In this document: positions 1 through 50,673 of the stretch, piece after piece | How the letters are laid out: every line of letters starts with the position of its first letter | Position numbering within the stretch: position 1 is the stretch's first letter | IMG/VR virus record: IMGVR_UViG_3300006847_000005 | Location: 1-50,673 of that record | DNA: 50,673 nt | DNA from: a virus | Reading direction: 5' to 3' (one strand) | Made by a program: the position numbers and the translations under genes | Notes under the pieces: generated by a model | Database searches by the model: none | Told to the model about the DNA's origin: nothing | The model's input: only the letters and a program-made list of their open reading frames with translations

Positions 1-80
1 TTCGATTTGTCCCGATTTATACACATTCCCTGCACCGATTTGTCCTGTTTGTCCTAGGGGCACATTGCCCCGTTCTGTCC
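1..80. repeat. 80-bp direct terminal repeat, left copy
   Basis: These 80 bases recur exactly as the last 80 bases of the window. This is what a circular or terminally redundant genome looks like after assembly, giving a unique length of about 50,593 bp. The repeat lies inside the TGTCC-rich control region, so the cut is probably an assembly artefact rather than a packaging end. Confidence 0.95.
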
Positions 81-135
81 GGATTTATGTCTATATAACA
101 GGTCGTCTGATTTCCGCTATTCATCCGCGTGGCCG

Positions 136-152
136 ATACCCCCGGTGGGTAT
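136..152. promoter_or_regulatory. Dyad ATACCC-N5-GGGTAT
   Basis: ATACCC and GGGTAT arms with a 5-nt centre. A near-identical dyad (ATACCCT/AGGGTAT, 3-nt centre) lies at 50578-50594, about 135 bp away on the circular molecule. Two copies of one palindrome suggest a protein-binding site; the binding protein is unknown. Confidence 0.5.
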
Positions 153-241
153 ACAAATCCGACTCCTTCCCGAATGTCCGAATAGTTCTTTACTGCCCCT
201 GACCTGGGCAAACAAAGAAATCAGCACTGGAAATCTCAAAG

Positions 242-262
242 TGTGAGAGATTTCGTCTCACA
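242..262. promoter_or_regulatory. Inverted repeat TGTGAGA-N7-TCTCACA
   Basis: A perfect 7-bp inverted repeat with a 7-nt centre in the non-coding left region. It could be an operator or an RNA hairpin; nothing adjacent decides between the two. Confidence 0.4.
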
Positions 263-576
263 GGGTTGCGGACCTTTGAATTCGTATGATCTAGTAGTAC
301 CCGTAACACCGCAACACAAACTCCACAGGGTCTCGGTCCTCGACCGGTCGCAGTCTCCACAATGCGATGCCAGGGAACACCGAATCAGGGTCGTCCGCAT
401 GATGAGCGGCGGACGTAATTGGGAATCAGCCGACGAGCACTCGCGCAAGCGAGACGGTGCATCGGTCCCCACCCCCGACCACCCTAGTCGATAACTCCAC
501 ACAGAGGCTTCACACGGGCGAAGTCAAGCGGTGCGCGCACTTACGCACCATGCGACCCCCGTTCGGAAGCGAGCGT

Positions 577-657
577 CGTACGGCGAGGATAATCAGTGTT
601 GCAACCTCGCGTGACACGTACGGCGTAACAGTCACCGATCTAGTTAGCGTCGGTGAC
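577..657. promoter_or_regulatory. Operator-like elements before the early operon
   Basis: CGTACGGCG occurs at 577-585 and again at 617-625, exactly 40 bp apart (about four helical turns). It is followed by a perfect 8-bp inverted repeat, GTCACCGA/TCGGTGAC, at 631-638 and 650-657. The group ends about 60 bp before the first left-arm gene, so it probably controls that operon. The hexamers of a standard promoter are not obvious here. Confidence 0.4.
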
Positions 658-715
658 GGTGGGCGAGTCTTGCCCATCGTTGCCGTCGCCTACTAGATAA
701 GGATGAGTGATCACA

Positions 716-1003
716 ATGGCGAAGGTAGACACAGGCTCGACCGCTATCCCGACAAGCATCGCCCGCATCGGACAGGCCGTCCGTATCGGCGGTATTCACG
801 GATACGTCGATGGAGTCAAATACTCCGCTGGCCAGCGTCGCGTCACTGCCACGGGCAGTGAGGCAGGACATCACCTGCTCGAAATCCTCGACAAGTCCAA
901 GCGTGCCACGCGCAATGGCACTCGCGGATGGTACGGCGTGGGCGCATACGTCGATGGTATGCGCATTCCCTACGCACCGGGCACTCGCACGGGATGCAGC
1001 TAA
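716..1003 (+). CDS. Small hypothetical protein, first gene of the left arm
   Basis: A 95-residue basic protein rich in Gly, Arg and Thr, with no recognised domain. The ATG is preferred over the in-frame GTG nine bases upstream because the AAGGA ribosome site at 699-703 would touch the GTG. It is the promoter-proximal gene of the rightward operon, where phages usually keep host-takeover or regulatory functions; that role is inference only. Confidence 0.65.
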   Translation: MAKVDTGSTAIPTSIARIGQAVRIGGIHGYVDGVKYSAGQRRVTATGSEAGHHLLEILDKSKRATRNGTRGWYGVGAYVDGMRIPYAPGTRTGCS

Positions 1004-1011
1004 CCGGATTG

Positions 1012-1060
1012 GGGACACTCGCATAATCGCGAGTGTGCCCATTCTTGCTAGGTGCAAGAA
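1012..1060 (+). other. Tandem intergenic stem-loops
   Basis: Two adjacent perfect hairpins: an 8-bp stem (1015-1022 with 1029-1036, extended by GGG/CCC with one bulge) and a 7-bp stem (1042-1048 with 1054-1060, 5-nt loop). They end just before the ribosome site of the next gene. There is no T-run, so they are not ordinary terminators. Related pairs precede other left-arm genes. Confidence 0.55.
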
Positions 1061-1080
1061 ATCCTAGATCGGAGAATGCA

Positions 1081-1317
1081 ATGAAATCGCATTTCAATAA
1101 TTGCTGCGACTACTGCCAGAATCCGCCATACGCGGAGGGGCTTTGCCTGCATCACTGGCGCGAGGAACAGCAATTCCGCGAGGCGGAAGCCGATGCATCG
1201 TTCGACAAGGCAATGAACGCTCCGGGCCTGTCGTGGGCAATGCGCCACGGCACGGAGACGGACATTCTACAGGCTTTCGGCGATCCCGGAGACGGAGACC
1301 TCGCAGAATACCTGTGA
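1081..1317 (+). CDS. Small Cys/His protein, putative zinc-binding
   Basis: A 78-residue protein whose N-terminus carries a CCDYC cluster and, ten residues on, a CLHH cluster, a possible zinc site. The rest is acidic. GGAG six bases before the ATG sets the start; a longer in-frame reading from a GTG at 1033 would run through the upstream hairpin. No family recognised. Confidence 0.7.
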   Translation: MKSHFNNCCDYCQNPPYAEGLCLHHWREEQQFREAEADASFDKAMNAPGLSWAMRHGTETDILQAFGDPGDGDLAEYL

Positions 1318-1320
1318 CGT

Positions 1321-1370
1321 TCTGGTCATATTCGCGGAAACGCGAATTTGGCCAGATTGCCACAAGGCAA
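1321..1370 (+). other. Tandem intergenic stem-loops with GNRA loop
   Basis: ATTCGCG-GAAA-CGCGAAT (1330-1347) is flanked by an outer TCTGG/CCAGA pairing and followed by ATTGCC-N4-GGCAAT (about 1356-1370). The pair sits immediately upstream of the next gene's GGAGG, in the same arrangement as at 1012-1060. The octamer ATTGCCAC recurs at 2139. Confidence 0.5.
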
Positions 1371-1398
1371 TCGCACGCTAACCGGATGGAGGCTTGCT

Positions 1399-1644
1399 AT
1401 GGCAAGTCAAGTAACAATCGACTATCACCGTTCATTCCGGCGCACCATTACCTGGCGCTGGTCGAAAGACCTCAAGCGGTCAGGATGGGCACGCTTCGCA
1501 CGGACGAATGTGGTGAACCTCTACCACGCTCGCCAGCAAGGCATCCCCGATCGCGTAGCGGTCAAGCGCATCCTGGCGAACAAGTACGGGTGCGGCGGGA
1601 ATGACGTGGATTACGTCGAAATCCTTTCGATTGACGAATCATGA
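1399..1644 (+). CDS. Hypothetical basic protein
   Basis: 81 residues, Arg- and Trp-rich at the N-terminus (RSFRRTITWRWSKD), with no recognised domain. GGAGG at 1388-1392, six bases before the ATG, fixes the start. Its stop overlaps the next start in ATGA, indicating translational coupling. Confidence 0.65.
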   Translation: MASQVTIDYHRSFRRTITWRWSKDLKRSGWARFARTNVVNLYHARQQGIPDRVAVKRILANKYGCGGNDVDYVEILSIDES

Positions 1645-1922
1645 CCAGTCTGGCAGAGCTAGCGGATACGTTCCGCACTATTGCCGACGAGACCGGTCAG
1701 AACATCGTCAAGGGATCGCCAGCCGCAGCATTCCAGATGGGCCGTTACACAATGGCCCGCGAGGCTATGCGCTACGTGGAGCAGGCAATGCGTGAGCGTT
1801 GCGTCATTCCACCGCCGCAGTTGCGGCTAGTCGATTCGATCCAGCCTCACCAGACCTGTCACATGGACCCTGGTGAGTGCGAGTGCAACTGCGAAACGTG
1901 CCTAGTCGCGAGGGGAGGGTAA
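1641..1922 (+). CDS. Hypothetical protein with C-terminal Cys cluster
   Basis: 93 residues: an Ala-rich helical N-terminal half, then a C-terminal tail with CxC-x3-C spacing (CECNCETC) preceded by two histidines, so possibly metal-binding. The start codon lies in the ATGA overlap with the previous gene. Function unknown. Confidence 0.65.
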   Translation: MTSLAELADTFRTIADETGQNIVKGSPAAAFQMGRYTMAREAMRYVEQAMRERCVIPPPQLRLVDSIQPHQTCHMDPGECECNCETCLVARGG

Positions 1923-1925
1923 GCA

Positions 1926-2102
1926 ATGGAATACAGCACTCTTGACCTCGCGGGAATCGCGCAGGCTAACGGCTGGGAATTGCGAGTAACAGACACAGCG
2001 GCCCAGCTAGTGCACCCTGCGGGCGGGCGCGTCAAAGCGAAATTCAAAATCGCACTTGTGCAGCCTCGCGGCACGCATTGGGTGTGGAAATACGATTCGT
2101 GA
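1926..2102 (+). CDS. Hypothetical 58-aa protein
   Basis: A short ORF directly behind a strong GGGAGGG site at 1913-1919. The sequence alternates polar and hydrophobic residues and ends in HWVWKYDS, suggesting a small beta domain. It fills the gap between two well-supported genes in the same operon. Function unknown. Confidence 0.6.
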   Translation: MEYSTLDLAGIAQANGWELRVTDTAAQLVHPAGGRVKAKFKIALVQPRGTHWVWKYDS

Positions 2103-2110
2103 CTCACCTA

Positions 2111-2134
2111 GGATACTCGTGGAGGCGAGTATCC
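2111..2134 (+). other. Intergenic stem-loop, 9-bp stem
   Basis: GGATACTCG pairs perfectly with CGAGTATCC around the loop TGGAGG. Downstream, ATTGCC (2139-2144) can pair with GGCAAT (2163-2168), which would occlude the next gene's GGAGG ribosome site. This is a plausible translational control structure. Confidence 0.5.
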
Positions 2135-2169
2135 AGGGATTGCCACGAACCTACAGAATGGAGGCAATC

Positions 2170-2436
2170 ATGCGCAACACTAGAACGGGTGACGGACGGA
2201 CGCTAAGGCGGGGCCTTACCCGCGAGGCAGCCAATTACCTCGCGGGCGCACTCATGGCGGTGTGCGCCGTATGGGAGCCGAGTGCCCTGCTGGTGCCGGT
2301 TACCATGATCGCATTCTGGCACATGGCAGCCGGTGTCGTCGGGGCATTCACGTTCCGCGAGGATGACCGGATGTCCACATGGGCACGGTACGAAACGCGG
2401 CGACGGGCGCGAGTAATTGAAAGGATCGAAATATGA
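2170..2436 (+). CDS. Small membrane protein, two TM segments
   Basis: 88 residues. A basic N-terminus is followed by hydrophobic segments at roughly residues 21-37 and 41-63, then a basic cytoplasmic-type tail. GGAGG at 2160-2164 selects the second ATG (2170) over the one at 2158. The stop overlaps the next gene (ATGA). Function unknown; it sits with two other tiny membrane proteins. Confidence 0.7.
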   Translation: MRNTRTGDGRTLRRGLTREAANYLAGALMAVCAVWEPSALLVPVTMIAFWHMAAGVVGAFTFREDDRMSTWARYETRRRARVIERIEI

Positions 2437-2594
2437 TCCAGGCAATCGCATTCGTCGCAATTCCGCTGGGAATTGTCGGGGCCGTAATCAATATCGGCAT
2501 TCTGCGATTCCTCGCCAAGCGCGAACGGCGGTCGATTCTGAATCAGCGCAATGCAATCACGCGCATGGATTCAGCAGAATGGCCGCAGTGGTGA
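2433..2594 (+). CDS. Small membrane protein, one TM segment
   Basis: 53 residues with a hydrophobic N-terminal segment (about residues 4-24) and a basic tail. It starts in a 4-nt ATGA overlap with the upstream gene, so translation is coupled. Function unknown. Confidence 0.6.
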   Translation: MIQAIAFVAIPLGIVGAVINIGILRFLAKRERRSILNQRNAITRMDSAEWPQW

Positions 2595-2656
2595 GTGCGA
2601 TATGGCTACTCATCGGATTCCTCCTCGTGCTCTGGTCCCTCAAGGGACGGGCCTAA
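2579..2656 (+). CDS. Possible 25-aa membrane microprotein
   Basis: A 25-residue ORF, almost entirely one hydrophobic helix followed by LKGRA. It overlaps the end of the previous gene by 16 bases in another frame and has only a weak ribosome site. A GTG at 2591 would give 21 residues. The context of neighbouring membrane microproteins supports it; size alone makes it uncertain. Confidence 0.4.
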   Translation: MAAVVSAIWLLIGFLLVLWSLKGRA

Positions 2657-2661
2657 CGAAC

Positions 2662-2820
2662 ATGGATGCCATGTTGCTCGAATCCGCTCGAAAGGAACTC
2701 GCCTATCACATGGGCGCATTCAAAAAGAGCGGCGACGAATGGCATCGTCAAAAGGCGAAAGCTTATCAGCGTATCGTCCAGAACCTACAATCGAAGGAGG
2801 CTGACAATGCGACAGCATGA
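2662..2820 (+). CDS. Hypothetical helical protein
   Basis: 52 residues, charged and probably alpha-helical (KELAYHMGAFKKSGDEW), with no recognised family. The ribosome site is weak; its 3' end contains the AAGGAGG of the next gene. Confidence 0.55.
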   Translation: MDAMLLESARKELAYHMGAFKKSGDEWHRQKAKAYQRIVQNLQSKEADNATA

Positions 2821-2959
2821 CGACTTCGAGTCCACAATGCCGATGCGCCCACGCAACGGGCGCACTCGTCCCGAGCGACCCGACCTCGCCAGCAAGCGCA
2901 AGCGCGATCGCGACCGCCGCAAGGCGAGGCGACTGCGCAACGTCACCCGACGGCCCTGA
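2807..2959 (+). CDS. Very basic 50-aa protein
   Basis: 50 residues with an Arg/Lys-rich second half (KRKRDRDRRKARRLRNVTRR), suggestive of nucleic-acid binding. AAGGAGG at 2794-2800 precedes the ATG, which overlaps the preceding gene by 14 bases. A 7-bp hairpin (2973-2991) follows the stop. Confidence 0.6.
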   Translation: MRQHDDFESTMPMRPRNGRTRPERPDLASKRKRDRDRRKARRLRNVTRRP

Positions 2960-3039
2960 TTTGGCCCCGTGTCCATCGTCTGGTACGATGGAGGCGGAGC
3001 TAGCTCAAACCGTAGCTAGTAACGCTAGAGAAAGGAGGC

Positions 3040-4182
3040 ATGATGCCTTCGACTGGATCGGCGCAGACTGTCCACCAGGCATTCATGTACTGCTGGGAGG
3101 GTGAACACGGCCATGCCGGATCGTTCACCTGGCAGAATGGGCAGTGGCGGCGTGGATACGGCATCGCAGACGCGATGACGTGTACTCACCAGCCCCCGCC
3201 CACCACATGTGAGTGCTGGGAATGCTTGCACGCACAGTGCCAGCGCGGTCGTCGCTACGAATGCGACGAGTGCCAGAATGAACGATACGAGCGGGAGCGG
3301 CAGGCCGCACGCGAACTCATCCAGGGCTACGGGTATCGTCCCGAACCCTATACGATGTTCGGCGACGGCAGGACGCACCTCGGCGTGGAGCTTGAGCTTG
3401 AGGACGGCGGCGCGATGTATGAAGCCGCTGCCGCAGCCTGTGACATCATGGGCGAGCGGGGATTCCTCAAGGAGGACGGCTCGATTTCGGGATTCGAAAT
3501 CGTTACACAGCCGCACACTCACGCTGAGCACCACGAGGGATTCCGCTGGGCCGACTTGCTGGCGGCGATGACGGAGCACGACATGTATGCGAGCGACGAG
3601 GCGGGAATTCACATTCACGTTTCGCGACTCGGATTCGATGGTCCGGCTCACGCATTCCGCTGGCAGAAATTCGTCTATGCGAATCGTCCCCTCTGGGATG
3701 ACATCGCACGCCGGACGAATTCTTCATGGGCTCGCTGGCCGAGCATGGATCGCTCGCCGACACGGGTGCCGATCTATGATTCCTGGGGCGATGTCTCCGG
3801 ATACTCGGAGACCCTTACGAATCCCCTGCTGAATCAGCAGAAGGGCGTGGCCATGGGAATGCGGCAGAAGCCGTCGAAGTGGATGGGAGGCCGGGACTTC
3901 CGGCAGCCTGACTACTACGGCGAGTTCCGCAATGCAGGCTACTCACCGCAGCGTTACTCGGTGATTAACCCGCTCAACACCCACACGTTGGAATTGCGGC
4001 TATTCCGCTCGACTACCGATGCGGAGGAGTTGTATTCCTGCATCGATCTGGTCGATTCGAGTGTGCAATACACTCGCGATCTCACCGTTGCGGACATTCG
4101 CGCTGGGGCATTCACGACCAGCGCATACCGCAGCTATCTCACCGGAAACGACGCCTACTCCGCGTTGGCGTCCCGAGTCTAA
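3040..4182 (+). CDS. Amidoligase with N-terminal zinc-ribbon-like segment
   Basis: A 380-residue COOH-NH2 ligase of the glutamine-synthetase-like amidoligase family, which uses ATP to join a carboxylate to an amine. Visible motifs: HLGVELELEDG (113-123) for metal/ATP binding, EDGSISGFEIVTQP (145-158), AGIHIHVSR (188-196), and the late Arg/Asn/Glu stretch RYSVIN...LELRLFR (305-323). Residues 48-78 carry seven cysteines, probably a zinc-binding substrate or partner domain. AAAGGAGG precedes the ATG. The next gene, 13 bases on, is a class II glutamine amidotransferase that could supply ammonia. Pairing of these two families in phage genomes has been noted in comparative work on amidoligases; the substrate (wall peptide, protein or small molecule) is not known. 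Confidence 0.85.
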   Translation: MMPSTGSAQTVHQAFMYCWEGEHGHAGSFTWQNGQWRRGYGIADAMTCTHQPPPTTCECWECLHAQCQRGRRYECDECQNERYERERQAARELIQGYGYRPEPYTMFGDGRTHLGVELELEDGGAMYEAAAAACDIMGERGFLKEDGSISGFEIVTQPHTHAEHHEGFRWADLLAAMTEHDMYASDEAGIHIHVSRLGFDGPAHAFRWQKFVYANRPLWDDIARRTNSSWARWPSMDRSPTRVPIYDSWGDVSGYSETLTNPLLNQQKGVAMGMRQKPSKWMGGRDFRQPDYYGEFRNAGYSPQRYSVINPLNTHTLELRLFRSTTDAEELYSCIDLVDSSVQYTRDLTVADIRAGAFTTSAYRSYLTGNDAYSALASRV

Positions 4183-4195
4183 GGAGGCTCACAGT

Positions 4196-5290
4196 ATGTG
4201 TTTGCTAACCTATTTCCCGGAGGGCAGTCAGCCTAACATGGACCGGCTCATGAATGGGTCGGTCGCAAATCCGGACGGCGATGGATTCGCAATCATCGCC
4301 AACGGGCGGATCATCGTCCAGAAGGGTCTGGACTCCGACCGTATCCTCGAAGCCTTCGAGGATATGCGGAAGAAATACCCTGACGGTCCCGCGCTATTCC
4401 ACTCTCGAATCGGCACAGGCGGAAGCCTGACCGAGTTCAACTGCCACCCGTTCATGGTTGGCGGTGATGAGCGGACGTACCTGGCGCACAACGGCATCCT
4501 GCCGCAAGCGGCATGGCCGTACAAGGGCGACCGTCGCTCGGACACGCACAAGCTGGCCGAGTTCTACCTGCCGAAGTATCGCTTCGGCGCAGTCCACACG
4601 CCAGGAGGCCGCAAGCAACTTGGCAAGTGGGCGACCAAGGGCAACAAATTCGCCATTCTCACCATTGACCCGAACATCACCGACAATCCAGCCGGTGAGG
4701 GCTTCATTATCAATGAGGATGCAGGCGACTGGATTGATGGAGTCTGGTATTCCAACAATTCACACGACTGGTCCTCCACGCGCTACCTGCGCGGTGCGTA
4801 CGGCTACAGCGGCGGTAGTAACTACTACAGCGGCGGCAGCACCAGCAAGAGCAACGGTGGCGTGACCTACGGCGACTGGTGGAAGGATTCAAGCGGAACC
4901 TACCACTGGACCGAGGGCACGACTAGTAGCTCGGTGACATTCTCACACGCCAAGACCGAGGACACCGTGACGGTGGACTCGGACCTCCTCGGAGAGTATG
5001 ACCGGGGAAGCGGTAACCCTTTAGCGGAACACCTCGACACGTCGAGGACGTGCGAGGGTTGCCAGGCGAGGGGAATGTGGATCGAGGACCTTCCAAGTAT
5101 CTGCGGGGAATGCTGGACCTGTTCCTCATGCGAGGGTCAAGTCGATGAGTGTGTCTGCTGGCTGAGTCCTGGCCAGACACGCGAGGATCACGAAGCCCAA
5201 AAGGCTAACGACTACGTGAAGTGGTGGGAGGAGAATGCCGACAAGGCAGGCTCACTCGCTGGTGCGCGTGGATTGTGGGACGCGGACTGA
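4196..5290 (+). CDS. Class II glutamine amidotransferase-like protein
   Basis: 364 residues; the start is the ATG followed by TGT, placing the catalytic nucleophile Cys2 at the processed N-terminus as in Ntn-type glutaminases. Family residues are in place: HSR (R71), HNG (N99-G100, oxyanion) and SDT (D116). AAGGAGG at 4181-4187 supports this start. After the glutaminase domain (about 1-190) comes a Gly/Ser/Tyr-rich linker, then a cysteine-rich segment (about 290-330, CxxC pairs) likely to bind zinc. No synthetase domain is fused, so it probably delivers ammonia to the adjacent amidoligase. Confidence 0.85.
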   Translation: MCLLTYFPEGSQPNMDRLMNGSVANPDGDGFAIIANGRIIVQKGLDSDRILEAFEDMRKKYPDGPALFHSRIGTGGSLTEFNCHPFMVGGDERTYLAHNGILPQAAWPYKGDRRSDTHKLAEFYLPKYRFGAVHTPGGRKQLGKWATKGNKFAILTIDPNITDNPAGEGFIINEDAGDWIDGVWYSNNSHDWSSTRYLRGAYGYSGGSNYYSGGSTSKSNGGVTYGDWWKDSSGTYHWTEGTTSSSVTFSHAKTEDTVTVDSDLLGEYDRGSGNPLAEHLDTSRTCEGCQARGMWIEDLPSICGECWTCSSCEGQVDECVCWLSPGQTREDHEAQKANDYVKWWEENADKAGSLAGARGLWDAD

Positions 5291-5298
5291 TCCTGGTG

Positions 5299-5318
5299 GG
5301 GCACGCTCGGGCGTGCCC
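5299..5318 (+). other. Intergenic hairpin, 8-bp stem
   Basis: GGGCACGC-TCGG-GCGTGCCC just after the amidotransferase stop. It has no T-run, so it resembles the other left-arm intergenic stem-loops rather than a standard terminator. Confidence 0.5.
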
Positions 5319-5356
5319 ACGCCAAGGCATTCCGAACCCAAAGAAAGGAGGAATGT

Positions 5357-5659
5357 ATGGTGACGTACAACCCGCAATGGAATGACGCAGATGCCGGAGC
5401 GTTGTATTACTCCGACGATGACGCATTCATTGCGCGGCTGAATGACAGGCCGAAAACAATCTCCGTTACGGTCGCATTCCCGCGAGGCGAGGTGAATATG
5501 GGCGAGCCGATGTTTCGGCGAATCACATTCAGCAAGGGCTCGTTCCAGGAGTGCATGGAGGCAGCCGAATCCTTTGGTTGGACGGGAAAGATAGTCCATC
5601 TGAAACTGGACGACCGGACCGTTATCCTGAATAGGCGAGAGGAGGAACGAATCACGTGA
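5357..5659 (+). CDS. Hypothetical 100-aa protein
   Basis: A mixed alpha/beta-looking protein with no recognised motif, preceded by AAAGGAGG at 5344-5351. Its stop overlaps the next start (GTGA), so it begins a run of coupled genes extending to 7530. Confidence 0.7.
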   Translation: MVTYNPQWNDADAGALYYSDDDAFIARLNDRPKTISVTVAFPRGEVNMGEPMFRRITFSKGSFQECMEAAESFGWTGKIVHLKLDDRTVILNRREEERIT

Positions 5660-6012
5660 CAACGACAACTATCTGGCGATTCGAGGGGACGAACCATGAC
5701 TCCTACGGTAACACCGAACCCCTCTCGTACATGTTCATGTTCGGGAGGCGGGCGCAGAATCGCGATCGACTGGTCCTGCGCAACGGCGGCACGCGCCGTC
5801 GAGTTACAGAACTACGCCGGTCACGCTATGAATCGCTGATTCACGGCTTCACATGCGACGGACCGGGCGAACCGCTCGACCTGCACAGCAGCCCGTTGAG
5901 AAGCGGTAGATTCACGGCTATTCAGCGAGTGACCAGCATTATGAAAGGTCACGCAGATCAAAATGGTGCCATTACCTGGCATCGGGAAACAGAACGGAGG
6001 TTGAGTAGATGA
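5656..6012 (+). CDS. Hypothetical protein
   Basis: 118 residues, basic, beginning MTTTTIWRFEG. The GTG start sits in a 4-nt overlap with the upstream stop, with AGGAGG further upstream. The motif 'WRFEGTNHD...' and the later 'FTCDGPGEPLDL' resemble the N-terminal third of the product at 6772-7530 (FFREV...FQCEGVGHPLTW), so the two may be distant paralogues. Function unknown. Confidence 0.65.
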   Translation: MTTTTIWRFEGTNHDSYGNTEPLSYMFMFGRRAQNRDRLVLRNGGTRRRVTELRRSRYESLIHGFTCDGPGEPLDLHSSPLRSGRFTAIQRVTSIMKGHADQNGAITWHRETERRLSR

Positions 6013-6491
6013 ACCAAGTTGTAACAGGCTACCGCTGGACCGATGACGCTGGACTGGTCCCCGTGTGGGGACCGCCAGCCCTAGCGGCGGCGACGCCTGC
6101 TAAGAAAGTGACGGTAGGTCAGCGAGCCAAGTCACCATCGGGCACACCGAAGCCCGACAAGGTAATCACCGACTGGTCGATGCCCGGAAAGATATTCCGG
6201 ATCAAGGCATACCTGCACCAGCCGGACGGTCGATTGGTCATCGTCTACGGCAACGGATTCGACCATTGCATGAGGCTACTGGATCAGGAATCCAAGGCCG
6301 GACTGCCGTGGTCCGTCGAGGTCAGCTACAACGGGCGCACCGTCAAGGCATGGCGGCGGGATGAGAGGCCCGACGATATGTGGGGCACCGACTGTTGCGT
6401 TGACTTGATCGACAGGGTTAAGGCGACGGCGAAGCAGGAGGACGAGGCGACAGTTGCCACGCGCGTCCGCGAGTTGGAGTCGTGCCCGTGA
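6009..6491 (+). CDS. Hypothetical protein
   Basis: 160 residues: a Pro/Ala-rich, low-complexity N-terminal third, then a more ordered region with IFRIKAYLHQPDGRLVIVYGNG. ATGA overlap with the gene before and TGATG with the gene after. No family recognised. Confidence 0.65.
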   Translation: MNQVVTGYRWTDDAGLVPVWGPPALAAATPAKKVTVGQRAKSPSGTPKPDKVITDWSMPGKIFRIKAYLHQPDGRLVIVYGNGFDHCMRLLDQESKAGLPWSVEVSYNGRTVKAWRRDERPDDMWGTDCCVDLIDRVKATAKQEDEATVATRVRELESCP

Positions 6492-6775
6492 TGCGGATAG
6501 AGACCATATTCGGCGCGGTCCATGAGTTCTGGTGGGATAGCCAGGGTCGGATGCGTATGTGGCAGGGCTATTCACGCCGGTCGCAGCGCGTGCCCGAGCA
6601 CAACGTAAGTGCGATAATCATTTCGACCCTCGAAAACCACCGCCACCCGCACGGCGTAAGTCTGTCGTACGCTTATCGGTATCCCGACGACCCCGATTAC
6701 TATGACGATGAGCACAATGAGACGGACGTGATTCAGCGTGCCTATATTAATGGAGAGGAGGTAATGATTTCGTGA
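6491..6775 (+). CDS. Hypothetical protein
   Basis: 94 residues, His/Tyr/Asp-rich, with a polar C-terminal tail. The ATG lies in the TGATG overlap with the previous stop (a GTG three bases earlier is also possible). Function unknown. Confidence 0.6.
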   Translation: MRIETIFGAVHEFWWDSQGRMRMWQGYSRRSQRVPEHNVSAIIISTLENHRHPHGVSLSYAYRYPDDPDYYDDEHNETDVIQRAYINGEEVMIS

Positions 6776-7530
6776 TTGAATTCCAAACAGAGGTGTCGCT
6801 TTATGTCGTGAGGTCTGGTCCGAATGGACCCGGCCCGCACATTAGGCGGACCCATTACAACCGACCGGATCGGTATAACTTCTTCCGGGAGGTGCGTAAC
6901 TTCCAGTGCGAGGGTGTCGGGCATCCTCTCACATGGACGTGGCCGAGTGGCTACGGCGTGGCGTCAGCCGATGTCACAAGTATTACCGTCCTCACCCCGG
7001 ATGGTCGGCGTCGCCGCGATCCAGAGGTTGAGCTTCAACAGGCTCGCTATAATGAGCCTCTGAATTTCGTGAGGGATTTCACTGCCCCTGCCTATATCAC
7101 CCCCCCGCCATTAACAACAACGGTCAACCCGTTTGATGATTACCGGCGCGACCGCCTCGCCGCTCGACAAGCGGCGAATCAAACCGCAGCCGAGAGCGGG
7201 TGGAGGTACTTTCTCCAAGCGTGTGACGAGGAAACTCGTGAGCATTACATGGCACTAGTGTCCATGGACGGGTGTACGTGCAATGACTGCGCGAACGCGG
7301 CGGCTGACGTACTGGCCGAGGATGACTACGCAATTCCGATGGCGCGATGGGAAATCGACCTGTTGGCATGGCCGATTCACATTCCGGAGGAACAGCGCGA
7401 CGAGGGCCCGGACCCTACGCCAGGACGTACTCGCCTCCGAGAGGTAGCGAGGGCGTCCTCGCCGCCTAGTGTCAGGGTGCGGGACTGGTTCCCGTCAGTC
7501 GAAGTGCCCGACGAGGATGAGCCCTTCTAG
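6772..7530 (+). CDS. Hypothetical 252-aa protein
   Basis: The largest unassigned left-arm product. The N-terminal 80 residues look like a compact beta-rich domain, followed by an Arg/Ala-rich helix and a short CTCNDC cluster near residues 167-172. It ends with a Pro-rich acidic tail. Start is the GTG in the GTGA overlap, with GGAGG about 12 bases upstream. It closes the coupled run begun at 5357. No function assigned. Confidence 0.65.
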   Translation: MIEFQTEVSLYVVRSGPNGPGPHIRRTHYNRPDRYNFFREVRNFQCEGVGHPLTWTWPSGYGVASADVTSITVLTPDGRRRRDPEVELQQARYNEPLNFVRDFTAPAYITPPPLTTTVNPFDDYRRDRLAARQAANQTAAESGWRYFLQACDEETREHYMALVSMDGCTCNDCANAAADVLAEDDYAIPMARWEIDLLAWPIHIPEEQRDEGPDPTPGRTRLREVARASSPPSVRVRDWFPSVEVPDEDEPF

Positions 7531-7660
7531 ACCCCGAGCCCGACCCGGTGCGACTGGCTGGGCATTCAGCCCTGTTGCGAGTCGAATAGGCAGGAAGCGG
7601 TACGGTGCTGGTAATGATGAGTGGTACGCCACGCCAGCTATGCCACGCCCCAGGCGGGGG

Positions 7661-7689
7661 TTGCACATGCAGCCCTCGCCTGCTATTAT
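7661..7689 (+). promoter_or_regulatory. Sigma-A-type promoter, left arm
   Basis: TTGCAC (7661-7666), 17-nt spacer, TATTAT (7684-7689), in the largest gap of the left arm (7531-7703). It would initiate near 7696, almost at the ribosome site of the next gene, so the leader would be very short. A GC hairpin (CCCCAGGCGGGG) lies just upstream. Confidence 0.55.
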
Positions 7690-7703
7690 TAGACAGGAGG
7701 ATT

Positions 7704-7985
7704 ATGAATATTCTAGACGAGACAGAGACGGTACGACAGGCCGCATACGCCGTACTTGACGAAGCGTTTCCATATTACGACGCTGACGAAATCCGTGAGG
7801 TAATCGAGGACCTGGCCCAGGCCGGTGTCCTCAAGGACCCGGCGACGGAACACGAGAACCGAGTGCAGCTTCGAGCAGAGGCGGTACGAGAGGCAGCCGA
7901 GGCGCTGCCCGACGAGACGGCATATCCCAAGCAGTTCCTGCGGGACTACGCCGACATCATTGAGGGATACTACGAAGGAGGTTAA
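7704..7985 (+). CDS. Hypothetical acidic helical protein
   Basis: 93 residues, strongly acidic and Ala-rich (DEAFPYYDADEIREVIEDL), probably all-helical. AGGAGG lies three to four bases before the ATG. An in-frame ATG about 30 codons upstream would include an unlikely Cys/Gly-rich stretch and the promoter, so it was not chosen. Confidence 0.7.
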   Translation: MNILDETETVRQAAYAVLDEAFPYYDADEIREVIEDLAQAGVLKDPATEHENRVQLRAEAVREAAEALPDETAYPKQFLRDYADIIEGYYEGG

Positions 7986-8201
7986 ATGACCAAGTATAAG
8001 ACTACAGTCTATGCCCTTCCGAATATCCAGACCACGGGCAATGGGCTCATCGAATTCACCGACCCGGATGACGAAATGAATGTCATCATGGTACTGGATG
8101 TGGAGGAGGCGGAGATTCTGCTGATCGAACTGGACCCCCTGGTGGACACGGCGCGCGCCAATCGTCATGCCCTTATCCTCGAAAGGCGAAGGAATGCCTA
8201 G
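7986..8201 (+). CDS. Hypothetical 71-aa protein
   Basis: Acidic central part (DPDDEMNVIMVLDVEEAEILL), no recognised domain. AAGGAGG precedes the ATG, which directly follows the upstream stop. Confidence 0.65.
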   Translation: MTKYKTTVYALPNIQTTGNGLIEFTDPDDEMNVIMVLDVEEAEILLIELDPLVDTARANRHALILERRRNA

Positions 8202-8352
8202 CAAGCTAGTCCGTCTCCTGCGAGAGCGGAGCGAGGACGCGCAGACAGTGGCCAAGCAGTGGGAAAAGGGCAGCCGTGGCTGGGTGGCAGCCGATGCCCG
8301 AGCCGCTGCGTTCAGCGAGGCCGCAGCTATCGTACAGAGGGAGGGTAAATGA
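8194..8352 (+). CDS. Hypothetical helical protein
   Basis: 52 residues, charged and Ala-rich (VRLLRERSEDAQTVAKQWEKG). AAGGA lies immediately before the ATG, which overlaps the previous gene by eight bases; the stop overlaps the next start (ATGA). Confidence 0.6.
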   Translation: MPSKLVRLLRERSEDAQTVAKQWEKGSRGWVAADARAAAFSEAAAIVQREGK

Positions 8353-8438
8353 GTATTGGTAGTGGCATCGCCTTTGCCGCGTTCTGGCTGGCATTTGCAG
8401 CCGTGATCATGACCGATACGATTATGAGAGGATGCTAA
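8349..8438 (+). CDS. 29-aa membrane microprotein
   Basis: MSIGSGIAFAAFWLAFAAVI forms a single hydrophobic helix, followed by a short tail. It is linked by an ATGA overlap upstream and a TAATG overlap downstream, which supports a real coupled gene despite its size. Confidence 0.5.
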   Translation: MSIGSGIAFAAFWLAFAAVIMTDTIMRGC

Positions 8439-8614
8439 TGACCGAAACAACATGGCCGTGGGGCAATTTCCTAACCCCGACAACGATGGAGGAGTTTCGC
8501 AAAAAGTGGGAATGGATGGCAGACCACCATCCCGGCGTGACTGCCGGGACAATCAAGTCCATGCTCACCGAATTGAATGGAGTGGAAAGACGAAATGGCA
8601 CTCAAGCCCGGTAA
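8438..8614 (+). CDS. Hypothetical 58-aa protein
   Basis: Trp-rich N-terminus (TETTWPWGNFL) and a helical remainder. The ATG is in the TAATG overlap with the membrane microprotein. No family recognised. Confidence 0.6.
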   Translation: MTETTWPWGNFLTPTTMEEFRKKWEWMADHHPGVTAGTIKSMLTELNGVERRNGTQAR

Positions 8615-9032
8615 GAGGGCGGCTCGCCGAATCATGGACATTCTGGATGATGACCTTGATTCTCTATCGGTCGAAGGTCAGGAGGAATTGTTCTCGCTGG
8701 CAGGCCGCATTCTTGCAGAGGCATTCAACATCTACGAGGAACTAGCCAAGTTCACGGTAGTCGGTCAGTTGTACTACGAGGACGGCAGGTATTACGATCC
8801 TGACGATACAGCCGCCGATAAGGTGGCCCTCGGCAACTACCAGACGGCCAAGCAGGCCGAGTCCGCAGCCCACAGCTTGACCCTACAGGGCGGAACAGAG
8901 TTCCGTAGCTGGGTACTACCAGTCCACCATGCTAGCCCCGCAGCGTGGGCGTCAGCCCGCCGTGAGGCTATGCGAGAGAAGCTACGAAGGGAGGAGAGCC
9001 CATGGGAAAGCGAAGCACAGACGACCTCGTGA
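8595..9032 (+). CDS. Hypothetical protein
   Basis: 145 residues: a helical N-terminal half (RIMDILDDDLDSLSVEGQEE), then Tyr/Asp-rich YYEDGRYYDPDD and an Ala-rich region. The start at 8595 (GGAAAG six bases upstream) is preferred, but ATG 8577 is possible. Function unknown. Confidence 0.65.
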   Translation: MALKPGKRAARRIMDILDDDLDSLSVEGQEELFSLAGRILAEAFNIYEELAKFTVVGQLYYEDGRYYDPDDTAADKVALGNYQTAKQAESAAHSLTLQGGTEFRSWVLPVHHASPAAWASARREAMREKLRREESPWESEAQTTS

Positions 9033-9286
9033 TTGCGCCGCACGTCATTCAGCACGGAGCCCTGGTCGGACTCCGCAGTATCGACACGAGTGATCCAGAG
9101 GCGGCGTACCTGCACCTGTGGCAGATCACCGAGGTCTTGCTCGAACTACTGGACCCGAAGATTTCCAAGGAAGTCAAGCGAATCCGAGAGGAGGTCGAGG
9201 ATCGCGGTAGGCAGCACGGGAGATTGTCCACGCGCTGGGCGGAAATCAGGGAGCGGTTGATGACCTATCCGAGTCCTGACGCATAA
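9002..9286 (+). CDS. Hypothetical protein, last gene of the left arm
   Basis: 94 residues, largely helical, with a charged segment (SKEVKRIREEVEDRGRQ). GGGAGG precedes the ATG, which overlaps the previous gene by 31 bases. The stop is five bases before the bidirectional terminator. Confidence 0.7.
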   Translation: MGKRSTDDLVIAPHVIQHGALVGLRSIDTSDPEAAYLHLWQITEVLLELLDPKISKEVKRIREEVEDRGRQHGRLSTRWAEIRERLMTYPSPDA

Positions 9287-9290
9287 GAAA

Positions 9291-9315
9291 AGGGCCGGTC
9301 GTAATGACCGGCCCT
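9291..9315. terminator. Bidirectional intrinsic terminator
   Basis: A perfect 10-bp stem, AGGGCCGGTC/GACCGGCCCT, with a 5-nt loop. It is followed by a T-rich run on the plus strand (CTCTTGTGTTTCTT) and by TTTTCTT on the minus strand. It sits exactly between the convergent arms. Confidence 0.9.
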
Positions 9316-9333
9316 CTCTTGTGTTTCTTGGGT

Positions 9334-9981
9334 TTACTCTCCCGGAGCGGTTACCTCCTCGAACGCGGGAACCCCGTCGTCCGACTCTTCCAGCCCGCGA
9401 CAACTGGTACAGTAAGCACCATCCAGAGCATCCTCCTCTGAGTTGGTAATGCCGGTTGTCCAATCGTTGAAGTCAACGCTGGCACAGCCGGGGCCGTGGT
9501 GCCTATGCAGGCCGAAGTCCTGAACGATAGCCCAGCAGGCGAGGCGCTGAGACAGCGGGCTCGCGTTACTGTGGTACCAAATGGCGTTAGGACCACCGGA
9601 CTGCCGACCCATTTCTGCGTAAGGACACGAGTGAGTCTGTGCGTTACATCCTTCCTTGAAAACAAGGATGCACTTGCCAGGGTTACCCGTACAGTCTCGA
9701 ACCCAGATGTTAGGAGGCCAGCTAAGGCGAGTCTCTAGGTTGTCGGCAGCATCCCGGAAGTTAGCCTTGCTGCCGTCACTCCAACCACCCTCGAAGTCGA
9801 AGTTCACACTGTTGAAGTTCTTATAGCGTGGGTTACCAACGTGAGGGTCGTTGGTAACGTGCATCTGGATGGCCACCGGGCCGGTTGGGGCCGTACTCAC
9901 GGTGCTGGCCTGGCTGGCAACAGCACTCGGAGCCAGCAGAATTCCAAATGCGAATGTCAGAAAGAGAATAATCTTGCGCAT
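9334..9981 (-). CDS. Secreted Cys-rich protein, degenerate zincin-like
   Basis: 215 residues with a clear signal peptide (hydrophobic 4-17, cleavage near Ala22). The mature part has about nine cysteines. The segment LACWAIVQDFGLHRH lines up with the zinc helix of matrixin-like peptidases (CxE-GH..GL-H), but the HExxH residues are missing, so a protease function is unlikely or lost. It is the last gene of the leftward middle operon, following another secreted protein. An exported or surface role is inferred. Confidence 0.6.
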   Translation of the reverse strand: MRKIILFLTFAFGILLAPSAVASQASTVSTAPTGPVAIQMHVTNDPHVGNPRYKNFNSVNFDFEGGWSDGSKANFRDAADNLETRLSWPPNIWVRDCTGNPGKCILVFKEGCNAQTHSCPYAEMGRQSGGPNAIWYHSNASPLSQRLACWAIVQDFGLHRHHGPGCASVDFNDWTTGITNSEEDALDGAYCTSCRGLEESDDGVPAFEEVTAPGE

Positions 9982-9987
9982 GAATAC

Positions 9988-10242
9988 CTACCTAACGTGA
10001 GGAGCGACCCCAACGTTACCGTTAGGGTTGGCGATAATAACGTAACGAGCGTGGCTGAAATTGGCACAGGCATTCTCAGAGACGGTCATCCGCTTGTCGC
10101 TGAGCAGCCGGTCAATCTTCTTGCCTACATAGAACGACGGTGCCTGAGTCCAACTACCAAAGCAGTCGGTCTCCGCCGACGTGGGTCCAGCAACGGGAAT
10201 GGCCAGAAGCAGGAGGCCGACAGCGCTCAGCCTGCGGAACAT
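9988..10242 (-). CDS. Small secreted protein
   Basis: 84 residues with a signal peptide (RRLSAVGLLLLAIPVAGPTSA), leaving a mature domain of about 60 residues with two cysteines that could form one disulphide. It is paired with the next secreted protein. No family recognised. Confidence 0.7.
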   Translation of the reverse strand: MFRRLSAVGLLLLAIPVAGPTSAETDCFGSWTQAPSFYVGKKIDRLLSDKRMTVSENACANFSHARYVIIANPNGNVGVAPHVR

Positions 10243-10448
10243 CAGACCCCATCCCCCGGCGTGGAGACGAAGTTCTGCTTCGGCTTCGCCTTGGCCTTTC
10301 CCGCCCTGACGCCTTCGGCGTACGCGGCGTCGACCCGCTCGGTCACCAGCGGGTCCAGCTCGCCAGCGATGGCGACAGCAGTCGCCTCCGAGAACGGGTG
10401 GGCCAGACGCATGTCCGCCAGAATGGCGAGCAACTCATCTCGTGTCAT
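10242..10448 (-). CDS. Small helical protein, PFS-TA motif
   Basis: 68 residues. Its segment DELLAILADMRLAHPFSEATAVAIAGEL resembles DDLEELRKTQPFSSDTAAAIAESV in the product at 16629-16817, so the two are probably paralogues. The C-terminus is basic (AGKAKAKPKQN). Function unknown. Confidence 0.65.
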   Translation of the reverse strand: MTRDELLAILADMRLAHPFSEATAVAIAGELDPLVTERVDAAYAEGVRAGKAKAKPKQNFVSTPGDGV

Positions 10449-10495
10449 GTCACGTCCTCCCCAGCCCCTGCCACATACTTGATCTTCTTCATCTA

Positions 10496-10741
10496 TTACC
10501 CTTCTTTGTCTACTGAGTTACTTGTGTCGGCAGAATTTTCCACCTTGCCGTGCCTTGCCAGCAGGCCGAGGTGTGTCATCTGTGTCTCGAAGAGCGCCGT
10601 AGCGCCGAGCATGAGCAGTTCCCGCATCTGTAGTACAGCGGCTCGCTCAACGTCATTCAGCGGGTCGTTGCACGAGAGCATGAACTTCAACTCATTGACC
10701 ACACCCTCTACCTCATCAAAGTAGGCAGTCGTCTCCATCAT
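10496..10741 (-). CDS. Hypothetical helical protein
   Basis: 81 residues, helical, with no recognised motif. GGAGG precedes the tandem ATGs; the ATG overlaps the upstream stop (ATGA). About 50 bases follow before the next gene, containing only a 15-codon ORF. Confidence 0.65.
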   Translation of the reverse strand: MMETTAYFDEVEGVVNELKFMLSCNDPLNDVERAAVLQMRELLMLGATALFETQMTHLGLLARHGKVENSADTSNSVDKEG

Positions 10742-11031
10742 TCCGCCTCCGACTGGTACGGACATCCGTAATAGCCTCCGTCCTTTAAGTTGTAACGCAT
10801 ATAGTCATGTGCATTGTAGTCATCGACATCCCATTCAGCCCGAACGTAGATGAGTTCACGGTCCTCGTCCTCGGGGACCGAATCGGGAATGATGATACGC
10901 TTGGGCAGGGCAGTCATGCGAAAGTACCAGCGTCCGTCCCAACGCCCGCCGAATAGCTGGACGTTGAACTCATTAGTCCTTTCGGCCACTGCTGTAGGCG
11001 GTGGGCTATTGAACCAACTGAATTCACTCAC
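10738..11031 (-). CDS. Hypothetical protein
   Basis: 97 residues with several aromatic beta-like segments (FGGRWDGRWYFRM, ELIYVRAEWDVDD). The GTG start is coupled to the preceding membrane protein by a GTGA overlap; a longer reading from 11097 would overlap that gene and look less like protein. Function unknown. Confidence 0.65.
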   Translation of the reverse strand: MSEFSWFNSPPPTAVAERTNEFNVQLFGGRWDGRWYFRMTALPKRIIIPDSVPEDEDRELIYVRAEWDVDDYNAHDYMRYNLKDGGYYGCPYQSEAE

Positions 11032-11168
11032 AGTACGAAACTCGCAATCACTAGACAAACTCCGATGAGTAGCAGGAATAGCCGCGCCACCTTCCATAGC
11101 TCATGCCATTCGTCATAAGCTGCGACCCCCGGAAATAGCGTGTGAAACCAGCGCGGCCACCTGACCAT
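11028..11168 (-). CDS. Small membrane protein, holin candidate
   Basis: 46 residues with an aromatic, amphipathic N-terminal half and a C-terminal membrane helix (about 29-46). Its ATG overlaps the stop of the lysozyme-like endolysin (TAATG), so the two are co-translated. Position next to the endolysin suggests a lysis role, though a single TM helix is not diagnostic. Confidence 0.5.
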   Translation of the reverse strand: MVRWPRWFHTLFPGVAAYDEWHELWKVARLFLLLIGVCLVIASFVL

Positions 11169-11737
11169 TAGCTACCGAGCCTCTGCTTCCATGCATCGAC
11201 CTTGGCCATAACCTCGGCACCGTACTCGGGCGAACCGTTGTAATCGGTGAAGATTTCCAGCCAGGTCATACCCGTGGCCTTCTGCCTCTTGAATACCTCG
11301 AAGGTGGTCAGAAGGGCGGGCAATACCTGATCAGCCCCGCCGAACGTATCGACTGCATCCTGCCACCACTGGCTGGTATGCTGTACGATGTCAGCGCCCT
11401 GGAATTCATGCATCCGATCCCGCTCCCGCTTGTAGGCCAGCCAGTTATCAGCCGACACGGCGGGAGCGTGGCCAAAGAACAAGTGCTCAGGTCCTCCATC
11501 ATGGCCCCAGGTGTTGGCACCGTTGGTCTCCTGCTCTACGACCGCGAGCGCATGTGTATACGGGATACTCGTCCAGTATGCAGCCCACCACACGAGGTCG
11601 GGATTCTTGATGCCCGCAGTGAGGGCAATATTGATCTTACGAATGGCGATATCGCCGGGCGATAGTATATCAGCCGCCACTGCATTCTTCTGTAGGAATC
11701 TGGACTTCAACTTCGGTGGGTTACTCCGACCTGGCAT
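11168..11737 (-). CDS. Lysozyme-like endolysin
   Basis: 189 residues. The core AVVEQETNGANT-WGHDGG matches the catalytic Glu region of actinophage lysozyme/transglycosylase-like lysins (E..(S/T)xGxN..GHD), which cleave the peptidoglycan glycan chain. The later alternating helices fit that fold. The family usually continues with QGVGPxQLT; here the equivalent is QGADIVQHT. There is no signal peptide, so release would need a holin, and a small TM protein follows directly. AAGGAG favours the ATG at 11737; ATG 11746 is the alternative. Confidence 0.65.
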   Translation of the reverse strand: MPGRSNPPKLKSRFLQKNAVAADILSPGDIAIRKINIALTAGIKNPDLVWWAAYWTSIPYTHALAVVEQETNGANTWGHDGGPEHLFFGHAPAVSADNWLAYKRERDRMHEFQGADIVQHTSQWWQDAVDTFGGADQVLPALLTTFEVFKRQKATGMTWLEIFTDYNGSPEYGAEVMAKVDAWKQRLGS

Positions 11738-11843
11738 AACAAACATCTCCTTCGCAACAACTATTGTGAAACTTACACTTTGGGCATAGCCAATTACTTG
11801 CTGACCCGTCGAATATATTTCCGCAGTTGATACATTCGATCAT
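11721..11843 (-). CDS. Zinc-ribbon microprotein
   Basis: 40 residues starting MIECINCGNIF, with two CxxC knuckles (C4/C7 and C20/C23) and a further cysteine-rich tail. AGGAG lies eight bases before the ATG. It overlaps the endolysin start and the preceding ORF, an extreme but typical phage packing. Probably zinc-binding. Confidence 0.55.
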   Translation of the reverse strand: MIECINCGNIFDGSASNWLCPKCKFHNSCCEGDVCYARSE

Positions 11844-11934
11844 ATCGCGTTCTCCTGATTATGATTTCCATTCCGCCGTAATACATGCCGGTTTTTCTAT
11901 CAATGCCTGCCCAAGGGCGTGCTATTTCTACCAT
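11794..11934 (-). CDS. Hypothetical basic 46-aa protein
   Basis: Begins MVEIARPWAGID and ends in a basic helix (RRTRYDRMYQLRKYIRRVSK). The ATG overlaps the stop of the sigma-like gene. It overlaps the zinc-ribbon ORF by 50 bases in another frame, so one of the two may be spurious. Confidence 0.45.
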   Translation of the reverse strand: MVEIARPWAGIDRKTGMYYGGMEIIIRRTRYDRMYQLRKYIRRVSK

Positions 11935-12344
11935 CCGTAACCCTCCGATCCGGACCACCACTTGCCAGGCCGCTTGCGGTATGGCACCTTAAGGAAGCGA
12001 GCAAGCTTCCGCATGGCCACGTTGTGCCTCTTCTGGACTGCGTTATAAGTGACATTAAGGTCCTCGGCGCACATCCTCAAGTCCATCGGTTCCCCCGTAT
12101 AGAACCCGTAGTGGCGATGGATAACCGCTAGCTCCCTCGGTGTCAGGATGAGCATAGCACGGTGGATGAGGGCATGTCGCTCCACCATGATACGGCGTAG
12201 CTCCTGCTCGTCCATCGGCTCTTCATTCAGATTCAGTGCAGCGATCCGCTCGTCCCACACCATGCGGGGTGGGGCAGCCGGAAACTTATGATCTGACGCA
12301 ATAGCGATAGCCGTGGATGTGTCGTGTCGTCTACGCTGAGGCAT
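11928..12344 (-). CDS. Sigma-region-4-like transcription factor
   Basis: 138 residues. Positions 66-118 (ILTPRELAVIHRHYGF...LNVTYNAVQKRHNVAM) follow the region-4 pattern of sigma-70 factors: 'LTPRE..VI..HYG', then a helix-turn-helix that would read the -35 element. No region 2 is present, so it is not a complete sigma factor. It may bind the host polymerase's beta flap or act as a DNA-binding activator. TAATG overlap with the exonuclease gene couples it to DNA metabolism. Confidence 0.6.
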   Translation of the reverse strand: MPQRRRHDTSTAIAIASDHKFPAAPPRMVWDERIAALNLNEEPMDEQELRRIMVERHALIHRAMLILTPRELAVIHRHYGFYTGEPMDLRMCAEDLNVTYNAVQKRHNVAMRKLARFLKVPYRKRPGKWWSGSEGYGW

Positions 12345-13099
12345 TAGATACTCCTAAGGTCGGTCTTTACTTCCCTCGCCCCCGTGGTTGACCAACCGCC
12401 GCATTCATTACACTGATAGCGGCGAGTACGACCAGTATTTGTATCCCGATAGCCACGCCACTGAATATCGGAGCTAGCGCAGTGGGAACAAACAGCACCA
12501 TCGACGCTGTAAACGCCAAGGTTGGGATGATTTGGAGCCCAACCACGTAGAGCAAGATAAACCTTCTCGGCGGCGATGACATCACCCTTGTTGTAAACCG
12601 TGACCGCCTGCTGTGCCTTGGCATCACCGGCAAGAGCCTCCGCAACCTGTTCTGCATCGTACTCTCCCGTCTTTCCGGGGATACTGAGTCGTTCACACAG
12701 CGAGTCGAGGGTCATGGACTCGAACCCGAACCTACGCCGAGCGACCTTATAGGTATCGACGCTACGCCAGGGAGAGGGCGGGTCCATGCCCGCCTCCAAC
12801 CACTCCCCGGCCAGCGCCTTAGTGTCAAACAAATCGATGTTATGGCCGACTACGATGTCGGCCTGATCATAGACATTCCAAGTCTGTTCCAGCAGGTCCT
12901 CTCGGTCATTCCATTCAGCGGCGAAATGGATGGGTGTCTCACCCAGCCAGCGCCACGCCATGCAGATCATGCGTGGCCATTCCTCTACGTACTTAGCTGG
13001 AATGCGGCGATTCTTCCATCCACTGAGGGACCAGAAGGGGATGCGGACCCACCCCATTGCCCTCTCAATGTCGAGAGTTACGATTCGTGGGTCCGACAT
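12344..13099 (-). CDS. DEDDy 3'-5' exonuclease with C-terminal zinc ribbon
   Basis: 251 residues, RNase H-like fold. Exo I: TLDIE (D10, E12); Exo II: GHNIDLFD (around D89/D92); Exo III: YNKGD (Y169, D173), the DEDDy signature of polymerase proofreading domains. No polymerase domain follows. Instead, residues 204-233 form a CxxC...CxxC zinc ribbon that could bind DNA or a partner. As no phage polymerase is visible, it may work beside the host replicase or in recombination and nucleotide salvage. Confidence 0.8.
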   Translation of the reverse strand: MSDPRIVTLDIERAMGWVRIPFWSLSGWKNRRIPAKYVEEWPRMICMAWRWLGETPIHFAAEWNDREDLLEQTWNVYDQADIVVGHNIDLFDTKALAGEWLEAGMDPPSPWRSVDTYKVARRRFGFESMTLDSLCERLSIPGKTGEYDAEQVAEALAGDAKAQQAVTVYNKGDVIAAEKVYLALRGWAPNHPNLGVYSVDGAVCSHCASSDIQWRGYRDTNTGRTRRYQCNECGGWSTTGAREVKTDLRSI

Positions 13100-13223
13100 C
13101 CCGTGTCTCCAATCGGTAGTCTACTGTGATCTGCTGATTCGCATGATCAATCTGCACCACCTTCAAACCGAGGTCCTGTAGCCTCCTCACGATTCTTGAT
13201 GTTACCTCATAGTCCGTGGGCAT
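13065..13223 (-). CDS. Hypothetical 52-aa protein
   Basis: Starts MPTDYEVTSRIVRRLQDLGL, with mixed helix and strand. It begins two bases after the primase stop and overlaps the exonuclease start by 35 bases. GGAG lies close to the ATG. No family recognised. Confidence 0.5.
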   Translation of the reverse strand: MPTDYEVTSRIVRRLQDLGLKVVQIDHANQQITVDYRLETRDVGPTNRNSRH

Positions 13224-13224
13224 A

Positions 13225-13896
13225 TCACTCCGACTCTCCTAGAATTGTCTTAATTAGTTCCTTTTCACCATGCTCGACATAGTAGGAGTTAATATCATGC
13301 CCGTCCGGCATTACGATTCCAACGGCGTGATTTCCAATCTTACGCGATACAACCTTGGAGAATTCTCTTCCAGCGGGGTCTCCATCACCAATGACAAAGA
13401 CTCGTTCGTAGTCCTCAAAAAGACGAGACCAGTGGGACTTCCATTTCGTAGCTCCCGCAATGCCGACACTAGGGAGGACGAGGGTATCAGCAATTGCTCC
13501 GTCCAGTTCACCTTCGCAGACTCCAATAGCAAAACTTCTCTCATGGAATGCTCCGACATTATAGACGTGATCCTCTCCGACCTGTAGGTATTTCTTGTGT
13601 CGCCACTGCACGGGGACTTCGGCTTCCTTCTCCCGCTCTGCAATCTCGGCACAGTCATGGTCCTCAATGCATCGGAATCGGATATCGACCACACCGGCAG
13701 GGGTGATATAAGGGATTGATAGTCGGCCATCGAATCGCCTATGCGCGGGCGGCGGTTCCGTTACGACGCCAAGGTGGTACGAAGCTGCGATGTCCTGCAA
13801 CCCTCGCGCTTGCAGCACCCCATCCGCCAAGTGAAGATGTGTCTCGTACCTCTCCGACTGCATCCCCAACCAGTTCCGTTGCTCGACTGACAGCAT
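13225..13896 (-). CDS. DnaG-like primase, Toprim part (split gene)
   Basis: 223 residues holding the catalytic Toprim domain: VCEGELDG (E128, D132) and VIGDGDPAG (D171, D173) for metal binding and primer synthesis. The zinc-finger part of the enzyme is the upstream ORF in another frame, overlapping by 158 bases. The first ~18 residues are a poor match to primases, while residues from ERYETHLHLADGV onward fit, so the functional protein may arise by a +1 shift from the upstream frame. Primases split over two ORFs are known in some actinophages. Confidence 0.75.
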   Translation of the reverse strand: MLSVEQRNWLGMQSERYETHLHLADGVLQARGLQDIAASYHLGVVTEPPPAHRRFDGRLSIPYITPAGVVDIRFRCIEDHDCAEIAEREKEAEVPVQWRHKKYLQVGEDHVYNVGAFHERSFAIGVCEGELDGAIADTLVLPSVGIAGATKWKSHWSRLFEDYERVFVIGDGDPAGREFSKVVSRKIGNHAVGIVMPDGHDINSYYVEHGEKELIKTILGESE

Positions 13897-14119
13897 CGTG
13901 ATATCCTAGTCCTTCCCGTTCCATAACCAACTGAATAGGTCCGCCACCCTTCCCGCAGGAGAAGCAGTGCCAGTCGTTCTCACTCAGCCTGACGGAACAG
14001 GATGGGTCCCGGTCGGGATGGACCGGACAACTCACCTGCTGGTTCTCCTCGTACTCGGGATTGAATTCCACTCCGTACTCTTCTAGCAGTGGCCTCAGCG
14101 GTAGATTCAAGTGACGCAT
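13739..14119 (-). CDS. DnaG-like primase, zinc-finger part (split gene)
   Basis: 126 residues; the first ~85 form the CHC2 zinc domain (C31, H34, C52, C55) that recognises template DNA, ending in the usual 'GYHDAVSRATELVG' helix. The remaining ~40 residues (GGWGAASARVAGHRSF) look like out-of-frame translation. GGAGG precedes the ATG. Together with the Toprim ORF it gives one full primase if the ribosome shifts +1; otherwise it is a two-subunit enzyme. Confidence 0.75.
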   Translation of the reverse strand: MRHLNLPLRPLLEEYGVEFNPEYEENQQVSCPVHPDRDPSCSVRLSENDWHCFSCGKGGGPIQLVMEREGLGYHDAVSRATELVGDAVGEVRDTSSLGGWGAASARVAGHRSFVPPWRRNGTAARA

Positions 14120-14243
14120 GGGGCCTCCAATCCGTACAGGTGCAGATATGTTCTGCACGGGGGTTACCGTGAAAGAAATGCGGCGCACCCCCAACGTGGT
14201 CGCCGCTTGGGTAGATAGGCCAGTCGTTAGTAGGAGCCAACAC
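13980..14243 (-). CDS. Possible small ORF upstream of the primase
   Basis: Begins at a GTG as MLAPTNDWPIYPSGDHVGG, then PRAEHICTCTDWRPHAS. The first ~45 codons read like protein and fill the gap between two genes, but the rest overlaps the primase zinc domain. It has no good ribosome site. Kept as doubtful. Confidence 0.3.
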   Translation of the reverse strand: MLAPTNDWPIYPSGDHVGGAPHFFHGNPRAEHICTCTDWRPHASLESTAEATARRVRSGIQSRVRGEPAGELSGPSRPGPILFRQAE

Positions 14244-14583
14244 CGGTCGCCCCGTCCCTGCACATATCACAGAGTGTGCGATACCAGCCGCCGCCCTTGC
14301 CCTTCGGGAGGCGCGCGCCCTCTAGTGCCAGGGCACCACAGTTCTCGCAAAGCTTGGCGCAGCGGGACTCGGCAAGCTGAATGGACTGCTCGATGCGCTC
14401 AACCTCGTCATGATCCAGCCCGTAGTGATTGATGTAAACACGCAGGCCACCAAACTTTTCCTTGACCTGGATAACCTCGTAGTGTGGGTAGATGGCGCTG
14501 ATTTCCATGTGTAGTTCATCCAGCACACGCTCCCAGCCCCGGCCTACATTCATCTTCTGGTCAGGAATCTGCTGCTTCTGCAT
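14227..14583 (-). CDS. Hypothetical zinc-binding protein
   Basis: 118 residues. The N-terminal part contains VKEKFGGLRVYINH, a pattern common in small phage proteins. The C-terminal part has CENCG...CDMC, two CxxC knuckles likely to bind zinc. The ATG lies within the end of the resolvase-like gene. Function unknown. Confidence 0.7.
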   Translation of the reverse strand: MQKQQIPDQKMNVGRGWERVLDELHMEISAIYPHYEVIQVKEKFGGLRVYINHYGLDHDEVERIEQSIQLAESRCAKLCENCGALALEGARLPKGKGGGWYRTLCDMCRDGATGVGSY

Positions 14584-15028
14584 GAGGGTCTCCGTATCCG
14601 CATCGCCTGAGTAGATCGGTCATTTCATGTAGTCGGACACGAACGGGAGTGTACTGTGTATACGTCAAAGTCTCCGTCCAGTCATCCGGGTTCAACAGTC
14701 GATAGAAATCGCCAAGCCACATGATAGCCCAGAAATTACCAGCGTTGGTTAGACCCACGCCCTTTCGTTTGAGGACGAGAATACCATAGTCTGCCTTGGC
14801 ATTCTTCCGCTCCTCCTCCGTCTCCACCAGCCAGTCATCAATCAATCCGTCCGATGCCGTCTGTGCGGCGTTGCCGCCCTTCACTTCCCAGCATAGACCC
14901 GGAGTACCCGTCACGTCTCCTAGGTCCTTGGAACCGTGCAAGGCACGCCGCTCGGCGTGCGGCCAACCACTTGCTCGCAGCACGTTGACAACCGCCGTCT
15001 CGACCGGCGTGCCAATTGCACGACTCAT
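14561..15028 (-). CDS. PD-(D/E)XK resolvase-like nuclease
   Basis: 155 residues with an archaeal/phage Holliday-junction-resolvase-type core: E10 in the first helix, then GDVTGTPGLCWEVKGG giving D38, E48 and K50, the metal-binding triad. It would cut branched DNA or process replication intermediates before packaging. GAGGAG precedes the chosen ATG; an ATG 24 bases earlier is less likely. Confidence 0.7.
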   Translation of the reverse strand: MSRAIGTPVETAVVNVLRASGWPHAERRALHGSKDLGDVTGTPGLCWEVKGGNAAQTASDGLIDDWLVETEEERKNAKADYGILVLKRKGVGLTNAGNFWAIMWLGDFYRLLNPDDWTETLTYTQYTPVRVRLHEMTDLLRRCGYGDPHAEAADS

Positions 15029-15029
15029 C

Positions 15030-15212
15030 TTACTCCTCGATTCCGTATTCATGGATTACTATTTGACATTCCTCCATGAGATTACGAAGAGCACGTCGGA
15101 CATTTTCCGGTGTAGCCTCATCATCATAGATGGTGCTAAGCCAGCGGCTATAAGCCCGGTCCAACCTCTCCATAATCTCTTGCATAGTGTCAGCATCCAT
15201 GTCCGTCCTCAT
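15030..15212 (-). CDS. Small acidic helical protein
   Basis: 60 residues (MDADTMQEIMERLDRAYSRW), probably all helical, with no recognised family. It starts in an ATGA overlap with the preceding charged-helix gene and its end carries the ribosome site of the resolvase-like gene. Confidence 0.65.
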   Translation of the reverse strand: MRTDMDADTMQEIMERLDRAYSRWLSTIYDDEATPENVRRALRNLMEECQIVIHEYGIEE

Positions 15213-15343
15213 TTCTTCTTTCGTTGCTCGTCCTTTTTCTGTCGCTGTTGTTGGACGAGCTTCTGCCGTTGCTGCTCAGCAAGACGCCGAGCCTGTTCGG
15301 CAGCTATGCGGCGTTCCTGATCCCGTCTGTCCTGACCGGGCAT
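15209..15343 (-). CDS. Charged coiled-coil microprotein
   Basis: 44 residues composed almost entirely of Gln, Arg, Lys and Glu (AEQARRLAEQQRQKLVQQQR), predicted to be a single long helix. TAATG overlap upstream and ATGA downstream support translation. Function unknown. Confidence 0.55.
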   Translation of the reverse strand: MPGQDRRDQERRIAAEQARRLAEQQRQKLVQQQRQKKDEQRKKK

Positions 15344-15456
15344 TACTTCTTCGGTGGTGCCGGTCGGGGTGTGATGGGCGGCTTCTTCGGGTCACGCGGA
15401 TGCAACGGCTTGTCTGGCCGTGGCGGGCGTGGCGGATATCCCTTCGGGTCTGGCAT
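15343..15456 (-). CDS. Proline-rich 37-aa protein
   Basis: Almost only Pro, Lys, Arg and Asp (MPDPKGYPPRPPRPDKPL...), expected to be disordered. Joined to both neighbours by TAATG overlaps, which is the main reason to call it a gene. Confidence 0.5.
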   Translation of the reverse strand: MPDPKGYPPRPPRPDKPLHPRDPKKPPITPRPAPPKK

Positions 15457-15656
15457 TACTTCGCCTCCGCCTTGACGCGCTCGATGAGCACGGTCACTCG
15501 TGCGACACCGGCCCTGTCGGCAGCCTGGAACTCGGCTGTCGTAATGCCCGCGTCGAACTTGAACTCTCCGTCACTCCACAGCTTGTCCAGCTTTGCGTGA
15601 GCGAAGGGCTCGTCGCCCAGCTTGAGGGTTACCTTGTAATCGAATCGGTCTGCCAT
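15456..15656 (-). CDS. Hypothetical 66-aa protein
   Basis: Starts MADRFDYKVTLKLGDEPFAH, a compact alpha/beta-looking protein. The start is ATG 15656 with AGAGGAG upstream; a longer in-frame start at 15704 would abut the ATPase stop. It lies directly downstream of the RecA-like ATPase. No family recognised. Confidence 0.65.
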   Translation of the reverse strand: MADRFDYKVTLKLGDEPFAHAKLDKLWSDGEFKFDAGITTAEFQAADRAGVARVTVLIERVKAEAK

Positions 15657-15703
15657 TGTTCTTCTACTCCTCTGGTGGGCAGCCAGTAGGTCTAGCTGCC
15701 ACA

Positions 15704-16489
15704 TTAGCCGAAATGCATATTCGAATAGTTGAATGACAGGTCTACGGCGACCCGTCCTGACTTATCACTCGGGCCACTCCTGTTCTTGACAGGTGCAGCA
15801 TACTTGTGCCCGCCGCCGCCTTCGCCTAGGGTGATCACCAGGGCGGGCTTCTGGCTCACCTTACCATGGATCGCCTTGCGCGGCGGTGCCGGATCATCCC
15901 TATACTCCTCCGACGTATGGTGTAGGACGAGGATGAACGGATACTCCGTGCGTGCAAGGGACGTGAGCCCCTTCATGACACGGCGCATACCGCCCCACTC
16001 GTCCTCCCCGTATCCGTCAACATCGGTGAGGTTATCGACCACCATGAAGTCTGGACTCTCGCCCCACATTTCCTGAAAGGCAAGCAGTTCCTCGTGCATG
16101 GTATCGTAGGTGATGTCCGGCTCGAAGGACCACTTGAGTCCCTTCGTGTTGTCGTACAGTGTTTCCAGAGAACCCGAGTCCTCCGACTCTAGCATGTACT
16201 CGGCGGTGGCCACGTCATTGCTGAACGTGGTCATGGCCAAGGCCCGAGACGCCTGCACCAGGGGGGTGCTGTCAGCCGAGAAGTACAACCCCTTGAGGTT
16301 GAAGTCCTTGACCCACCGAGTAGCATGCCAGAGTGCGAGCAGAGACTTGCCAGCACCAGGCTGACCAGCGATCATAGCCACCTCGCCTCGACGGAACAAC
16401 ATCTTCCGTTGCTCGAAAGCAGGGAATACCGATGGAAGGGGATGGCCCCCCTGTCCGTTCGCCAGGATGGCTCGATCTAGAGACTTCAC
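15704..16489 (-). CDS. RecA/DnaB-like ATPase, putative helicase
   Basis: 261 residues, a single RecA-fold domain: Walker A AGQPGAGKS (41-49), Walker B FMVVD (148-152), then a LVLHHTSEE segment and Lys/Arg-rich C-terminus like the DnaB/KaiC group. It lacks the N-terminal domain of full replicative helicases, so it may be a minimal helicase or a recombination ATPase. GTG start coupled to the upstream stop. The nearby primase supports a replication role. Confidence 0.75.
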   Translation of the reverse strand: MKSLDRAILANGQGGHPLPSVFPAFEQRKMLFRRGEVAMIAGQPGAGKSLLALWHATRWVKDFNLKGLYFSADSTPLVQASRALAMTTFSNDVATAEYMLESEDSGSLETLYDNTKGLKWSFEPDITYDTMHEELLAFQEMWGESPDFMVVDNLTDVDGYGEDEWGGMRRVMKGLTSLARTEYPFILVLHHTSEEYRDDPAPPRKAIHGKVSQKPALVITLGEGGGGHKYAAPVKNRSGPSDKSGRVAVDLSFNYSNMHFG

Positions 16490-16624
16490 TTAGCCCCAAC
16501 TCCTCTTGCTCACGTTCTCGTACTGTAGTCGGTATACGAATCCCGCGTTGAGTAGTTCCTTGGCGATGTTCAGTGCCCGGTTCCGAGGCATGTTTGGCTC
16601 GGCCCGCTGGATGACATCCGCCAT
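16490..16624 (-). CDS. Small helical DNA-binding-like protein
   Basis: 44 residues: MADVIQRAEPNMPRNRALNIAKELLNAGFVYRLQY. The 'PNMPRNRALNIAKELLNAGF' helix pair resembles a winged-helix fragment, but it is too short to assign. A longer in-frame reading overlaps the gene before and was not used. Confidence 0.5.
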   Translation of the reverse strand: MADVIQRAEPNMPRNRALNIAKELLNAGFVYRLQYENVSKRSWG

Positions 16625-16628
16625 GTGG

Positions 16629-16817
16629 CTACTCAACGGGTACGTCTCGCTGCTCAAGTTCGTACTCTCCAATTCCCTCACTGACCGCCTCGTCAATGGC
16701 CTCCTCAATCTTTGGCCAGACCGACTCAGCAATTGCTGCCGCCGTATCCGACGAGAAAGGCTGAGTCTTTCGGAGTTCTTCGAGGTCGTCATAGAAACGT
16801 TCCTTGTCGTAAGCCAT
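16629..16817 (-). CDS. Small helical protein, PFS-TA motif
   Basis: 62 residues, acidic and helical; paralogue-like to the product at 10242-10448 through the DDLEELRKTQPFSSDTAAAIA stretch (L-x-x-L, PFS, TA-AIA). Function unknown. Confidence 0.65.
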   Translation of the reverse strand: MAYDKERFYDDLEELRKTQPFSSDTAAAIAESVWPKIEEAIDEAVSEGIGEYELEQRDVPVE

Positions 16818-17006
16818 TTACTTGAGCCCCTTCAAGTTATCGTTGACGGTCTTGATTTCGGCCTCAACCTCACCGAGCGCCTGCTCGACTTCGGCCTCCT
16901 GGCCCTTGATGACCTCAAGCTGCTCATTCAGACCCGCCTTGCGAGTCGTCAGGCCAGCCAGTCGATCATTGAGGATACGCTGTACGTATGCCTGCGTTGT
17001 ATCCAT
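16818..17006 (-). CDS. Coiled-coil protein
   Basis: 62 residues with heptad-like hydrophobics throughout (LNEQLEVIKGQEAEVEQAL), a clear coiled coil. It resembles small phage proteins of the chemotaxis-receptor-like or spanin-like coil type, but has no membrane anchor. Function unknown. Confidence 0.65.
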   Translation of the reverse strand: MDTTQAYVQRILNDRLAGLTTRKAGLNEQLEVIKGQEAEVEQALGEVEAEIKTVNDNLKGLK

Positions 17007-17019
17007 TAGTCTCCTGTCC

Positions 17020-17418
17020 TTACTGTATGTTATAGTCCGGAACGACGGACTCGGGCTTGAAAGTCACCCGGTAGTGATCCGTACTCACGTTCACCGGGTC
17101 TGCCTGTAGAACAAAGTATGTCACATTGTCCGATAGCCCAAGGAAGTGCTTAGAGTAGCCACTCTTGTCCTTGCAAGTAACCTCCAATTGCCTGCCCTCG
17201 TCATCAATGGAACAGTAACCCTCGAACTCGGCGACATACTTGTCGGTGATGCCGTTGTAGAATACGATCTGTCGCGGCACCTCGAAGTTGTCAGCGGCCT
17301 TGCTGATATTCTCCGATGCCACCTCAGCGTCGTCGCTACAGGACGACAGTCCAACGATGACCGCGAACGCCAGGAGGGCAGCCGCAATCATGCGTGGAAA
17401 TGTTAAATGCTTGCTCAT
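17020..17418 (-). CDS. Phage lipoprotein, beta-sandwich type
   Basis: 132 residues with a lipoprotein signal: basic start, hydrophobic core and LSSC lipobox (Cys27). The mature part, with EVPRQIVFYNGITDKYVAEFEGYCS and HFLGLSDNVTYFVLQADP, matches a lipoprotein family widespread in actinobacteriophages, believed to be a beta-sandwich. It should be anchored on the outer face of the host membrane; superinfection exclusion is a common guess, unproven. ATGA overlap with the upstream membrane protein. Confidence 0.75.
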   Translation of the reverse strand: MSKHLTFPRMIAAALLAFAVIVGLSSCSDDAEVASENISKAADNFEVPRQIVFYNGITDKYVAEFEGYCSIDDEGRQLEVTCKDKSGYSKHFLGLSDNVTYFVLQADPVNVSTDHYRVTFKPESVVPDYNIQ

Positions 17419-17660
17419 GCAGTAATCTCCCGTCCGTTGACGTGATACATCCTCGTCTCATAGAGAATCTGTTCCGACAGGATACCCCGGTCGGCGTCCT
17501 CTATGGCGAAGTTAGCACACGCATGAATAGTTTCTTCCGCCAAACCTAGCTTGAGTCGTAGTTCCCTAGTCTCGATCTTGGTTCCCTTGTCGGGGAAGCG
17601 CGTTCCCAAAAGGAACGCACCCCCCACGATCACAAGGAAAATCACCAGGGTAACGAACAT
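17415..17660 (-). CDS. N-terminally anchored membrane protein
   Basis: 81 residues: TM helix at about 2-20 (FVTLVIFLVIVGGAFLLG) followed by a charged, helical cytoplasmic or external domain. The ATG is in the TAATG overlap with the gene before; a GTG 18 bases earlier is possible. Followed directly by the lipoprotein. Confidence 0.65.
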   Translation of the reverse strand: MFVTLVIFLVIVGGAFLLGTRFPDKGTKIETRELRLKLGLAEETIHACANFAIEDADRGILSEQILYETRMYHVNGREITA

Positions 17661-18088
17661 TACCGGTTGCGCTTCCACTCCTCGCCAGTCTCCGCATCAC
17701 GCGGCTGACAGGCATTCGGGTCACCCTTCTTGAGCGGGCAGAAATATGCTTGCCACTGTCCGCCGTTGTAGTACCTCATCTGGCCGTGGTCACAGTACTG
17801 CTGACCGGCACCCTCGCCTCGCTCGCGAGACTCGGCGGCGTCCTTACGCCGTCCGTAGCCACCGCTGCGCGGAGCCGATTCCGAGCGCTCGGTGGGTTCC
17901 GAGGTCGTACCGGGCATAGCCCGCCTCACGGTATCCGTCGCCTCGGCCAGACGCAATGCGTCCATCACCTTGTCCATGTCGGGGTCGTCCAGGACCTCCC
18001 ACATTTCGGACCAGGTGTCCGCCCCTACATGCACGTTACCGTACGGCACGGTCGGGATGGTGGCCTCGATTCGCCACTTGTCAGTCAC
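17660..18088 (-). CDS. Hypothetical protein with C-terminal Cys/His cluster
   Basis: 142 residues: an ordered N-terminal ~55 (TIPTVPYGNVHVGADTWSEM), a low-complexity Arg/Ser/Gly linker, and a C-terminal CDHGQMRYY...AYFCPL...NACQ that could bind zinc. This layout resembles phage ssDNA-binding or zinc-tail proteins, but I cannot assign it. AGGAGG precedes the GTG start. Confidence 0.65.
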   Translation of the reverse strand: MTDKWRIEATIPTVPYGNVHVGADTWSEMWEVLDDPDMDKVMDALRLAEATDTVRRAMPGTTSEPTERSESAPRSGGYGRRKDAAESRERGEGAGQQYCDHGQMRYYNGGQWQAYFCPLKKGDPNACQPRDAETGEEWKRNR

Positions 18089-18413
18089 TTGTTTCCTCCT
18101 TCGCGACTATTCTTCTATCGGTTTCCAAACTCTCGTATTCCGCGATCAATGCGTCCCGGAAATCCGTCGCCATTTCAGCAAAGGCAATAGCCTTGCGAAG
18201 CTGATTCGCCTCCTCCTGTACGTCGTCACCCATGAAGAACTCAAGGGTGGCCACTCGACTACAGTCACCTACGGAGAAGAACGCGTCGATAGTACCGGCG
18301 TCACCCTTCGTCCTCGGGAACCGCTTGATCTGCGCCAGCACGTGTGCGTGACTGTTGTAGCCGGGACTGTTGAGCCACCGTCTGCGGTAGAACCTCCGCT
18401 TGCTTCGTGCCAT
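18081..18413 (-). CDS. Hypothetical basic protein
   Basis: 110 residues with a very basic N-terminus (MARSKRRFYRRRW), a middle 'TIDAFFSVGDCSRVATLEFF' and a helical C-terminus. GGAGG precedes the ATG. It lies in the replication operon; a nucleic-acid-binding role is only a guess. Confidence 0.65.
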   Translation of the reverse strand: MARSKRRFYRRRWLNSPGYNSHAHVLAQIKRFPRTKGDAGTIDAFFSVGDCSRVATLEFFMGDDVQEEANQLRKAIAFAEMATDFRDALIAEYESLETDRRIVAKEETSD

Positions 18414-18438
18414 GTCTTACCTCCGTCCAGAGAGTATA

Positions 18439-18576
18439 TCACATGTGTCGGCTGTTTGTGGGCAGACAGGCCATGCAAATCAGCCACAATCCACCGAAGA
18501 ACAGGGTCGTCAGCGGATCACCTGTGCTGATCGCCATAGCGAACAGCACGAACATCGCCCACATCAGCAACCACAT
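18439..18576 (-). CDS. Small membrane protein, two TM segments
   Basis: 45 residues, nearly all hydrophobic, with a polar turn (STGDPLT) between two helices. Its ATG overlaps the nuclease stop (TAATG). Function unknown. Confidence 0.55.
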   Translation of the reverse strand: MWLLMWAMFVLFAMAISTGDPLTTLFFGGLWLICMACLPTNSRHM

Positions 18577-19247
18577 TAGAAGTCGGGTACCTCCGCTACC
18601 TTTTCGGGGTGCTCGGACATCACCCAGCACCAGTCTCGCACGCCGCAGGAGCCGCACAGTGGTCCCGGATTCGGGACGTATAGGTTCTGGTTGATCATAT
18701 TCCTGCTGGCCTGTAGCACCTTGCCCACTCGCCGGTCGGTGTACCGATCCAGTACGAAGTACGGACCCGTGTCCGCCTTGCGGGCGTTGTAGAACGCACC
18801 GAACTTCACCCTCACTCCAAAGCGAGCGTCGATAGCGCATGCGTACTCTCCAAGCTGCATCGGGGACTTGGGTGTACCGGAACCGGTTTTCCAGTCTACG
18901 ATGATGAGGTCACCGTCACTGTCTCGGACGACGACATCAATGTGTCCTCGCCACGGGATGCCGCCAATCGCGATGCCGTCGATTCCCAACTCGATAGCCA
19001 GACTACCAGTAGGTGTGCGCCACACTTCCCATCCCTCTTCAACAGCCATACGATCCCACCAAGCGACCCAAGCGGCAACCATCTTGGGACCCTCAGTAAG
19101 CCAGTAATCCTGGTTTTCCTTGTCTGGCCAAGCCTTAGACTTACGACCAGACGCTCGCCAGTCCTCCGGGGGAACGTCTGTCCACTGCTGCGCCTCTTCC
19201 ATTGCAGCGTGGAACTCGTCCGTGAAGAAATGTTCATAGTCAGTCAT
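18576..19247 (-). CDS. PD-(D/E)XK/Cas4-like nuclease, C-terminal part (split gene)
   Basis: 223 residues containing the RecB/Cas4-type core: GHIDVVV (D104), IVDWKTG (D118, K120), a QL..Y motif (131-135), and three C-terminal cysteines C198-x2-C201-x5-C207 typical of the iron-sulphur clasp. The enzyme's first motif and the fourth cysteine lie on the preceding ORF, in another frame with an 8-base overlap. A stop in this frame occurs two codons upstream of its ATG. Probable 5'-3' exonuclease for recombination or host DNA degradation. Confidence 0.8.
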   Translation of the reverse strand: MTDYEHFFTDEFHAAMEEAQQWTDVPPEDWRASGRKSKAWPDKENQDYWLTEGPKMVAAWVAWWDRMAVEEGWEVWRTPTGSLAIELGIDGIAIGGIPWRGHIDVVVRDSDGDLIIVDWKTGSGTPKSPMQLGEYACAIDARFGVRVKFGAFYNARKADTGPYFVLDRYTDRRVGKVLQASRNMINQNLYVPNPGPLCGSCGVRDWCWVMSEHPEKVAEVPDF

Positions 19248-19437
19248 CGCCTACCTTCTCTCTGAGGATTTTCTCGATGCAGGCGTGGACTGCGTTCCCC
19301 CCGACGAGTGCCCAGGCTGAACCGGAATCCATCTTGAGTACCCGTTCCAGTCGATACTGTTCGCCACAGGTGGCAAGGCTCGTATGACGGGAGAAGGACA
19401 TCGGCGGCGGGCCATCAGGAATTCCAGTATCCGTCAT
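19240..19437 (-). CDS. PD-(D/E)XK/Cas4-like nuclease, N-terminal part (split gene)
   Basis: 65 residues with the family's opening SFSRHTSLATCGEQYRL (C24, the first iron-sulphur ligand) and VGGNAVHACIEKI (H51, active-site motif I). It ends DD-stop as UGA followed by C, next to the start of the second part. Reading +1 across the stop gives continuous family sequence (...KVGDD/DYEHFF...). Either a programmed or translational-coupling split, or a single-base indel in the assembly. Confidence 0.7.
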   Translation of the reverse strand: MTDTGIPDGPPPMSFSRHTSLATCGEQYRLERVLKMDSGSAWALVGGNAVHACIEKILREKVGDD

Positions 19438-19579
19438 GATCCAACCTTCCATAGTAGAAGAGAATGGTGGTCGGCTCGTAGCCTGGCTCGGTCTTGTAGA
19501 TGCCATACCAGATACCATAGGAGTCGCACGTAATGAGAGGCTGTTGTGCCTCATGTGTACCCCTCTGAATTCTAATCAT
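19415..19579 (-). CDS. Hypothetical 54-aa protein
   Basis: Starts MIRIQRGTHEAQQPLITCDS and continues YGIWYGIYKTEPGYEPTTIL, an aromatic-rich, beta-like sequence that clearly reads as protein. The ATG overlaps the WhiB stop, and its end overlaps the nuclease start by 23 bases. It was the best-fitting frame in this gap. No family recognised. Confidence 0.65.
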   Translation of the reverse strand: MIRIQRGTHEAQQPLITCDSYGIWYGIYKTEPGYEPTTILFYYGRLDHDGYWNS

Positions 19580-20315
19580 TTAGACTGATCACTCCGTCTC
19601 GTTCCGTGATTCGGTCTTGGAGTTGTAGCATAGCCTGCTCGAATGAAGGGCGGCGATTAGCCGCCAGCCGAGCGTATAGCTTCGGTCGCGTAGCTTCCTC
19701 ACCCAGCGCATGAATACCCCGGATGACTCCGGCGACGGCTGCTTCGAGGGGCGTTGCCCTGACGGTTGCTGTAACAGGTTTTCCGGCTTGGCGAGCACGC
19801 TCTCGTAGAATCTTAGTACGGCGTCGTAGTCCTCGCTTCTCATCAGGATCGCACCAGGCGCAGTACTCGACAGTCGTGTTGTTGGCCAGTCGATTGCCAC
19901 AACCCCCGGCGCAATAGTCCGTGCGAAGTTCCCCTCGCTTCTGGCGAGAGCTATAACTGGTACCGCCCCAAATCCCGTGCTCTTCGTTCCGTCCGTACTC
20001 AAGACATTCCTCCCTCACCGGACACGCGTTGCATATCTGCCTTGCCTCGCTGTTGAGTCCGCCGTGCTCGGGAAAGAATATCTCGGGGTCCTCCCCGACG
20101 CAGTTCGCTTCCGTCATCCAGTCGCTCTGCCTCAGGTCCGTCCCAACTCTCTGAATCAGGCTCAACCACACGTTCCCACTGGATGTCCCCCGCTGCCTTC
20201 GACCACCCTGGCCGTTCAGGCTTGCGCGGCCTGCTGGGCCGCTGACGGACCGGGCGACCCATTGATCCCCAGCGTCCATAGTTGTCAGCACTCGCTTGGG
20301 CCTGACGTTGGGCAC
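19572..20315 (-). CDS. whiB-like: WhiB-family iron-sulphur transcription factor with extra zinc ribbon
   Basis: A Wbl regulator: WhiB proteins bind a [4Fe-4S] cluster and host sigma factor SigA and occur in Actinobacteria and their phages. Ligands are C72, C95, C98 and C104 (C-x22-C-x2-C-x5-C), followed by GIWGG (114-118). A second CxxxC...CxxC group (C135, C139, C152, C155) and a helical C-terminus extend it beyond the usual ~100 residues. A GTG with AGGAGG four bases upstream gives 247 residues, but the first ~65 look like out-of-frame sequence; ATG 20117 would give a conventional start. First recognisable gene of the operon, so likely an early regulator. Confidence 0.8.
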   Translation of the reverse strand: MPNVRPKRVLTTMDAGDQWVARSVSGPAGRASLNGQGGRRQRGTSSGNVWLSLIQRVGTDLRQSDWMTEANCVGEDPEIFFPEHGGLNSEARQICNACPVREECLEYGRNEEHGIWGGTSYSSRQKRGELRTDYCAGGCGNRLANNTTVEYCAWCDPDEKRGLRRRTKILRERARQAGKPVTATVRATPLEAAVAGVIRGIHALGEEATRPKLYARLAANRRPSFEQAMLQLQDRITERDGVISLND

Positions 20316-20397
20316 GTGTCCTCCTCTTCATCCGATGACCTCGATGCTTCAAGTGTCGCTTACGCTGCTCTCGGTACGGCCAGTTGACCCTACCCAC
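19999..20397 (-). CDS. ORF overlapping the WhiB gene 5' half
   Basis: A 132-codon frame from a GTG eight bases after GGAGG: a basic N-terminus (KRHLKHRGHRMKRRTRAQRQ) then GDIQWERVVEPDSESWDG. Upstream of 20117 it reads more like protein than the WhiB frame does. It is the first ORF after the promoter at 20429. Either a separate gene overlapping WhiB by up to 317 bases, or the true N-terminus of WhiB reached by a frameshift. Confidence 0.4.
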   Translation of the reverse strand: MGRVNWPYREQRKRHLKHRGHRMKRRTRAQRQAQASADNYGRWGSMGRPVRQRPSRPRKPERPGWSKAAGDIQWERVVEPDSESWDGPEAERLDDGSELRRGGPRDILSRARRTQQRGKADMQRVSGEGGMS

Positions 20398-20428
20398 AGG
20401 CACCACCTCCAATAGTTGACATGTGTCT

Positions 20429-20457
20429 ACTATAGCAGATGGATCGGCTCCTGTCAA
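20429..20457 (-). promoter_or_regulatory. Consensus sigma-A promoter for the middle operon
   Basis: Reading the minus strand: TTGACA (20457-20452), 17-nt spacer, TATAGT (20434-20429). It faces left toward WhiB and the replication genes, with initiation expected near 20422. This is close to the ideal housekeeping-sigma sequence. Confidence 0.85.
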
Positions 20458-20594
20458 GTCGAAGAAACTGTCGGTTCTGGCCGAGGACCTCTAGACAGAA
20501 TCGGAAAATGGGTGTATTTTTGCAGCTACCCGGAGGGTAGTGGTTATAGTATGTATTACTTACTTCTTCTTCTGTTTTCGTTTTAGACGAGAAG

Positions 20595-20620
20595 AGGGTA
20601 GCCCCGTTAAGGGCTACCCT
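20595..20620 (-). terminator. Intrinsic terminator after the NlpC/P60 gene
   Basis: A perfect 10-bp stem (AGGGTAGCCC/GGGCTACCCT) with a 6-nt loop, eight bases past the hydrolase stop. On the minus strand it is followed by a pyrimidine-rich CTTCTCGTCT rather than a pure T-run. Confidence 0.75.
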
Positions 20621-20627
20621 CAGTCTC

Positions 20628-21089
20628 TTACCTCCGTCGTAGTGTTCCTGCATCCCACTGCCCGGTCCATGGGTTGTCCCGGTGTACCGTCTGTCCTGGC
20701 CGTGGTGCGTGTAGCATGACTCGCCTGCCGTGCTTCCACTTGAGGAAGATAGCGACATGGTACGTGCTGCTGCGACTGCCATTGTTGAAGAACATGAAGT
20801 CGCCACGCTTAAGGTGTGACTTGCGAATGGGCCTTGCCCGCATCGCCAGGTCACGGGAAGTCCGGGGAATGTTGAATCCCACTCGCTCCCGATATGCAAA
20901 ATAGGTGAGTCCCGAACAGTCGAACGCGTTGGGTCCGTCTGCTCCGTAGACGTAGGGGTCTCCAATCTGTCGTACCGCAATCTCTACGGCATGGTGGATT
21001 CGTCGGTCGCGCTTTCCGGCGTCGGCTGCTACTTCACTGCCCAGGATTAGACCTAGGCAGATGGCCAACACCACTGCCATCTTGCGCAT
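20628..21089 (-). CDS. Secreted NlpC/P60 peptidoglycan endopeptidase
   Basis: 153 residues with a Sec signal peptide (hydrophobic 5-17, cleavage near Ala24) and a complete NlpC/P60 domain: FDCSG (Cys58), HVAIF (His111) and HAPRPG (His127). Such enzymes cut the peptide stem of the wall. A signal peptide lets it leave the cell without a holin, so it could act in lysis or modify the wall during infection. AAGGAG precedes the ATG. It lies between two hairpin terminators and has no obvious promoter of its own. Confidence 0.85.
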   Translation of the reverse strand: MRKMAVVLAICLGLILGSEVAADAGKRDRRIHHAVEIAVRQIGDPYVYGADGPNAFDCSGLTYFAYRERVGFNIPRTSRDLAMRARPIRKSHLKRGDFMFFNNGSRSSTYHVAIFLKWKHGRRVMLHAPRPGQTVHRDNPWTGQWDAGTLRRR

Positions 21090-21109
21090 TCTCTCTCCTT
21101 CTCTTGACG

Positions 21110-21146
21110 AAAAAGGCCCCCGCCAGCCTAAAGGCTGACAGAGGCC
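21110..21146 (-). terminator. Intrinsic terminator of tRNA cluster 1
   Basis: On the minus strand GGCC...GGCC closes a nearly continuous hairpin with inner stem CAGCC-TTTA-GGCTG, followed by TTTTT. It lies between tRNA-Cys and the NlpC/P60 gene. Confidence 0.85.
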
Positions 21147-21180
21147 AGTCTCAGCGTGATGATGAGATTGAATTGTGTAG

Positions 21181-21252
21181 AGGTACTGACGAGACTCGAA
21201 CTCGCATGGTTCCGCTTTGCAGGCGGATGGCTAGCCACTCACCCACAGTACC
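21181..21252 (-). tRNA. tRNA-Cys (GCA)
   Basis: Acceptor GGTACTG/CAGTACC, anticodon stem TCCGC/GCGGA around loop CTGCAAA, T-loop TTCGAGT, discriminator U as is usual for Cys. No encoded CCA. Last tRNA of cluster 1. Confidence 0.9.
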
Positions 21253-21325
21253 AGGGTGCCTGTGTTCCCACTATCTCACGGGTTAGGGAGTCCCGATACC
21301 TCATTGAATGCCACAGGCAGCACAG
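21253..21325 (-). ncRNA. tRNA-sized structured spacer, possible degenerate tRNA
   Basis: Exactly 73 nt between two tRNAs. The ends pair (TGCCTGT/ACAGGCA) like an acceptor stem, and an inner CGGG/CCCG hairpin has loop CTCCCTA, which would give anticodon CCC (Gly). But there is no T-arm consensus and the D-arm is poor. A decayed or highly atypical tRNA, or another small RNA. Confidence 0.3.
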
Positions 21326-21404
21326 TGCGCCGATCAGGAATCGAACCTAACCTGCCGAAGCGAGAGTTTTACAGACTCCCTGTACCACCAGGTACTTCCG
21401 GCGC
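21326..21404 (-). tRNA. tRNA-Tyr (GTA)
   Basis: Acceptor GCGCCGG/TCGGCGC, anticodon loop CTGTAAA, extended variable arm as expected for bacterial tRNA-Tyr, T-loop TTCGATT, discriminator A. Confidence 0.9.
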
Positions 21405-21405
21405 G

Positions 21406-21479
21406 TGGCGCAGGTGGGATTTGAACCCACGACTTCCAGCTTATGAGGCTGGCGAGCTACCGAACTGCTCTACTGCGCT
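21406..21479 (-). tRNA. tRNA-Met (CAT)
   Basis: Anticodon stem CCAGC/GCTGG with loop CTCATAA, T-loop TTCAAAT. The first acceptor pair is A1-C72, a mismatch in the position that is also unpaired in bacterial initiator tRNAs. The anticodon stem lacks the three G-C pairs of initiators, so elongator Met is the best call; Ile (lysidine) is possible. Confidence 0.85.
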
Positions 21480-21738
21480 AAGAAGGGTGGAAGGTGGGAT
21501 TGGCGACCCACAAGGTACGGGGCAAGAGTTACCATGCCTAAGTAGTCCGTCCATCTACGAGGCGGTGTCTAACCTGAGTGCCAACCGGACTGACTACCGG
21601 CGTTGGTCCTCTTCTCCCATCCTCAGCAGTTCGCCCTTGGATGGTTACGAGTGACACTCCCTCGCAAGCCTTACGCCCCAGCCTTGCCTGTAGACGTTGT
21701 TCGGCCACTTCCTGACAAGGCCGCTAAGCCTTGCCTAG
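21480..21738 (-). ncRNA. Structured non-coding spacer within tRNA cluster 1
   Basis: 259 nt with no tRNA consensus and no credible ORF. On the transcribed strand it contains CAAGGC-N6-GCCTTG, a GCAAG/CTTGC stem, GAGTG-TCA-CTC, CCATCC-N16-GGATGG, a CCAAC.CCGG/CCGGTTGG stem and GTGGG/CCCAC near the 3' end. It lacks the tRNA-like ends of tmRNA and recognisable RNase P sequences. Transcribed with the tRNAs; function unknown. Confidence 0.4.
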
Positions 21739-21811
21739 TAGGTGTGACAGGACTCGAACCTGCATCGTGCTGGGTGTAAACCAGGTGCTCAACCAGTTGA
21801 GCTACACACCT
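21739..21811 (-). tRNA. tRNA-Val (TAC)
   Basis: Perfect acceptor AGGTGTG/CACACCT, anticodon loop TTTACAC, D-arm GCTC/GAGC, T-loop TTCGAGT, discriminator A. Confidence 0.9.
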
Positions 21812-21815
21812 TCGG

Positions 21816-21889
21816 TACCCCTACCAGGATTCGAACCTGGACCCTACTGCTTAGGAGGCAGTTGTACTAATCCATTGTACCATAGGGGC
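21816..21889 (-). tRNA. tRNA-Arg (CCT)
   Basis: Acceptor GCCCCTA/TAGGGGT with a G-U first pair, anticodon stem ACTGC/GCAGT with loop CTCCTAA, T-loop TTCGAAT, discriminator A. Reads AGG. Confidence 0.9.
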
Positions 21890-21890
21890 G

Positions 21891-21962
21891 TGGTTCCGAC
21901 AGGGATCGAACCTGTGCGCTCCGGGCTTCAACCGGAAGCTCTGCCAACTGAGCTACAGAACC
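21891..21962 (-). tRNA. tRNA-Phe (GAA)
   Basis: Acceptor GGTTCTG/CGGAACC, anticodon stem TCCGG/CCGGA with loop TTGAAGC, T-loop TTCGATC, discriminator A. Confidence 0.93.
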
Positions 21963-21963
21963 G

Positions 21964-22036
21964 GGTGCTGGACGGGAGTTGAACCCGCATACTCCTGGGA
22001 CACAACCAGGCACGTCTGCCTTTGCGTTACCAGCAC
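21964..22036 (-). tRNA. tRNA-His (GTG)
   Basis: Acceptor GTGCTGG/CCAGCAC, anticodon stem CCTGG/CCAGG with loop TTGTGTC, T-loop TTCAACT, discriminator C as is characteristic of His. The base before position 1 is T, so the G-1 that HisRS normally needs is not evident. Confidence 0.88.
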
Positions 22037-22038
22037 AG

Positions 22039-22111
22039 AGCCCTATGAGAGATTCGAACTCCCGGCACCGTGGTCCGTAGCCACGTGCTCTATCCACTGA
22101 GCTAATAGGGC
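22039..22111 (-). tRNA. tRNA-Arg (ACG)
   Basis: Perfect acceptor GCCCTAT/ATAGGGC, anticodon stem CGTGG/CCACG with loop CTACGGA, T-loop TTCGAAT. Reads CGU (and CGC/CGA if A34 is deaminated). First tRNA of cluster 1, nearest its promoter. Confidence 0.92.
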
Positions 22112-22230
22112 AGGGTGGTAAGGTTCGGGTTTCCAATCCGAACCCTACCGTCTAGTAGTTACACCCTGAGTAACGTTGATGGGGTATCTGACCCCATGTC
22201 AGTGAGCGTAGCGACACGATCCCACTGACA
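22112..22230 (-). ncRNA. Structured leader of tRNA cluster 1
   Basis: Between the promoter and the first tRNA, the minus-strand RNA can form three consecutive stems: TGTCAGTG/CACTGACA (22197-22230), GGGGT-CAGAT-ACCCC (22181-22195) and a 12-bp stem (22117-22149) that is fully paired on this strand only through a G-U pair. It may guide 5' processing, or it may be a regulatory leader. Confidence 0.5.
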
Positions 22231-22235
22231 AGATA

Positions 22236-22264
22236 AGACTACCACATCGCCGGGTGTTTGTCAA
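22236..22264 (-). promoter_or_regulatory. Sigma-A promoter of tRNA cluster 1
   Basis: On the minus strand TTGACA (22264-22259), 17-nt spacer, TAGTCT (22241-22236); initiation is expected near 22229. It lies downstream of the last tail gene, so the tRNAs can be expressed independently of the late operon. Confidence 0.8.
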
Positions 22265-22315
22265 GAACTTTCGACCAGCCAGTCGCAGAACTTTTGCCAC
22301 CACCAGAATGTCATA

Positions 22316-22639
22316 TTACGTCACCGTAATCTGAATCTGGCCACCCTTCATGACGGGGACCTCGGGGCTATCTGTCAACTTGACGGTCCAGTCGTAGAGA
22401 CCGGCACCCTTGGTGATGGACCCTCCGGGTCCGATCAGGATGCGGAATGCTACAGTCCAGATACCGTCATCTGCTGTGACATCGGTCACAGTGGCAGGCT
22501 GGAAATCGGACAAGGCCGGTGGCTTGTACGCCTGAGGCATGGCCACGTAAACCGGGAACCCGGTAAGGTCATGGTCTACGCTGATCGACCCCTTGACGTA
22601 CACCAGGCTGTCCTGACGCATCTTAAGTGGCTTACTCAT
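22316..22639 (-). CDS. Small virion-associated protein, Ig-like beta domain
   Basis: 107 residues; the pattern 'RQDSLVYVKGSISVD...YDWTVKLTDSP...GGQIQITVT' resembles the beta-sandwich modules of phage baseplate and fibre accessory proteins. ATG 22639 with GGAGCC upstream; overlaps the preceding gene by eight bases. It is the last gene of the structural operon. A structural role is inferred from context. Confidence 0.6.
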   Translation of the reverse strand: MSKPLKMRQDSLVYVKGSISVDHDLTGFPVYVAMPQAYKPPALSDFQPATVTDVTADDGIWTVAFRILIGPGGSITKGAGLYDWTVKLTDSPEVPVMKGGQIQITVT

Positions 22640-23273
22640 TATGTGGCTCCGTTGTCTCAAACGCGCTGTAAGGCATTCTAACGGCCCAGACCCCCTTCTC
22701 TAGGGTGTTACCCCAGGACGCCCCTGCGGGGCCTACAGCGGCCCAGGAAACGCCAGGACGGGCTACTCTAGAGATTACAAGGTCCCGGAATGGGATGAAC
22801 TGACGTGGGAACCCAAAGAAGCGGGTCCTACACCTGTAAACGGGTGTTACACGACGCCTAGAAATACGATCCGGGACCCGTGACGAGACCACCGGGACGG
22901 CTGGCGTCGCCACCACTCCGAAAAACCGGCCACGCCTGGTACGCCTCGCCCTGCCACGCTCTGCCATCATGAAGGTAGGCGGATAACTCGGTGGTGCAAC
23001 CACCACCTGTGCGGGTACTCGGGTGAAGAAGCGTCCACGGCGAATCGGCCTGGACCTACTACGCTCGGTAGTGGAGAACTGAGGGACGTAGGCCGGTGGC
23101 GTCACCACCACCTGGGCCGGAACCCTATTCCAGAACTCACCACGGCGTACGGTAAACGCCGCCCGCCTCCTGCGCGCTAGACGATCAGGAGCACGGGGGG
23201 GCGCTACCGGAATTACCTTGGGATAATCAAAGAACCGACCGCGCCGGTTGCGTGGATAACGCCAACGACGCAT
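22632..23273 (-). CDS. Arg/Pro-rich protein with five RRGRFF repeats
   Basis: 213 residues built of about five ~35-residue repeats, each opening with R(R)GRFF or a close variant (residues 10, 43, 78, 113 and ~147), followed by a hydrophobic 'VPAQVVVxPP' stretch and an Arg-rich linker. The C-terminus differs (WAAVGPAGASW). Strongly basic. Located among tail genes, so possibly a virion protein that contacts DNA or polyanionic wall polymers; no family recognised. Confidence 0.65.
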   Translation of the reverse strand: MRRWRYPRNRRGRFFDYPKVIPVAPPRAPDRLARRRRAAFTVRRGEFWNRVPAQVVVTPPAYVPQFSTTERSRSRPIRRGRFFTRVPAQVVVAPPSYPPTFMMAERGRARRTRRGRFFGVVATPAVPVVSSRVPDRISRRRVTPVYRCRTRFFGFPRQFIPFRDLVISRVARPGVSWAAVGPAGASWGNTLEKGVWAVRMPYSAFETTEPHNE

Positions 23274-23283
23274 TAGTTAGTCC

Positions 23284-23751
23284 TTACTCTTCCCACTCTA
23301 CACTCAGCACCAGCTTGTGCGATGCTGGCAGAGCGTTGGTACGGTTGATGAAAGCGAAGCCGTCTGTGGTACCGGCTGCTAGCTGCCACTCCTCAACCAG
23401 TTCCGCAGGCAGATCGACACCCGACTGCGAGTTGAACGCAATCTTGTAGAAGTCTGGCGAGGTTACTGTGGGTGGAGTGGCGTAAGTAGTATGGAACAGA
23501 CACGAGGCCGTAGGCATGTTGGCGTCCAGCTTAGCGCCGGTCACCGAACCGCCAGGCGTAGTGCCCGCGTTGGTCGTGCGTGCGATGCCGACCTCGATCT
23601 GCTGGCTGGTAGGCACCGAGGCACCGGCCAGGACACCGAGCGTCACACGGCGCAGCTTACCACCGGCACCCGCAACTGGACGGAGCCAGCCGAATGCGGT
23701 GTCTGCGCCGAGGGCGGCAGTGGACTCTACGACCGCTGTATAGCGAGCCAT
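23284..23751 (-). CDS. Probable minor structural protein
   Basis: 155 residues, beta-rich and low in charge (VVESTAALGADTAFGWLRPV...FAFINRTNALPASHKLVLSV), like small jelly-roll or fibre-tip proteins. No catalytic motif. It sits in the run of tail and host-recognition genes. Function inferred from position. Confidence 0.55.
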   Translation of the reverse strand: MARYTAVVESTAALGADTAFGWLRPVAGAGGKLRRVTLGVLAGASVPTSQQIEVGIARTTNAGTTPGGSVTGAKLDANMPTASCLFHTTYATPPTVTSPDFYKIAFNSQSGVDLPAELVEEWQLAAGTTDGFAFINRTNALPASHKLVLSVEWEE

Positions 23752-23759
23752 GGGTTCTC

Positions 23760-24404
23760 CTAAAAGAAACTAGTATACTGAGAGCAAACAGGGTGTTGCT
23801 TATCCTTGCGCCCCAATGCCCATTCTACGGCTTGGAGGACAATGGTGTCACCAGTCGAGTTGAGAGTGGTTCCCCATGAATCGACCATGCCTAGGGCGAC
23901 TCTGCGTGCTGTAGCGTTACCAGTGGTCATTGCAGCACCAGTGTCGTAGGCGTAACCCACGATGTGCGTAGGGTTAGTAGGGTCAGCGGCAGCGAACGAT
24001 TGTACGCCAGCGCCGAGGTTGGCCGCAGGGACGCCGAAGCGTCCTTGCGATGTAGTCTTGACATTCTGTGTTCCGGTACTGATGCCATTGGTAATTGGAT
24101 GGGAACTAATTTCCCAGCTAGTACCCGACAGCAGGTTAGTACCGTTCACATTGGTCATATTCAAATCATCCCAACCGCCAACCTCCATGCTAACCACGGG
24201 GTCGGTAATTGAGGTGTACTTGGTTGTTAGAATACCGGGCGAGACGGACTCCAAGATGACATGGCAGTCAATACCCGCCAGCACGGAATCGTCATCCGAT
24301 ACGTAAGTCACGGTGTGGCCGTCGCTCTCTAGCAGTGCCTTGATATCTGCGTCGAATGTGGTCGGAACGGTCTTATCGCCCACTACCAGAGAGAGCCACG
24401 CCAT
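23760..24404 (-). CDS. Alpha/beta protein, GATase-1/ThuA-like fold
   Basis: 214 residues. 'DADIKALLESDGHTVTYVSDDD' and the terminal 'DTIVLQAVEWALGRKD' resemble the flavodoxin-like domains of ThuA/type-1 glutamine-amidotransferase-like proteins found in some phage structural regions. I see no convincing Cys-His-Glu triad, so it may be a binding rather than catalytic domain. Virion association is inferred from neighbours. Confidence 0.45.
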   Translation of the reverse strand: MAWLSLVVGDKTVPTTFDADIKALLESDGHTVTYVSDDDSVLAGIDCHVILESVSPGILTTKYTSITDPVVSMEVGGWDDLNMTNVNGTNLLSGTSWEISSHPITNGISTGTQNVKTTSQGRFGVPAANLGAGVQSFAAADPTNPTHIVGYAYDTGAAMTTGNATARRVALGMVDSWGTTLNSTGDTIVLQAVEWALGRKDKQHPVCSQYTSFF

Positions 24405-24406
24405 GC

Positions 24407-24604
24407 TTAGTCCTTATTCTTGAGTGCGAATGTCCCGACGAATCCGGCGACGAATGCGCCCGCTGCGGCAGCCAGGTCCCCCTTGCTCACTCCGTCTTGC
24501 ATCAACGGAAGAGCGATAGCGATGGCCGCAACAGCACCCGCGTACGTCGCCTTCTTGGCGTATGCGAACAGGAAACTCCCGAGTCGCTTGAGGTCGTCCT
24601 TCAT
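24407..24604 (-). CDS. Holin-like small membrane protein
   Basis: 65 residues: polar N-terminus, hydrophobic segments at about 21-35 and 44-60 (AAAAGAFVAGFVGTFAL), and a charged end KNKD. Length and layout fit actinophage holins. It lies downstream of the glycosidase-like gene rather than beside an endolysin, so a role in the virion is possible. Confidence 0.55.
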   Translation of the reverse strand: MKDDLKRLGSFLFAYAKKATYAGAVAAIAIALPLMQDGVSKGDLAAAAGAFVAGFVGTFALKNKD

Positions 24605-24616
24605 GATGTCCTTCCA

Positions 24617-25846
24617 TTACCTGACGAGAACCCCGGTGGCAAAGCCGCCAACAGGGACAGTGGTCTCGCCATACTTGGAGTAAATGACGACATCCACTGG
24701 TGCGGGATCGACATCACGATTCGTGTCGCCCCACCAAACCACGGCATCGGGACGCCACAGCCATAGCGTAGTAGTGCCATCACCCTTGCCGACGAGGATG
24801 TGATTGACGCCCTCGGGCTTGGTGATTTCCAGATCAACCGGCGCAGGCATGTCACCCGAATCGTTGGTCAGGGTGGACATGAACTCGGTCAGCGGTGCGA
24901 GGCACTGCTTAGGTGACCACGTGGCGGGATCGGTGGTCTTGACCTGCCAGGTACCGAAGCTCTTCTCGGTGTCGTCCTTGGCCTCGTTCGGGTCGTCCAG
25001 CCACTCGTAGAGGAACACCTTCTCGATGCGCTTCTCTTCAAGGATTTGCAGATAATCCCGGACGATCAGCTTGGCCTGTGCGGCCTGCGATACGGTCGGA
25101 CGCTGGCTTGGCGGTGCGTTGAGCGCCGTTGTACGACCAGTCTCGCTGATCCAGAACCTATTGGTTGCGAAGATCGATCCAATCATGTCGAGGCGGGCAC
25201 CGAGTTCAGCCAGGTCCACGTTCTCGTCACCGAAGTAATGATGAACCGAGGCAACGTGATAATTGCCGACGATGCCAGCCTCGCGGAAGCGGATGTATAG
25301 CTGAGCGTCAGCGGGCATACGCAGCGGTGGTGCCAGGACGGTGACCGGCAGAGCGTTGTCCTGCACGAACTTCCAAATCATCCTCTGGACGCGCACAGTG
25401 TACGCAACGTCATCGCTAGTCAGGCCGTCGAGGTCCGGCTCATTGCACCCTTCGATAGCAATGAAGTCCTCGACGTGATCCTTGATGTAGGCAAGACGCT
25501 GCATGATCAGCTTGTCACTAGTGCGCTGCTTACAGCTAGCGACTTGGGCCATCCACTTGAGGCCGTTGGCCTTGGCGTGGGTGAGCGCCTGCTGCACAAG
25601 CGGCAGATTGGTGGCCACCATGCCACGGATGTTCCCGAATCCGGCATCAGCGATGCTCTCTGTCCACACGTCAGGGTGTTCCCATACCGTGTTGGCAAAG
25701 TTCGGGTGTGTGCAAACGCCCAGGCGTTCACGCAGATCACCGGCACTCATTGGCTGCTGTTGAGGGATTGCTGTCAGTTCAACATCACCCACTAGTCGCT
25801 CAATGGGACCGGTGAATGTGCCGCCTGTTACCTTATAGGTTACCAT
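24617..25846 (-). CDS. Tail-associated glycoside hydrolase-like protein
   Basis: 409 residues. A short N-terminal segment (1-35) is followed by a TIM-barrel typical of clan GH-A: IEGCNEPD holds the acid/base Glu136 (N-E-P), and FWISETGRT holds the nucleophile Glu235. The C-terminal ~100 residues form a separate beta domain. It probably cleaves a host surface or wall polysaccharide during adsorption. It overlaps the preceding membrane-protein gene by seven bases. Confidence 0.7.
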   Translation of the reverse strand: MVTYKVTGGTFTGPIERLVGDVELTAIPQQQPMSAGDLRERLGVCTHPNFANTVWEHPDVWTESIADAGFGNIRGMVATNLPLVQQALTHAKANGLKWMAQVASCKQRTSDKLIMQRLAYIKDHVEDFIAIEGCNEPDLDGLTSDDVAYTVRVQRMIWKFVQDNALPVTVLAPPLRMPADAQLYIRFREAGIVGNYHVASVHHYFGDENVDLAELGARLDMIGSIFATNRFWISETGRTTALNAPPSQRPTVSQAAQAKLIVRDYLQILEEKRIEKVFLYEWLDDPNEAKDDTEKSFGTWQVKTTDPATWSPKQCLAPLTEFMSTLTNDSGDMPAPVDLEITKPEGVNHILVGKGDGTTTLWLWRPDAVVWWGDTNRDVDPAPVDVVIYSKYGETTVPVGGFATGVLVR

Positions 25847-26283
25847 AGTCCGCCCTTATTGACGCATTCCTGAACCTTCTCGTTGTCATCCTTGAGTTCG
25901 GTTACGTAGGTATCGCTTGACTTAAGGAATGACGCCCGAGCCTTTTCGGGGTCCTGTTCTGGATTCCTGATAAGCCCTGTAAAATCCTCGACCCAGGTGA
26001 TAGCGGAGTCACGAGTCGAAGTGGACGACTCGGCTACGCTTACTAGGCAGTTCTGAGTTTCGGCGGCGTCCGTTACCACAACAGTAACACCGATACCGAG
26101 TGCAATCTGGAATAGCGAGAAGAAAATGACGATAATCCAGACGACGGGGCGACGCCTCTTGGAGGTCGGCTTATCAGCCATATCGTTCTTATACTCCTTT
26201 AGGGCCTTGCGAAGCATTGAATAGGCATCGCGAAACAATACGCCAGCAACAAAGCCGACAGTGAGGGCAGCGAGAATATACAT
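25840..26283 (-). CDS. Membrane protein, two TM segments
   Basis: 147 residues: TM1 at about 2-18, a basic loop (PTSKRRRPV), TM2 at about 47-70, then a charged external helix with two cysteines. Layout resembles a spanin-like or holin-associated protein. Adjacent to another two-TM protein, so a lysis or entry role is plausible. Confidence 0.6.
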   Translation of the reverse strand: MYILAALTVGFVAGVLFRDAYSMLRKALKEYKNDMADKPTSKRRRPVVWIIVIFFSLFQIALGIGVTVVVTDAAETQNCLVSVAESSTSTRDSAITWVEDFTGLIRNPEQDPEKARASFLKSSDTYVTELKDDNEKVQECVNKGGLW

Positions 26284-26489
26284 TAATCGTCGTCACCCCC
26301 GCCCTTCGAGCGTAGGATGAATCCACTTACCATAGCGCCTAGCAGTCCACTCAACATAGTAGCCGTTCCCGTGATTTCCAGCGCCCCCTGGAACAATCCC
26401 ACCACCACGACAACGCAGAGCAAACCAACAATGATAAATGCAAGAGCGACCATAGCCTTAGCGAGCAAACGAGCGGTAGGGTTAGGCAT
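26283..26489 (-). CDS. Small two-TM protein, holin candidate
   Basis: 68 residues with TM helices at about 12-33 and 42-59 and a short polar tail RSKGGGDDD; size and topology fit a holin. Coupled to the 147-aa membrane protein (shared stop/start base). Confidence 0.6.
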   Translation of the reverse strand: MPNPTARLLAKAMVALAFIIVGLLCVVVVVGLFQGALEITGTATMLSGLLGAMVSGFILRSKGGGDDD

Positions 26490-28375
26490 TATCCAACCTT
26501 TCGTAGCTCGACGTAAACCACTCCTCCAAAGTTATCATTCGCATTCTTGGATGGTGTAGTATTCTGGAATGTCAAACTCTCGATCTGACCGATTCCAGCC
26601 TCACCTGTTCGGAAGTCCTTGAATTGGACGAGGACCTGGCTGTTCTCTAGGTCCTCTAGAATTTGCAGCCGACGCCATGCGTCGCCCTGCTTACCGCGAT
26701 CGATACCCCGACGATTCCGTTCCGTATCCTCAATCTGTAGAGGTACGCGAATGAGCCTGCTCCGAGTGGGAGCGGGTAGCGCCCTGATCTGATAGCCCAG
26801 AAGTGTTGGGCGAATCGTTGGATCGATCAGGTCTGAGTTGAGAGTGAAGATAAATCCAATGGACTCGATTGACTCGGTGATTCCCACCGTTACGTCAAGG
26901 TCCTTCTGTGACGCCACGTCCATCGACGTGATCAGATTGGTCACTCCATCAGAACGGATAGTTGAGATACCAATGGTACCACCCCCGTCCGCCCGTACCT
27001 TGATGGTACGGAAAAGCTTACTTTCCAGCGTACCGAATCGCATCTGACCTGTAGTCAGCACACCTAGTGCCGCGAGTGACGGATCGCTCCGCCTAATCTG
27101 GTTGTTCGACCAGGCCCACAGTACACCGTTGGCGTCCTGCTGGGCACCCTGATTGGCGGTAGCCGCCGCCGACAGTTCGGCCCATGCCGTCCATGCCGGA
27201 CGGAGGTCCGAGACGATATGCTCAAGGTTGACGCAGAACAGGGTAGCTGAGCTATAGCCGCTCACATTACCCACGCAGTACATCTGGGACTGATTCAGAC
27301 CGGTACGCCTGTTGCCCGAGAAGTCTCCCTCGATGAGGAGGGGACCGTAGGCCATAACGGGTGTACCACTGGACAGGTTGGCCTGTCCGATGCGAAGTCC
27401 GAAGCGAGTGGTGATTGCCACGAACCCCAGATAGTGGGTCACGCTGCTGATGGTCTCGGTGACCGGCATTTCCGCTACAACCACGGGCGCAGTCAGCGAG
27501 GGTACGCCGCCAGTGTCACTGATGGTGACACCGTAGATAGTCGTACCACAACTAATCATGACGAAGCCGGGGGTCTCGGATAGAGACCACTGACCTGTCA
27601 CCAGGCCAGGCTTCCAGAACGCATTGGTTGCGATAGTGGGAGTGGCGGTCACAGGTGGCAGAGCAAACCAGTTATCCTGGTCATCGACGCAGAAGAGTCG
27701 GCCCTTGGCCCACCAAACCCCCTGCCACGTACGGCCTCCGTCACCGTGCGTGATGAGGGTCTGTAGCGTAGTAGTCGAGTCCTGTACCTTGATGATGTTG
27801 CCAACGGCAACGTAAATCTTGCTACCATCGGAAGTCAGCGATACAGCCGTACCGCCCTCGGTGAACGGTGTGGTTCCCGCTGTCGTGCGGTGCTGAATGT
27901 TTCCATCCGACAGTAGTTCGAAGATACCGTTGACGCTGGAATGCGTACCTGGTACGGCATCGATGATAAGGGAACCGGTAGCGGCAGTGAAGCCGCCGAC
28001 CAGTGTGGTCTCGCCTAGCTCCCAAGGGTCGATACCGACGCCCGTCTTGTAACGGTTTAGAACGGTGTCGCCCTCAAGTACTTCGTAGTACTTGATACCT
28101 GCGCCCTGGTGGAATGACCACTGACTACGCAGCCAGTAGCCGTCAAGGCTCTGTTCACCGACAACCGGTCCAGAATCGAACTGTTCCTTACGGAACTGCA
28201 CGGTCTCCCGCTGGTACGGGGTCTGGGGTGTGGCAGCCACCCGGAAGCCGAGACTACCGATGGCAAAGTCATACCCCTTGATATCAAGGTCTCCTGAGCC
28301 AACCGACGCCCACTCAGGAGAGATGGCGCTGATTACACCAGTGACCTCGCCAACAATGCGGCGGTCCAATGGCAT
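26489..28375 (-). CDS. Tail nozzle-like structural protein, beta-propeller type
   Basis: 628 residues, beta-rich with recurrent Gly/Trp and 'FVAITTRFGLRIG'-like blades, followed by a C-terminal domain. The order connector, collar fibre, large beta protein matches podovirus tails, where a protein of this size forms the nozzle (T7 gp12 role). This is inferred from order and composition; I recognise no specific family. Confidence 0.55.
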   Translation of the reverse strand: MPLDRRIVGEVTGVISAISPEWASVGSGDLDIKGYDFAIGSLGFRVAATPQTPYQRETVQFRKEQFDSGPVVGEQSLDGYWLRSQWSFHQGAGIKYYEVLEGDTVLNRYKTGVGIDPWELGETTLVGGFTAATGSLIIDAVPGTHSSVNGIFELLSDGNIQHRTTAGTTPFTEGGTAVSLTSDGSKIYVAVGNIIKVQDSTTTLQTLITHGDGGRTWQGVWWAKGRLFCVDDQDNWFALPPVTATPTIATNAFWKPGLVTGQWSLSETPGFVMISCGTTIYGVTISDTGGVPSLTAPVVVAEMPVTETISSVTHYLGFVAITTRFGLRIGQANLSSGTPVMAYGPLLIEGDFSGNRRTGLNQSQMYCVGNVSGYSSATLFCVNLEHIVSDLRPAWTAWAELSAAATANQGAQQDANGVLWAWSNNQIRRSDPSLAALGVLTTGQMRFGTLESKLFRTIKVRADGGGTIGISTIRSDGVTNLITSMDVASQKDLDVTVGITESIESIGFIFTLNSDLIDPTIRPTLLGYQIRALPAPTRSRLIRVPLQIEDTERNRRGIDRGKQGDAWRRLQILEDLENSQVLVQFKDFRTGEAGIGQIESLTFQNTTPSKNANDNFGGVVYVELRKVG

Positions 28376-28384
28376 AGCAGTCCC

Positions 28385-29599
28385 TTAGATTAGAATAACG
28401 AAGTGTCCAGCGGAGAACCCGAATGGATCGGGGTTACCGTTTCCAGTAGCTCCACCGTGGTCGTGAGCACCGGCACCCTGCGTATCGCCGCCGTGAGCGT
28501 GAGAACCACCCACGGTGCCGTTGATAGATGTCACCCGGTCGGCAGAACCGCCAGTAGCCGTATTGGAGATACCGGTGTGGTTTGTCGAGTTGATAGGGTG
28601 AGTGTGGTTGGCGGACATGGAAACATTGTGCGTGTGCCTGACACCACGGTCGGCCTCGGCCTTGCCGTCGTTCTCCGCCAGGGTGAGGTCACCACCGACA
28701 CCGAACGGAGTACGACCACGTAGGTCAACCGTTCCGAAGGTAGTCGAACCATCACCATTGCCATGAGTTGTTCCCCAGGCGGCGAACAGGCGGGCGAAAG
28801 TCGTGCGGTTCAGGTCAGTACCGTCAGCCTTGATCACGGTTCCGAAGTTGATGACACCGCCGCCGGTTACGGCGGCAGGGTACCAGAACACGAGGCCAGC
28901 CTGTAGGTTGGAGTGCGACACCCAGGATGTACCGGTGGACTTGAGCAGAAGGTCAGTGTCGGTCTCGTAGATCATCCTGCCCTCACGGTGTGAGGGGCGG
29001 GTGCTAGACGTACATGTAATGACACCCTCGGCGGTCTTACCCTCGATTGAGTATACCGGGTCCTGAATCGTCTTGTTGGTAAGCGTCTGCGATCCGGTCA
29101 GGGTGACCAGTGACGTTGGGAACGTGTTGGTTCCCGATGTCATGTTCTTGTTGGTCAGTGTTTGCGAACCGGTCAGCGTCGCCAACGAGGTTGGGAAGAT
29201 GTTGGTACCTGCGCTCAGGTCCTTATTGCTGAGGGCCTGGGAGTCCGACGTACCGACAACGTTACCGGCCACCCCATGAACGGCGGAACTGGCACCCAGA
29301 TGGTTCTGAGGCTCAGCAAAGTCCCTCGCCGTGTGGGCGTGGATGACCTTGGCTCCGGCGTCATGGGATACGGCAACAGTATTGTCCTGACCGCGAGCGG
29401 CGGTCAGCGTAGTACCGGCTACATTGGTTACGTTGATCGCCTCTTCCGAGGCGGTATCCGGATCGATAATCAAGGTGAACGGATAACTCGAAGGAAATCC
29501 GGATACACCGGTTACCGCAATGCTGGTAGCGGAGTTGTTAATTCCGCTCGACAGCGCAGATTCCTGCGCTGTATTAGAATAAAACCTGTTGGGCGGCAT
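28385..29599 (-). CDS. Collar-domain tail fibre
   Basis: 404 residues. The middle carries repeated LTGSQTLTNK(N/T) units typical of fibre shafts (about 145-185). Next is a phage collar domain (FGTVIKADGTDLNRTTFARL, then GTVDLRGRTPFGVGG). A His-rich tip follows (NHTHPI, SHAHGG, AHDHGG), as in metal-stabilised fibre needles. Receptor binding is its likely role. Confidence 0.85.
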   Translation of the reverse strand: MPPNRFYSNTAQESALSSGINNSATSIAVTGVSGFPSSYPFTLIIDPDTASEEAINVTNVAGTTLTAARGQDNTVAVSHDAGAKVIHAHTARDFAEPQNHLGASSAVHGVAGNVVGTSDSQALSNKDLSAGTNIFPTSLATLTGSQTLTNKNMTSGTNTFPTSLVTLTGSQTLTNKTIQDPVYSIEGKTAEGVITCTSSTRPSHREGRMIYETDTDLLLKSTGTSWVSHSNLQAGLVFWYPAAVTGGGVINFGTVIKADGTDLNRTTFARLFAAWGTTHGNGDGSTTFGTVDLRGRTPFGVGGDLTLAENDGKAEADRGVRHTHNVSMSANHTHPINSTNHTGISNTATGGSADRVTSINGTVGGSHAHGGDTQGAGAHDHGGATGNGNPDPFGFSAGHFVILI

Positions 29600-30501
29600 T
29601 ACAGATAGCTCCCGGTGTACGTAATCATCGCGGGTGTGCGAGTATCCTGCCTGCGCTTCTCGTCCGCTAGTTCCTGCTCGTAGTGACGACGGAGGAAGGT
29701 GGCTACCTGCACGGCGGTACCAATTGGGTTCTGGTCTACCTCTTCACCAACGTCGCTGGTGGCTACCGGCAGACGTGAGGGGTCCATGCCTCGGACCAGA
29801 CGCTCAGCCGCTCCGTAGACGATAGTTGCCCGAGCACTGTTCTCCAATCCGGTGTCAATGATTTCGGTATCCATGTCCGTAAACTCTGTAGGTGCATGGC
29901 GGTATACCACCTTAATAGTGTGGCCCGCATAGAGTCGGTGATCACGAATATCGATAGACACTCCGGTCGGGAATGTATCGGGGTCGGCATGACGGTTCAG
30001 TTCCCAATGGTGAATCACCGGCCACTCATTCGTGGGGATGATTTCCTTGAAACGAACCTCGACAATATCCTCTACCTCAGATGGTAGTTCGAAGGTGATC
30101 CAGATTGTATTCCACGTGAACTCAGTCTCGGCCTCGCCCCATAGATCAGGGTACAATCCCACCACGCACTCGTTGATCTTTCGCTTGATCAGATTGCGTG
30201 GAAAGATAGGCGACATCGTGAGTCGCGTGTTGGGGTCGTGGTCATCTGCCACGCTTCCCATGTAACCCCGTCCGTCAGGAGCGAGGGTTACGGTATTGCT
30301 TTCACCATCTACATTCAGAATGTAGATCATTTCATCGCCAAGTTCGGCGATACCCTCTCCGATGTTACTGGCGTCATTCACGACGAATGTAGTTTGCTCA
30401 TCGTCAACGGAGCCCTGCACATATGCACTGCGGCCCTGCTGTAGGCCATAGCCTTCCAGCATGAGCGACACTTCGTCAACAAGTTCGCGCAGTGTTGCCA
30501 T
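29599..30501 (-). CDS. Head-tail connector/tail adaptor-like protein
   Basis: 300 residues. Opens with a helical 'ATLRELVDEVSLMLEGYG', then a beta domain, and ends with helices (ARATIVYGAAERLVRG). Size and gene position between capsid genes and the fibre fit a podoviral adaptor (T7 gp11 role). Joined to the fibre gene by TAATG. Assignment rests on context. Confidence 0.6.
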   Translation of the reverse strand: MATLRELVDEVSLMLEGYGLQQGRSAYVQGSVDDEQTTFVVNDASNIGEGIAELGDEMIYILNVDGESNTVTLAPDGRGYMGSVADDHDPNTRLTMSPIFPRNLIKRKINECVVGLYPDLWGEAETEFTWNTIWITFELPSEVEDIVEVRFKEIIPTNEWPVIHHWELNRHADPDTFPTGVSIDIRDHRLYAGHTIKVVYRHAPTEFTDMDTEIIDTGLENSARATIVYGAAERLVRGMDPSRLPVATSDVGEEVDQNPIGTAVQVATFLRRHYEQELADEKRRQDTRTPAMITYTGSYL

Positions 30502-30504
30502 GCC

Positions 30505-31218
30505 TTAGTCCTCTTCAACAGTGGGAATGCACAGTTCGTAGCATACCTGTGGGGTGAGTGGTCCGGCGACCTCAGTCTTACCGACGTTGCGAATGTCGCG
30601 GAACCTTTCAATGGCGTTCGTGAGGCCCCGGTCTGCGTGGCCCTTCTTGTGAGTACCAAGACTCATTCCGAATCCACGCAGGGCTCGGGCTACGGTTTCA
30701 ACTTGACGACGGCCCTCTTCCGAGTCGGCCCTGCTATTCGCCTTAGCTGCCAGTTCGTTGAAACGCTTCCACGAAACCAGTCGAGCGTCCCTATAGCTGA
30801 ACTCTCGAATCACAGGCGGACGATACCACTTGTCGCGGGTACTGCCCACGAGGCCGTCACCGCCTGCTCGATACTCCGCGACTTGCGCCTTGGCACCACT
30901 CGATGCCTTGTCGTTACCGATCAAGATACCGTGCCAGTGACGTCCCCACAGTCCGAGGATCGTGGGGCGTGGCCAACCGGCGAAGTGTCCAAACTGTCGC
31001 AGGGCCTTGTTCTGCTTCCTGATACGGAGACGCCAGCGGAGGTCAACAGCGCCTCCACCATCATGTGTTCCGGCGCTCTGCGAAACTCCACCAGCGTTGT
31101 AGCTACCCTGCATGATGTCATTGCCGTACCCCAGGCGCTTCTCAGCGGCCAGTAGTGCGGCAATAGTCATGCGGTCTAGGGTGCTACCACGGAATGTGTA
31201 CTTTTCGTAGAGACTCAT
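30505..31218 (-). CDS. M15-like peptidoglycan peptidase
   Basis: 237 residues. SAGTHDGGGAVDL (H52, D59) and HWHGI (H96) match the zinc ligands of the D-Ala-D-Ala carboxypeptidase/M15 family, which cut wall peptides. After the catalytic ~110 residues comes a basic C-terminal region with a helix pair resembling a peptidoglycan-binding domain. It could be an endolysin or a virion lysin; a small TM protein two genes upstream offers a holin. Confidence 0.75.
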   Translation of the reverse strand: MSLYEKYTFRGSTLDRMTIAALLAAEKRLGYGNDIMQGSYNAGGVSQSAGTHDGGGAVDLRWRLRIRKQNKALRQFGHFAGWPRPTILGLWGRHWHGILIGNDKASSGAKAQVAEYRAGGDGLVGSTRDKWYRPPVIREFSYRDARLVSWKRFNELAAKANSRADSEEGRRQVETVARALRGFGMSLGTHKKGHADRGLTNAIERFRDIRNVGKTEVAGPLTPQVCYELCIPTVEED

Positions 31219-31493
31219 GCTCGAAACGCCTCTCCTGTCTTTTCAGAGATTTCTACTGCTGTCTGCACGTCGCTGGGCCACGTGGACTTGGGGTCAATGC
31301 CCTGCTCTCGTGCAGTACGATAGTCGGCCAGGTTCTTGTCCCAGCGCTTTTGTCGCGTAGCGTCATGACCCTTCCAGTCCTGACAGTAAGCAACCCTGAG
31401 GTTCTTCGCCCTCAGGCATTCACCGTAGGAATCATGGTCTTGGGTCAGGCAGCTAGCGGAGCAGTGCGTATTGCGCTGCGTAGTGCTTACCAC
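31215..31493 (-). CDS. Hypothetical Cys-containing protein
   Basis: 92 residues with four cysteines in the first third (HCSASCLTQ...GECLR...AYCQDW) and a charged helical remainder. GGGAGG five bases before the GTG sets the start. It overlaps the preceding membrane protein by 41 bases and the peptidase by four. Function unknown. Confidence 0.6.
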   Translation of the reverse strand: MVSTTQRNTHCSASCLTQDHDSYGECLRAKNLRVAYCQDWKGHDATRQKRWDKNLADYRTAREQGIDPKSTWPSDVQTAVEISEKTGEAFRA

Positions 31494-31593
31494 CGTCGCC
31501 TCCCTTGAAGTCTACGTCAAAGACCTTGGGCCAGAGAACGATAATCGCTAGCGCAACAAGAACTCCGATAAGGATGATGAGCCATGTAGGCAT
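31453..31593 (-). CDS. Small membrane protein
   Basis: 46 residues: N-terminal TM helix (about 4-21, WLIILIGVLVALAIIVLW) and a short polar tail. It lies one base after the upstream stop. Possible lysis or membrane-penetration factor near the M15-like peptidase. Confidence 0.6.
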   Translation of the reverse strand: MPTWLIILIGVLVALAIIVLWPKVFDVDFKGGDGGKHYAAQYALLR

Positions 31594-31594
31594 G

Positions 31595-32002
31595 TTAGTT
31601 GAACACTCCCTGTGCAATGCACGTGAGTTCGGGGGTTGTACCCAAAGTTCCAACCTGCTCCATTTGGAGCGTTACCGCATTCTGACGAGCGGCAACCACT
31701 ACGGGGATAACCCACATGTCAGAGAAGTTGGCAACCAATGGGATACGTGCGTAAAAGATGTCACTCTCATCGTCAGGGATACCGCCTGAGCCCTCAACCG
31801 ATACCGTTACTGACGGCGACCCGGAAGGGGCCGTCGTTCCACCGAACACTGATACGCACAGCGTACCGACGAATGTAGTCTGACGAGGAATAGAGAGGAC
31901 GGTCTGGCCAGTGGCGTCAGTGGCAGTCGAAGTGGAGACACCCCTGCCCCATACTGGCATGCCGCCTGTCTTAGTGGCGACTGGATTTGATTCGTTAGCC
32001 AT
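31595..32002 (-). CDS. Probable head decoration or minor structural protein
   Basis: 135 residues, beta-rich with Ser/Thr/Gly/Val-rich strands (TDATGQTVLSIPRQTTFVGT). It lies two genes after the capsid protein, where decoration or head-completion proteins are usual. No family recognised. TAATG overlap upstream. Confidence 0.5.
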   Translation of the reverse strand: MANESNPVATKTGGMPVWGRGVSTSTATDATGQTVLSIPRQTTFVGTLCVSVFGGTTAPSGSPSVTVSVEGSGGIPDDESDIFYARIPLVANFSDMWVIPVVVAARQNAVTLQMEQVGTLGTTPELTCIAQGVFN

Positions 32003-32277
32003 TATGTAATGTACTCTCCGAAGCCATCTGCCGTTAGGTCACTGGCTACTTGTGTGGTTACTGTGTATTCCCTGCCCTCGGCAAAGTGGTCCGTGCCCTC
32101 TTCGAGTACATCTAGTTCTTCCCACGTAGGCGCATACACGCGCACGTAATGGCCATTCCTCTTCACAATGGCAGCCGGGTGTGGCTGAGTGTAGAAGTTG
32201 AATGGCCGAAAGAATGGTTCGAATGGGGTGAGCGGCATCTTGAATGCAGCAGGAGGGACGGGCTTGAAAGCAGGCAT
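32002..32277 (-). CDS. Small head-region protein
   Basis: 91 residues: a Pro/Phe-rich N-terminus (MPAFKPVPPAAFKMPLTPF) and an acidic C-terminal domain. The ATG with AAGGAG four bases upstream is preferred over the in-frame GTG/ATG earlier. It directly follows the capsid gene and a strong hairpin. Confidence 0.6.
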   Translation of the reverse strand: MPAFKPVPPAAFKMPLTPFEPFFRPFNFYTQPHPAAIVKRNGHYVRVYAPTWEELDVLEEGTDHFAEGREYTVTTQVASDLTADGFGEYIT

Positions 32278-32291
32278 TGTTCTCCTTAAGG

Positions 32292-32317
32292 GGGGCGGGC
32301 CACACCGGACCCGCCCC
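32292..32317 (-). other. GC hairpin after the capsid gene
   Basis: GGGGCGGG pairs with CCCGCCCC, extended by CC/GG with one bulged base. There is no T-run. It lies 15 bases after the capsid stop and just before the next ribosome site, so it probably protects capsid mRNA or partly attenuates downstream transcription. Confidence 0.55.
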
Positions 32318-32331
32318 ACTCAAGTCTGGGG

Positions 32332-33315
32332 TTATGTCAGAGCCGTTGTCGAAACCGACGAAGTGGTCTCTGCTCGGTAGAGGCAAGCCTCACGGAAGCG
32401 ACCCCATCCGGCGTACGCGTGGTATCCGGCTGGACGGTGACGGTTGAACGCGTCTGTCACAGGACCAATGGTCATGTGCGGCTCAACCGCAACAGCCTCG
32501 GCCAGAGCCTCGGCAGCCAGAACCAGCGTGCGGTAAACAGTATCCGAACCGGTACCGTCGTTAGCTGTGTAACAACGGTTGCTGACTACGTAAGCCAGCC
32601 CCTCGTAGATACCAATGTTACCACGCCAGATGTTACCTGCGGCCTGGTACTCGTGAACCACACGCCATCCACCGACACCAGTCTCAGCACGAAGGTCGTG
32701 CTCGACGTGGGGGTGGATCAGGGCCACGTACTCGCCAGTGTCGCCCAGAGGGATCGCGTTGTTAGCGCGCATCTGGGTGCTGATGAAACGAGCGATCTTC
32801 GATGTGAAGACATCACCCGCCGCGTCAGCCACGGTGTTAGTAGGTCCTGTTGGAGTGGGAACACCCGCTGCGGAGTAAACGACGTTCGTTCCCTGACGGA
32901 GAACCGTCAGGACGCGCTTATCCACATCGTCAGCCATAGCTGCTGCCAGGTCCCGCGCAACAACCGCGTCAACGTCGGTGAACGACACTGTGCGCAGCTT
33001 GAAGGTTGGGATTACGATGTCACCGAACTCGGTGAGTGGGACATCGATGTAGGCAGCCTGCGGCAGAACGCGCGCAGTAGGCTGGTTGTACTCGTGCAGG
33101 TCTGTGTTAGACGCTGCGCCGAGGTAGGGGTTCATCGTGAAACGTACTAGAGGACCAGGGTTGTTCAGGTCCTCAGGCCCCTTCTTGACCGTTGCCGCAT
33201 TGCGGAACAACGGCTGGGAACGCAGTTCCCAGTTCAGAGCCATATCGTAGGCGTTCAGAACTGTCTGTACGCCAATCGAATCGGCATCGACTACTGACGT
33301 AAAGCCGTTAGCCAT
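32332..33315 (-). CDS. Major capsid protein, N4-gp56-like
   Basis: 327 residues. HK97-fold capsid proteins of the N4-gp56 family share this pattern: an extended N-arm, 'LRTVSFTDVDAVVARDLAAAMADDVDKRVL' (spine helix region), 'YVALIHPHVEHDLRAE' and a terminal 'GWGRFREACLYRAET'. It builds the icosahedral shell. It follows the scaffold-like gene by 42 bases; its ribosome site is weak for such an abundant protein. Confidence 0.8.
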   Translation of the reverse strand: MANGFTSVVDADSIGVQTVLNAYDMALNWELRSQPLFRNAATVKKGPEDLNNPGPLVRFTMNPYLGAASNTDLHEYNQPTARVLPQAAYIDVPLTEFGDIVIPTFKLRTVSFTDVDAVVARDLAAAMADDVDKRVLTVLRQGTNVVYSAAGVPTPTGPTNTVADAAGDVFTSKIARFISTQMRANNAIPLGDTGEYVALIHPHVEHDLRAETGVGGWRVVHEYQAAGNIWRGNIGIYEGLAYVVSNRCYTANDGTGSDTVYRTLVLAAEALAEAVAVEPHMTIGPVTDAFNRHRPAGYHAYAGWGRFREACLYRAETTSSVSTTALT

Positions 33316-33357
33316 GGTCGGTAGTCTTTCTAGTTAGAAGGGATATAAGCGAGCGCC

Positions 33358-33864
33358 TTATCCCGGTTGACCCTGCTGAATCTGATGCATGATCTGCCAG
33401 TACTCATCCCGCGAACCAGCCTGCGAGAGGCGGTCCAGGTCGGTCTGAGAGACGCTGGGCGGGGCACCCTGCGGTGCTCCGGTGGTAGCTGCCAGGTTCG
33501 CCTGATCCTGCTCTGAGAGCGTGGTCTCGGGCGCTGGCGGCTCCTCCTGTTGCTCTACTTCCTGCGTCGCCGTCTTGTTCAGGAGCGAACCGTTGGCCTC
33601 AAGCCAACTGTTCACACCATCCTTGTCGGTTACGGAATCAGGAACCAGAGCGATAGCGGCAGGATCGTAACCCGCCTCCCGTAGCACTCCGGACAATTCG
33701 AAGTTCCTAATCTTGGTCCTCAAGGTAGCGTTCTCTGACGCTAGCTCCTCGTTCTTAGCCTTAGTGCGCTCGGCGAATTCGCGCAACTGGCCCCCACTCG
33801 GCTGAGGATTTGGATTGGTCTCTTGCTCCGTATCATCCCAAAGATCAACGGTGTTGTCGCTCAT
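33358..33864 (-). CDS. Scaffolding-like protein
   Basis: 168 residues, acidic and largely disordered or coiled (REFAERTKAKNEELASENATL), with a Gln/Pro-rich C-terminal half. Composition and position just before the capsid gene are typical of scaffolds. ATG 33864 with GGGAGG six bases upstream is preferred over ATG 33891. Confidence 0.75.
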   Translation of the reverse strand: MSDNTVDLWDDTEQETNPNPQPSGGQLREFAERTKAKNEELASENATLRTKIRNFELSGVLREAGYDPAAIALVPDSVTDKDGVNSWLEANGSLLNKTATQEVEQQEEPPAPETTLSEQDQANLAATTGAPQGAPPSVSQTDLDRLSQAGSRDEYWQIMHQIQQGQPG

Positions 33865-33983
33865 AATGAGCCTCCCATAGAATATCGACATACCTCTCTA
33901 CCAAGCCTGGGGGTGCTTGGGAGGATGGTACTACCGGACTAGAGTACGCCCTCAACCGCCACCGGATAAGGCGGGAGGGGAAG

Positions 33984-34055
33984 TGGAGCTACACAGAATC
34001 GAACTGTGATCACCTGCTTGCAAAACAGGCATTCTGACCGTTGAACTACAGCCCC
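33984..34055 (-). tRNA. tRNA-Ala (TGC)
   Basis: Acceptor GGGGCTG/TAGCTCC (two G-U pairs), anticodon loop TTTGCAA, T-loop TTCGATT, discriminator A. Last tRNA of cluster 2. Confidence 0.9.
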
Positions 34056-34056
34056 G

Positions 34057-34130
34057 TAGCGGACTAGGGAATTGAACCCTACTCAACTGACTTATCAGAT
34101 CAGCGCTAGCAACCAGCTAGCCTGCCCGCA
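34057..34130 (-). tRNA. tRNA-Ile (GAT)
   Basis: Anticodon stem CTGAT/GTCAG with loop CTGATAA, T-loop TTCAATT, discriminator A. The acceptor TGCGGGC/GTCCGCT has a T-T mismatch at the first pair. Confidence 0.85.
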
Positions 34131-34131
34131 G

Positions 34132-34206
34132 TGACCCACGAGGGATTCGAACCCCCACCACCTAGGGTCTGAGCCTAGTGCCTCTGCCGAATTGGGCTAG
34201 TGGGCC
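34132..34206 (-). tRNA. tRNA-Leu (CAG), short variable loop
   Basis: Acceptor GGCCCAC/GTGGGTC, anticodon stem CTAGG/CCTAG with loop CTCAGAC, T-loop TTCGAAT, discriminator A. The variable region is only about five bases, whereas bacterial tRNA-Leu normally has a long arm. The isotype rests on the anticodon. Confidence 0.8.
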
Positions 34207-34211
34207 TTGCG

Positions 34212-34295
34212 AGGTAAGCGGAGGTCCTGATCCCCATTCCCGAAGGAACCATCCGGCTAGCAACCGGAGTGTGGCACTCGCCACATTCACCTACC
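34212..34295 (-). tRNA. tRNA-Ser (GCT)
   Basis: Acceptor GGTAGGT/GCTTACC, anticodon stem TCCGG/CCGGA with loop TTGCTAG, long variable arm closed by TTCG, as expected for Ser. The T-arm is weak (loop ATCAGGA). Confidence 0.83.
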
Positions 34296-34296
34296 A

Positions 34297-34370
34297 TGGA
34301 GCCGCAAGTAGGAATCGAACCCACGTCTACTGTTTACAAGGCAGCAGCTTTACCATTAAGCTATAGCGGC
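34297..34370 (-). tRNA. tRNA-Thr (TGT), CCA encoded
   Basis: Acceptor GCCGCTA/TTGCGGC with one T-T mismatch, D-arm GCTT/AAGC, anticodon loop CTTGTAA, T-loop TTCGATT. CCA follows the discriminator in the DNA. Confidence 0.82.
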
Positions 34371-34371
34371 A

Positions 34372-34458
34372 TGGAGGAAGGTAGAGGGTTCGAACCCCGC
34401 CCCAAACGGAGCCCCCGGTATTCGACACCGGTTGCGCGCCACTCGCACAGTACCTTCC
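34372..34458 (-). tRNA. tRNA-Ser (CGA), CCA encoded
   Basis: Perfect acceptor GGAAGGT/ACCTTCC, anticodon stem CCGGT/ACCGG with loop GTCGAAT, long variable arm, T-loop TTCGAAC, encoded CCA. Confidence 0.9.
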
Positions 34459-34507
34459 GGAGCATCGCCTTTTGATAGGTAGGTGGAGGCGACACTAAAA
34501 CCACCAG

Positions 34508-34579
34508 TGGGTCATATAGGATTCGAACCTATATCTTCCGGGTAAGAGCCGGATGTTCTCGCCATTATACTAATGACCC
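34508..34579 (-). tRNA. tRNA-Lys (CTT)
   Basis: Perfect acceptor GGGTCAT/ATGACCC, anticodon stem TCCGG/CCGGA with loop CTCTTAC, T-loop TTCGAAT, discriminator A. About 50 bases of non-tRNA spacer separate it from tRNA-Ser. Confidence 0.92.
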
Positions 34580-34584
34580 GTGCG

Positions 34585-34655
34585 TACCACATAGGGGGAA
34601 CGATCCCCTGCTTTCAGGTTGAGAGCCTGACGTGCTGCCATTACACCAATGCGGC
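34585..34655 (-). tRNA. tRNA-Glu (CTC)
   Basis: Acceptor GCCGCAT/ATGTGGT, anticodon stem TCAGG/CCTGA with loop CTCTCAA, discriminator A. The T-loop (ATCGTTC) departs from the TTCRANN consensus. Confidence 0.83.
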
Positions 34656-34656
34656 T

Positions 34657-34733
34657 TGGAGCGGGTGACCGGATTCGAACCGGCTCTATCTGCTTGGAAG
34701 GCAGAGGTGCTTGTCCGTTAACACTACACCCAC
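34657..34733 (-). tRNA. tRNA-Gly (TCC), CCA encoded
   Basis: Acceptor GTGGGTG/CACCCGC, anticodon stem TCTGC/GCAGA with loop CTTCCAA, T-loop TTCGAAT, encoded CCA. Confidence 0.9.
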
Positions 34734-34734
34734 G

Positions 34735-34806
34735 CGCGACTGACGGGAGTTGAACCCGCACCTTCCACCTTGACAGGGTGGCGCTCTACCTTTGAGCTAC
34801 AACCGC
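34735..34806 (-). tRNA. tRNA-Asp (GTC)
   Basis: Acceptor GCGGTTG/CAGTCGC, D-arm GCTC/GAGC, anticodon stem CCACC/GGTGG with loop CTGTCAA, T-loop TTCAACT, discriminator G as usual for Asp. Confidence 0.92.
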
Positions 34807-34807
34807 T

Positions 34808-34883
34808 TGGCACTTCACCTAGGACTCGAACCTAGACTACGTGGTCCAGGGCCACGCGTGCTGCCGAATTACACCAGCGAAGT
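34808..34883 (-). tRNA. tRNA-Gln (CTG), CCA encoded
   Basis: Acceptor ACTTCGC/GTGAAGT, anticodon stem CGTGG/CCACG, T-loop TTCGAGT, discriminator G typical of Gln, encoded CCA. The loop CCCTGGA has C at position 33 instead of the near-universal U. Confidence 0.85.
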
Positions 34884-34887
34884 ACGG

Positions 34888-34961
34888 TCCGAGAGGCAGG
34901 ATTCGAACCTGCGGTCCCCTGGTCCCAAACCAGGTGCTTTGCCAAGCTAAGCTACACTCGG
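34888..34961 (-). tRNA. tRNA-Pro (TGG)
   Basis: Acceptor CCGAGTG/CTCTCGG with one T-T mismatch, anticodon stem CCTGG/CCAGG with loop TTTGGGA, T-loop TTCGAAT, discriminator A. Confidence 0.88.
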
Positions 34962-35010
34962 TAGGCCCCGTTCTTTTCTGTAGGGGGAACGGTGCTTATA
35001 AGACCCCTCG

Positions 35011-35082
35011 CTGGCCTGGTAGGATTCGAACCTACAACCATCACCTTAACAGGGTGCTGCGCTGCCATTGCGCCACAAGCCA
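35011..35082 (-). tRNA. tRNA-Asn (GTT)
   Basis: Acceptor TGGCTTG/CAGGCCA with U1-A72 as in Asn tRNAs, anticodon loop CTGTTAA, T-loop TTCGAAT, discriminator G. A ~50-base spacer with a CCGTTC/GAACGG stem follows it. Confidence 0.9.
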
Positions 35083-35083
35083 T

Positions 35084-35155
35084 TGGCACCAGAAGTAGGA
35101 GTCGAACCCACTGCTAACGGTTTTGGAGGCCGCTATGCTCCTCAGCATCTCTGGC
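35084..35155 (-). tRNA. tRNA-Trp (CCA), CCA encoded
   Basis: Acceptor GCCAGAG/TTCTGGT (G-U at both ends), anticodon loop CTCCAAA, T-loop TTCGACT, discriminator G, encoded CCA. First tRNA of cluster 2, about seven bases after the predicted transcription start. Confidence 0.87.
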
Positions 35156-35158
35156 ACG

Positions 35159-35180
35159 GTATGGTACTATTGTACCATAC
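35159..35180. promoter_or_regulatory. Perfect 22-bp palindromic operator
   Basis: GTATGGTAC-TATT-GTACCATAC: two 9-bp arms without mismatch. It covers the -10 box and start site of the tRNA cluster 2 promoter, the classic position for a repressor. A related GTATGAC/GTCATAC dyad lies upstream of the terminase gene. Confidence 0.75.
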
Positions 35181-35197
35181 GTTTATTCAGTTGTCAA
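35169..35197 (-). promoter_or_regulatory. Consensus sigma-A promoter of tRNA cluster 2
   Basis: On the minus strand TTGACA (35197-35192), 17-nt spacer, TACAAT (35174-35169), initiating near 35162. It sits between the internal-protein genes and the tRNAs. Confidence 0.88.
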
Positions 35198-35201
35198 GTA
35201 T

Positions 35202-35357
35202 TTACTTCTTCTTTTTCATAGGAGTCTTGCGCCGCTTGCGGGACTTCTTGGCGGCGGCGTTACTGATCCTCGCCGCCGACTCCTTGGACTTCCCTGCCTT
35301 GCGAAGCCCCTCGTACATCGCGGGCTTCTTGATCGAGGCGTACTTCTTACCTGGCAT
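35202..35357 (-). CDS. Small basic protein, SKExAARISNA family
   Basis: 51 residues: MPGKKYASIKKPAMYEGLRKAGKSKESAARISN... ending in a Lys/Arg-rich tail. The MPGK...Y..LR..GKSKE.AARI.NA pattern is a recurrent small family in actinobacteria and their phages, of unknown function and probably nucleic-acid-binding. ATG 35357 matches the family start, although no ribosome site is visible. Confidence 0.65.
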   Translation of the reverse strand: MPGKKYASIKKPAMYEGLRKAGKSKESAARISNAAAKKSRKRRKTPMKKKK

Positions 35358-35453
35358 GGCAGGTGCAGCCACAGTGACAGTGTACCACACTGCAATGACA
35401 GTGTGTGTGACTATGTGTGGTTGTCGTGATCCCGCCGTGTGAGTGATTGTCCA

Positions 35454-36308
35454 TTAGTACTGACCTGCCGTATCTGTCTCGGTTGGAACATATCCTGAGC
35501 GTCCTGCGAAAGCTGCCTGCTCGCTGCCAACCAGTCGGCGGCGAGTCTTTTGAGCACCCTCCTCGCCGAAGAATGTCTCACGCTCGGCCTCTTCAATGCC
35601 GTAGTCCTCACCGTAAATCTGGGCCAGGTTGGCCAGGCTGTCGAGACTCTGTGCGATCTGCGAGTAGCCGCTGGCTGCCTGATCAGCGGTCACACCGGCC
35701 TCCTGTAGGCGCTCAAAGCGCTTGGCCTCGAACTCACCCCCGACACCCGACCTGCGGGCGGCAGCGGCGATTTCAACGACCTGCATCTGCTTCTCTAGGA
35801 TAGGCATAGCACGCTTCGGGTCGAGGAAGTGGGCAGCGATGTCGCCTGATCCCACTCCGTAGAGGTCCCTGAGCATGTTGCGCTCTACCGGACTTGACTG
35901 CTCGGCCATGACGACAGCGGCCTTAGCCCTGTCGTACAGTTCCGTGTAGTCGATCCCGTTCGCCATGTAGCGAACGAAGTCCTGCGGCTGGTCGTAGAAC
36001 CCCGAAGGTAGTCCAGCAGTCTCAAGGGCTCGGTGATAATTGTCCTCAAGTTCGAGATACTGCGCCTCTGAGATTGCATTGTAACCCTGATTCTCTAGCG
36101 CCTGCATGCCGGGGAAGCGCCTCTTGTACCGGTCGGACTGCCGTACCTTGTAGAGCAGTTCAGAACCGGTCACACCATCCTTGGCCCAGCGGATAACCTC
36201 GTCGGCAAGACCTTCCAGACCGTACGTCTGGAACATGTTGACGAGAGCCTGGGCCGCTGGCCCTAGACGCTTTGGCTTAGGCTTGGGCTTGGGGCGACGG
36301 ACTGCCAT
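35454..36308 (-). CDS. Internal virion (ejection-type) protein candidate
   Basis: 284 residues, mostly helical, with basic N-terminus (RRPKPKPKPKR). 'GLADEVIRWAKDGVTGSELLYKVRQSDRYKRRFPG' parallels 'GLYDIFQQAVKHSWSAARFRAEVMDSQWYKHHSD' in the neighbouring 313-aa protein, so the two share a helical module. Located in the run of large helical proteins behind the portal; a role as internal core or ejection protein is inferred. Confidence 0.55.
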   Translation of the reverse strand: MAVRRPKPKPKPKRLGPAAQALVNMFQTYGLEGLADEVIRWAKDGVTGSELLYKVRQSDRYKRRFPGMQALENQGYNAISEAQYLELEDNYHRALETAGLPSGFYDQPQDFVRYMANGIDYTELYDRAKAAVVMAEQSSPVERNMLRDLYGVGSGDIAAHFLDPKRAMPILEKQMQVVEIAAAARRSGVGGEFEAKRFERLQEAGVTADQAASGYSQIAQSLDSLANLAQIYGEDYGIEEAERETFFGEEGAQKTRRRLVGSEQAAFAGRSGYVPTETDTAGQY

Positions 36309-37249
36309 TAGCCACCGCCTCCATAGAATCCGAATGCCTGCAAGATGGACGATCCCATATCGTACATCGTTTCCTTGGCGTTGTCAGTGTGCATCCAGCG
36401 TGGGTCCTGGCGGAGCATGTCCTCAAAGTCGTTCATGTCCATCATTTCCCGCTGGGGGGCATGCCCCTTGTCCTTGTTGTCCGGGATGCGCTGGGACATA
36501 GCCCTGCGCAGACGCTTGTCGTTCAGGTCGATCTTGTTGGGATTCAGTTCCAGCATTTCGGCCATCGACTGGACGTAGGGGTCGGCCAGTTCGCGAACAT
36601 CTAGGCCAGCTTCAATTTCCTGACGGAGATTGGGGAAACGCTTAATCGCCATCTTCTTGATGTAATCGATGTACTCTTCCTCGGTCGAGCCACCGCGAGT
36701 GATGGCCCTTAGCCAACGCTGCAAGGTCTTCTTGCTTAGCTGCACGCCATTCATGTACGCCTTGTTGCGAAGCGACTCAAGGCTACTGGCCAGTTCACCA
36801 CCAACGGTGTTCTTTCCCATGATGCTGACCTGACCAGCCAGCACGTTACGCAGCTTGGAGTCGTCCCATCCCATCATGAGAGCCTGCTGAGCCCACTTGC
36901 CCAACTGCTTGTCGCCTACCTCAATGCCCAGCGAACCGGCCATATCAGCGATCTTGCGACGCTGCTCATGAATGCGCTGACGCGCAGTGGCAGGGTCGGT
37001 CTTTTGCAGATACAGGAACTTGCGAGCGGTGTCACTGTGATGCTTGTACCACTGAGAGTCCATGACCTCGGCACGGAACCGTGCGGCGGACCAACTGTGC
37101 TTGACGGCCTGCTGGAAAATATCGTAGAGGCCGGGGAACTCCTTGAGGAAAGCCAGAGACCAACCGTAGTTCAGCGCGAAGTTCTCTTGCTTGCGATTGT
37201 CCTTCTTGCCACCCTTGCCCTTGCCGTCGTGGCCCTTGCGATCAGCCAC
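36308..37249 (-). CDS. Internal virion (ejection-type) protein candidate
   Basis: 313 residues with a Lys/Gly-rich start and an all-helical body, ending in Gly-rich GFYGGGG. It shares a helical module with the 284-aa product downstream. GTG start with AGGAGG upstream; TAATG overlap downstream. No catalytic motif seen. Confidence 0.55.
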   Translation of the reverse strand: MADRKGHDGKGKGGKKDNRKQENFALNYGWSLAFLKEFPGLYDIFQQAVKHSWSAARFRAEVMDSQWYKHHSDTARKFLYLQKTDPATARQRIHEQRRKIADMAGSLGIEVGDKQLGKWAQQALMMGWDDSKLRNVLAGQVSIMGKNTVGGELASSLESLRNKAYMNGVQLSKKTLQRWLRAITRGGSTEEEYIDYIKKMAIKRFPNLRQEIEAGLDVRELADPYVQSMAEMLELNPNKIDLNDKRLRRAMSQRIPDNKDKGHAPQREMMDMNDFEDMLRQDPRWMHTDNAKETMYDMGSSILQAFGFYGGGG

Positions 37250-37257
37250 GGTTCCTC

Positions 37258-38394
37258 CTAAAGGTTCAGGTGAACGCCCCAGGCATTGCCAGTGTCATAG
37301 AGACTGGAAATACCTACGGAACGTCCGGGACGAGGGGCCTCGATGATCTTACCGTTGCCCAGATAAATCGCTACGTGGTCAGCACCATTGTTCCGGCTGC
37401 TATTGTTCCACAGCACCAGATCACCTGGCATAAGATTACTGAGTTGGCGTCGTCCACCAAAGGCACCGTAGCCTGACTGCCCCTGCTCATACGAAACCCG
37501 TGGAAGGTTTACGCCAATTTGGTTATACACCCACTGCGTGAATCCGGAACAATCGAATCCGCCTGGCGACTCACCGCCCCAGACGTAGGGTACTCCGATT
37601 TGTCCCTTGGCAATGGCAATCAGGCGCTTACGAATGCCTCGCGCTGTCATGTTGCCGGTACTTCCGGGGGGCATCATCCCCGCGCGCTCCATGGCGTCGT
37701 TGAAGTCCCGGCGACCATTAAAGGTGGGGAGGTCCATTGGCTGGTCCGAGGCCCCAAGCTCTCGCGGAGTGTGCGCATCAAGTGGTCCACGCTTCTTCGC
37801 TGCAAAAGGGACCTTGACACCCATGCCCTTTGAAATTGTCGGGTGCTGGGGACGGGTTGCGCCGTAGCTTGGGTCGCCAAGTCCTGGGTTGTCACCATGT
37901 GCTGTTCGCCAGTGCTTGATGATGTTAGCAGCTTCGTTGTGCCACTGGCGATAAGCAGTAGGATAAGCAGACCTCTGGACAGATTGCGCAACCTCCCACA
38001 GCGGCATGCGTGAGCGGCCATCGACATTCCTCAGTGCGCGGTAGAAACTACGCGTCGCCCATTCGGCGTCCATGTGGTCTGAGTCGTTGCCCTCCCATAC
38101 ATCGGTCTGCTGGAACAGACCTAGAGAGCTACCACTACCGTAGTTGAGATTCTGTAGACGGGACTCCTGATAGGCGGTCATCAAGGCGACCTTGATGTCA
38201 CGCCAGTCGAAGCCCATCCGCAGACCAGTCTGAATGATCAGACTGGCCATACGATTCTGGTGCCTACTTAGGCCCAGCTTCGGCAGGCCAGGAGAGCCGG
38301 GGCTCGGGGATGCTCCACCCCCTCCTCCACCAAAGCTCGGCGAACCGGACGAGAGGGTGCTCCCCGCCGACGCGCTAGGCTTGGGGAATGCCAT
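37258..38394 (-). CDS. Virion-associated wall hydrolase: lysozyme-like plus NlpC/P60
   Basis: 378 residues, two catalytic domains. After a Gly/Ser/Pro linker (1-40), residues 45-165 form a lytic-transglycosylase/lysozyme-like domain with AYQESRL (Glu77) and SLGLFQQ (90-96). Residues 255-378 form an NlpC/P60 peptidase: FDCSG (Cys282), HVAIYLG (His340); the usual third polar residue position reads Glu352 (IEAPRPG). Cutting both glycan and peptide would open the wall for genome entry. Position among internal proteins supports virion packaging. Confidence 0.82.
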   Translation of the reverse strand: MAFPKPSASAGSTLSSGSPSFGGGGGGASPSPGSPGLPKLGLSRHQNRMASLIIQTGLRMGFDWRDIKVALMTAYQESRLQNLNYGSGSSLGLFQQTDVWEGNDSDHMDAEWATRSFYRALRNVDGRSRMPLWEVAQSVQRSAYPTAYRQWHNEAANIIKHWRTAHGDNPGLGDPSYGATRPQHPTISKGMGVKVPFAAKKRGPLDAHTPRELGASDQPMDLPTFNGRRDFNDAMERAGMMPPGSTGNMTARGIRKRLIAIAKGQIGVPYVWGGESPGGFDCSGFTQWVYNQIGVNLPRVSYEQGQSGYGAFGGRRQLSNLMPGDLVLWNNSSRNNGADHVAIYLGNGKIIEAPRPGRSVGISSLYDTGNAWGVHLNL

Positions 38395-38403
38395 TACTTA
38401 CTC

Positions 38404-39300
38404 CTAGATTCCTGAGACGGAAGCGTTCAGCAAGCTCTCGACAACAGGGAAGTACGTGGATACGGCCTGATATTCACCATAGCCTGGCGATTCCTTGGCC
38501 TCATCAATGGCTGCCTGTGCGGCATCATTCTCATCGAAGCCGGAGTCAAGAACCTCGCGGGTAGTAGTCGAACGCAATCCACCCTTGCGGTACTTCGTGG
38601 TCGAGCGAGTGACCGATGGGTCATCCTCGGCCTCGGTGTTGATGGCATTACGAAAGTCCGCAATCTCCTCCTTCGTGGGATCGCGGCCTAGGTACTGCTG
38701 CATCGCCTGTGTCATCATCTGCTTGGCGTCGGTGGAATCCAGTTCGTAGATCGTACGCTGGGTATTGACTTGCTTCCACTTCTTCCGCTTGCCGCTGCCA
38801 CCTAGGTTATTCGGATTCTTTCCGCTCATGCGGATCAGATTCTTGAGATAGTCCTGAGGGGTGAGGGCGATGCCCTCCTGCGACATGTTGACCAGCATGG
38901 CCGCATACGCGGAGCGGGTTTCCACGGGTGCGGCATCTGGACTGACGAAGCCTGCGGCTGCCATCATGTTACGTAGCTGTAGGAACTGCTTATGAGTGAA
39001 CGAATCGAAACTCTGTAGCTGTCCAAGGACGGTGTTGTACTTGTTCTTGTATCGCGTAACCATCGGAGTGTGAAAGGACTCCGGACTGAATCCACCCATA
39101 CCACCAGTACCGCTGTAGACGGACTGCTTGTACGGGTTAGACGATACGAGAACAGTGGACTGTAGTTCGTCGCTTGGGTTGTACTGAACCTGAGAGGGGC
39201 GAGACCTAGCGAAGCTGTTCGTACTAGGGGGCGGGCTCGGCGAGTACGAATCATCCGAACCCTTGCGCACAACATCTGTGCTATCAAAGATCGTCGCCAT
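38404..39300 (-). CDS. Internal virion protein candidate
   Basis: 298 residues: disordered Ser/Pro-rich first ~60, then helices (YKNKYNTVLGQLQSFDSFTHKQFLQLRNMMAAAG). Its 'QYLGRDPTKEEIADFRNAIN' motif resembles the 'LGR.pt..E...f...l' units of phage internal proteins, where such helices recur. Joined to the 1820-aa gene by TAATG. Function inferred from context. Confidence 0.5.
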   Translation of the reverse strand: MATIFDSTDVVRKGSDDSYSPSPPPSTNSFARSRPSQVQYNPSDELQSTVLVSSNPYKQSVYSGTGGMGGFSPESFHTPMVTRYKNKYNTVLGQLQSFDSFTHKQFLQLRNMMAAAGFVSPDAAPVETRSAYAAMLVNMSQEGIALTPQDYLKNLIRMSGKNPNNLGGSGKRKKWKQVNTQRTIYELDSTDAKQMMTQAMQQYLGRDPTKEEIADFRNAINTEAEDDPSVTRSTTKYRKGGLRSTTTREVLDSGFDENDAAQAAIDEAKESPGYGEYQAVSTYFPVVESLLNASVSGI

Positions 39301-42300
39301 TACATCAGCCTCGCACTCTCAAGATCGTCATTGCTCAGCCAGCGGTCGTAGATTTCCGCGAACAGAAGGTTCTGGGAAGTCAGGCGGAACACCTGAGCCT
39401 TCCACTTGTTGTTCAGTTCCGCGATAATCGGATCGCTGGTAGCACTAATGCTAGAGGAGCTAGTCTGCCCACTCTGTTGCAGTCCGGCCAGCAGTGTCGT
39501 CATTTCCTCACGCATGACCATGTACTGGCGTAGGCCCTGAATGTCGATACGGTTATCCAGTCGCTTGTCCCAGATGACATCGTTCGCCTGACGGAGGAAC
39601 GTATCCATTTCGGATGTGCGGCTGTTGTACGCATCCAGCCATCCTGGGTTACGCTCACCAATGATCTGCTGCTGCTGTTCGCGCCATGCCATGAGTTCCT
39701 CGTCCTGCTCGGGCGAGGTGAGTCCACGGTTGCGCAGTTCAACGCGCATGGCCTTTTCGAAGGTTTCCCATTCGATCCAGCCACGGTCTACGTTGTTCTG
39801 CGCCAGTACTTCCTCAGGCGACAGCTTCTTCCGAAGCGTCTGTGTCGATCCTGGGGCGATGGGCTGCGATAGCTGCCAGCGGTACACGTCATAGTTGTAC
39901 TCGCCAAGGGCGGTGGCAGGTCCGGCCAGAATACCGGCCATCAGTGGCGACTTCTCGTACAGGTCCTTCAACGGACCGTACGTCTGAGCGGCCTCCAATG
40001 TAGCGGGCATATCACCGTAGGTGTCAGAGCTACTCGACCAGAAGCGATAGAGAGTTGGACCGAATTCCTCGTAGAACTTCTTGCCACCCTTGATGGGGCC
40101 GAACTTGTCGTAGTACTTCCTGGCCTGATCGATATAGAACTGATACTTCGTGTTCGTGTTGACAGGCACGGGCGACATGAAGCCGGTAAAGGCTCGCACC
40201 ATGTACTGCTTCTTTACGACACGGTTGGCGTCGGCCATCGTCGGCTTGTCACCAACGCGACCGCCCTGCTCCCAATCGACCATGAGGACACGATAGACCT
40301 CGGCCTGCTCTGTAGCAAAGGCCGGGTCCTTAGACTCATCCAAGAACATCGTGCGTACACGACGACCCCACGCAGGGAGGAACGCGTCAAGCGAGTCTCG
40401 CGGCATTCCGTATGGGAATAGCCACTTGAACGGCGCGCTGTTGACATCTTCCAGATGCCCCTCTGCCATGCGGTGCTCGTAGTACTTCATCGCGGGAATG
40501 GTTACCATTGGGCCAGCCGATGGCAGCCAGGGCTGCTCGCCCTGTAGGATCAGGTTGACAGAGGACGTAGGAATTGGCACGCTGCCATAGACCTTCGACC
40601 ACTCCTTGAAACCGGGAACATGCTTGATGATGCTCTTGGGCCACTGAACAACAATGGACCCATTCCAGTCCCAATCCTTCGTACGCTCACCCTCTTCGTT
40701 GACCGTGTAAGCAATCGGGCCATGGGCTCCGCCCGTAACGTTTGCCATACCGACGAGTCGGCCAATCGTTTCAGGGTGCTCACCGATCAACTTGAGGTAG
40801 CGTTCGATAACCTCAACCTGAGCCTGGAAGAATGGAGAAATGAAGCGGAACATACGGACGCCGTTGAAATCGTCACCCAACTGGAACATGTAGCGACGAA
40901 CTTGCTTGAGGGCGTAGTTCCTCGCGGCGTTCTCAAAGGCACGCTGCACCTGTGGTGTCAGATCATCTGCCTTGTGCGAACCCACCAGGTTCCGCATCTT
41001 CAAGCGGTACTGACTGGCGAACATGGGATGACGTACCAACTTGTCGGTTGGTAGTGATCCCAGCTTCTCATACAGCCAGTCGGTGCGACGCTTGTACCAA
41101 TCAGCGATGCTGCCCTGCATGGACATATTGTCCAGCGTGGCACCATGGACATCGTGACGGTCGCTCTGGGCGATCCCCTCCTCGATATCCATTGGCTTCA
41201 ACTCACGTTGTGCCGCCAGAGCGCGAATCTTCTCATTAGGAAGGTGCTGATTCAGCACAAGGCGCATGTCCGAGATATAGCCCTCAGGATCAGCGCCACG
41301 CGGCCCGATCCTCTGGCGGAGTTCTCGCCCCTGCGGAGTGCGGCGCAACCAGGAGATGATCTGATCATCACTCTGGCCTGCCAGCATCTTCTGCCACACG
41401 GGCGACTGCCGGAAGTGGTTATTCACGTAGTCTGCTGTAGCCGACGACCATGCTGCGTTGTCGGTCTCGATGGTCTGGTAGCCACCCTTGAATCCACTCC
41501 TGCGGCTGGACTCCTGGGCGAACGTATGCGAACCGTAGAGGTTCGCCATAGCGCCCTTCGAGCCAGCCATGGAGAAGTAGATGTTCGGATTACCGATATC
41601 GCCGAGAGCGGGCTCGGCCTCAATCGTCTTGCCGTCGTAGGTCTTGTACGTCTCGCGCTGGCGTCCGGTCTTGCGAACCTGGGGACCCTCGGTCTCTCGT
41701 GTGTAGCGAGAGAAGTTGTCGCTCACGTCATAGAAGTGATCCTGCTCAGCCCTGCGAATGTCACCTAGGGCTGACTCCTTACCCTTGTGACCTCGTACGA
41801 CATCCATGACCCACATACCGTACTGGCGGTCAAACCAAATGCCGAGGCGGTTGCGACCGTTGGAGAACAACTCAATGTTGTCATCCACGTACCTACGGAA
41901 GTCCTCGTGCGAAGGACGCGACGAGAAGGTCCTGATCTTACCGGGGTAGATGGAAGTGGCGTACCCATTGCGGAAAGCCTTTTCGTTCAGTGGATCAACA
42001 ATGAAACCCTGGCCGTTCTTCTCGGCCTGCTTCATCCTGTCGTCCCACTTCTGCATGTGGGCTGGCAGTGGCTTGCTGGCTGCCGTCTTGTCGAGCAGTC
42101 GAGTACGATAGATTTCCCTGCGCTCTGACTGCAATGCACTCAGGGCCTCATACCGTGCAGGGTTCATCCGGTTAAGCTCGGCTGCCTCGAAAGGCATGGC
42201 ACCAGTGATGTTGCCATTCGCCATCTTGGTGTCGATCATGTCGTAGGGTGCGTCAGCAACCTCGGCAGGCTCCTCGCGAATGTCGCCGGTCTTGACGAAT

Positions 42301-44762
42301 CCACCACGTTCCTTACGCCACTGAATGGGGCGAGCGACGCCGTTGTTCCAGAACATGTGCATCAGGCCGCTGCCGCCCTCGCGTGCGAGAGCGTTCGCGC
42401 CCAGCAGGGACCAGCGTGTCGCCTCGTCTCCGACAACCCTCATGGGCCAGCGAATGGACAGAAGCGCCAACGGCTTCCAAATCGAGTTCAGTGCGGTACC
42501 GGCGTCGATGAACATGTCCATCGCCATACGGCGACTTGACACGAACGCCTTGCCGGTACGCGACATCTGGTACGCCTGGTCTAGCTCGCCCAGCAAGTCA
42601 CGGTTACGACGCACGATCCAGTCAAGATCGCGAAGGTTCACCAGCATGTGCGAGTTCTGCAACTCGGTAACATCCAGTGGCATCTTCACCGAGTTCTTGC
42701 GGTTCTCGCCGTCGTACCACTCGAAGAGGTTGACATCGCTGCCATCCTCGCGCTTGACCGTGGAGTAGCGGGCCTTCTCGCCCATGGCCTCCCAGCCGCG
42801 ACGCCTCTTCTGGACGATCATGCGGCTGAGTTGCTGCATGGACTCGTAGCTCAGGCCGTACTTCTGCCCGATCATGCGGATGCCCATTTCGTCTAGGTCC
42901 TGGGCAATCTCAAGCCTTTGTGCGTCGGTGCCTGCCCGCCCGATCCTGTCGATGATCACCCCCCGTGCGGCGGGATCGTACCGACCGGTCATGGTTTCGA
43001 GACTGTCGAGCCAAGAACTCACTGCACGGCTTGTTCCATCGGCATCGTGTAGATTGAGGAAGTTGTTGTGCTTGAGGAACCACGTCCTCGGCACGGTCCA
43101 GACTGTGTGTACTGGACTCAGCCACGACTTCTGCCATACCGATACCTTAGGTAGCTCTGGGGCCGTCCATTCGTTCGACTTGGGGCGCAGACCCTCTCGG
43201 TAGCCCTGGTGCATGGCCCCCATGACACTGCGTCCGGTCTTGGACGAAATGGTGTTCATGGCACCGGCCACGGCGTTCAGCGCGTCACCGCGCTCACCCG
43301 TACCGGACAGCATACGCTGTAGCCACTTCTCGTGTCCCGTGTAGCCGAGGAGTGTAGTGTCTAGCTCGTCCATGCGCTCGCGCATCTTCTCGGCGCTCAG
43401 GTCCAGCCAGTCATCACCGGCACTTACTCCGACGCGGGCCTTGTCTTCATCACTGAGATAGGAGAACAGGGTGTCCTGACTGTCGGCCTCGCCGAAGAGT
43501 TGCTTCATTTCATTGTCGCGAGCCTTGATAGCCTCATCGACAATGCTCATGTCATTGAGCAGTCCGGGCTTGTGCGTGTTCTGAATTGCGTCGATCTTCT
43601 CTGCAATCTCATTGCGCTCGGTGCCGAGTTCGGCAAGTGCCTTCTTGTCACCGATGAAAGTCCTGAATGCGAGGTTCTCTAGGCGCTCGTCGCCCGCTAC
43701 CTCGCGTACGAGTTCGGCCATGACTCGACCGTTGACATTCTGGCCACGGTCGAACGCTCGGGCAAACTCCTCACCGCTGACCTTGGGGTCGCGGGCGAGA
43801 GGAAGAATCTCGTCGTTCCACCTGTCGAACAGGGTCCTAGCTCGCTTGCTGGCAACTGCTCGCTCGAAAGCGCCGCCTGTCGCCATGTCCCTCAGGTCTC
43901 GGGCCACGTACTGGCTGATGTCACCGCGAGCGAATCGCATTGCCGCACCGCCAGCACGACCGAATACCACCAACGGGTCGTACTTCCATGTGGCCACCAT
44001 CTGTAGCCCCAGGCTACCGACGTTGTAGATACCACTGGTAGCCTGTAGCTTCATGATGCGCTCATGGTCGTTGAGCACGTCACCACCGTCATCGTAGAAG
44101 AACGCCAGCATACCGGCCTGACCGATATCCAGATGGTTCTGCTCTACGATGTTGTGCGCGTCAGTCCATGTCTTGCCCTTGAACATGTCCGCCACGCTGT
44201 CATCAGACAGCGAGGCTGCCGTGAGGACGGTAGCACCGTACTCATTGGCCTGCTCGCTGAGCCAGAGGCTCTGACGCAGCAGAGTGCCCGCAGGGGTCAT
44301 CTTCGCTACGTCGCGAACCTTGTCGTCGTAGGGAACCTTCTCAAGCAGGGCGTCGCCCTTGTCGAGTGCCCAGCTACCGGCGTCCTTGATGTGATCAAGT
44401 CCATCGGTAACCGCACCCCACCAGCCATCAGGGTCCATTTCTTCCTGATAGTCGGACTGTCCCTCTAGCATCTGCTTCTCTAGCTCTTCGCGAGAGATGC
44501 CACTGGCGGGGATATACTGCATCAGGTTCTTGAACGTCTCAGACGACTGAGCGTCGCCCTGGCCGATGCCATAGGCGGCGTCCATGATCTTCGACTTCAT
44601 CTCTGCTGCCTGATCCGCTTCCAGCGCATCAAACTGCGTCGATGATTCCCATGGGGTGGTGGCTACGTCTACAGTCGAGGCGTAGCGGGGGATGGACCCA
44701 CCGTAGCTGCTGTACTTCGCGAAGCGTCCAGTACGGTTGGCCCACCAGTTCTGCTTGGGCAT
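39300..44762 (-). CDS. Very large virion protein, putative internal/ejection protein
   Basis: 1820 residues, more than a tenth of the genome. Mostly helical, with a possible membrane-active hydrophobic stretch near 245-275, coiled-coil-like segments around 370-420, and no recognisable enzyme motif. It lies between small portal-proximal genes and the wall hydrolase. With no tape-measure candidate elsewhere, it most likely forms part of the internal core injected with DNA, like the large internal proteins of podoviruses. A minor tail role cannot be excluded. Confidence 0.6.
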   Translation of the reverse strand: MPKQNWWANRTGRFAKYSSYGGSIPRYASTVDVATTPWESSTQFDALEADQAAEMKSKIMDAAYGIGQGDAQSSETFKNLMQYIPASGISREELEKQMLEGQSDYQEEMDPDGWWGAVTDGLDHIKDAGSWALDKGDALLEKVPYDDKVRDVAKMTPAGTLLRQSLWLSEQANEYGATVLTAASLSDDSVADMFKGKTWTDAHNIVEQNHLDIGQAGMLAFFYDDGGDVLNDHERIMKLQATSGIYNVGSLGLQMVATWKYDPLVVFGRAGGAAMRFARGDISQYVARDLRDMATGGAFERAVASKRARTLFDRWNDEILPLARDPKVSGEEFARAFDRGQNVNGRVMAELVREVAGDERLENLAFRTFIGDKKALAELGTERNEIAEKIDAIQNTHKPGLLNDMSIVDEAIKARDNEMKQLFGEADSQDTLFSYLSDEDKARVGVSAGDDWLDLSAEKMRERMDELDTTLLGYTGHEKWLQRMLSGTGERGDALNAVAGAMNTISSKTGRSVMGAMHQGYREGLRPKSNEWTAPELPKVSVWQKSWLSPVHTVWTVPRTWFLKHNNFLNLHDADGTSRAVSSWLDSLETMTGRYDPAARGVIIDRIGRAGTDAQRLEIAQDLDEMGIRMIGQKYGLSYESMQQLSRMIVQKRRRGWEAMGEKARYSTVKREDGSDVNLFEWYDGENRKNSVKMPLDVTELQNSHMLVNLRDLDWIVRRNRDLLGELDQAYQMSRTGKAFVSSRRMAMDMFIDAGTALNSIWKPLALLSIRWPMRVVGDEATRWSLLGANALAREGGSGLMHMFWNNGVARPIQWRKERGGFVKTGDIREEPAEVADAPYDMIDTKMANGNITGAMPFEAAELNRMNPARYEALSALQSERREIYRTRLLDKTAASKPLPAHMQKWDDRMKQAEKNGQGFIVDPLNEKAFRNGYATSIYPGKIRTFSSRPSHEDFRRYVDDNIELFSNGRNRLGIWFDRQYGMWVMDVVRGHKGKESALGDIRRAEQDHFYDVSDNFSRYTRETEGPQVRKTGRQRETYKTYDGKTIEAEPALGDIGNPNIYFSMAGSKGAMANLYGSHTFAQESSRRSGFKGGYQTIETDNAAWSSATADYVNNHFRQSPVWQKMLAGQSDDQIISWLRRTPQGRELRQRIGPRGADPEGYISDMRLVLNQHLPNEKIRALAAQRELKPMDIEEGIAQSDRHDVHGATLDNMSMQGSIADWYKRRTDWLYEKLGSLPTDKLVRHPMFASQYRLKMRNLVGSHKADDLTPQVQRAFENAARNYALKQVRRYMFQLGDDFNGVRMFRFISPFFQAQVEVIERYLKLIGEHPETIGRLVGMANVTGGAHGPIAYTVNEEGERTKDWDWNGSIVVQWPKSIIKHVPGFKEWSKVYGSVPIPTSSVNLILQGEQPWLPSAGPMVTIPAMKYYEHRMAEGHLEDVNSAPFKWLFPYGMPRDSLDAFLPAWGRRVRTMFLDESKDPAFATEQAEVYRVLMVDWEQGGRVGDKPTMADANRVVKKQYMVRAFTGFMSPVPVNTNTKYQFYIDQARKYYDKFGPIKGGKKFYEEFGPTLYRFWSSSSDTYGDMPATLEAAQTYGPLKDLYEKSPLMAGILAGPATALGEYNYDVYRWQLSQPIAPGSTQTLRKKLSPEEVLAQNNVDRGWIEWETFEKAMRVELRNRGLTSPEQDEELMAWREQQQQIIGERNPGWLDAYNSRTSEMDTFLRQANDVIWDKRLDNRIDIQGLRQYMVMREEMTTLLAGLQQSGQTSSSSISATSDPIIAELNNKWKAQVFRLTSQNLLFAEIYDRWLSNDDLESARLM

Positions 44763-44794
44763 GATTCTCCTAGATCAGGCGATGCTGACCAGAC

Positions 44795-45250
44795 TTACAG
44801 GTCGGCACGTAGCCGACGTACGAAGTCCCTAGTCTCTTCCGAAGCCTCGGGGCCGCTCGCCTCCTGCATCAGTGCGGGGAGGTAGAGTGCCAGTCGGCTC
44901 CTGTCCTTGTCGTTCATCTGACCCTGCTTGCCGAAGATGTCATCGGGGTTCGGGCCTGGACCGCTTGGCAGTCCATAGGTGATGTCACGGTTCGGGTGGG
45001 CAGTAGGGGCGTCCAGGGGCGTCAGTTGGGACGGATCAACCGAGGCCGCACCCGGATCACCGGGCTCAACACCTGTGTTCGACAGGGGAGCGGATCGTTG
45101 GAGGTCGAGCATCTCCTGACGATCACCGTATCCACCCCCACTGCCCACCCGAAGCTTCTGGGCAGGCCCGCCGTCTGTGCGACGGCTGAGCCTACCGGGC
45201 CCCGATGCAGGGGCGGGATTAGCTGGCTCCCGGTATCCTCCACGAGGCAT
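44795..45250 (-). CDS. Pro/Gly-rich head-proximal protein
   Basis: 151 residues, low-complexity Pro/Gly/Ser/Asp for ~110 residues, then a helical C-terminus (SRLALYLPALMQEASGPEAS). Probably disordered, as expected for assembly or core-attachment proteins. No family recognised. Confidence 0.55.
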   Translation of the reverse strand: MPRGGYREPANPAPASGPGRLSRRTDGGPAQKLRVGSGGGYGDRQEMLDLQRSAPLSNTGVEPGDPGAASVDPSQLTPLDAPTAHPNRDITYGLPSGPGPNPDDIFGKQGQMNDKDRSRLALYLPALMQEASGPEASEETRDFVRRLRADL

Positions 45251-45259
45251 ATTGATTCC

Positions 45260-45394
45260 TTACTTTGCGCCCTGCTGAGGGCTGTCGTGATTCGCCGGGG
45301 TGCAACCCATGTTCTCCATGCCGTCCCCACCGGGGATCGGGCCGTTGGCGAACTCGGCGGTAGTGTAGTACTCCTGCTCGTAGTTCTCTGCCAT
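45260..45394 (-). CDS. Hypothetical 44-aa protein
   Basis: Begins MAENYEQEYYTTAEFANGPIP; acidic, Tyr-rich, one cysteine. AAGGA lies about seven bases upstream of the ATG. It fills the gap between two portal-proximal genes. Function unknown. Confidence 0.55.
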   Translation of the reverse strand: MAENYEQEYYTTAEFANGPIPGGDGMENMGCTPANHDSPQQGAK

Positions 45395-45403
45395 GGGCTG
45401 TCC

Positions 45404-45619
45404 TTAGTGAATCGGGTTGTTGTTCTTCGAGGTCTTGCCGCGAGGCTCAACCTCCTTGTGGTCGGCGTTACCGGCGTCCTCGCTGCGGGGATTGTCATCC
45501 GAGCGGCGAGTCGGCTTCTCGTAACCGCTGAGAACGCGTCCCTTCGGGCCAACTAGCTGACCCGAACCGGAATCGTTCCGCTTACGGTTCTCGTTGTCGG
45601 CCTCAAATGTGTTGGCCAT
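45404..45619 (-). CDS. Hypothetical charged protein
   Basis: 71 residues, Asn/Lys/Asp/Arg-rich and probably disordered. AAGGAG precedes the ATG, which overlaps the preceding stop (TAATG). Position suggests a head-assembly accessory. Confidence 0.6.
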   Translation of the reverse strand: MANTFEADNENRKRNDSGSGQLVGPKGRVLSGYEKPTRRSDDNPRSEDAGNADHKEVEPRGKTSKNNNPIH

Positions 45620-45759
45620 TAGTTACTCCTTGTTGGGGTGTCCTGCCGCAGCAGGTCTGGTACATCATGTGTCAGGTGTTGGTTCGCGATGAACTTCCTG
45701 CCACAGCGAACACAGGTAAGCTTATGAGGGAGCCACTCTGCTCCACAGATACAGGACAT
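45619..45759 (-). CDS. Zinc-ribbon microprotein next to the portal
   Basis: 46 residues: MSCICGAEWLPHKLTCVRCG has CxC and CxxC knuckles, a treble-clef or zinc-ribbon-like motif. It starts one base after the portal stop and ends in a TAATG overlap, so it is translationally coupled. Function unknown. Confidence 0.65.
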   Translation of the reverse strand: MSCICGAEWLPHKLTCVRCGRKFIANQHLTHDVPDLLRQDTPTRSN

Positions 45760-45760
45760 G

Positions 45761-47569
45761 TTATGTCGGCATCTGCCTCAGTACTCCGGCCCTCAGGTCG
45801 GGATTACCGCCACCGGTCAGACCGGCGAGTAGCTGTTGCATGGAGTTCATTCCCTCACCGGCTGCAATCTCAGGGAGAGCGCCGCCTGCGGCCTCAGCCT
45901 GAGCCTGTTCCGGCGACTCGGGAATAGCCTCCGGCATTGCGGGTGGTGCTGGCTCTTCCGGCGTGAACGCCTTTTCGAGAGCCTCGGCAACAGGTGTACC
46001 CTTCATACGTTCCTTGCGAACGATGCTCAGAGCCCTGAGACCTGGGATGATATCAACCTGTCCGGACTGTGCGAGCATAGGAAGATTTGCTCCAAGTCCT
46101 TCGATGCCCGCCAGGGCTGCGTCATCAATCCGCTCAAGATCAATGTCTCTTCCGAGGGCGTCCACATCAATTTCCTGAGGGAGGGCTCGTAGCATAGTTG
46201 CTCGGTCGATAGCCCTATCTCCGCGCAGTTGGAGCAGATACACCAGACCCCGGCTAGGATCAAGTCCAGCGATGAAGCCATAGGTCACGCTCACAGAGTA
46301 GTTGCCCTTGATGTCCTTCGCAGGCATGTACTCCTCCTCGAAGGGTGCGCCATTGCTGACACCCATCGCCTTCTTCTTCAAGCCAGGCCACAGCTTCTCG
46401 TCTAGCTCGAAGCACATCATGAGGGAGCGGCGGAGAGCCTCTCCAATGTTGTCCTGTCCAGCCTTGATGACGTTGTTGAATGCGCCAGCCAGGGCGTTCA
46501 CGCCCTGTCCGGTGACAATGCTGGCGTCAAAGTTGGCCATGGACGGCATTCGCGAGATACCCTGTTGCAGTTCATTCTGCAACATCGATGTCTCTAGGAA
46601 ATGCGACTGCGGCATGTCGAGGGCCAACCGCTTTACCTTGTCCGGCTCCCTTGTGCGGAGCACGGCATCAGGTCCAACAGGGATTCGCTGCACATCGTCG
46701 CCAGCAACGATAGGTGCCTGAATCGCCTTCTTGGCTGCTTCCATTCCGAGTAGCGCCATCCTGTTGTGCGCCAGCCAGACCCAAAGAATCTGGTCGAACG
46801 CACCACGGGACTCGCCATCGAAGCGAGGAAGCTCGGCAATCTCCACGGGTACCCGGTCGAGGTAGTTTCGGCTATATGCCAGAATGCAGTCATCCCGCTC
46901 GGGGCACCACATGTAGATTCCGGTGCGGTCATACCACCGCACGACCTTCAACTGCTCATCAGGTGCAGCCTCGGCGTACTTGACTCGACCGTACCAAGTG
47001 GTACTCTCGGTCTTGGCCTTGAGATGGGATTCCAACTCAGGGAACTTCGCACACAGGGCCGACACCGGCTCACGCCACTCCTTGCAGTAGACCTCGACCT
47101 CTCCGTAGGAGTCCGTAATCCAATACGCTCCGCGAGGGTTGTCCAGTCGGATGCAGGGGCGAGAGTAAGCAGTGCTTGGCTCGATGATGAAGGGTAGCGC
47201 ACCGTATGTGAAGTACCAGTCGGCACCCACCTGTAGCTGCTTTCGCAGCCTTGAGTTCTCGATGAAACCGAGTGCGATCCTGGTGCGCTTCGCGGCGGAC
47301 CTCTTGGCGCTATCTGAACCGGCCTTGTTAGGTAGACAGTCAATTCCGGGTAGCATAGCCAAGACGTTCGCCAACTCCTGGGCCGAGTCATTGATCACGT
47401 TAGCGACAATGGGGCGCGGCCAAGTATCGGGGAACACGCCGGGGAGAACCTTCTGAATGTTTCCGGCCCGACCCTCGGCAATCTGGGCATGGCGGCTATC
47501 ACGGGCAGCGAACTGCTGCTTGATGTCGTCGTAACGACCACGTAGCTGCCTAGGTAGGGCTTCGTACAT
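45761..47569 (-). CDS. Portal protein
   Basis: 602 residues, the size of podoviral-type portals. N-terminal helices (RQLRGRYDDIKQQFAARDSR), 'RPIVANVINDSAQELANVLAMLPGIDC' and a long alpha/beta body precede the helical region with 'GMEAAKKAIQAPIVAGDD', then a Pro/Glu-rich tail. It forms the dodecameric DNA channel and docks the terminase. TAATG overlap with the terminase gene just upstream. Confidence 0.8.
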   Translation of the reverse strand: MYEALPRQLRGRYDDIKQQFAARDSRHAQIAEGRAGNIQKVLPGVFPDTWPRPIVANVINDSAQELANVLAMLPGIDCLPNKAGSDSAKRSAAKRTRIALGFIENSRLRKQLQVGADWYFTYGALPFIIEPSTAYSRPCIRLDNPRGAYWITDSYGEVEVYCKEWREPVSALCAKFPELESHLKAKTESTTWYGRVKYAEAAPDEQLKVVRWYDRTGIYMWCPERDDCILAYSRNYLDRVPVEIAELPRFDGESRGAFDQILWVWLAHNRMALLGMEAAKKAIQAPIVAGDDVQRIPVGPDAVLRTREPDKVKRLALDMPQSHFLETSMLQNELQQGISRMPSMANFDASIVTGQGVNALAGAFNNVIKAGQDNIGEALRRSLMMCFELDEKLWPGLKKKAMGVSNGAPFEEEYMPAKDIKGNYSVSVTYGFIAGLDPSRGLVYLLQLRGDRAIDRATMLRALPQEIDVDALGRDIDLERIDDAALAGIEGLGANLPMLAQSGQVDIIPGLRALSIVRKERMKGTPVAEALEKAFTPEEPAPPAMPEAIPESPEQAQAEAAGGALPEIAAGEGMNSMQQLLAGLTGGGNPDLRAGVLRQMPT

Positions 47570-49560
47570 TAGGAGAACTCACTATCGGCGATTTCGTAGT
47601 TCACACCCCTCGACCAGAGGCCGACAGGCTGGAACTGCTGATTGACGAGGTACTGGTCAACATCGATGACCGAGCGGTCGGACAGTTCCTCCTCGGTGCG
47701 GAACTCCTCGTCACCCATGAACATGTCGCCATCCACCAGAATAGATGTCAACTCTGCTGCACGGATGCTGGCGAACCAGAGGGCCATGACGATATCGGTC
47801 TTGTGGCCGTCAGGCAGATCGGTGCTCCATGTGACAAGCTGCTCGATCATTTGCCGTGTAGGCTCATCCTTCTTCGCGGGGAGCGAGATGAGAGCGTTCC
47901 CATCCTGCCATCCCTGGAAGAGCATGGCCATGGCCGAGACTCCGAAGTCGGCGTCCCACTTGTTCTTCTGGGTCTGGTGCTCATGCCACAGGACTCCGCG
48001 ACTGGCCATATACCTGAACAGTTCGGGGTTCTGGGTCATGTACTGCTGGAAGCTGTTAGCCTCGACGCGCCACTCGTCCACGTTGAAGTGCTCGGTGACT
48101 TGCTTGATCGTCCGGTTCATCGCGGCGGGAGTCATCCGCTCGTTGTAGACCTTGATGACCTTCCTGAGCCTGGTACGGGTGTTTACGCCGAGGACGACAA
48201 TAGCCGTAAAGCCGCTCACCGTAGCGGGGTCCAAACCACAGACAATCTTCCAGTCGTTGCCCTTGTCGAGTCCGCCGCCCTCCTGGGCGTTGAACAGGTA
48301 TCCCGGCATTCGCAGCGAGTCTACGCATCCGAGAACGTCCTCTTGAGCAAAGACGGTATCCTCGTCAATCTGCTGCTGCATGTAGACCATGCCCCAGGTG
48401 CGAGGGGACTTCTTGCGTCGGATTTGGGCAGCACGTACACCGTCCCACATTCGGTACAGCGCATCTGCGTCAGGTCGCGAATCCTTGTCTCCTCGACCAG
48501 GCTGGTTGCTGCGTGGCCACAGTGTCGTCCAGTCCTTCGGCTCATCCGCGAACTCCAACACCATCGGCTGAGTGAGCCTGGTCCACGGACTTACCTCCTC
48601 GGGGAAACGGTTAGGATTGATAAGTTCAGTATACAGGTCAATCGGGGCAACACGGGTTCCAACAACAATAAGCAGTCCTGTGTCTGGCTCAATTCGGGAA
48701 TCGACCTCTTGTTCAATCCACTCGATCTGAGATTCGACCTGTCCAACGTTGTCCAGAGTAACACCGTCGTCAATGATGATAATATCAGCCCGAGCACCGT
48801 AAATGTGGCCACCCAGACCAACAGCCTCGACGGTTGGGTCCTTCTCAATTCCTCGGCCCTCTTGGGCCGCGTCGGCACCGTTGACATAAATGTGCGTAGC
48901 CGTCCACTCCGCATTACCCTTGTCGAACCCTTCAATAGGCGCATAGTCATTCTGCAACTGCCGATACTGGTTCGAGGTGAGTCGCCCCTTGATACCCCTC
49001 AGGAACTTCTTGGCCATATCCTGGTTCTTAGAAATGACCATCACCCGAATACCACGATCCATACAAATACGATATGTCACATAATCCATCGTAATCGTAG
49101 AACTCTTCGCATGGAATGGCGGGGTGTTAATCACAATCAGGTTAGGGTCTCCCCTATGCCATTCCTGAGTATAATGCAAATTGCGGGGCTCACGCCCCTC
49201 GATAACATCGAGCCACTGTAGCTGGTGCCAGAATAGCTTATGGTGCAAATACGTCTCAGCGAATTCCTCGAAACCGATATTCGGCTGCTGACGGAACTTC
49301 TCGTCATTTCCCTTACCGGCAACCCACATCCTTGCGGCTGAGAGGTTGTTCTTGAACTCCGCGTCGGTCCTTTGGTAGTACTTGATGATCGACGGGTTCA
49401 GACCGCAACTCCTCGCCGCATCGGCGTAGGTGTACCCGTCCTTCACCAGCTTGACGATCTTCGCCTTCTGATGCTGAACCTGACGACGCTTGCTCCACGT
49501 CTTGTCGGGCTTGTTCGTCGTCGTATTCGAAGGATGTGGCGTTACCTCGATCCTGGCCAC
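47569..49560 (-). CDS. terL: Terminase large subunit
   Basis: 663 residues. An N-terminal helix-turn-helix-like segment (YTYADAARSCGLNPSIIKYY, 43-62), the kind usually found in a small subunit, precedes the ATPase: Walker A-like NTPPFHAKSST (145-155) and Walker B DIIIIDDG (259-266). The nuclease domain shows GLDPA (D444), VEAN (E500) and KTDIVMA (D589), the RNase H-like metal triad. It packages DNA into the procapsid. No separate small terminase is visible, so that function may be fused here. GTG start with GGGAGG five bases upstream; first gene of the leftward late operon. Confidence 0.9.
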   Translation of the reverse strand: MARIEVTPHPSNTTTNKPDKTWSKRRQVQHQKAKIVKLVKDGYTYADAARSCGLNPSIIKYYQRTDAEFKNNLSAARMWVAGKGNDEKFRQQPNIGFEEFAETYLHHKLFWHQLQWLDVIEGREPRNLHYTQEWHRGDPNLIVINTPPFHAKSSTITMDYVTYRICMDRGIRVMVISKNQDMAKKFLRGIKGRLTSNQYRQLQNDYAPIEGFDKGNAEWTATHIYVNGADAAQEGRGIEKDPTVEAVGLGGHIYGARADIIIIDDGVTLDNVGQVESQIEWIEQEVDSRIEPDTGLLIVVGTRVAPIDLYTELINPNRFPEEVSPWTRLTQPMVLEFADEPKDWTTLWPRSNQPGRGDKDSRPDADALYRMWDGVRAAQIRRKKSPRTWGMVYMQQQIDEDTVFAQEDVLGCVDSLRMPGYLFNAQEGGGLDKGNDWKIVCGLDPATVSGFTAIVVLGVNTRTRLRKVIKVYNERMTPAAMNRTIKQVTEHFNVDEWRVEANSFQQYMTQNPELFRYMASRGVLWHEHQTQKNKWDADFGVSAMAMLFQGWQDGNALISLPAKKDEPTRQMIEQLVTWSTDLPDGHKTDIVMALWFASIRAAELTSILVDGDMFMGDEEFRTEEELSDRSVIDVDQYLVNQQFQPVGLWSRGVNYEIADSEFS

Positions 49561-49858
49561 CTCATCCTCCCTTTCCTTGCTCCCGCTACCATCCGTCCAA
49601 AAAACTCTTACGCGCGTACTTAGTATTGGTTAACGGAGTTACCCTTAGTCTCGACTTTCGAGGGGGGAAAGGCCCTAAGCCTTTCACCCCATCCCCTTCT
49701 CCGCTCCCTGACGGTCGCTCCTCTTCCCCTTCCCCAGTACAGGTGGAAAATAAGCCGAAATACGCCGTAAATTCCTCGAAATCCGTCGAAAACGTTACCT
49801 TGCCGTTATCAAAACCTATCCGAGATACGTCTGGGGGTTCTATATTATACAGGTCGCA

Positions 49859-49874
49859 GGGGCCTAAAGGCCCC
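49859..49874. other. Hairpin GGGGCC-TAAA-GGCCCC
   Basis: A perfect 6-bp GC stem with a TAAA loop, next to an AT-rich stretch (49841-49849) that reads TATAAT on the minus strand. No T-run follows on either strand. Confidence 0.5.
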
Positions 49875-49876
49875 CG

Positions 49877-49937
49877 GTCATACTATGCTTTGGTATGACA
49901 TACTGTACCAATTCGGACTGTCCGGAGTGTACCAATT
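49877..49937. promoter_or_regulatory. Operator-like cluster upstream of terL
   Basis: GTCATAC/GTATGAC inverted repeat (49877-49883 and 49893-49899), then TGTACCAATT twice (49904-49913 and 49928-49937) flanking the palindrome CGGACTGTCCG (49914-49924). Such dense symmetry usually marks repressor or activator sites. In one frame it also encodes a CxxxxCxxC pattern (a 93-codon ORF from 49895 without a ribosome site), so a coding reading cannot be fully excluded. Confidence 0.5.
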
Positions 49938-50078
49938 TTTCTCAGGTTTTGGTAGAATTTCCTGACTTTTCCACCGTACGTGTGACGGATTTAGTACATA
50001 TGTGTAGTATGGATGTAATAATATATGGCGGAGCCATCACCATATGTCACCACAAATGGTACATCATCACTGTCATGG

Positions 50079-50267
50079 TATGTCCACATATGTCAAGACA
50101 TAGTGGTGGTGTGGTGGTGGGTGGACATAGTAGGACATGGCATGACATGGTACCTACCCACCATGTCCACGCATAGTAGGACATAGACACCCACAGTCTC
50201 AGCCCCGCTATATCTGGACATAATAGGATATTGTAGGTGTGGTGCATAAGCATACAAACTAGGACAT
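50079..50267. repeat. GGACAT repeat array (leftward orientation)
   Basis: GGACAT occurs at 50123, 50133, 50179, 50216 and 50262, usually as (T)AGGACATAG, with TATGTCC and TGACATGG variants nearby. All five face the same way, opposite to the array that follows. Confidence 0.6.
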
Positions 50268-50577
50268 AGTGGGCTGTCTGTTTGTCCTGGTTTGTCATGC
50301 TTTGTGCATGACCACAATATCCGCATATTCCATGACAAATAGGACGCCCTGTTTGATAACCTTTGTCCTAATTTGTCACCGTCCAGAATATGCGTATAAA
50401 TACAGACAAACAGGCTGTCCCCTTTAGCCGCAATTGTCCTGGTTTGCCCCTGTCCGGTTTGCACTGATAAATCAGGATAAACCGAGCGTTCGGTTTGACC
50501 GATAATGTCCTGGTTTGGACGCTTTCTGTTTGTCCCGATTGATCCCGATTTGTACCACACTATTTGTCACGATTTGT

Positions 50578-50594
50578 ATACCCTCGCAGGGTAT
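50578..50594. promoter_or_regulatory. Dyad ATACCCT-N3-AGGGTAT
   Basis: A perfect 7-bp inverted repeat within the TTTGTCC array, the partner of the ATACCC/GGGTAT dyad at 136-152. Confidence 0.5.
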
Positions 50595-50673
50595 TCGATT
50601 TGTCCCGATTTATACACATTCCCTGCACCGATTTGTCCTGTTTGTCCTAGGGGCACATTGCCCCGTTCTGTCC
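50594..50673. repeat. 80-bp direct terminal repeat, right copy
   Basis: Identical to bases 1-80. The identity is exact over 80 bp and ends at the window edge, so the true redundancy could be longer; it implies circularity or terminal redundancy. Confidence 0.95.

Follow-up and report, generated by a model that had tools for sequence, protein, structure and literature searches.

A Cas4/AdnA-type nuclease gene divided over two ORFs at a recurrent site in actinophage-like genomes

AddB holds its iron-sulphur (Fe-S) cluster by one N-terminal and three C-terminal cysteines. To our knowledge, every Fe-S nuclease of the Cas4/AddB/Dna2/AdnA type consists of one chain, whose N- and C-terminal parts are stapled to each other by the cluster. 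The cluster of Cas4 is also held by one N-terminal and three C-terminal cysteines (PMC3466216, PMC5704561), and alanine in place of any of the four in SSO0001 results in insoluble protein (PMC3466216). In the window (the whole stretch of DNA analysed here, a virus record of 50,673 bases with an actinophage-like layout), a nuclease of this type is spread over two overlapping ORFs, A and B. Is such a gene read through by programmed frameshifting, broken by a sequencing error, or the source of two chains that work together? The initial annotation had left these three options standing.

It had also described ORFs of 65 and 223 aa overlapping by 8 bases, and this is what the window contains (Table 1), with ORF B in the +1 frame relative to ORF A on the minus strand. 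The PF12705 profile is matched by ORF A at positions 2-53 (E = 3e-5) and by ORF B at positions 41-246 (E = 2e-15); the halves are in profile order, and joining them gives E = 3e-22, in agreement with the earlier view that the joined frames make seamless family sequence. The whole-domain match across both ORFs places the protein among the PD-(D/E)XK nucleases of the Cas4/RecB type. ORF B also matches Cas_Cas4 (PF01930, E = 3e-7) and the exonuclease family PHROG 1870 (E = 5e-34), and PHROG 69 and PHROG 1870 agree with the PF12705 picture of the two ORFs. The motif H...D...D-x-K is present, its His being on ORF A and the D/D/K on ORF B, as is the four-cysteine "iron staple" pattern, with the N-terminal cysteine on ORF A and the three C-terminal ones on ORF B. 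In an alignment with six single-ORF homologues from isolated phages of Mycobacterium, Gordonia, Rhodococcus, Streptomyces, and Cutibacterium, the residues C24 and H51 of ORF A and, on ORF B, the active-site residues D104, D118, and K120 and the predicted Fe-S ligands C198, C201, and C207 are all invariant. Profiles and alignment thus confirm that ligands and active site are divided over two ORFs. At the gene level, the window and about 100 relatives have the four ligands on two ORFs and not on a single polypeptide.

Table 1. Features of the nuclease locus, in window coordinates
Feature	Position	Strand	Remarks
DnaB-like helicase, downstream of nuclease	15704..16489	(-)	PHROG 243, E 4e-55
Small gene downstream of ORF B	17660..18088	(-)	Similar ORF after B in L009, L047, L075, L109, L248, L271 (likeness by eye only)
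ORF B, catalytic nuclease piece	18576..19247	(-)	223 aa
ORF A, N-terminal nuclease piece	19240..19437	(-)	65 aa, ATG at 19437
Overlap of ORF A and ORF B, ATGACTGA	19240..19247	(-)	8 nt; ORF B start codon over ORF A stop codon
Shine-Dalgarno-like GAAGG	19254..19258	(-)	6 nt before ORF B ATG
Motif-I H51 on ORF A	codon 19285-19287	(-)	Invariant in alignment
Fe-S ligand C24 on ORF A	codon 19366-19368	(-)	Invariant in alignment
Shine-Dalgarno-like GGAAGG	19445..19450	(-)	Before ORF A ATG

A structure was predicted for the 286-aa sequence of A and B joined as a single chain, with TGAC read as D. The model is of moderate quality (mean pLDDT 73, pTM 0.75, with residues 1-23 and the C-terminal cysteine region under 50) and shows a single nuclease fold to which both ORFs contribute; such a fold match does not by itself show two-chain assembly. 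Its best solved match is the nuclease domain of AdnA from the actinobacterial AdnAB (6ppu, 7sjr, 9np6; sequence E = 5e-12, fold Z 12.5 over model residues 17-271), followed by Dna2 (11.3), ACE1 (11.0), AddB (10.7), and Cas4 (9.0). In the model, the break is within the loop 61-69, between helix 42-60, which carries H51, and helix 70-84.

The surroundings of the gene are those of a replication module. Among about 25 window ORFs scanned against families were genes for replication, head, tail, and packaging as well as WhiB-like ones, and these general scans named no CRISPR or Argonaute gene. The terminase is nearest to that of Streptomyces Beephvirinae (43-44%), and other ORFs match a DnaB-like helicase, a split primase, RusA, a DnaQ-like exonuclease, and a WhiB-like ORF. 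In the single-ORF isolates, too, a few genes separate the nuclease from the DnaB-like helicase that follows it in the replication module. The WhiB-like regulator (19572-20315, minus strand; match at positions 56-177 of a 247-aa ORF) is immediately upstream of the small ORF that precedes ORF A, and the ORF at 17020-17418 (minus strand) has 67-69% DNA similarity to mycobacteriophage genes annotated as recombination directionality factor. The window also has 18 tRNA genes in two clusters (21181-22111 and 33984-35155, minus strand).

A search with the helicase led to OX376641. This is Planktophila phage LanE43AprF5, a lytic isolate that infects a Nanopelagicales host (PMC10202952). Its nuclease is split as well, into overlapping ORFs of 61 aa (A) and 202 aa (B) with B in +1, and so is that of the sister Planktophila phage E7, again with B in +1. 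Two scans of IMG/VR then gave 131 loci. Taking together all the loci examined, isolates and the window included, the split with B in +1 is found at 88 (86 IMG/VR contigs, LanE43AprF5, and the window), and the split with B in -1, through an ATGA overlap, at five (L109, L111-L114). The nuclease is an intact single ORF at 34 loci (7 isolates and 27 contigs). No ORF A was found beside B at 13 loci, five of which have it farther upstream, the others beginning at or just before B. In L248, taken from the record of a terminase relative, A and B are joined by a GTGA overlap, with B in -1, and the -1 form thus occurs in two lineages apart from that of LanE43AprF5. On the profile (282 positions), the break invariably maps between 61-66 and 66-77, and because it recurs in about 90 contigs the split is not a chance artefact. 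The comparison with relatives proposed at the outset returned both forms, a split at the same site in the 86 contigs, LanE43AprF5, and E7, and an intact gene at the 34 loci.

Scans of IMG/VR with the window's ORF B or helicase as query found no close kin, and no prophage relative was found in a scan of bacterial genomes. Nearer kin were obtained with an alignment of the B proteins of the window and L248; among the closest found (35-38% identity) are pairs that are split and pairs that are separated. The searches turned up no near-identical second record, and the window's own junction has thus been seen once.

In several relatives, A and B are not even adjacent. Five IMG/VR contigs of the LanE43AprF5 clade are of this kind. 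In three of them (L047, L048, and L050), the end of A at 2045 and the start of B at 3001 enclose two ORFs chained by short overlaps; the other two, L075 and L081, have one ORF between the halves. Two of the window's nearer kin show the same: in L268, the two halves flank a 62-aa ORF, to which they are linked by overlaps (ATGA and GTGA), and in L271 they flank three ORFs. The small genes that lie exactly between the halves differ from each other and are mostly of unknown family (L047 2045-3017, L075 2682-3011, L268 1807-1995, L271 217-764), as if the junction were a favoured insertion point. Introns and split inteins were considered and rejected. Searching Rfam with the loci of nine relatives gave no hit within the junction or the stretch that separates the halves, and in the window only tRNAs; family sequence runs directly to the end of A and from the start of B, which leaves no room for the halves of a split intein.

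These separated pairs weigh against the first alternative, that a programmed +1 shift at the overlap yields a fused nuclease, as in RF2 (prfB). The joined sequence is indeed seamless, the adjacent pairs overlap so that a shift is possible in principle, and the window's stop is UGA C with the Shine-Dalgarno-like GAAGG upstream. The initial annotation had likened GAC-UGA-C to the RF2 site, and part of the likeness stands: the UGA C stop and an upstream purine-rich stretch are shared. The slippery codon is not. The shift zone of the window is the 8 nt before the stop of ORF A, and the best P-site re-pairing within it, as with the GAC tRNA in +1, is 1/3 bases, versus 3/3 at the RF2 codon. Nor is there a conserved shift site, as neither the junction DNA nor the stop codon nor the frame is conserved across relatives. 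The stops of all adjacent pairs are TAA in 66, TGA in 26, and TAG in one, the next base varies, the overlaps differ, and the required direction is +1 or -1 depending on the lineage. With one to three genes intervening, as in the separated pairs, frameshifting is impossible, yet both halves are kept. Hence, frameshifting was not borne out and is improbable as the explanation of the locus, even though adjacent pairs could make a small amount of fused product.

The second alternative is that the gene is intact in the virus and looks broken in the window's contig through a sequencing or assembly error of one base. A single-base change would join the frames, and many relatives have the gene intact. 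However, the break sits at the exact site of the split in about 90 other contigs and two isolates, and the closest kin found include split and separated pairs. ORF B begins exactly at the break with an ATG that has its own ribosome-binding site: its Shine-Dalgarno duplex energy (-6.4 kcal/mol, versus -6.2 for ORF A) is like that of typical genes in the phage, while all ATGs on the strand average -3.0 kcal/mol and 12.5% of them match the value of ORF B or better. An 8-nt overlap is also found in another gene pair of the same operon (17660-18088/18081-18413, minus strand). Conservation of the split, the common break position, and the ribosome-binding site make an indel very unlikely in this contig.

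In the clade of LanE43AprF5, strong purifying selection acts on each of the halves, with a median dN/dS of 0.087 for A and 0.105 for B, and the cysteine and histidine of A are present in all 91 sequences. Between contigs in which A and B are separated, pN/pS is also low (L047 against L081: 0.015/0.249 for A, 0.016/0.424 for B). Among the contigs in which the region of A is covered, no phage that keeps B has lost A or its cysteine or histidine. That A or B is a decaying remnant out of use is scarcely credible: phages do carry broken genes, and beyond that the idea has no direct support, while it is contradicted in the AprF5 clade by a dN/dS of about 0.1 on both pieces, and opposed by the low pN/pS of the separated pairs, by the retention of all active-site and cysteine residues in the window, and by the presence of the split in lytic isolates (PMC10202952).

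In trees of A plus B, split and intact forms are interleaved. For example, the separated L271 and the intact L243 are sisters (support 100/96) and adjoin the split L248; this pair is a candidate for re-fusion or for a comparatively recent fission. Constraining all split sequences together is rejected (p-AU 7e-5), which speaks against a single origin of the split and for repeated fission, perhaps with re-fusion too, at one loop. The deep branches, including the place of the window, are long and weakly resolved: in a first tree the window groups with L248 and L243 (99/92), and in a second, with more kin, it is unplaced among a mixed group.

The two-chain option of the initial annotation is strongly supported by the split at the same site, its occurrence in both frames (+1 and -1), and the separation of the halves by other genes. 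With the two ORFs, their conserved ligands, and purifying selection also established at the gene level, the phage's Cas4/AdnA-type nuclease is very probably made up of two distinct chains, which would be produced by coupled translation and form one assembled Fe-S nuclease. ORF A would be translated up to its UGA, and the same ribosome, or a new one recruited through GAAGG, would start ORF B at the overlapping AUG; a start coupled in this way would keep the two products in step. Chain A would give the first helices with Cys24 and His51, chain B the PD-(D/E)XK core and the three C-terminal cysteines, and the Fe-S cluster, with one cysteine from A and three from B, would link the two subunits of the assembled enzyme. 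We infer the expression of both chains from the genes; their assembly, the cluster, and the nuclease activity are presumed by analogy with the Cas4/AddB family. The neighbouring helicase, primase, and resolvase genes make end-processing in phage DNA recombination or replication a plausible role.

Several known systems resemble this one in part. The Cas4 family exonucleases of actinophages (PHROG 1870; Mycobacterium, Gordonia, Rhodococcus, Cutibacterium, and Streptomyces phages) belong to the same family and have the same residues and the same DnaB-like helicase neighbourhood, but they are a single ORF in all seven isolates examined closely, from a set of about a thousand phage records with a match, whereas the window has two ORFs that are apart in some kin. 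AdnA is a domain of a large single-chain helicase, in contrast to the free-standing nuclease of the window, which its genes predict to be in two chains. Cas4 proteins (SSO0001, Pcal_0546) are PD-(D/E)XK nucleases with the same cysteine pattern as the window (PMC3466216, PMC5704561); SSO0001, Cas4 complexes, and ACE1 match the model with Z 7.7-11, but are single-chain. The primase of these phages is a replication protein that is also in two ORFs. In the window these overlap (13225-13896 and 13739-14263, minus strand), with the CHC2 zinc ribbon (PF01807) on one and TOPRIM on the other, and the primase of LanE43AprF5 is likewise on two (L009, 7307-7696 and 7545-8171). There, however, the break is between domains, in a family already captured (PHROG 360, which covers the Zn-ribbon half, and PHROG 849), whereas the nuclease is broken inside one fold. 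In the open-access papers searched, we found no phage nuclease of the Cas4/RecB type described as split or two-chain, and the words "split," "two subunits," and "truncated" are absent from the Cas4 phylogenomics paper.

A stronger reading goes further: that this is an obligate two-subunit Cas4/AdnA-type nuclease with an Fe-S cluster ligated across subunits, whose loading controls assembly and activity, and that the arrangement arose or was undone repeatedly in actinophages by fission and fusion at a single loop. We consider the case for it evenly balanced. The cut in the chain lies between the two ends of the staple and has come about more than once at the same position; among the phages concerned are those of an abundant order of freshwater bacteria. 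Should the system be confirmed, it would be a natural test of the role of the cluster, as structure or as redox switch, and a ready-made split nuclease. It would also be a warning that annotation can miss a half of 60 aa. The locus further shows that what looks like a frameshift in a phage gene can be a genuine fission.

Follow-up and report, generated by a model that had tools for sequence, protein, structure and literature searches.

Why phages carry tRNA genes has been an open question for decades, and the 50,673-nt virus genome analysed here (about 50.6 kb; this whole stretch of DNA is called the window) raises it through two clusters of tRNA genes, listed in the table together with the neighbouring features. 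A sequence-only reading had proposed 22 tRNAs, in clusters of 8 and 14, that cover all 20 amino acids with only Arg and Ser present twice, and had taken such a set in so small a genome as a sign that host tRNAs are replaced rather than supplemented.

ARAGORN, one of the checks which that reading had asked for, called 21 tRNA genes in the window, every one on the minus strand, and 20 of these agree with the proposed list. The cut-off of the Rfam model RF00005 was passed by 18 tRNAs in a whole-window search, the Ile tRNA reached 36.6 bits with the same model in a narrower search, and Tyr and Ser-CGA, both with long variable arms, gave sub-threshold matches to tRNA-Sec, a member of the same Rfam clan. 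With the structural parse added, support is good for 21 of the 22 tRNAs, which together represent all 20 amino acids and lie in clusters of 8 and of 13 plus one doubtful locus, confirming that the complete set is real. An ARAGORN call of Gly-ACC (23104-23187, minus strand) falls within the coding sequence 22632-23273, lacks Rfam support and was discarded as a false positive. Measured against the definition of a viral tRNA gene cluster by Morgado and Vicente 2019 (a minimum of 15 tRNA genes and of 2 per kb), the density is reached and the count is missed, the set being split into 8 and 13-14.

Coverage of all 20 amino acids needs Trp-CCA, which scored 29.8 bits against the Rfam cut-off of 29. 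Its arms pair, the anticodon stem having the single mismatch, its loop CTCCAAA is identical to the host Trp loop, its D region is short (15 nt, with 15-17 nt in the Trp tRNAs of relatives), and it shares 78% identity with the Trp tRNA from one IMG/VR relative; we accept it as a weak but orthologue-backed tRNA. Ser-GCT, on the other hand, was missed by ARAGORN and Rfam, and a covariance model trained on nine orthologues of this tRNA did not recover it even at E = 10. The T-loop is also aberrant, with ATCAGGA instead of the TTCGACT/TTCGATT of relatives, pointing to a doubtful or decayed gene, possibly a pseudogene. The Ser isotype is nevertheless covered by Ser-CGA. The second Arg thus stands, whereas the second Ser, having failed every model tried, does not stand firmly.

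Table. Features of the window, with coordinates on the whole stretch
Feature	Position	Strand	Basis or remark
Direct terminal repeat	1..80, exact second copy 50594-50673	.	80 bp
WhiB-like regulator	19572..20315	-	
Intrinsic-terminator-like hairpin	21115..21146	-	14 pairs, T tail; directly past last tRNA of cluster 1
tRNA cluster 1	21180..22111	-	ARAGORN, Rfam, structural parse; 8 tRNAs
Arg-ACG	22038-22111	-	cluster 1, first in transcription order
His-GTG	21963-22036	-	cluster 1, second
Phe-GAA	21890-21962	-	cluster 1, third
Arg-CCT	21814-21889	-	cluster 1, fourth
Val-TAC	21738-21811	-	cluster 1, fifth; structured RNA next
Structured RNA, manA RNA-like	21484..21735	-	inside cluster 1; RF01745
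Met-CAT	21405-21479	-	cluster 1, sixth, after structured RNA
Tyr-GTA	21325-21404	-	cluster 1, seventh
Cys-GCA	21180-21252	-	cluster 1, last
Sigma-70-like promoter TTGACA-17-TAGTCT	22236..22264	-	upstream of cluster 1
Major capsid protein	32332..33315	-	~38% identity to Beephvirinae
tRNA cluster 2	33983..35155	-	ARAGORN, Rfam RF00005, structural parse; 13 + 1 doubtful
Trp-CCA	35087-35155	-	cluster 2, first in transcription order; short D arm
Asn-GTT	35010-35082	-	cluster 2, second
Pro-TGG	34886-34961	-	cluster 2, third
Gln-CTG	34808-34883	-	cluster 2, fourth
Asp-GTC	34734-34806	-	cluster 2, fifth
Gly-TCC	34657-34733	-	cluster 2, sixth
Glu-CTC	34584-34655	-	cluster 2, seventh
Lys-CTT	34507-34579	-	cluster 2, eighth
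Ser-CGA	34372-34458	-	cluster 2, ninth
Thr-TGT	34297-34370	-	cluster 2, tenth
Ser-GCT, doubtful	about 34209-34296	-	cluster 2, between Thr-TGT and Leu-CAG
Leu-CAG	34131-34206	-	cluster 2, after Ser-GCT
Ile-GAT	34056-34130	-	cluster 2, next-to-last
Ala-TGC	33983-34055	-	cluster 2, last
Sigma-70-like promoter TTGACA-17-TACAAT	35169..35197	-	ends 14 bases before tRNA-Trp
Portal protein	45761..47569	-	
Terminase large subunit	47569..49560	-	~43% identity to Beephvirinae

The 80-bp terminal repeat makes the genome complete-looking and rules out that the contig is a fragment, while the WhiB-like gene suggests an actinobacterial host. The late module is shared with the Beephvirinae in conserved order (terminase, portal, giant protein, peptidase, tRNA array, capsid), and cluster 2 occupies the very location of their array, between a gp13-like gene and the one that lies upstream of capsid. 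In the terminase tree, the window groups with three others (L135, its nearest kin, L139 and L145), outside the named Beephvirinae clade with full support and with tRNA-poor lineages in between, though its long branch (0.94) leaves the exact placement unsure. When IMG/VR was scanned with one protein at a time, the capsid and gp12-like queries returned no relatives and the terminase returned one; a terminase alignment returned 80. The terminase relatives in IMG/VR number 271.

Three strict sigma-70-type matches occur in the window, versus 0.58 expected, and two of them precede the tRNA clusters, one each. The structured RNA inside cluster 1 scores 34.5 bits against RF01745 (E 7e-6, 14.6 kb searched), under the cut-off of 55.2, and a scan with the manA model gave no match in 17 relatives, nor in any control genome, so that the lack of a match does not show absence from the relatives. 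The Beephvirinae array also holds a structured RNA, and the 244-base element of Zeigle has no Rfam match.

Codon use links the set to the late genes, here separated from other genes by gene order, not expression. The cognate codons of the tRNAs are the frequent codons of the phage (P = 0.0003) and are enriched in the late genes (P = 0.0014), while codons unreadable by the own set amount to 3.65% in late genes versus 6.23% in other genes at equal GC3 (p 6e-9). In the control, Scarif, a Streptomyces phage without tRNA genes, the late genes neither avoid unread codons nor are enriched in cognates. The match is however incomplete, as the set decodes between 68% (by strict wobble) and 90% (with superwobble) of the window's codons and so falls short of decoding the late genes alone. 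Leu-CAG and Ser-CGA leave about 60% of the used Leu codons and one third of the Ser codons unread, CAA, GAA, TTG and CGG are still common among the late genes, and with 4.1% unread codons in the first ~11 kb of late genes the window is a family outlier, resembling tRNA-poor relatives. Since many codons in use cannot be read by the own set, host tRNAs must remain available and cannot be wholly gone.

The related isolates show a far tighter fit. Beephvirinae (Streptomyces podoviruses of 44-46 kb) have 15-24 annotated tRNAs with the same anticodons throughout the subfamily, and 5 of 11 re-scanned isolates cover all 20 amino acids; a full set in a small phage is hence not unprecedented, and the smallness of the genome, correct in itself, is not the novelty it was taken for. 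Their late genes contain only 0.2-0.5% unread codons, with AAA, AGA, ATA, TTA and TTG absent, CAA at no more than 0.5%, and GC3 of 0.73-0.79. For Zeigle, the own set decodes 99.5% if U34/A34 read whole four-codon boxes and 77% by strict wobble, and such reading by unmodified U34/A34 fits our failure to find MnmE in three Streptomyces genomes, where CmoB matches were only weak and far below cut-off. Across 24 related genomes, more tRNAs go with a lower share of unread codons (Spearman -0.72, p 7e-5; medians 0.62% versus 3.65%), and 16 of 16 tRNA-by-codon predictions lie in the expected direction (one-sided p < 0.05), in tests that ignore relatedness and are dominated by a single tRNA-rich clade. 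Avoidance of AAA was dropped as a stand-alone sign of own tRNAs, being present also in some tRNA-poor relatives without a Lys tRNA. Paired changes in the anticodon stems among relatives are as expected of working tRNAs. The more interesting finding is that late genes of Beephvirinae are written almost wholly in codons that their own tRNAs may read.

Aggregated, these data make it fairly probable that the two clusters form a virus-borne, near-minimal set that mainly serves to translate the late structural genes, with each amino acid having a single tRNA apart from a second Arg and a second, decayed Ser. From what was computed, i.e. the tRNAs, their completeness, the sites resembling promoters and a terminator, and the codon match in late genes, we infer transcription, charging and a cause of host tRNA limitation as follows. 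Host RNA polymerase would transcribe both clusters from strong housekeeping-type promoters, and host enzymes would process and presumably charge the products. Late mRNAs, mostly in codons that phage tRNAs read, would then be translated from a phage-controlled pool and be less affected should host tRNAs run short, be damaged or cease to be produced. For Beephvirinae, late genes could be decoded almost entirely by phage tRNAs, whereas the partial match in the window implies that host tRNAs would still contribute. Speaking against this explanation, Abafar infects despite being without about eight of the tRNAs.

Cutting of host tRNAs by anticodon nucleases, with the set as a counter-defence that replaces the cut tRNAs, is a possible cause of the shortage assumed above, and the two readings are therefore not exclusive; as an explanation in its own right we consider it rather unlikely. 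Every isotype is covered, as a broad shield would require, and the Ala, Gln, His, Lys, Phe, Val and Ser loops differ from the host loop in one Streptomyces genome. Nuclease-escape tRNAs, described by van den Berg et al. 2023, reportedly carry anticodon loops that differ from those of the host. About 13 of the 22 window loops are however identical to the Streptomyces loop (one genome compared, for an inferred host) and would be cut alike. Moreover, no tRNA ligase, kinase or other tRNA-repair gene and no ribonuclease was recognised in Pfam and PHROGs scans of the tested window proteins. Evasion of defences was also proposed by the authors on Abafar (PMC11536984).

Codon supplementation, with tRNAs serving codons common in a moderate-GC phage and rare in a high-GC host, is unlikely to account for the set. 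GC3 is 0.67 in the window versus 0.92 in Streptomyces, and for Val, Ala, Thr, Gly and Pro the U34 anticodon matches a codon that is some 4-7 times more frequent in the phage; these five four-codon-box anticodons (TAC, TGC, TGT, TCC and TGG) fit codons overused in comparison with the host, and supplementation therefore contributes. The larger share of the set, namely Lys-CTT, Glu-CTC, Gln-CTG, Leu-CAG and every NNY tRNA, nonetheless reads host-favoured codons, cognates are not enriched overall among codons whose phage/host ratio is high (P = 0.67), and the loss of CGG from the relatives' late genes (0.03 versus 0.37 in the host, where it is a major codon) is not predicted. The earlier preference for replacement over supplementation is accordingly upheld in part, by the lack of a general host-rare-codon bias and by the late-gene cognates, and weakened by the five box anticodons and the partial decoding. 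Passive accumulation by recombination without joint function, which the family range of 0 to 22 tRNAs and one decayed-looking window tRNA would allow, is highly improbable given that each codon box has one tRNA and hardly any is duplicated, and given identical anticodons throughout Beephvirinae, paired stem changes, promoter-like sites before both clusters and codon use that tracks the set.

Returning to the virus-borne set, a wider reading is possible, if somewhat short of probable: that this family of ~45-50-kb podoviruses gathered a minimal, mitochondria-like decoding set of ~22 tRNAs, about one per codon box, more than once, with Beephvirinae late genes purged of nearly all unread codons and the window a second, younger or looser instance. 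This would represent a natural late-stage reduced codon repertoire, with late translation almost independent of host tRNAs, and it depends on whole four-codon boxes being read by unmodified U34/A34. The family is in effect a natural experiment, where related small genomes have 0, few or ~22 tRNAs and codon use follows tRNA content codon by codon. Isolates grown on Streptomyces make replacement directly testable. To these the window contributes a divergent member whose set is split, with each part preceded by a promoter-like site, and whose codon matching is incomplete.

Among known systems, the closest are the Beephvirinae (FlowerPower, Immanuel3, WRightOn, Stella, Dennebes, Zeigle and Abafar), i.e. 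cluster BF (PMC9753666), with homologous terminase and capsid, late gene order and array location in common. Abafar and FlowerPower are podoviruses (PMC11536984, PMC9753666), whereas the window is known from its sequence alone. The window is larger, with a different tRNA order, Leu-CAG, Thr-TGT and Ser-CGA in place of Leu-TAG, Thr-AGT and Ser-AGA, and a weaker codon match. tRNA replacement in 'all-destructive infection' (Vibrio phage 2.275.O, Yang et al. 2021, cited through PMC12482277; Shigella phage Sf14, PMC12482277) is likewise marked by late genes that suit the phage's own tRNAs more closely than the remaining genes, a pattern partial in the window and near-total in Beephvirinae; in those systems host tRNA genes are inferred to be lost, while the window is a small genome. 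Cluster BE Streptomyces phages (~130 kb, 40+ tRNAs) also combine a large set with structural-gene codon use that fits it (PMC10690885), but are unrelated and larger, and have a tmRNA and, for some amino acids, several isoacceptors. Finally, jumbo phage XacN1 shares complete isotype coverage, yet does so with 56 tRNAs, many of them duplicates, in 384.7 kb (PMC5852040).

An exact 80-bp repeat is present at both ends of the window, indicating that the record is complete. Among its recognisable genes are terminase, portal, capsid, primase, helicase, exonuclease and a WhiB-like regulator, and the terminase and capsid share approximately 43% and 38% identity, respectively, with those of Beephvirinae, Streptomyces podoviruses of 44-46 kb. 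Late gene order is also the same, with a tRNA array placed between a gp13-like gene and the gene preceding the capsid in both.

ARAGORN called 21 tRNA genes, all on the minus strand, 20 of which match the 22 listed by a sequence-only reading; the extra call, Gly-ACC, lies within a gene and was discarded. A whole-window Rfam search placed 18 tRNAs above the RF00005 cut-off, and a narrower search recovered tRNA-Ile (36.6 bits) together with the Tyr and Ser-CGA tRNAs, which matched within the same clan and have long arms. Trp-CCA scored low (29.8 bits), yet its structure is sound, with an unusual short D region common to the Trp tRNAs of relatives. Ser-GCT was missed by ARAGORN, Rfam and an orthologue-based model. 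With Gly-ACC and Ser-GCT excluded and Trp-CCA retained, 21 tRNAs supported by ARAGORN, Rfam or structure remain, and the claimed coverage of all 20 amino acids stands.

Several structural peculiarities were observed. In the window Leu tRNA the long variable arm typical of bacterial tRNA-Leu is replaced by a short loop, as it is in the scanned Leu tRNAs of relatives and in two of a Streptomyces genome. D regions can measure as little as 14-15 bases in Trp, Tyr, Cys, Ala and Arg-CCT of Beephvirinae and in the window Trp, compared to 17-23 in host tRNAs. The Tyr-Cys spacer holds a 7-bp acceptor-like helix (GCCTGTG/CACAGGC) enclosing a hairpin, possibly a tRNA relic. A structured RNA of approximately 244-252 bases also resides inside the arrays; the window element resembles manA RNA (34.5 bits, below cut-off), which has been reported in marine sequences, in gamma-proteobacteria and in cyanophages (PMC2864571). 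In the Beephvirinae element, 15 pairs carry substitutions of both partners, and its place among the tRNAs varies.

Positions of the features described, in the window and in comparison sequences (L-numbers)
Feature	Sequence	Position	Strand
Structured RNA	window	21484-21735	minus
Structured RNA	L001	17007-17250	
Structured RNA	L004	5253-5496	
Structured RNA	L010	1758-2000	
Structured RNA	L214	950-1193	
Tyr-Cys spacer	window	21253-21324	minus
Gly-ACC call (discarded)	window	23104-23187	
Leu tRNA	window	34131-34206	minus
Trp tRNA	window	35087-35155	minus
Small open frame	window	~35203-35360	minus

The window holds three matches to a strict promoter pattern, against an expectation of 0.58; each of the two clusters has one of these matches shortly upstream, and a terminator-like hairpin follows cluster 1; in five relatives the pattern was not found in the 130 bases preceding the array. 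Just upstream of the cluster 2 promoter-like site lies a small Lys/Arg-rich open frame (MPGKKYASIKKPAMYEGLRKAGKSKESAARISNAAAKKSRKRRKTPMKKKK).

Anticodons are nearly invariant across Beephvirinae, with U34 or A34 serving four-codon boxes, and C34 and G34 the purine- and pyrimidine-ending two-codon boxes, respectively; the window differs at Leu (CAG), Thr (TGT) and Ser (CGA). Unmodified U34 is consistent with three Streptomyces genomes, where MnmE was not found and CmoB gave no match above cut-off, these two enzymes being searched.

The sequence-only reading favoured replacement of host tRNAs over rare-codon supplementation. Against S. griseofuscus as host reference, the window set indeed shows no bias to host-rare codons (P 0.67), rather to phage-frequent ones (P 0.0003). 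It reads, however, only 68% of window codons under strict wobble, or 90% with U34 reading whole boxes. The interpretation is partly supported. AAA, CAA, GAA, AGA, ATA, TTA, TTG and CGG are unreadable by the window and Beephvirinae sets alike, a list drawn from reading rules with codon counts visible and hence not blind, the gene and genome contrasts being made afterwards. With late genes divided from others by gene order (our own division), these codons make up 0.45% of late-gene codons in Zeigle versus 2.6% elsewhere (p 3e-23), and 3.65% versus 6.23% in the window (p 6e-9; GC3 0.669 versus 0.667), while the contrast is opposite in tRNA-free Scarif. Late genes of the window show an excess of codons cognate to its own tRNAs (P 0.0014), as do those of Zeigle, FlowerPower and Immanuel3 for theirs, with no such enrichment in Scarif. 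Relative to the tRNA-free relative L003, the eight most depleted codons of Zeigle, FlowerPower and Stella are exactly the eight unread. Across 24 genomes, more tRNAs accompany a lower unread share, the window being the outlier, and single-tRNA presence predicts single codons in 16/16 tests (one-sided, uncorrected for relatedness or multiple testing).

Most simply, these phages would keep a tRNA pool of their own for translating late genes, nearly complete in the Beephvirinae and partial for the window. Host tRNAs may be destroyed by the phage, cleaved by host defences, or just diluted. Nuclease escape as a general design seems less likely, as most anticodon loops equal those of the Streptomyces genome compared, though the window's true host may be another bacterium.

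The terminase tree places the window outside the Beephvirinae clade that is rich in tRNAs, adjoining the fragment L135 and tRNA-poor lineages. A single ancient set would require several losses, and two gains would take fewer steps; we lean towards separate gains, and no further since the window branch is long. Differing tRNA order and anticodons are compatible with separate assembly, whereas the shared array position and the likeness of the Trp, Phe and Leu tRNAs hint at a degree of exchange or at a shared origin.

Coverage is complete, at 20 amino acids, in five re-scanned isolates (FlowerPower, Immanuel3, WRightOn, Stella and Dennebes) and reaches 13-19 in the remainder; three IMG/VR relatives are also complete, with 22 tRNAs, while 12 of 20 long records hold 0 or 1. 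Abafar lacks a contiguous Met-Trp-Gln-Ser-Ser-Tyr-Cys block, yet its late codons still match the full set, which suggests recent deletion. In Gilson, an unrelated Streptomyces phage with ~40 tRNAs (GC3 0.42), just 2% of the Lys codons are AAA, and the examined part of its array holds a tRNA-Lys that serves AAG. What most merits further work is the match, seen across the family, of late-gene codons to tRNA content. The full set of the window is real, but its kind is already known. In a 2019 survey of arrays of at least 15 tRNAs the smallest genome was 72 kb (PMC6409571), but later work described cluster BF phages of 46 kb that carry 16-21 tRNAs, their capsid-gene codon use being remarked to fit the phage tRNAs (PMC9753666).
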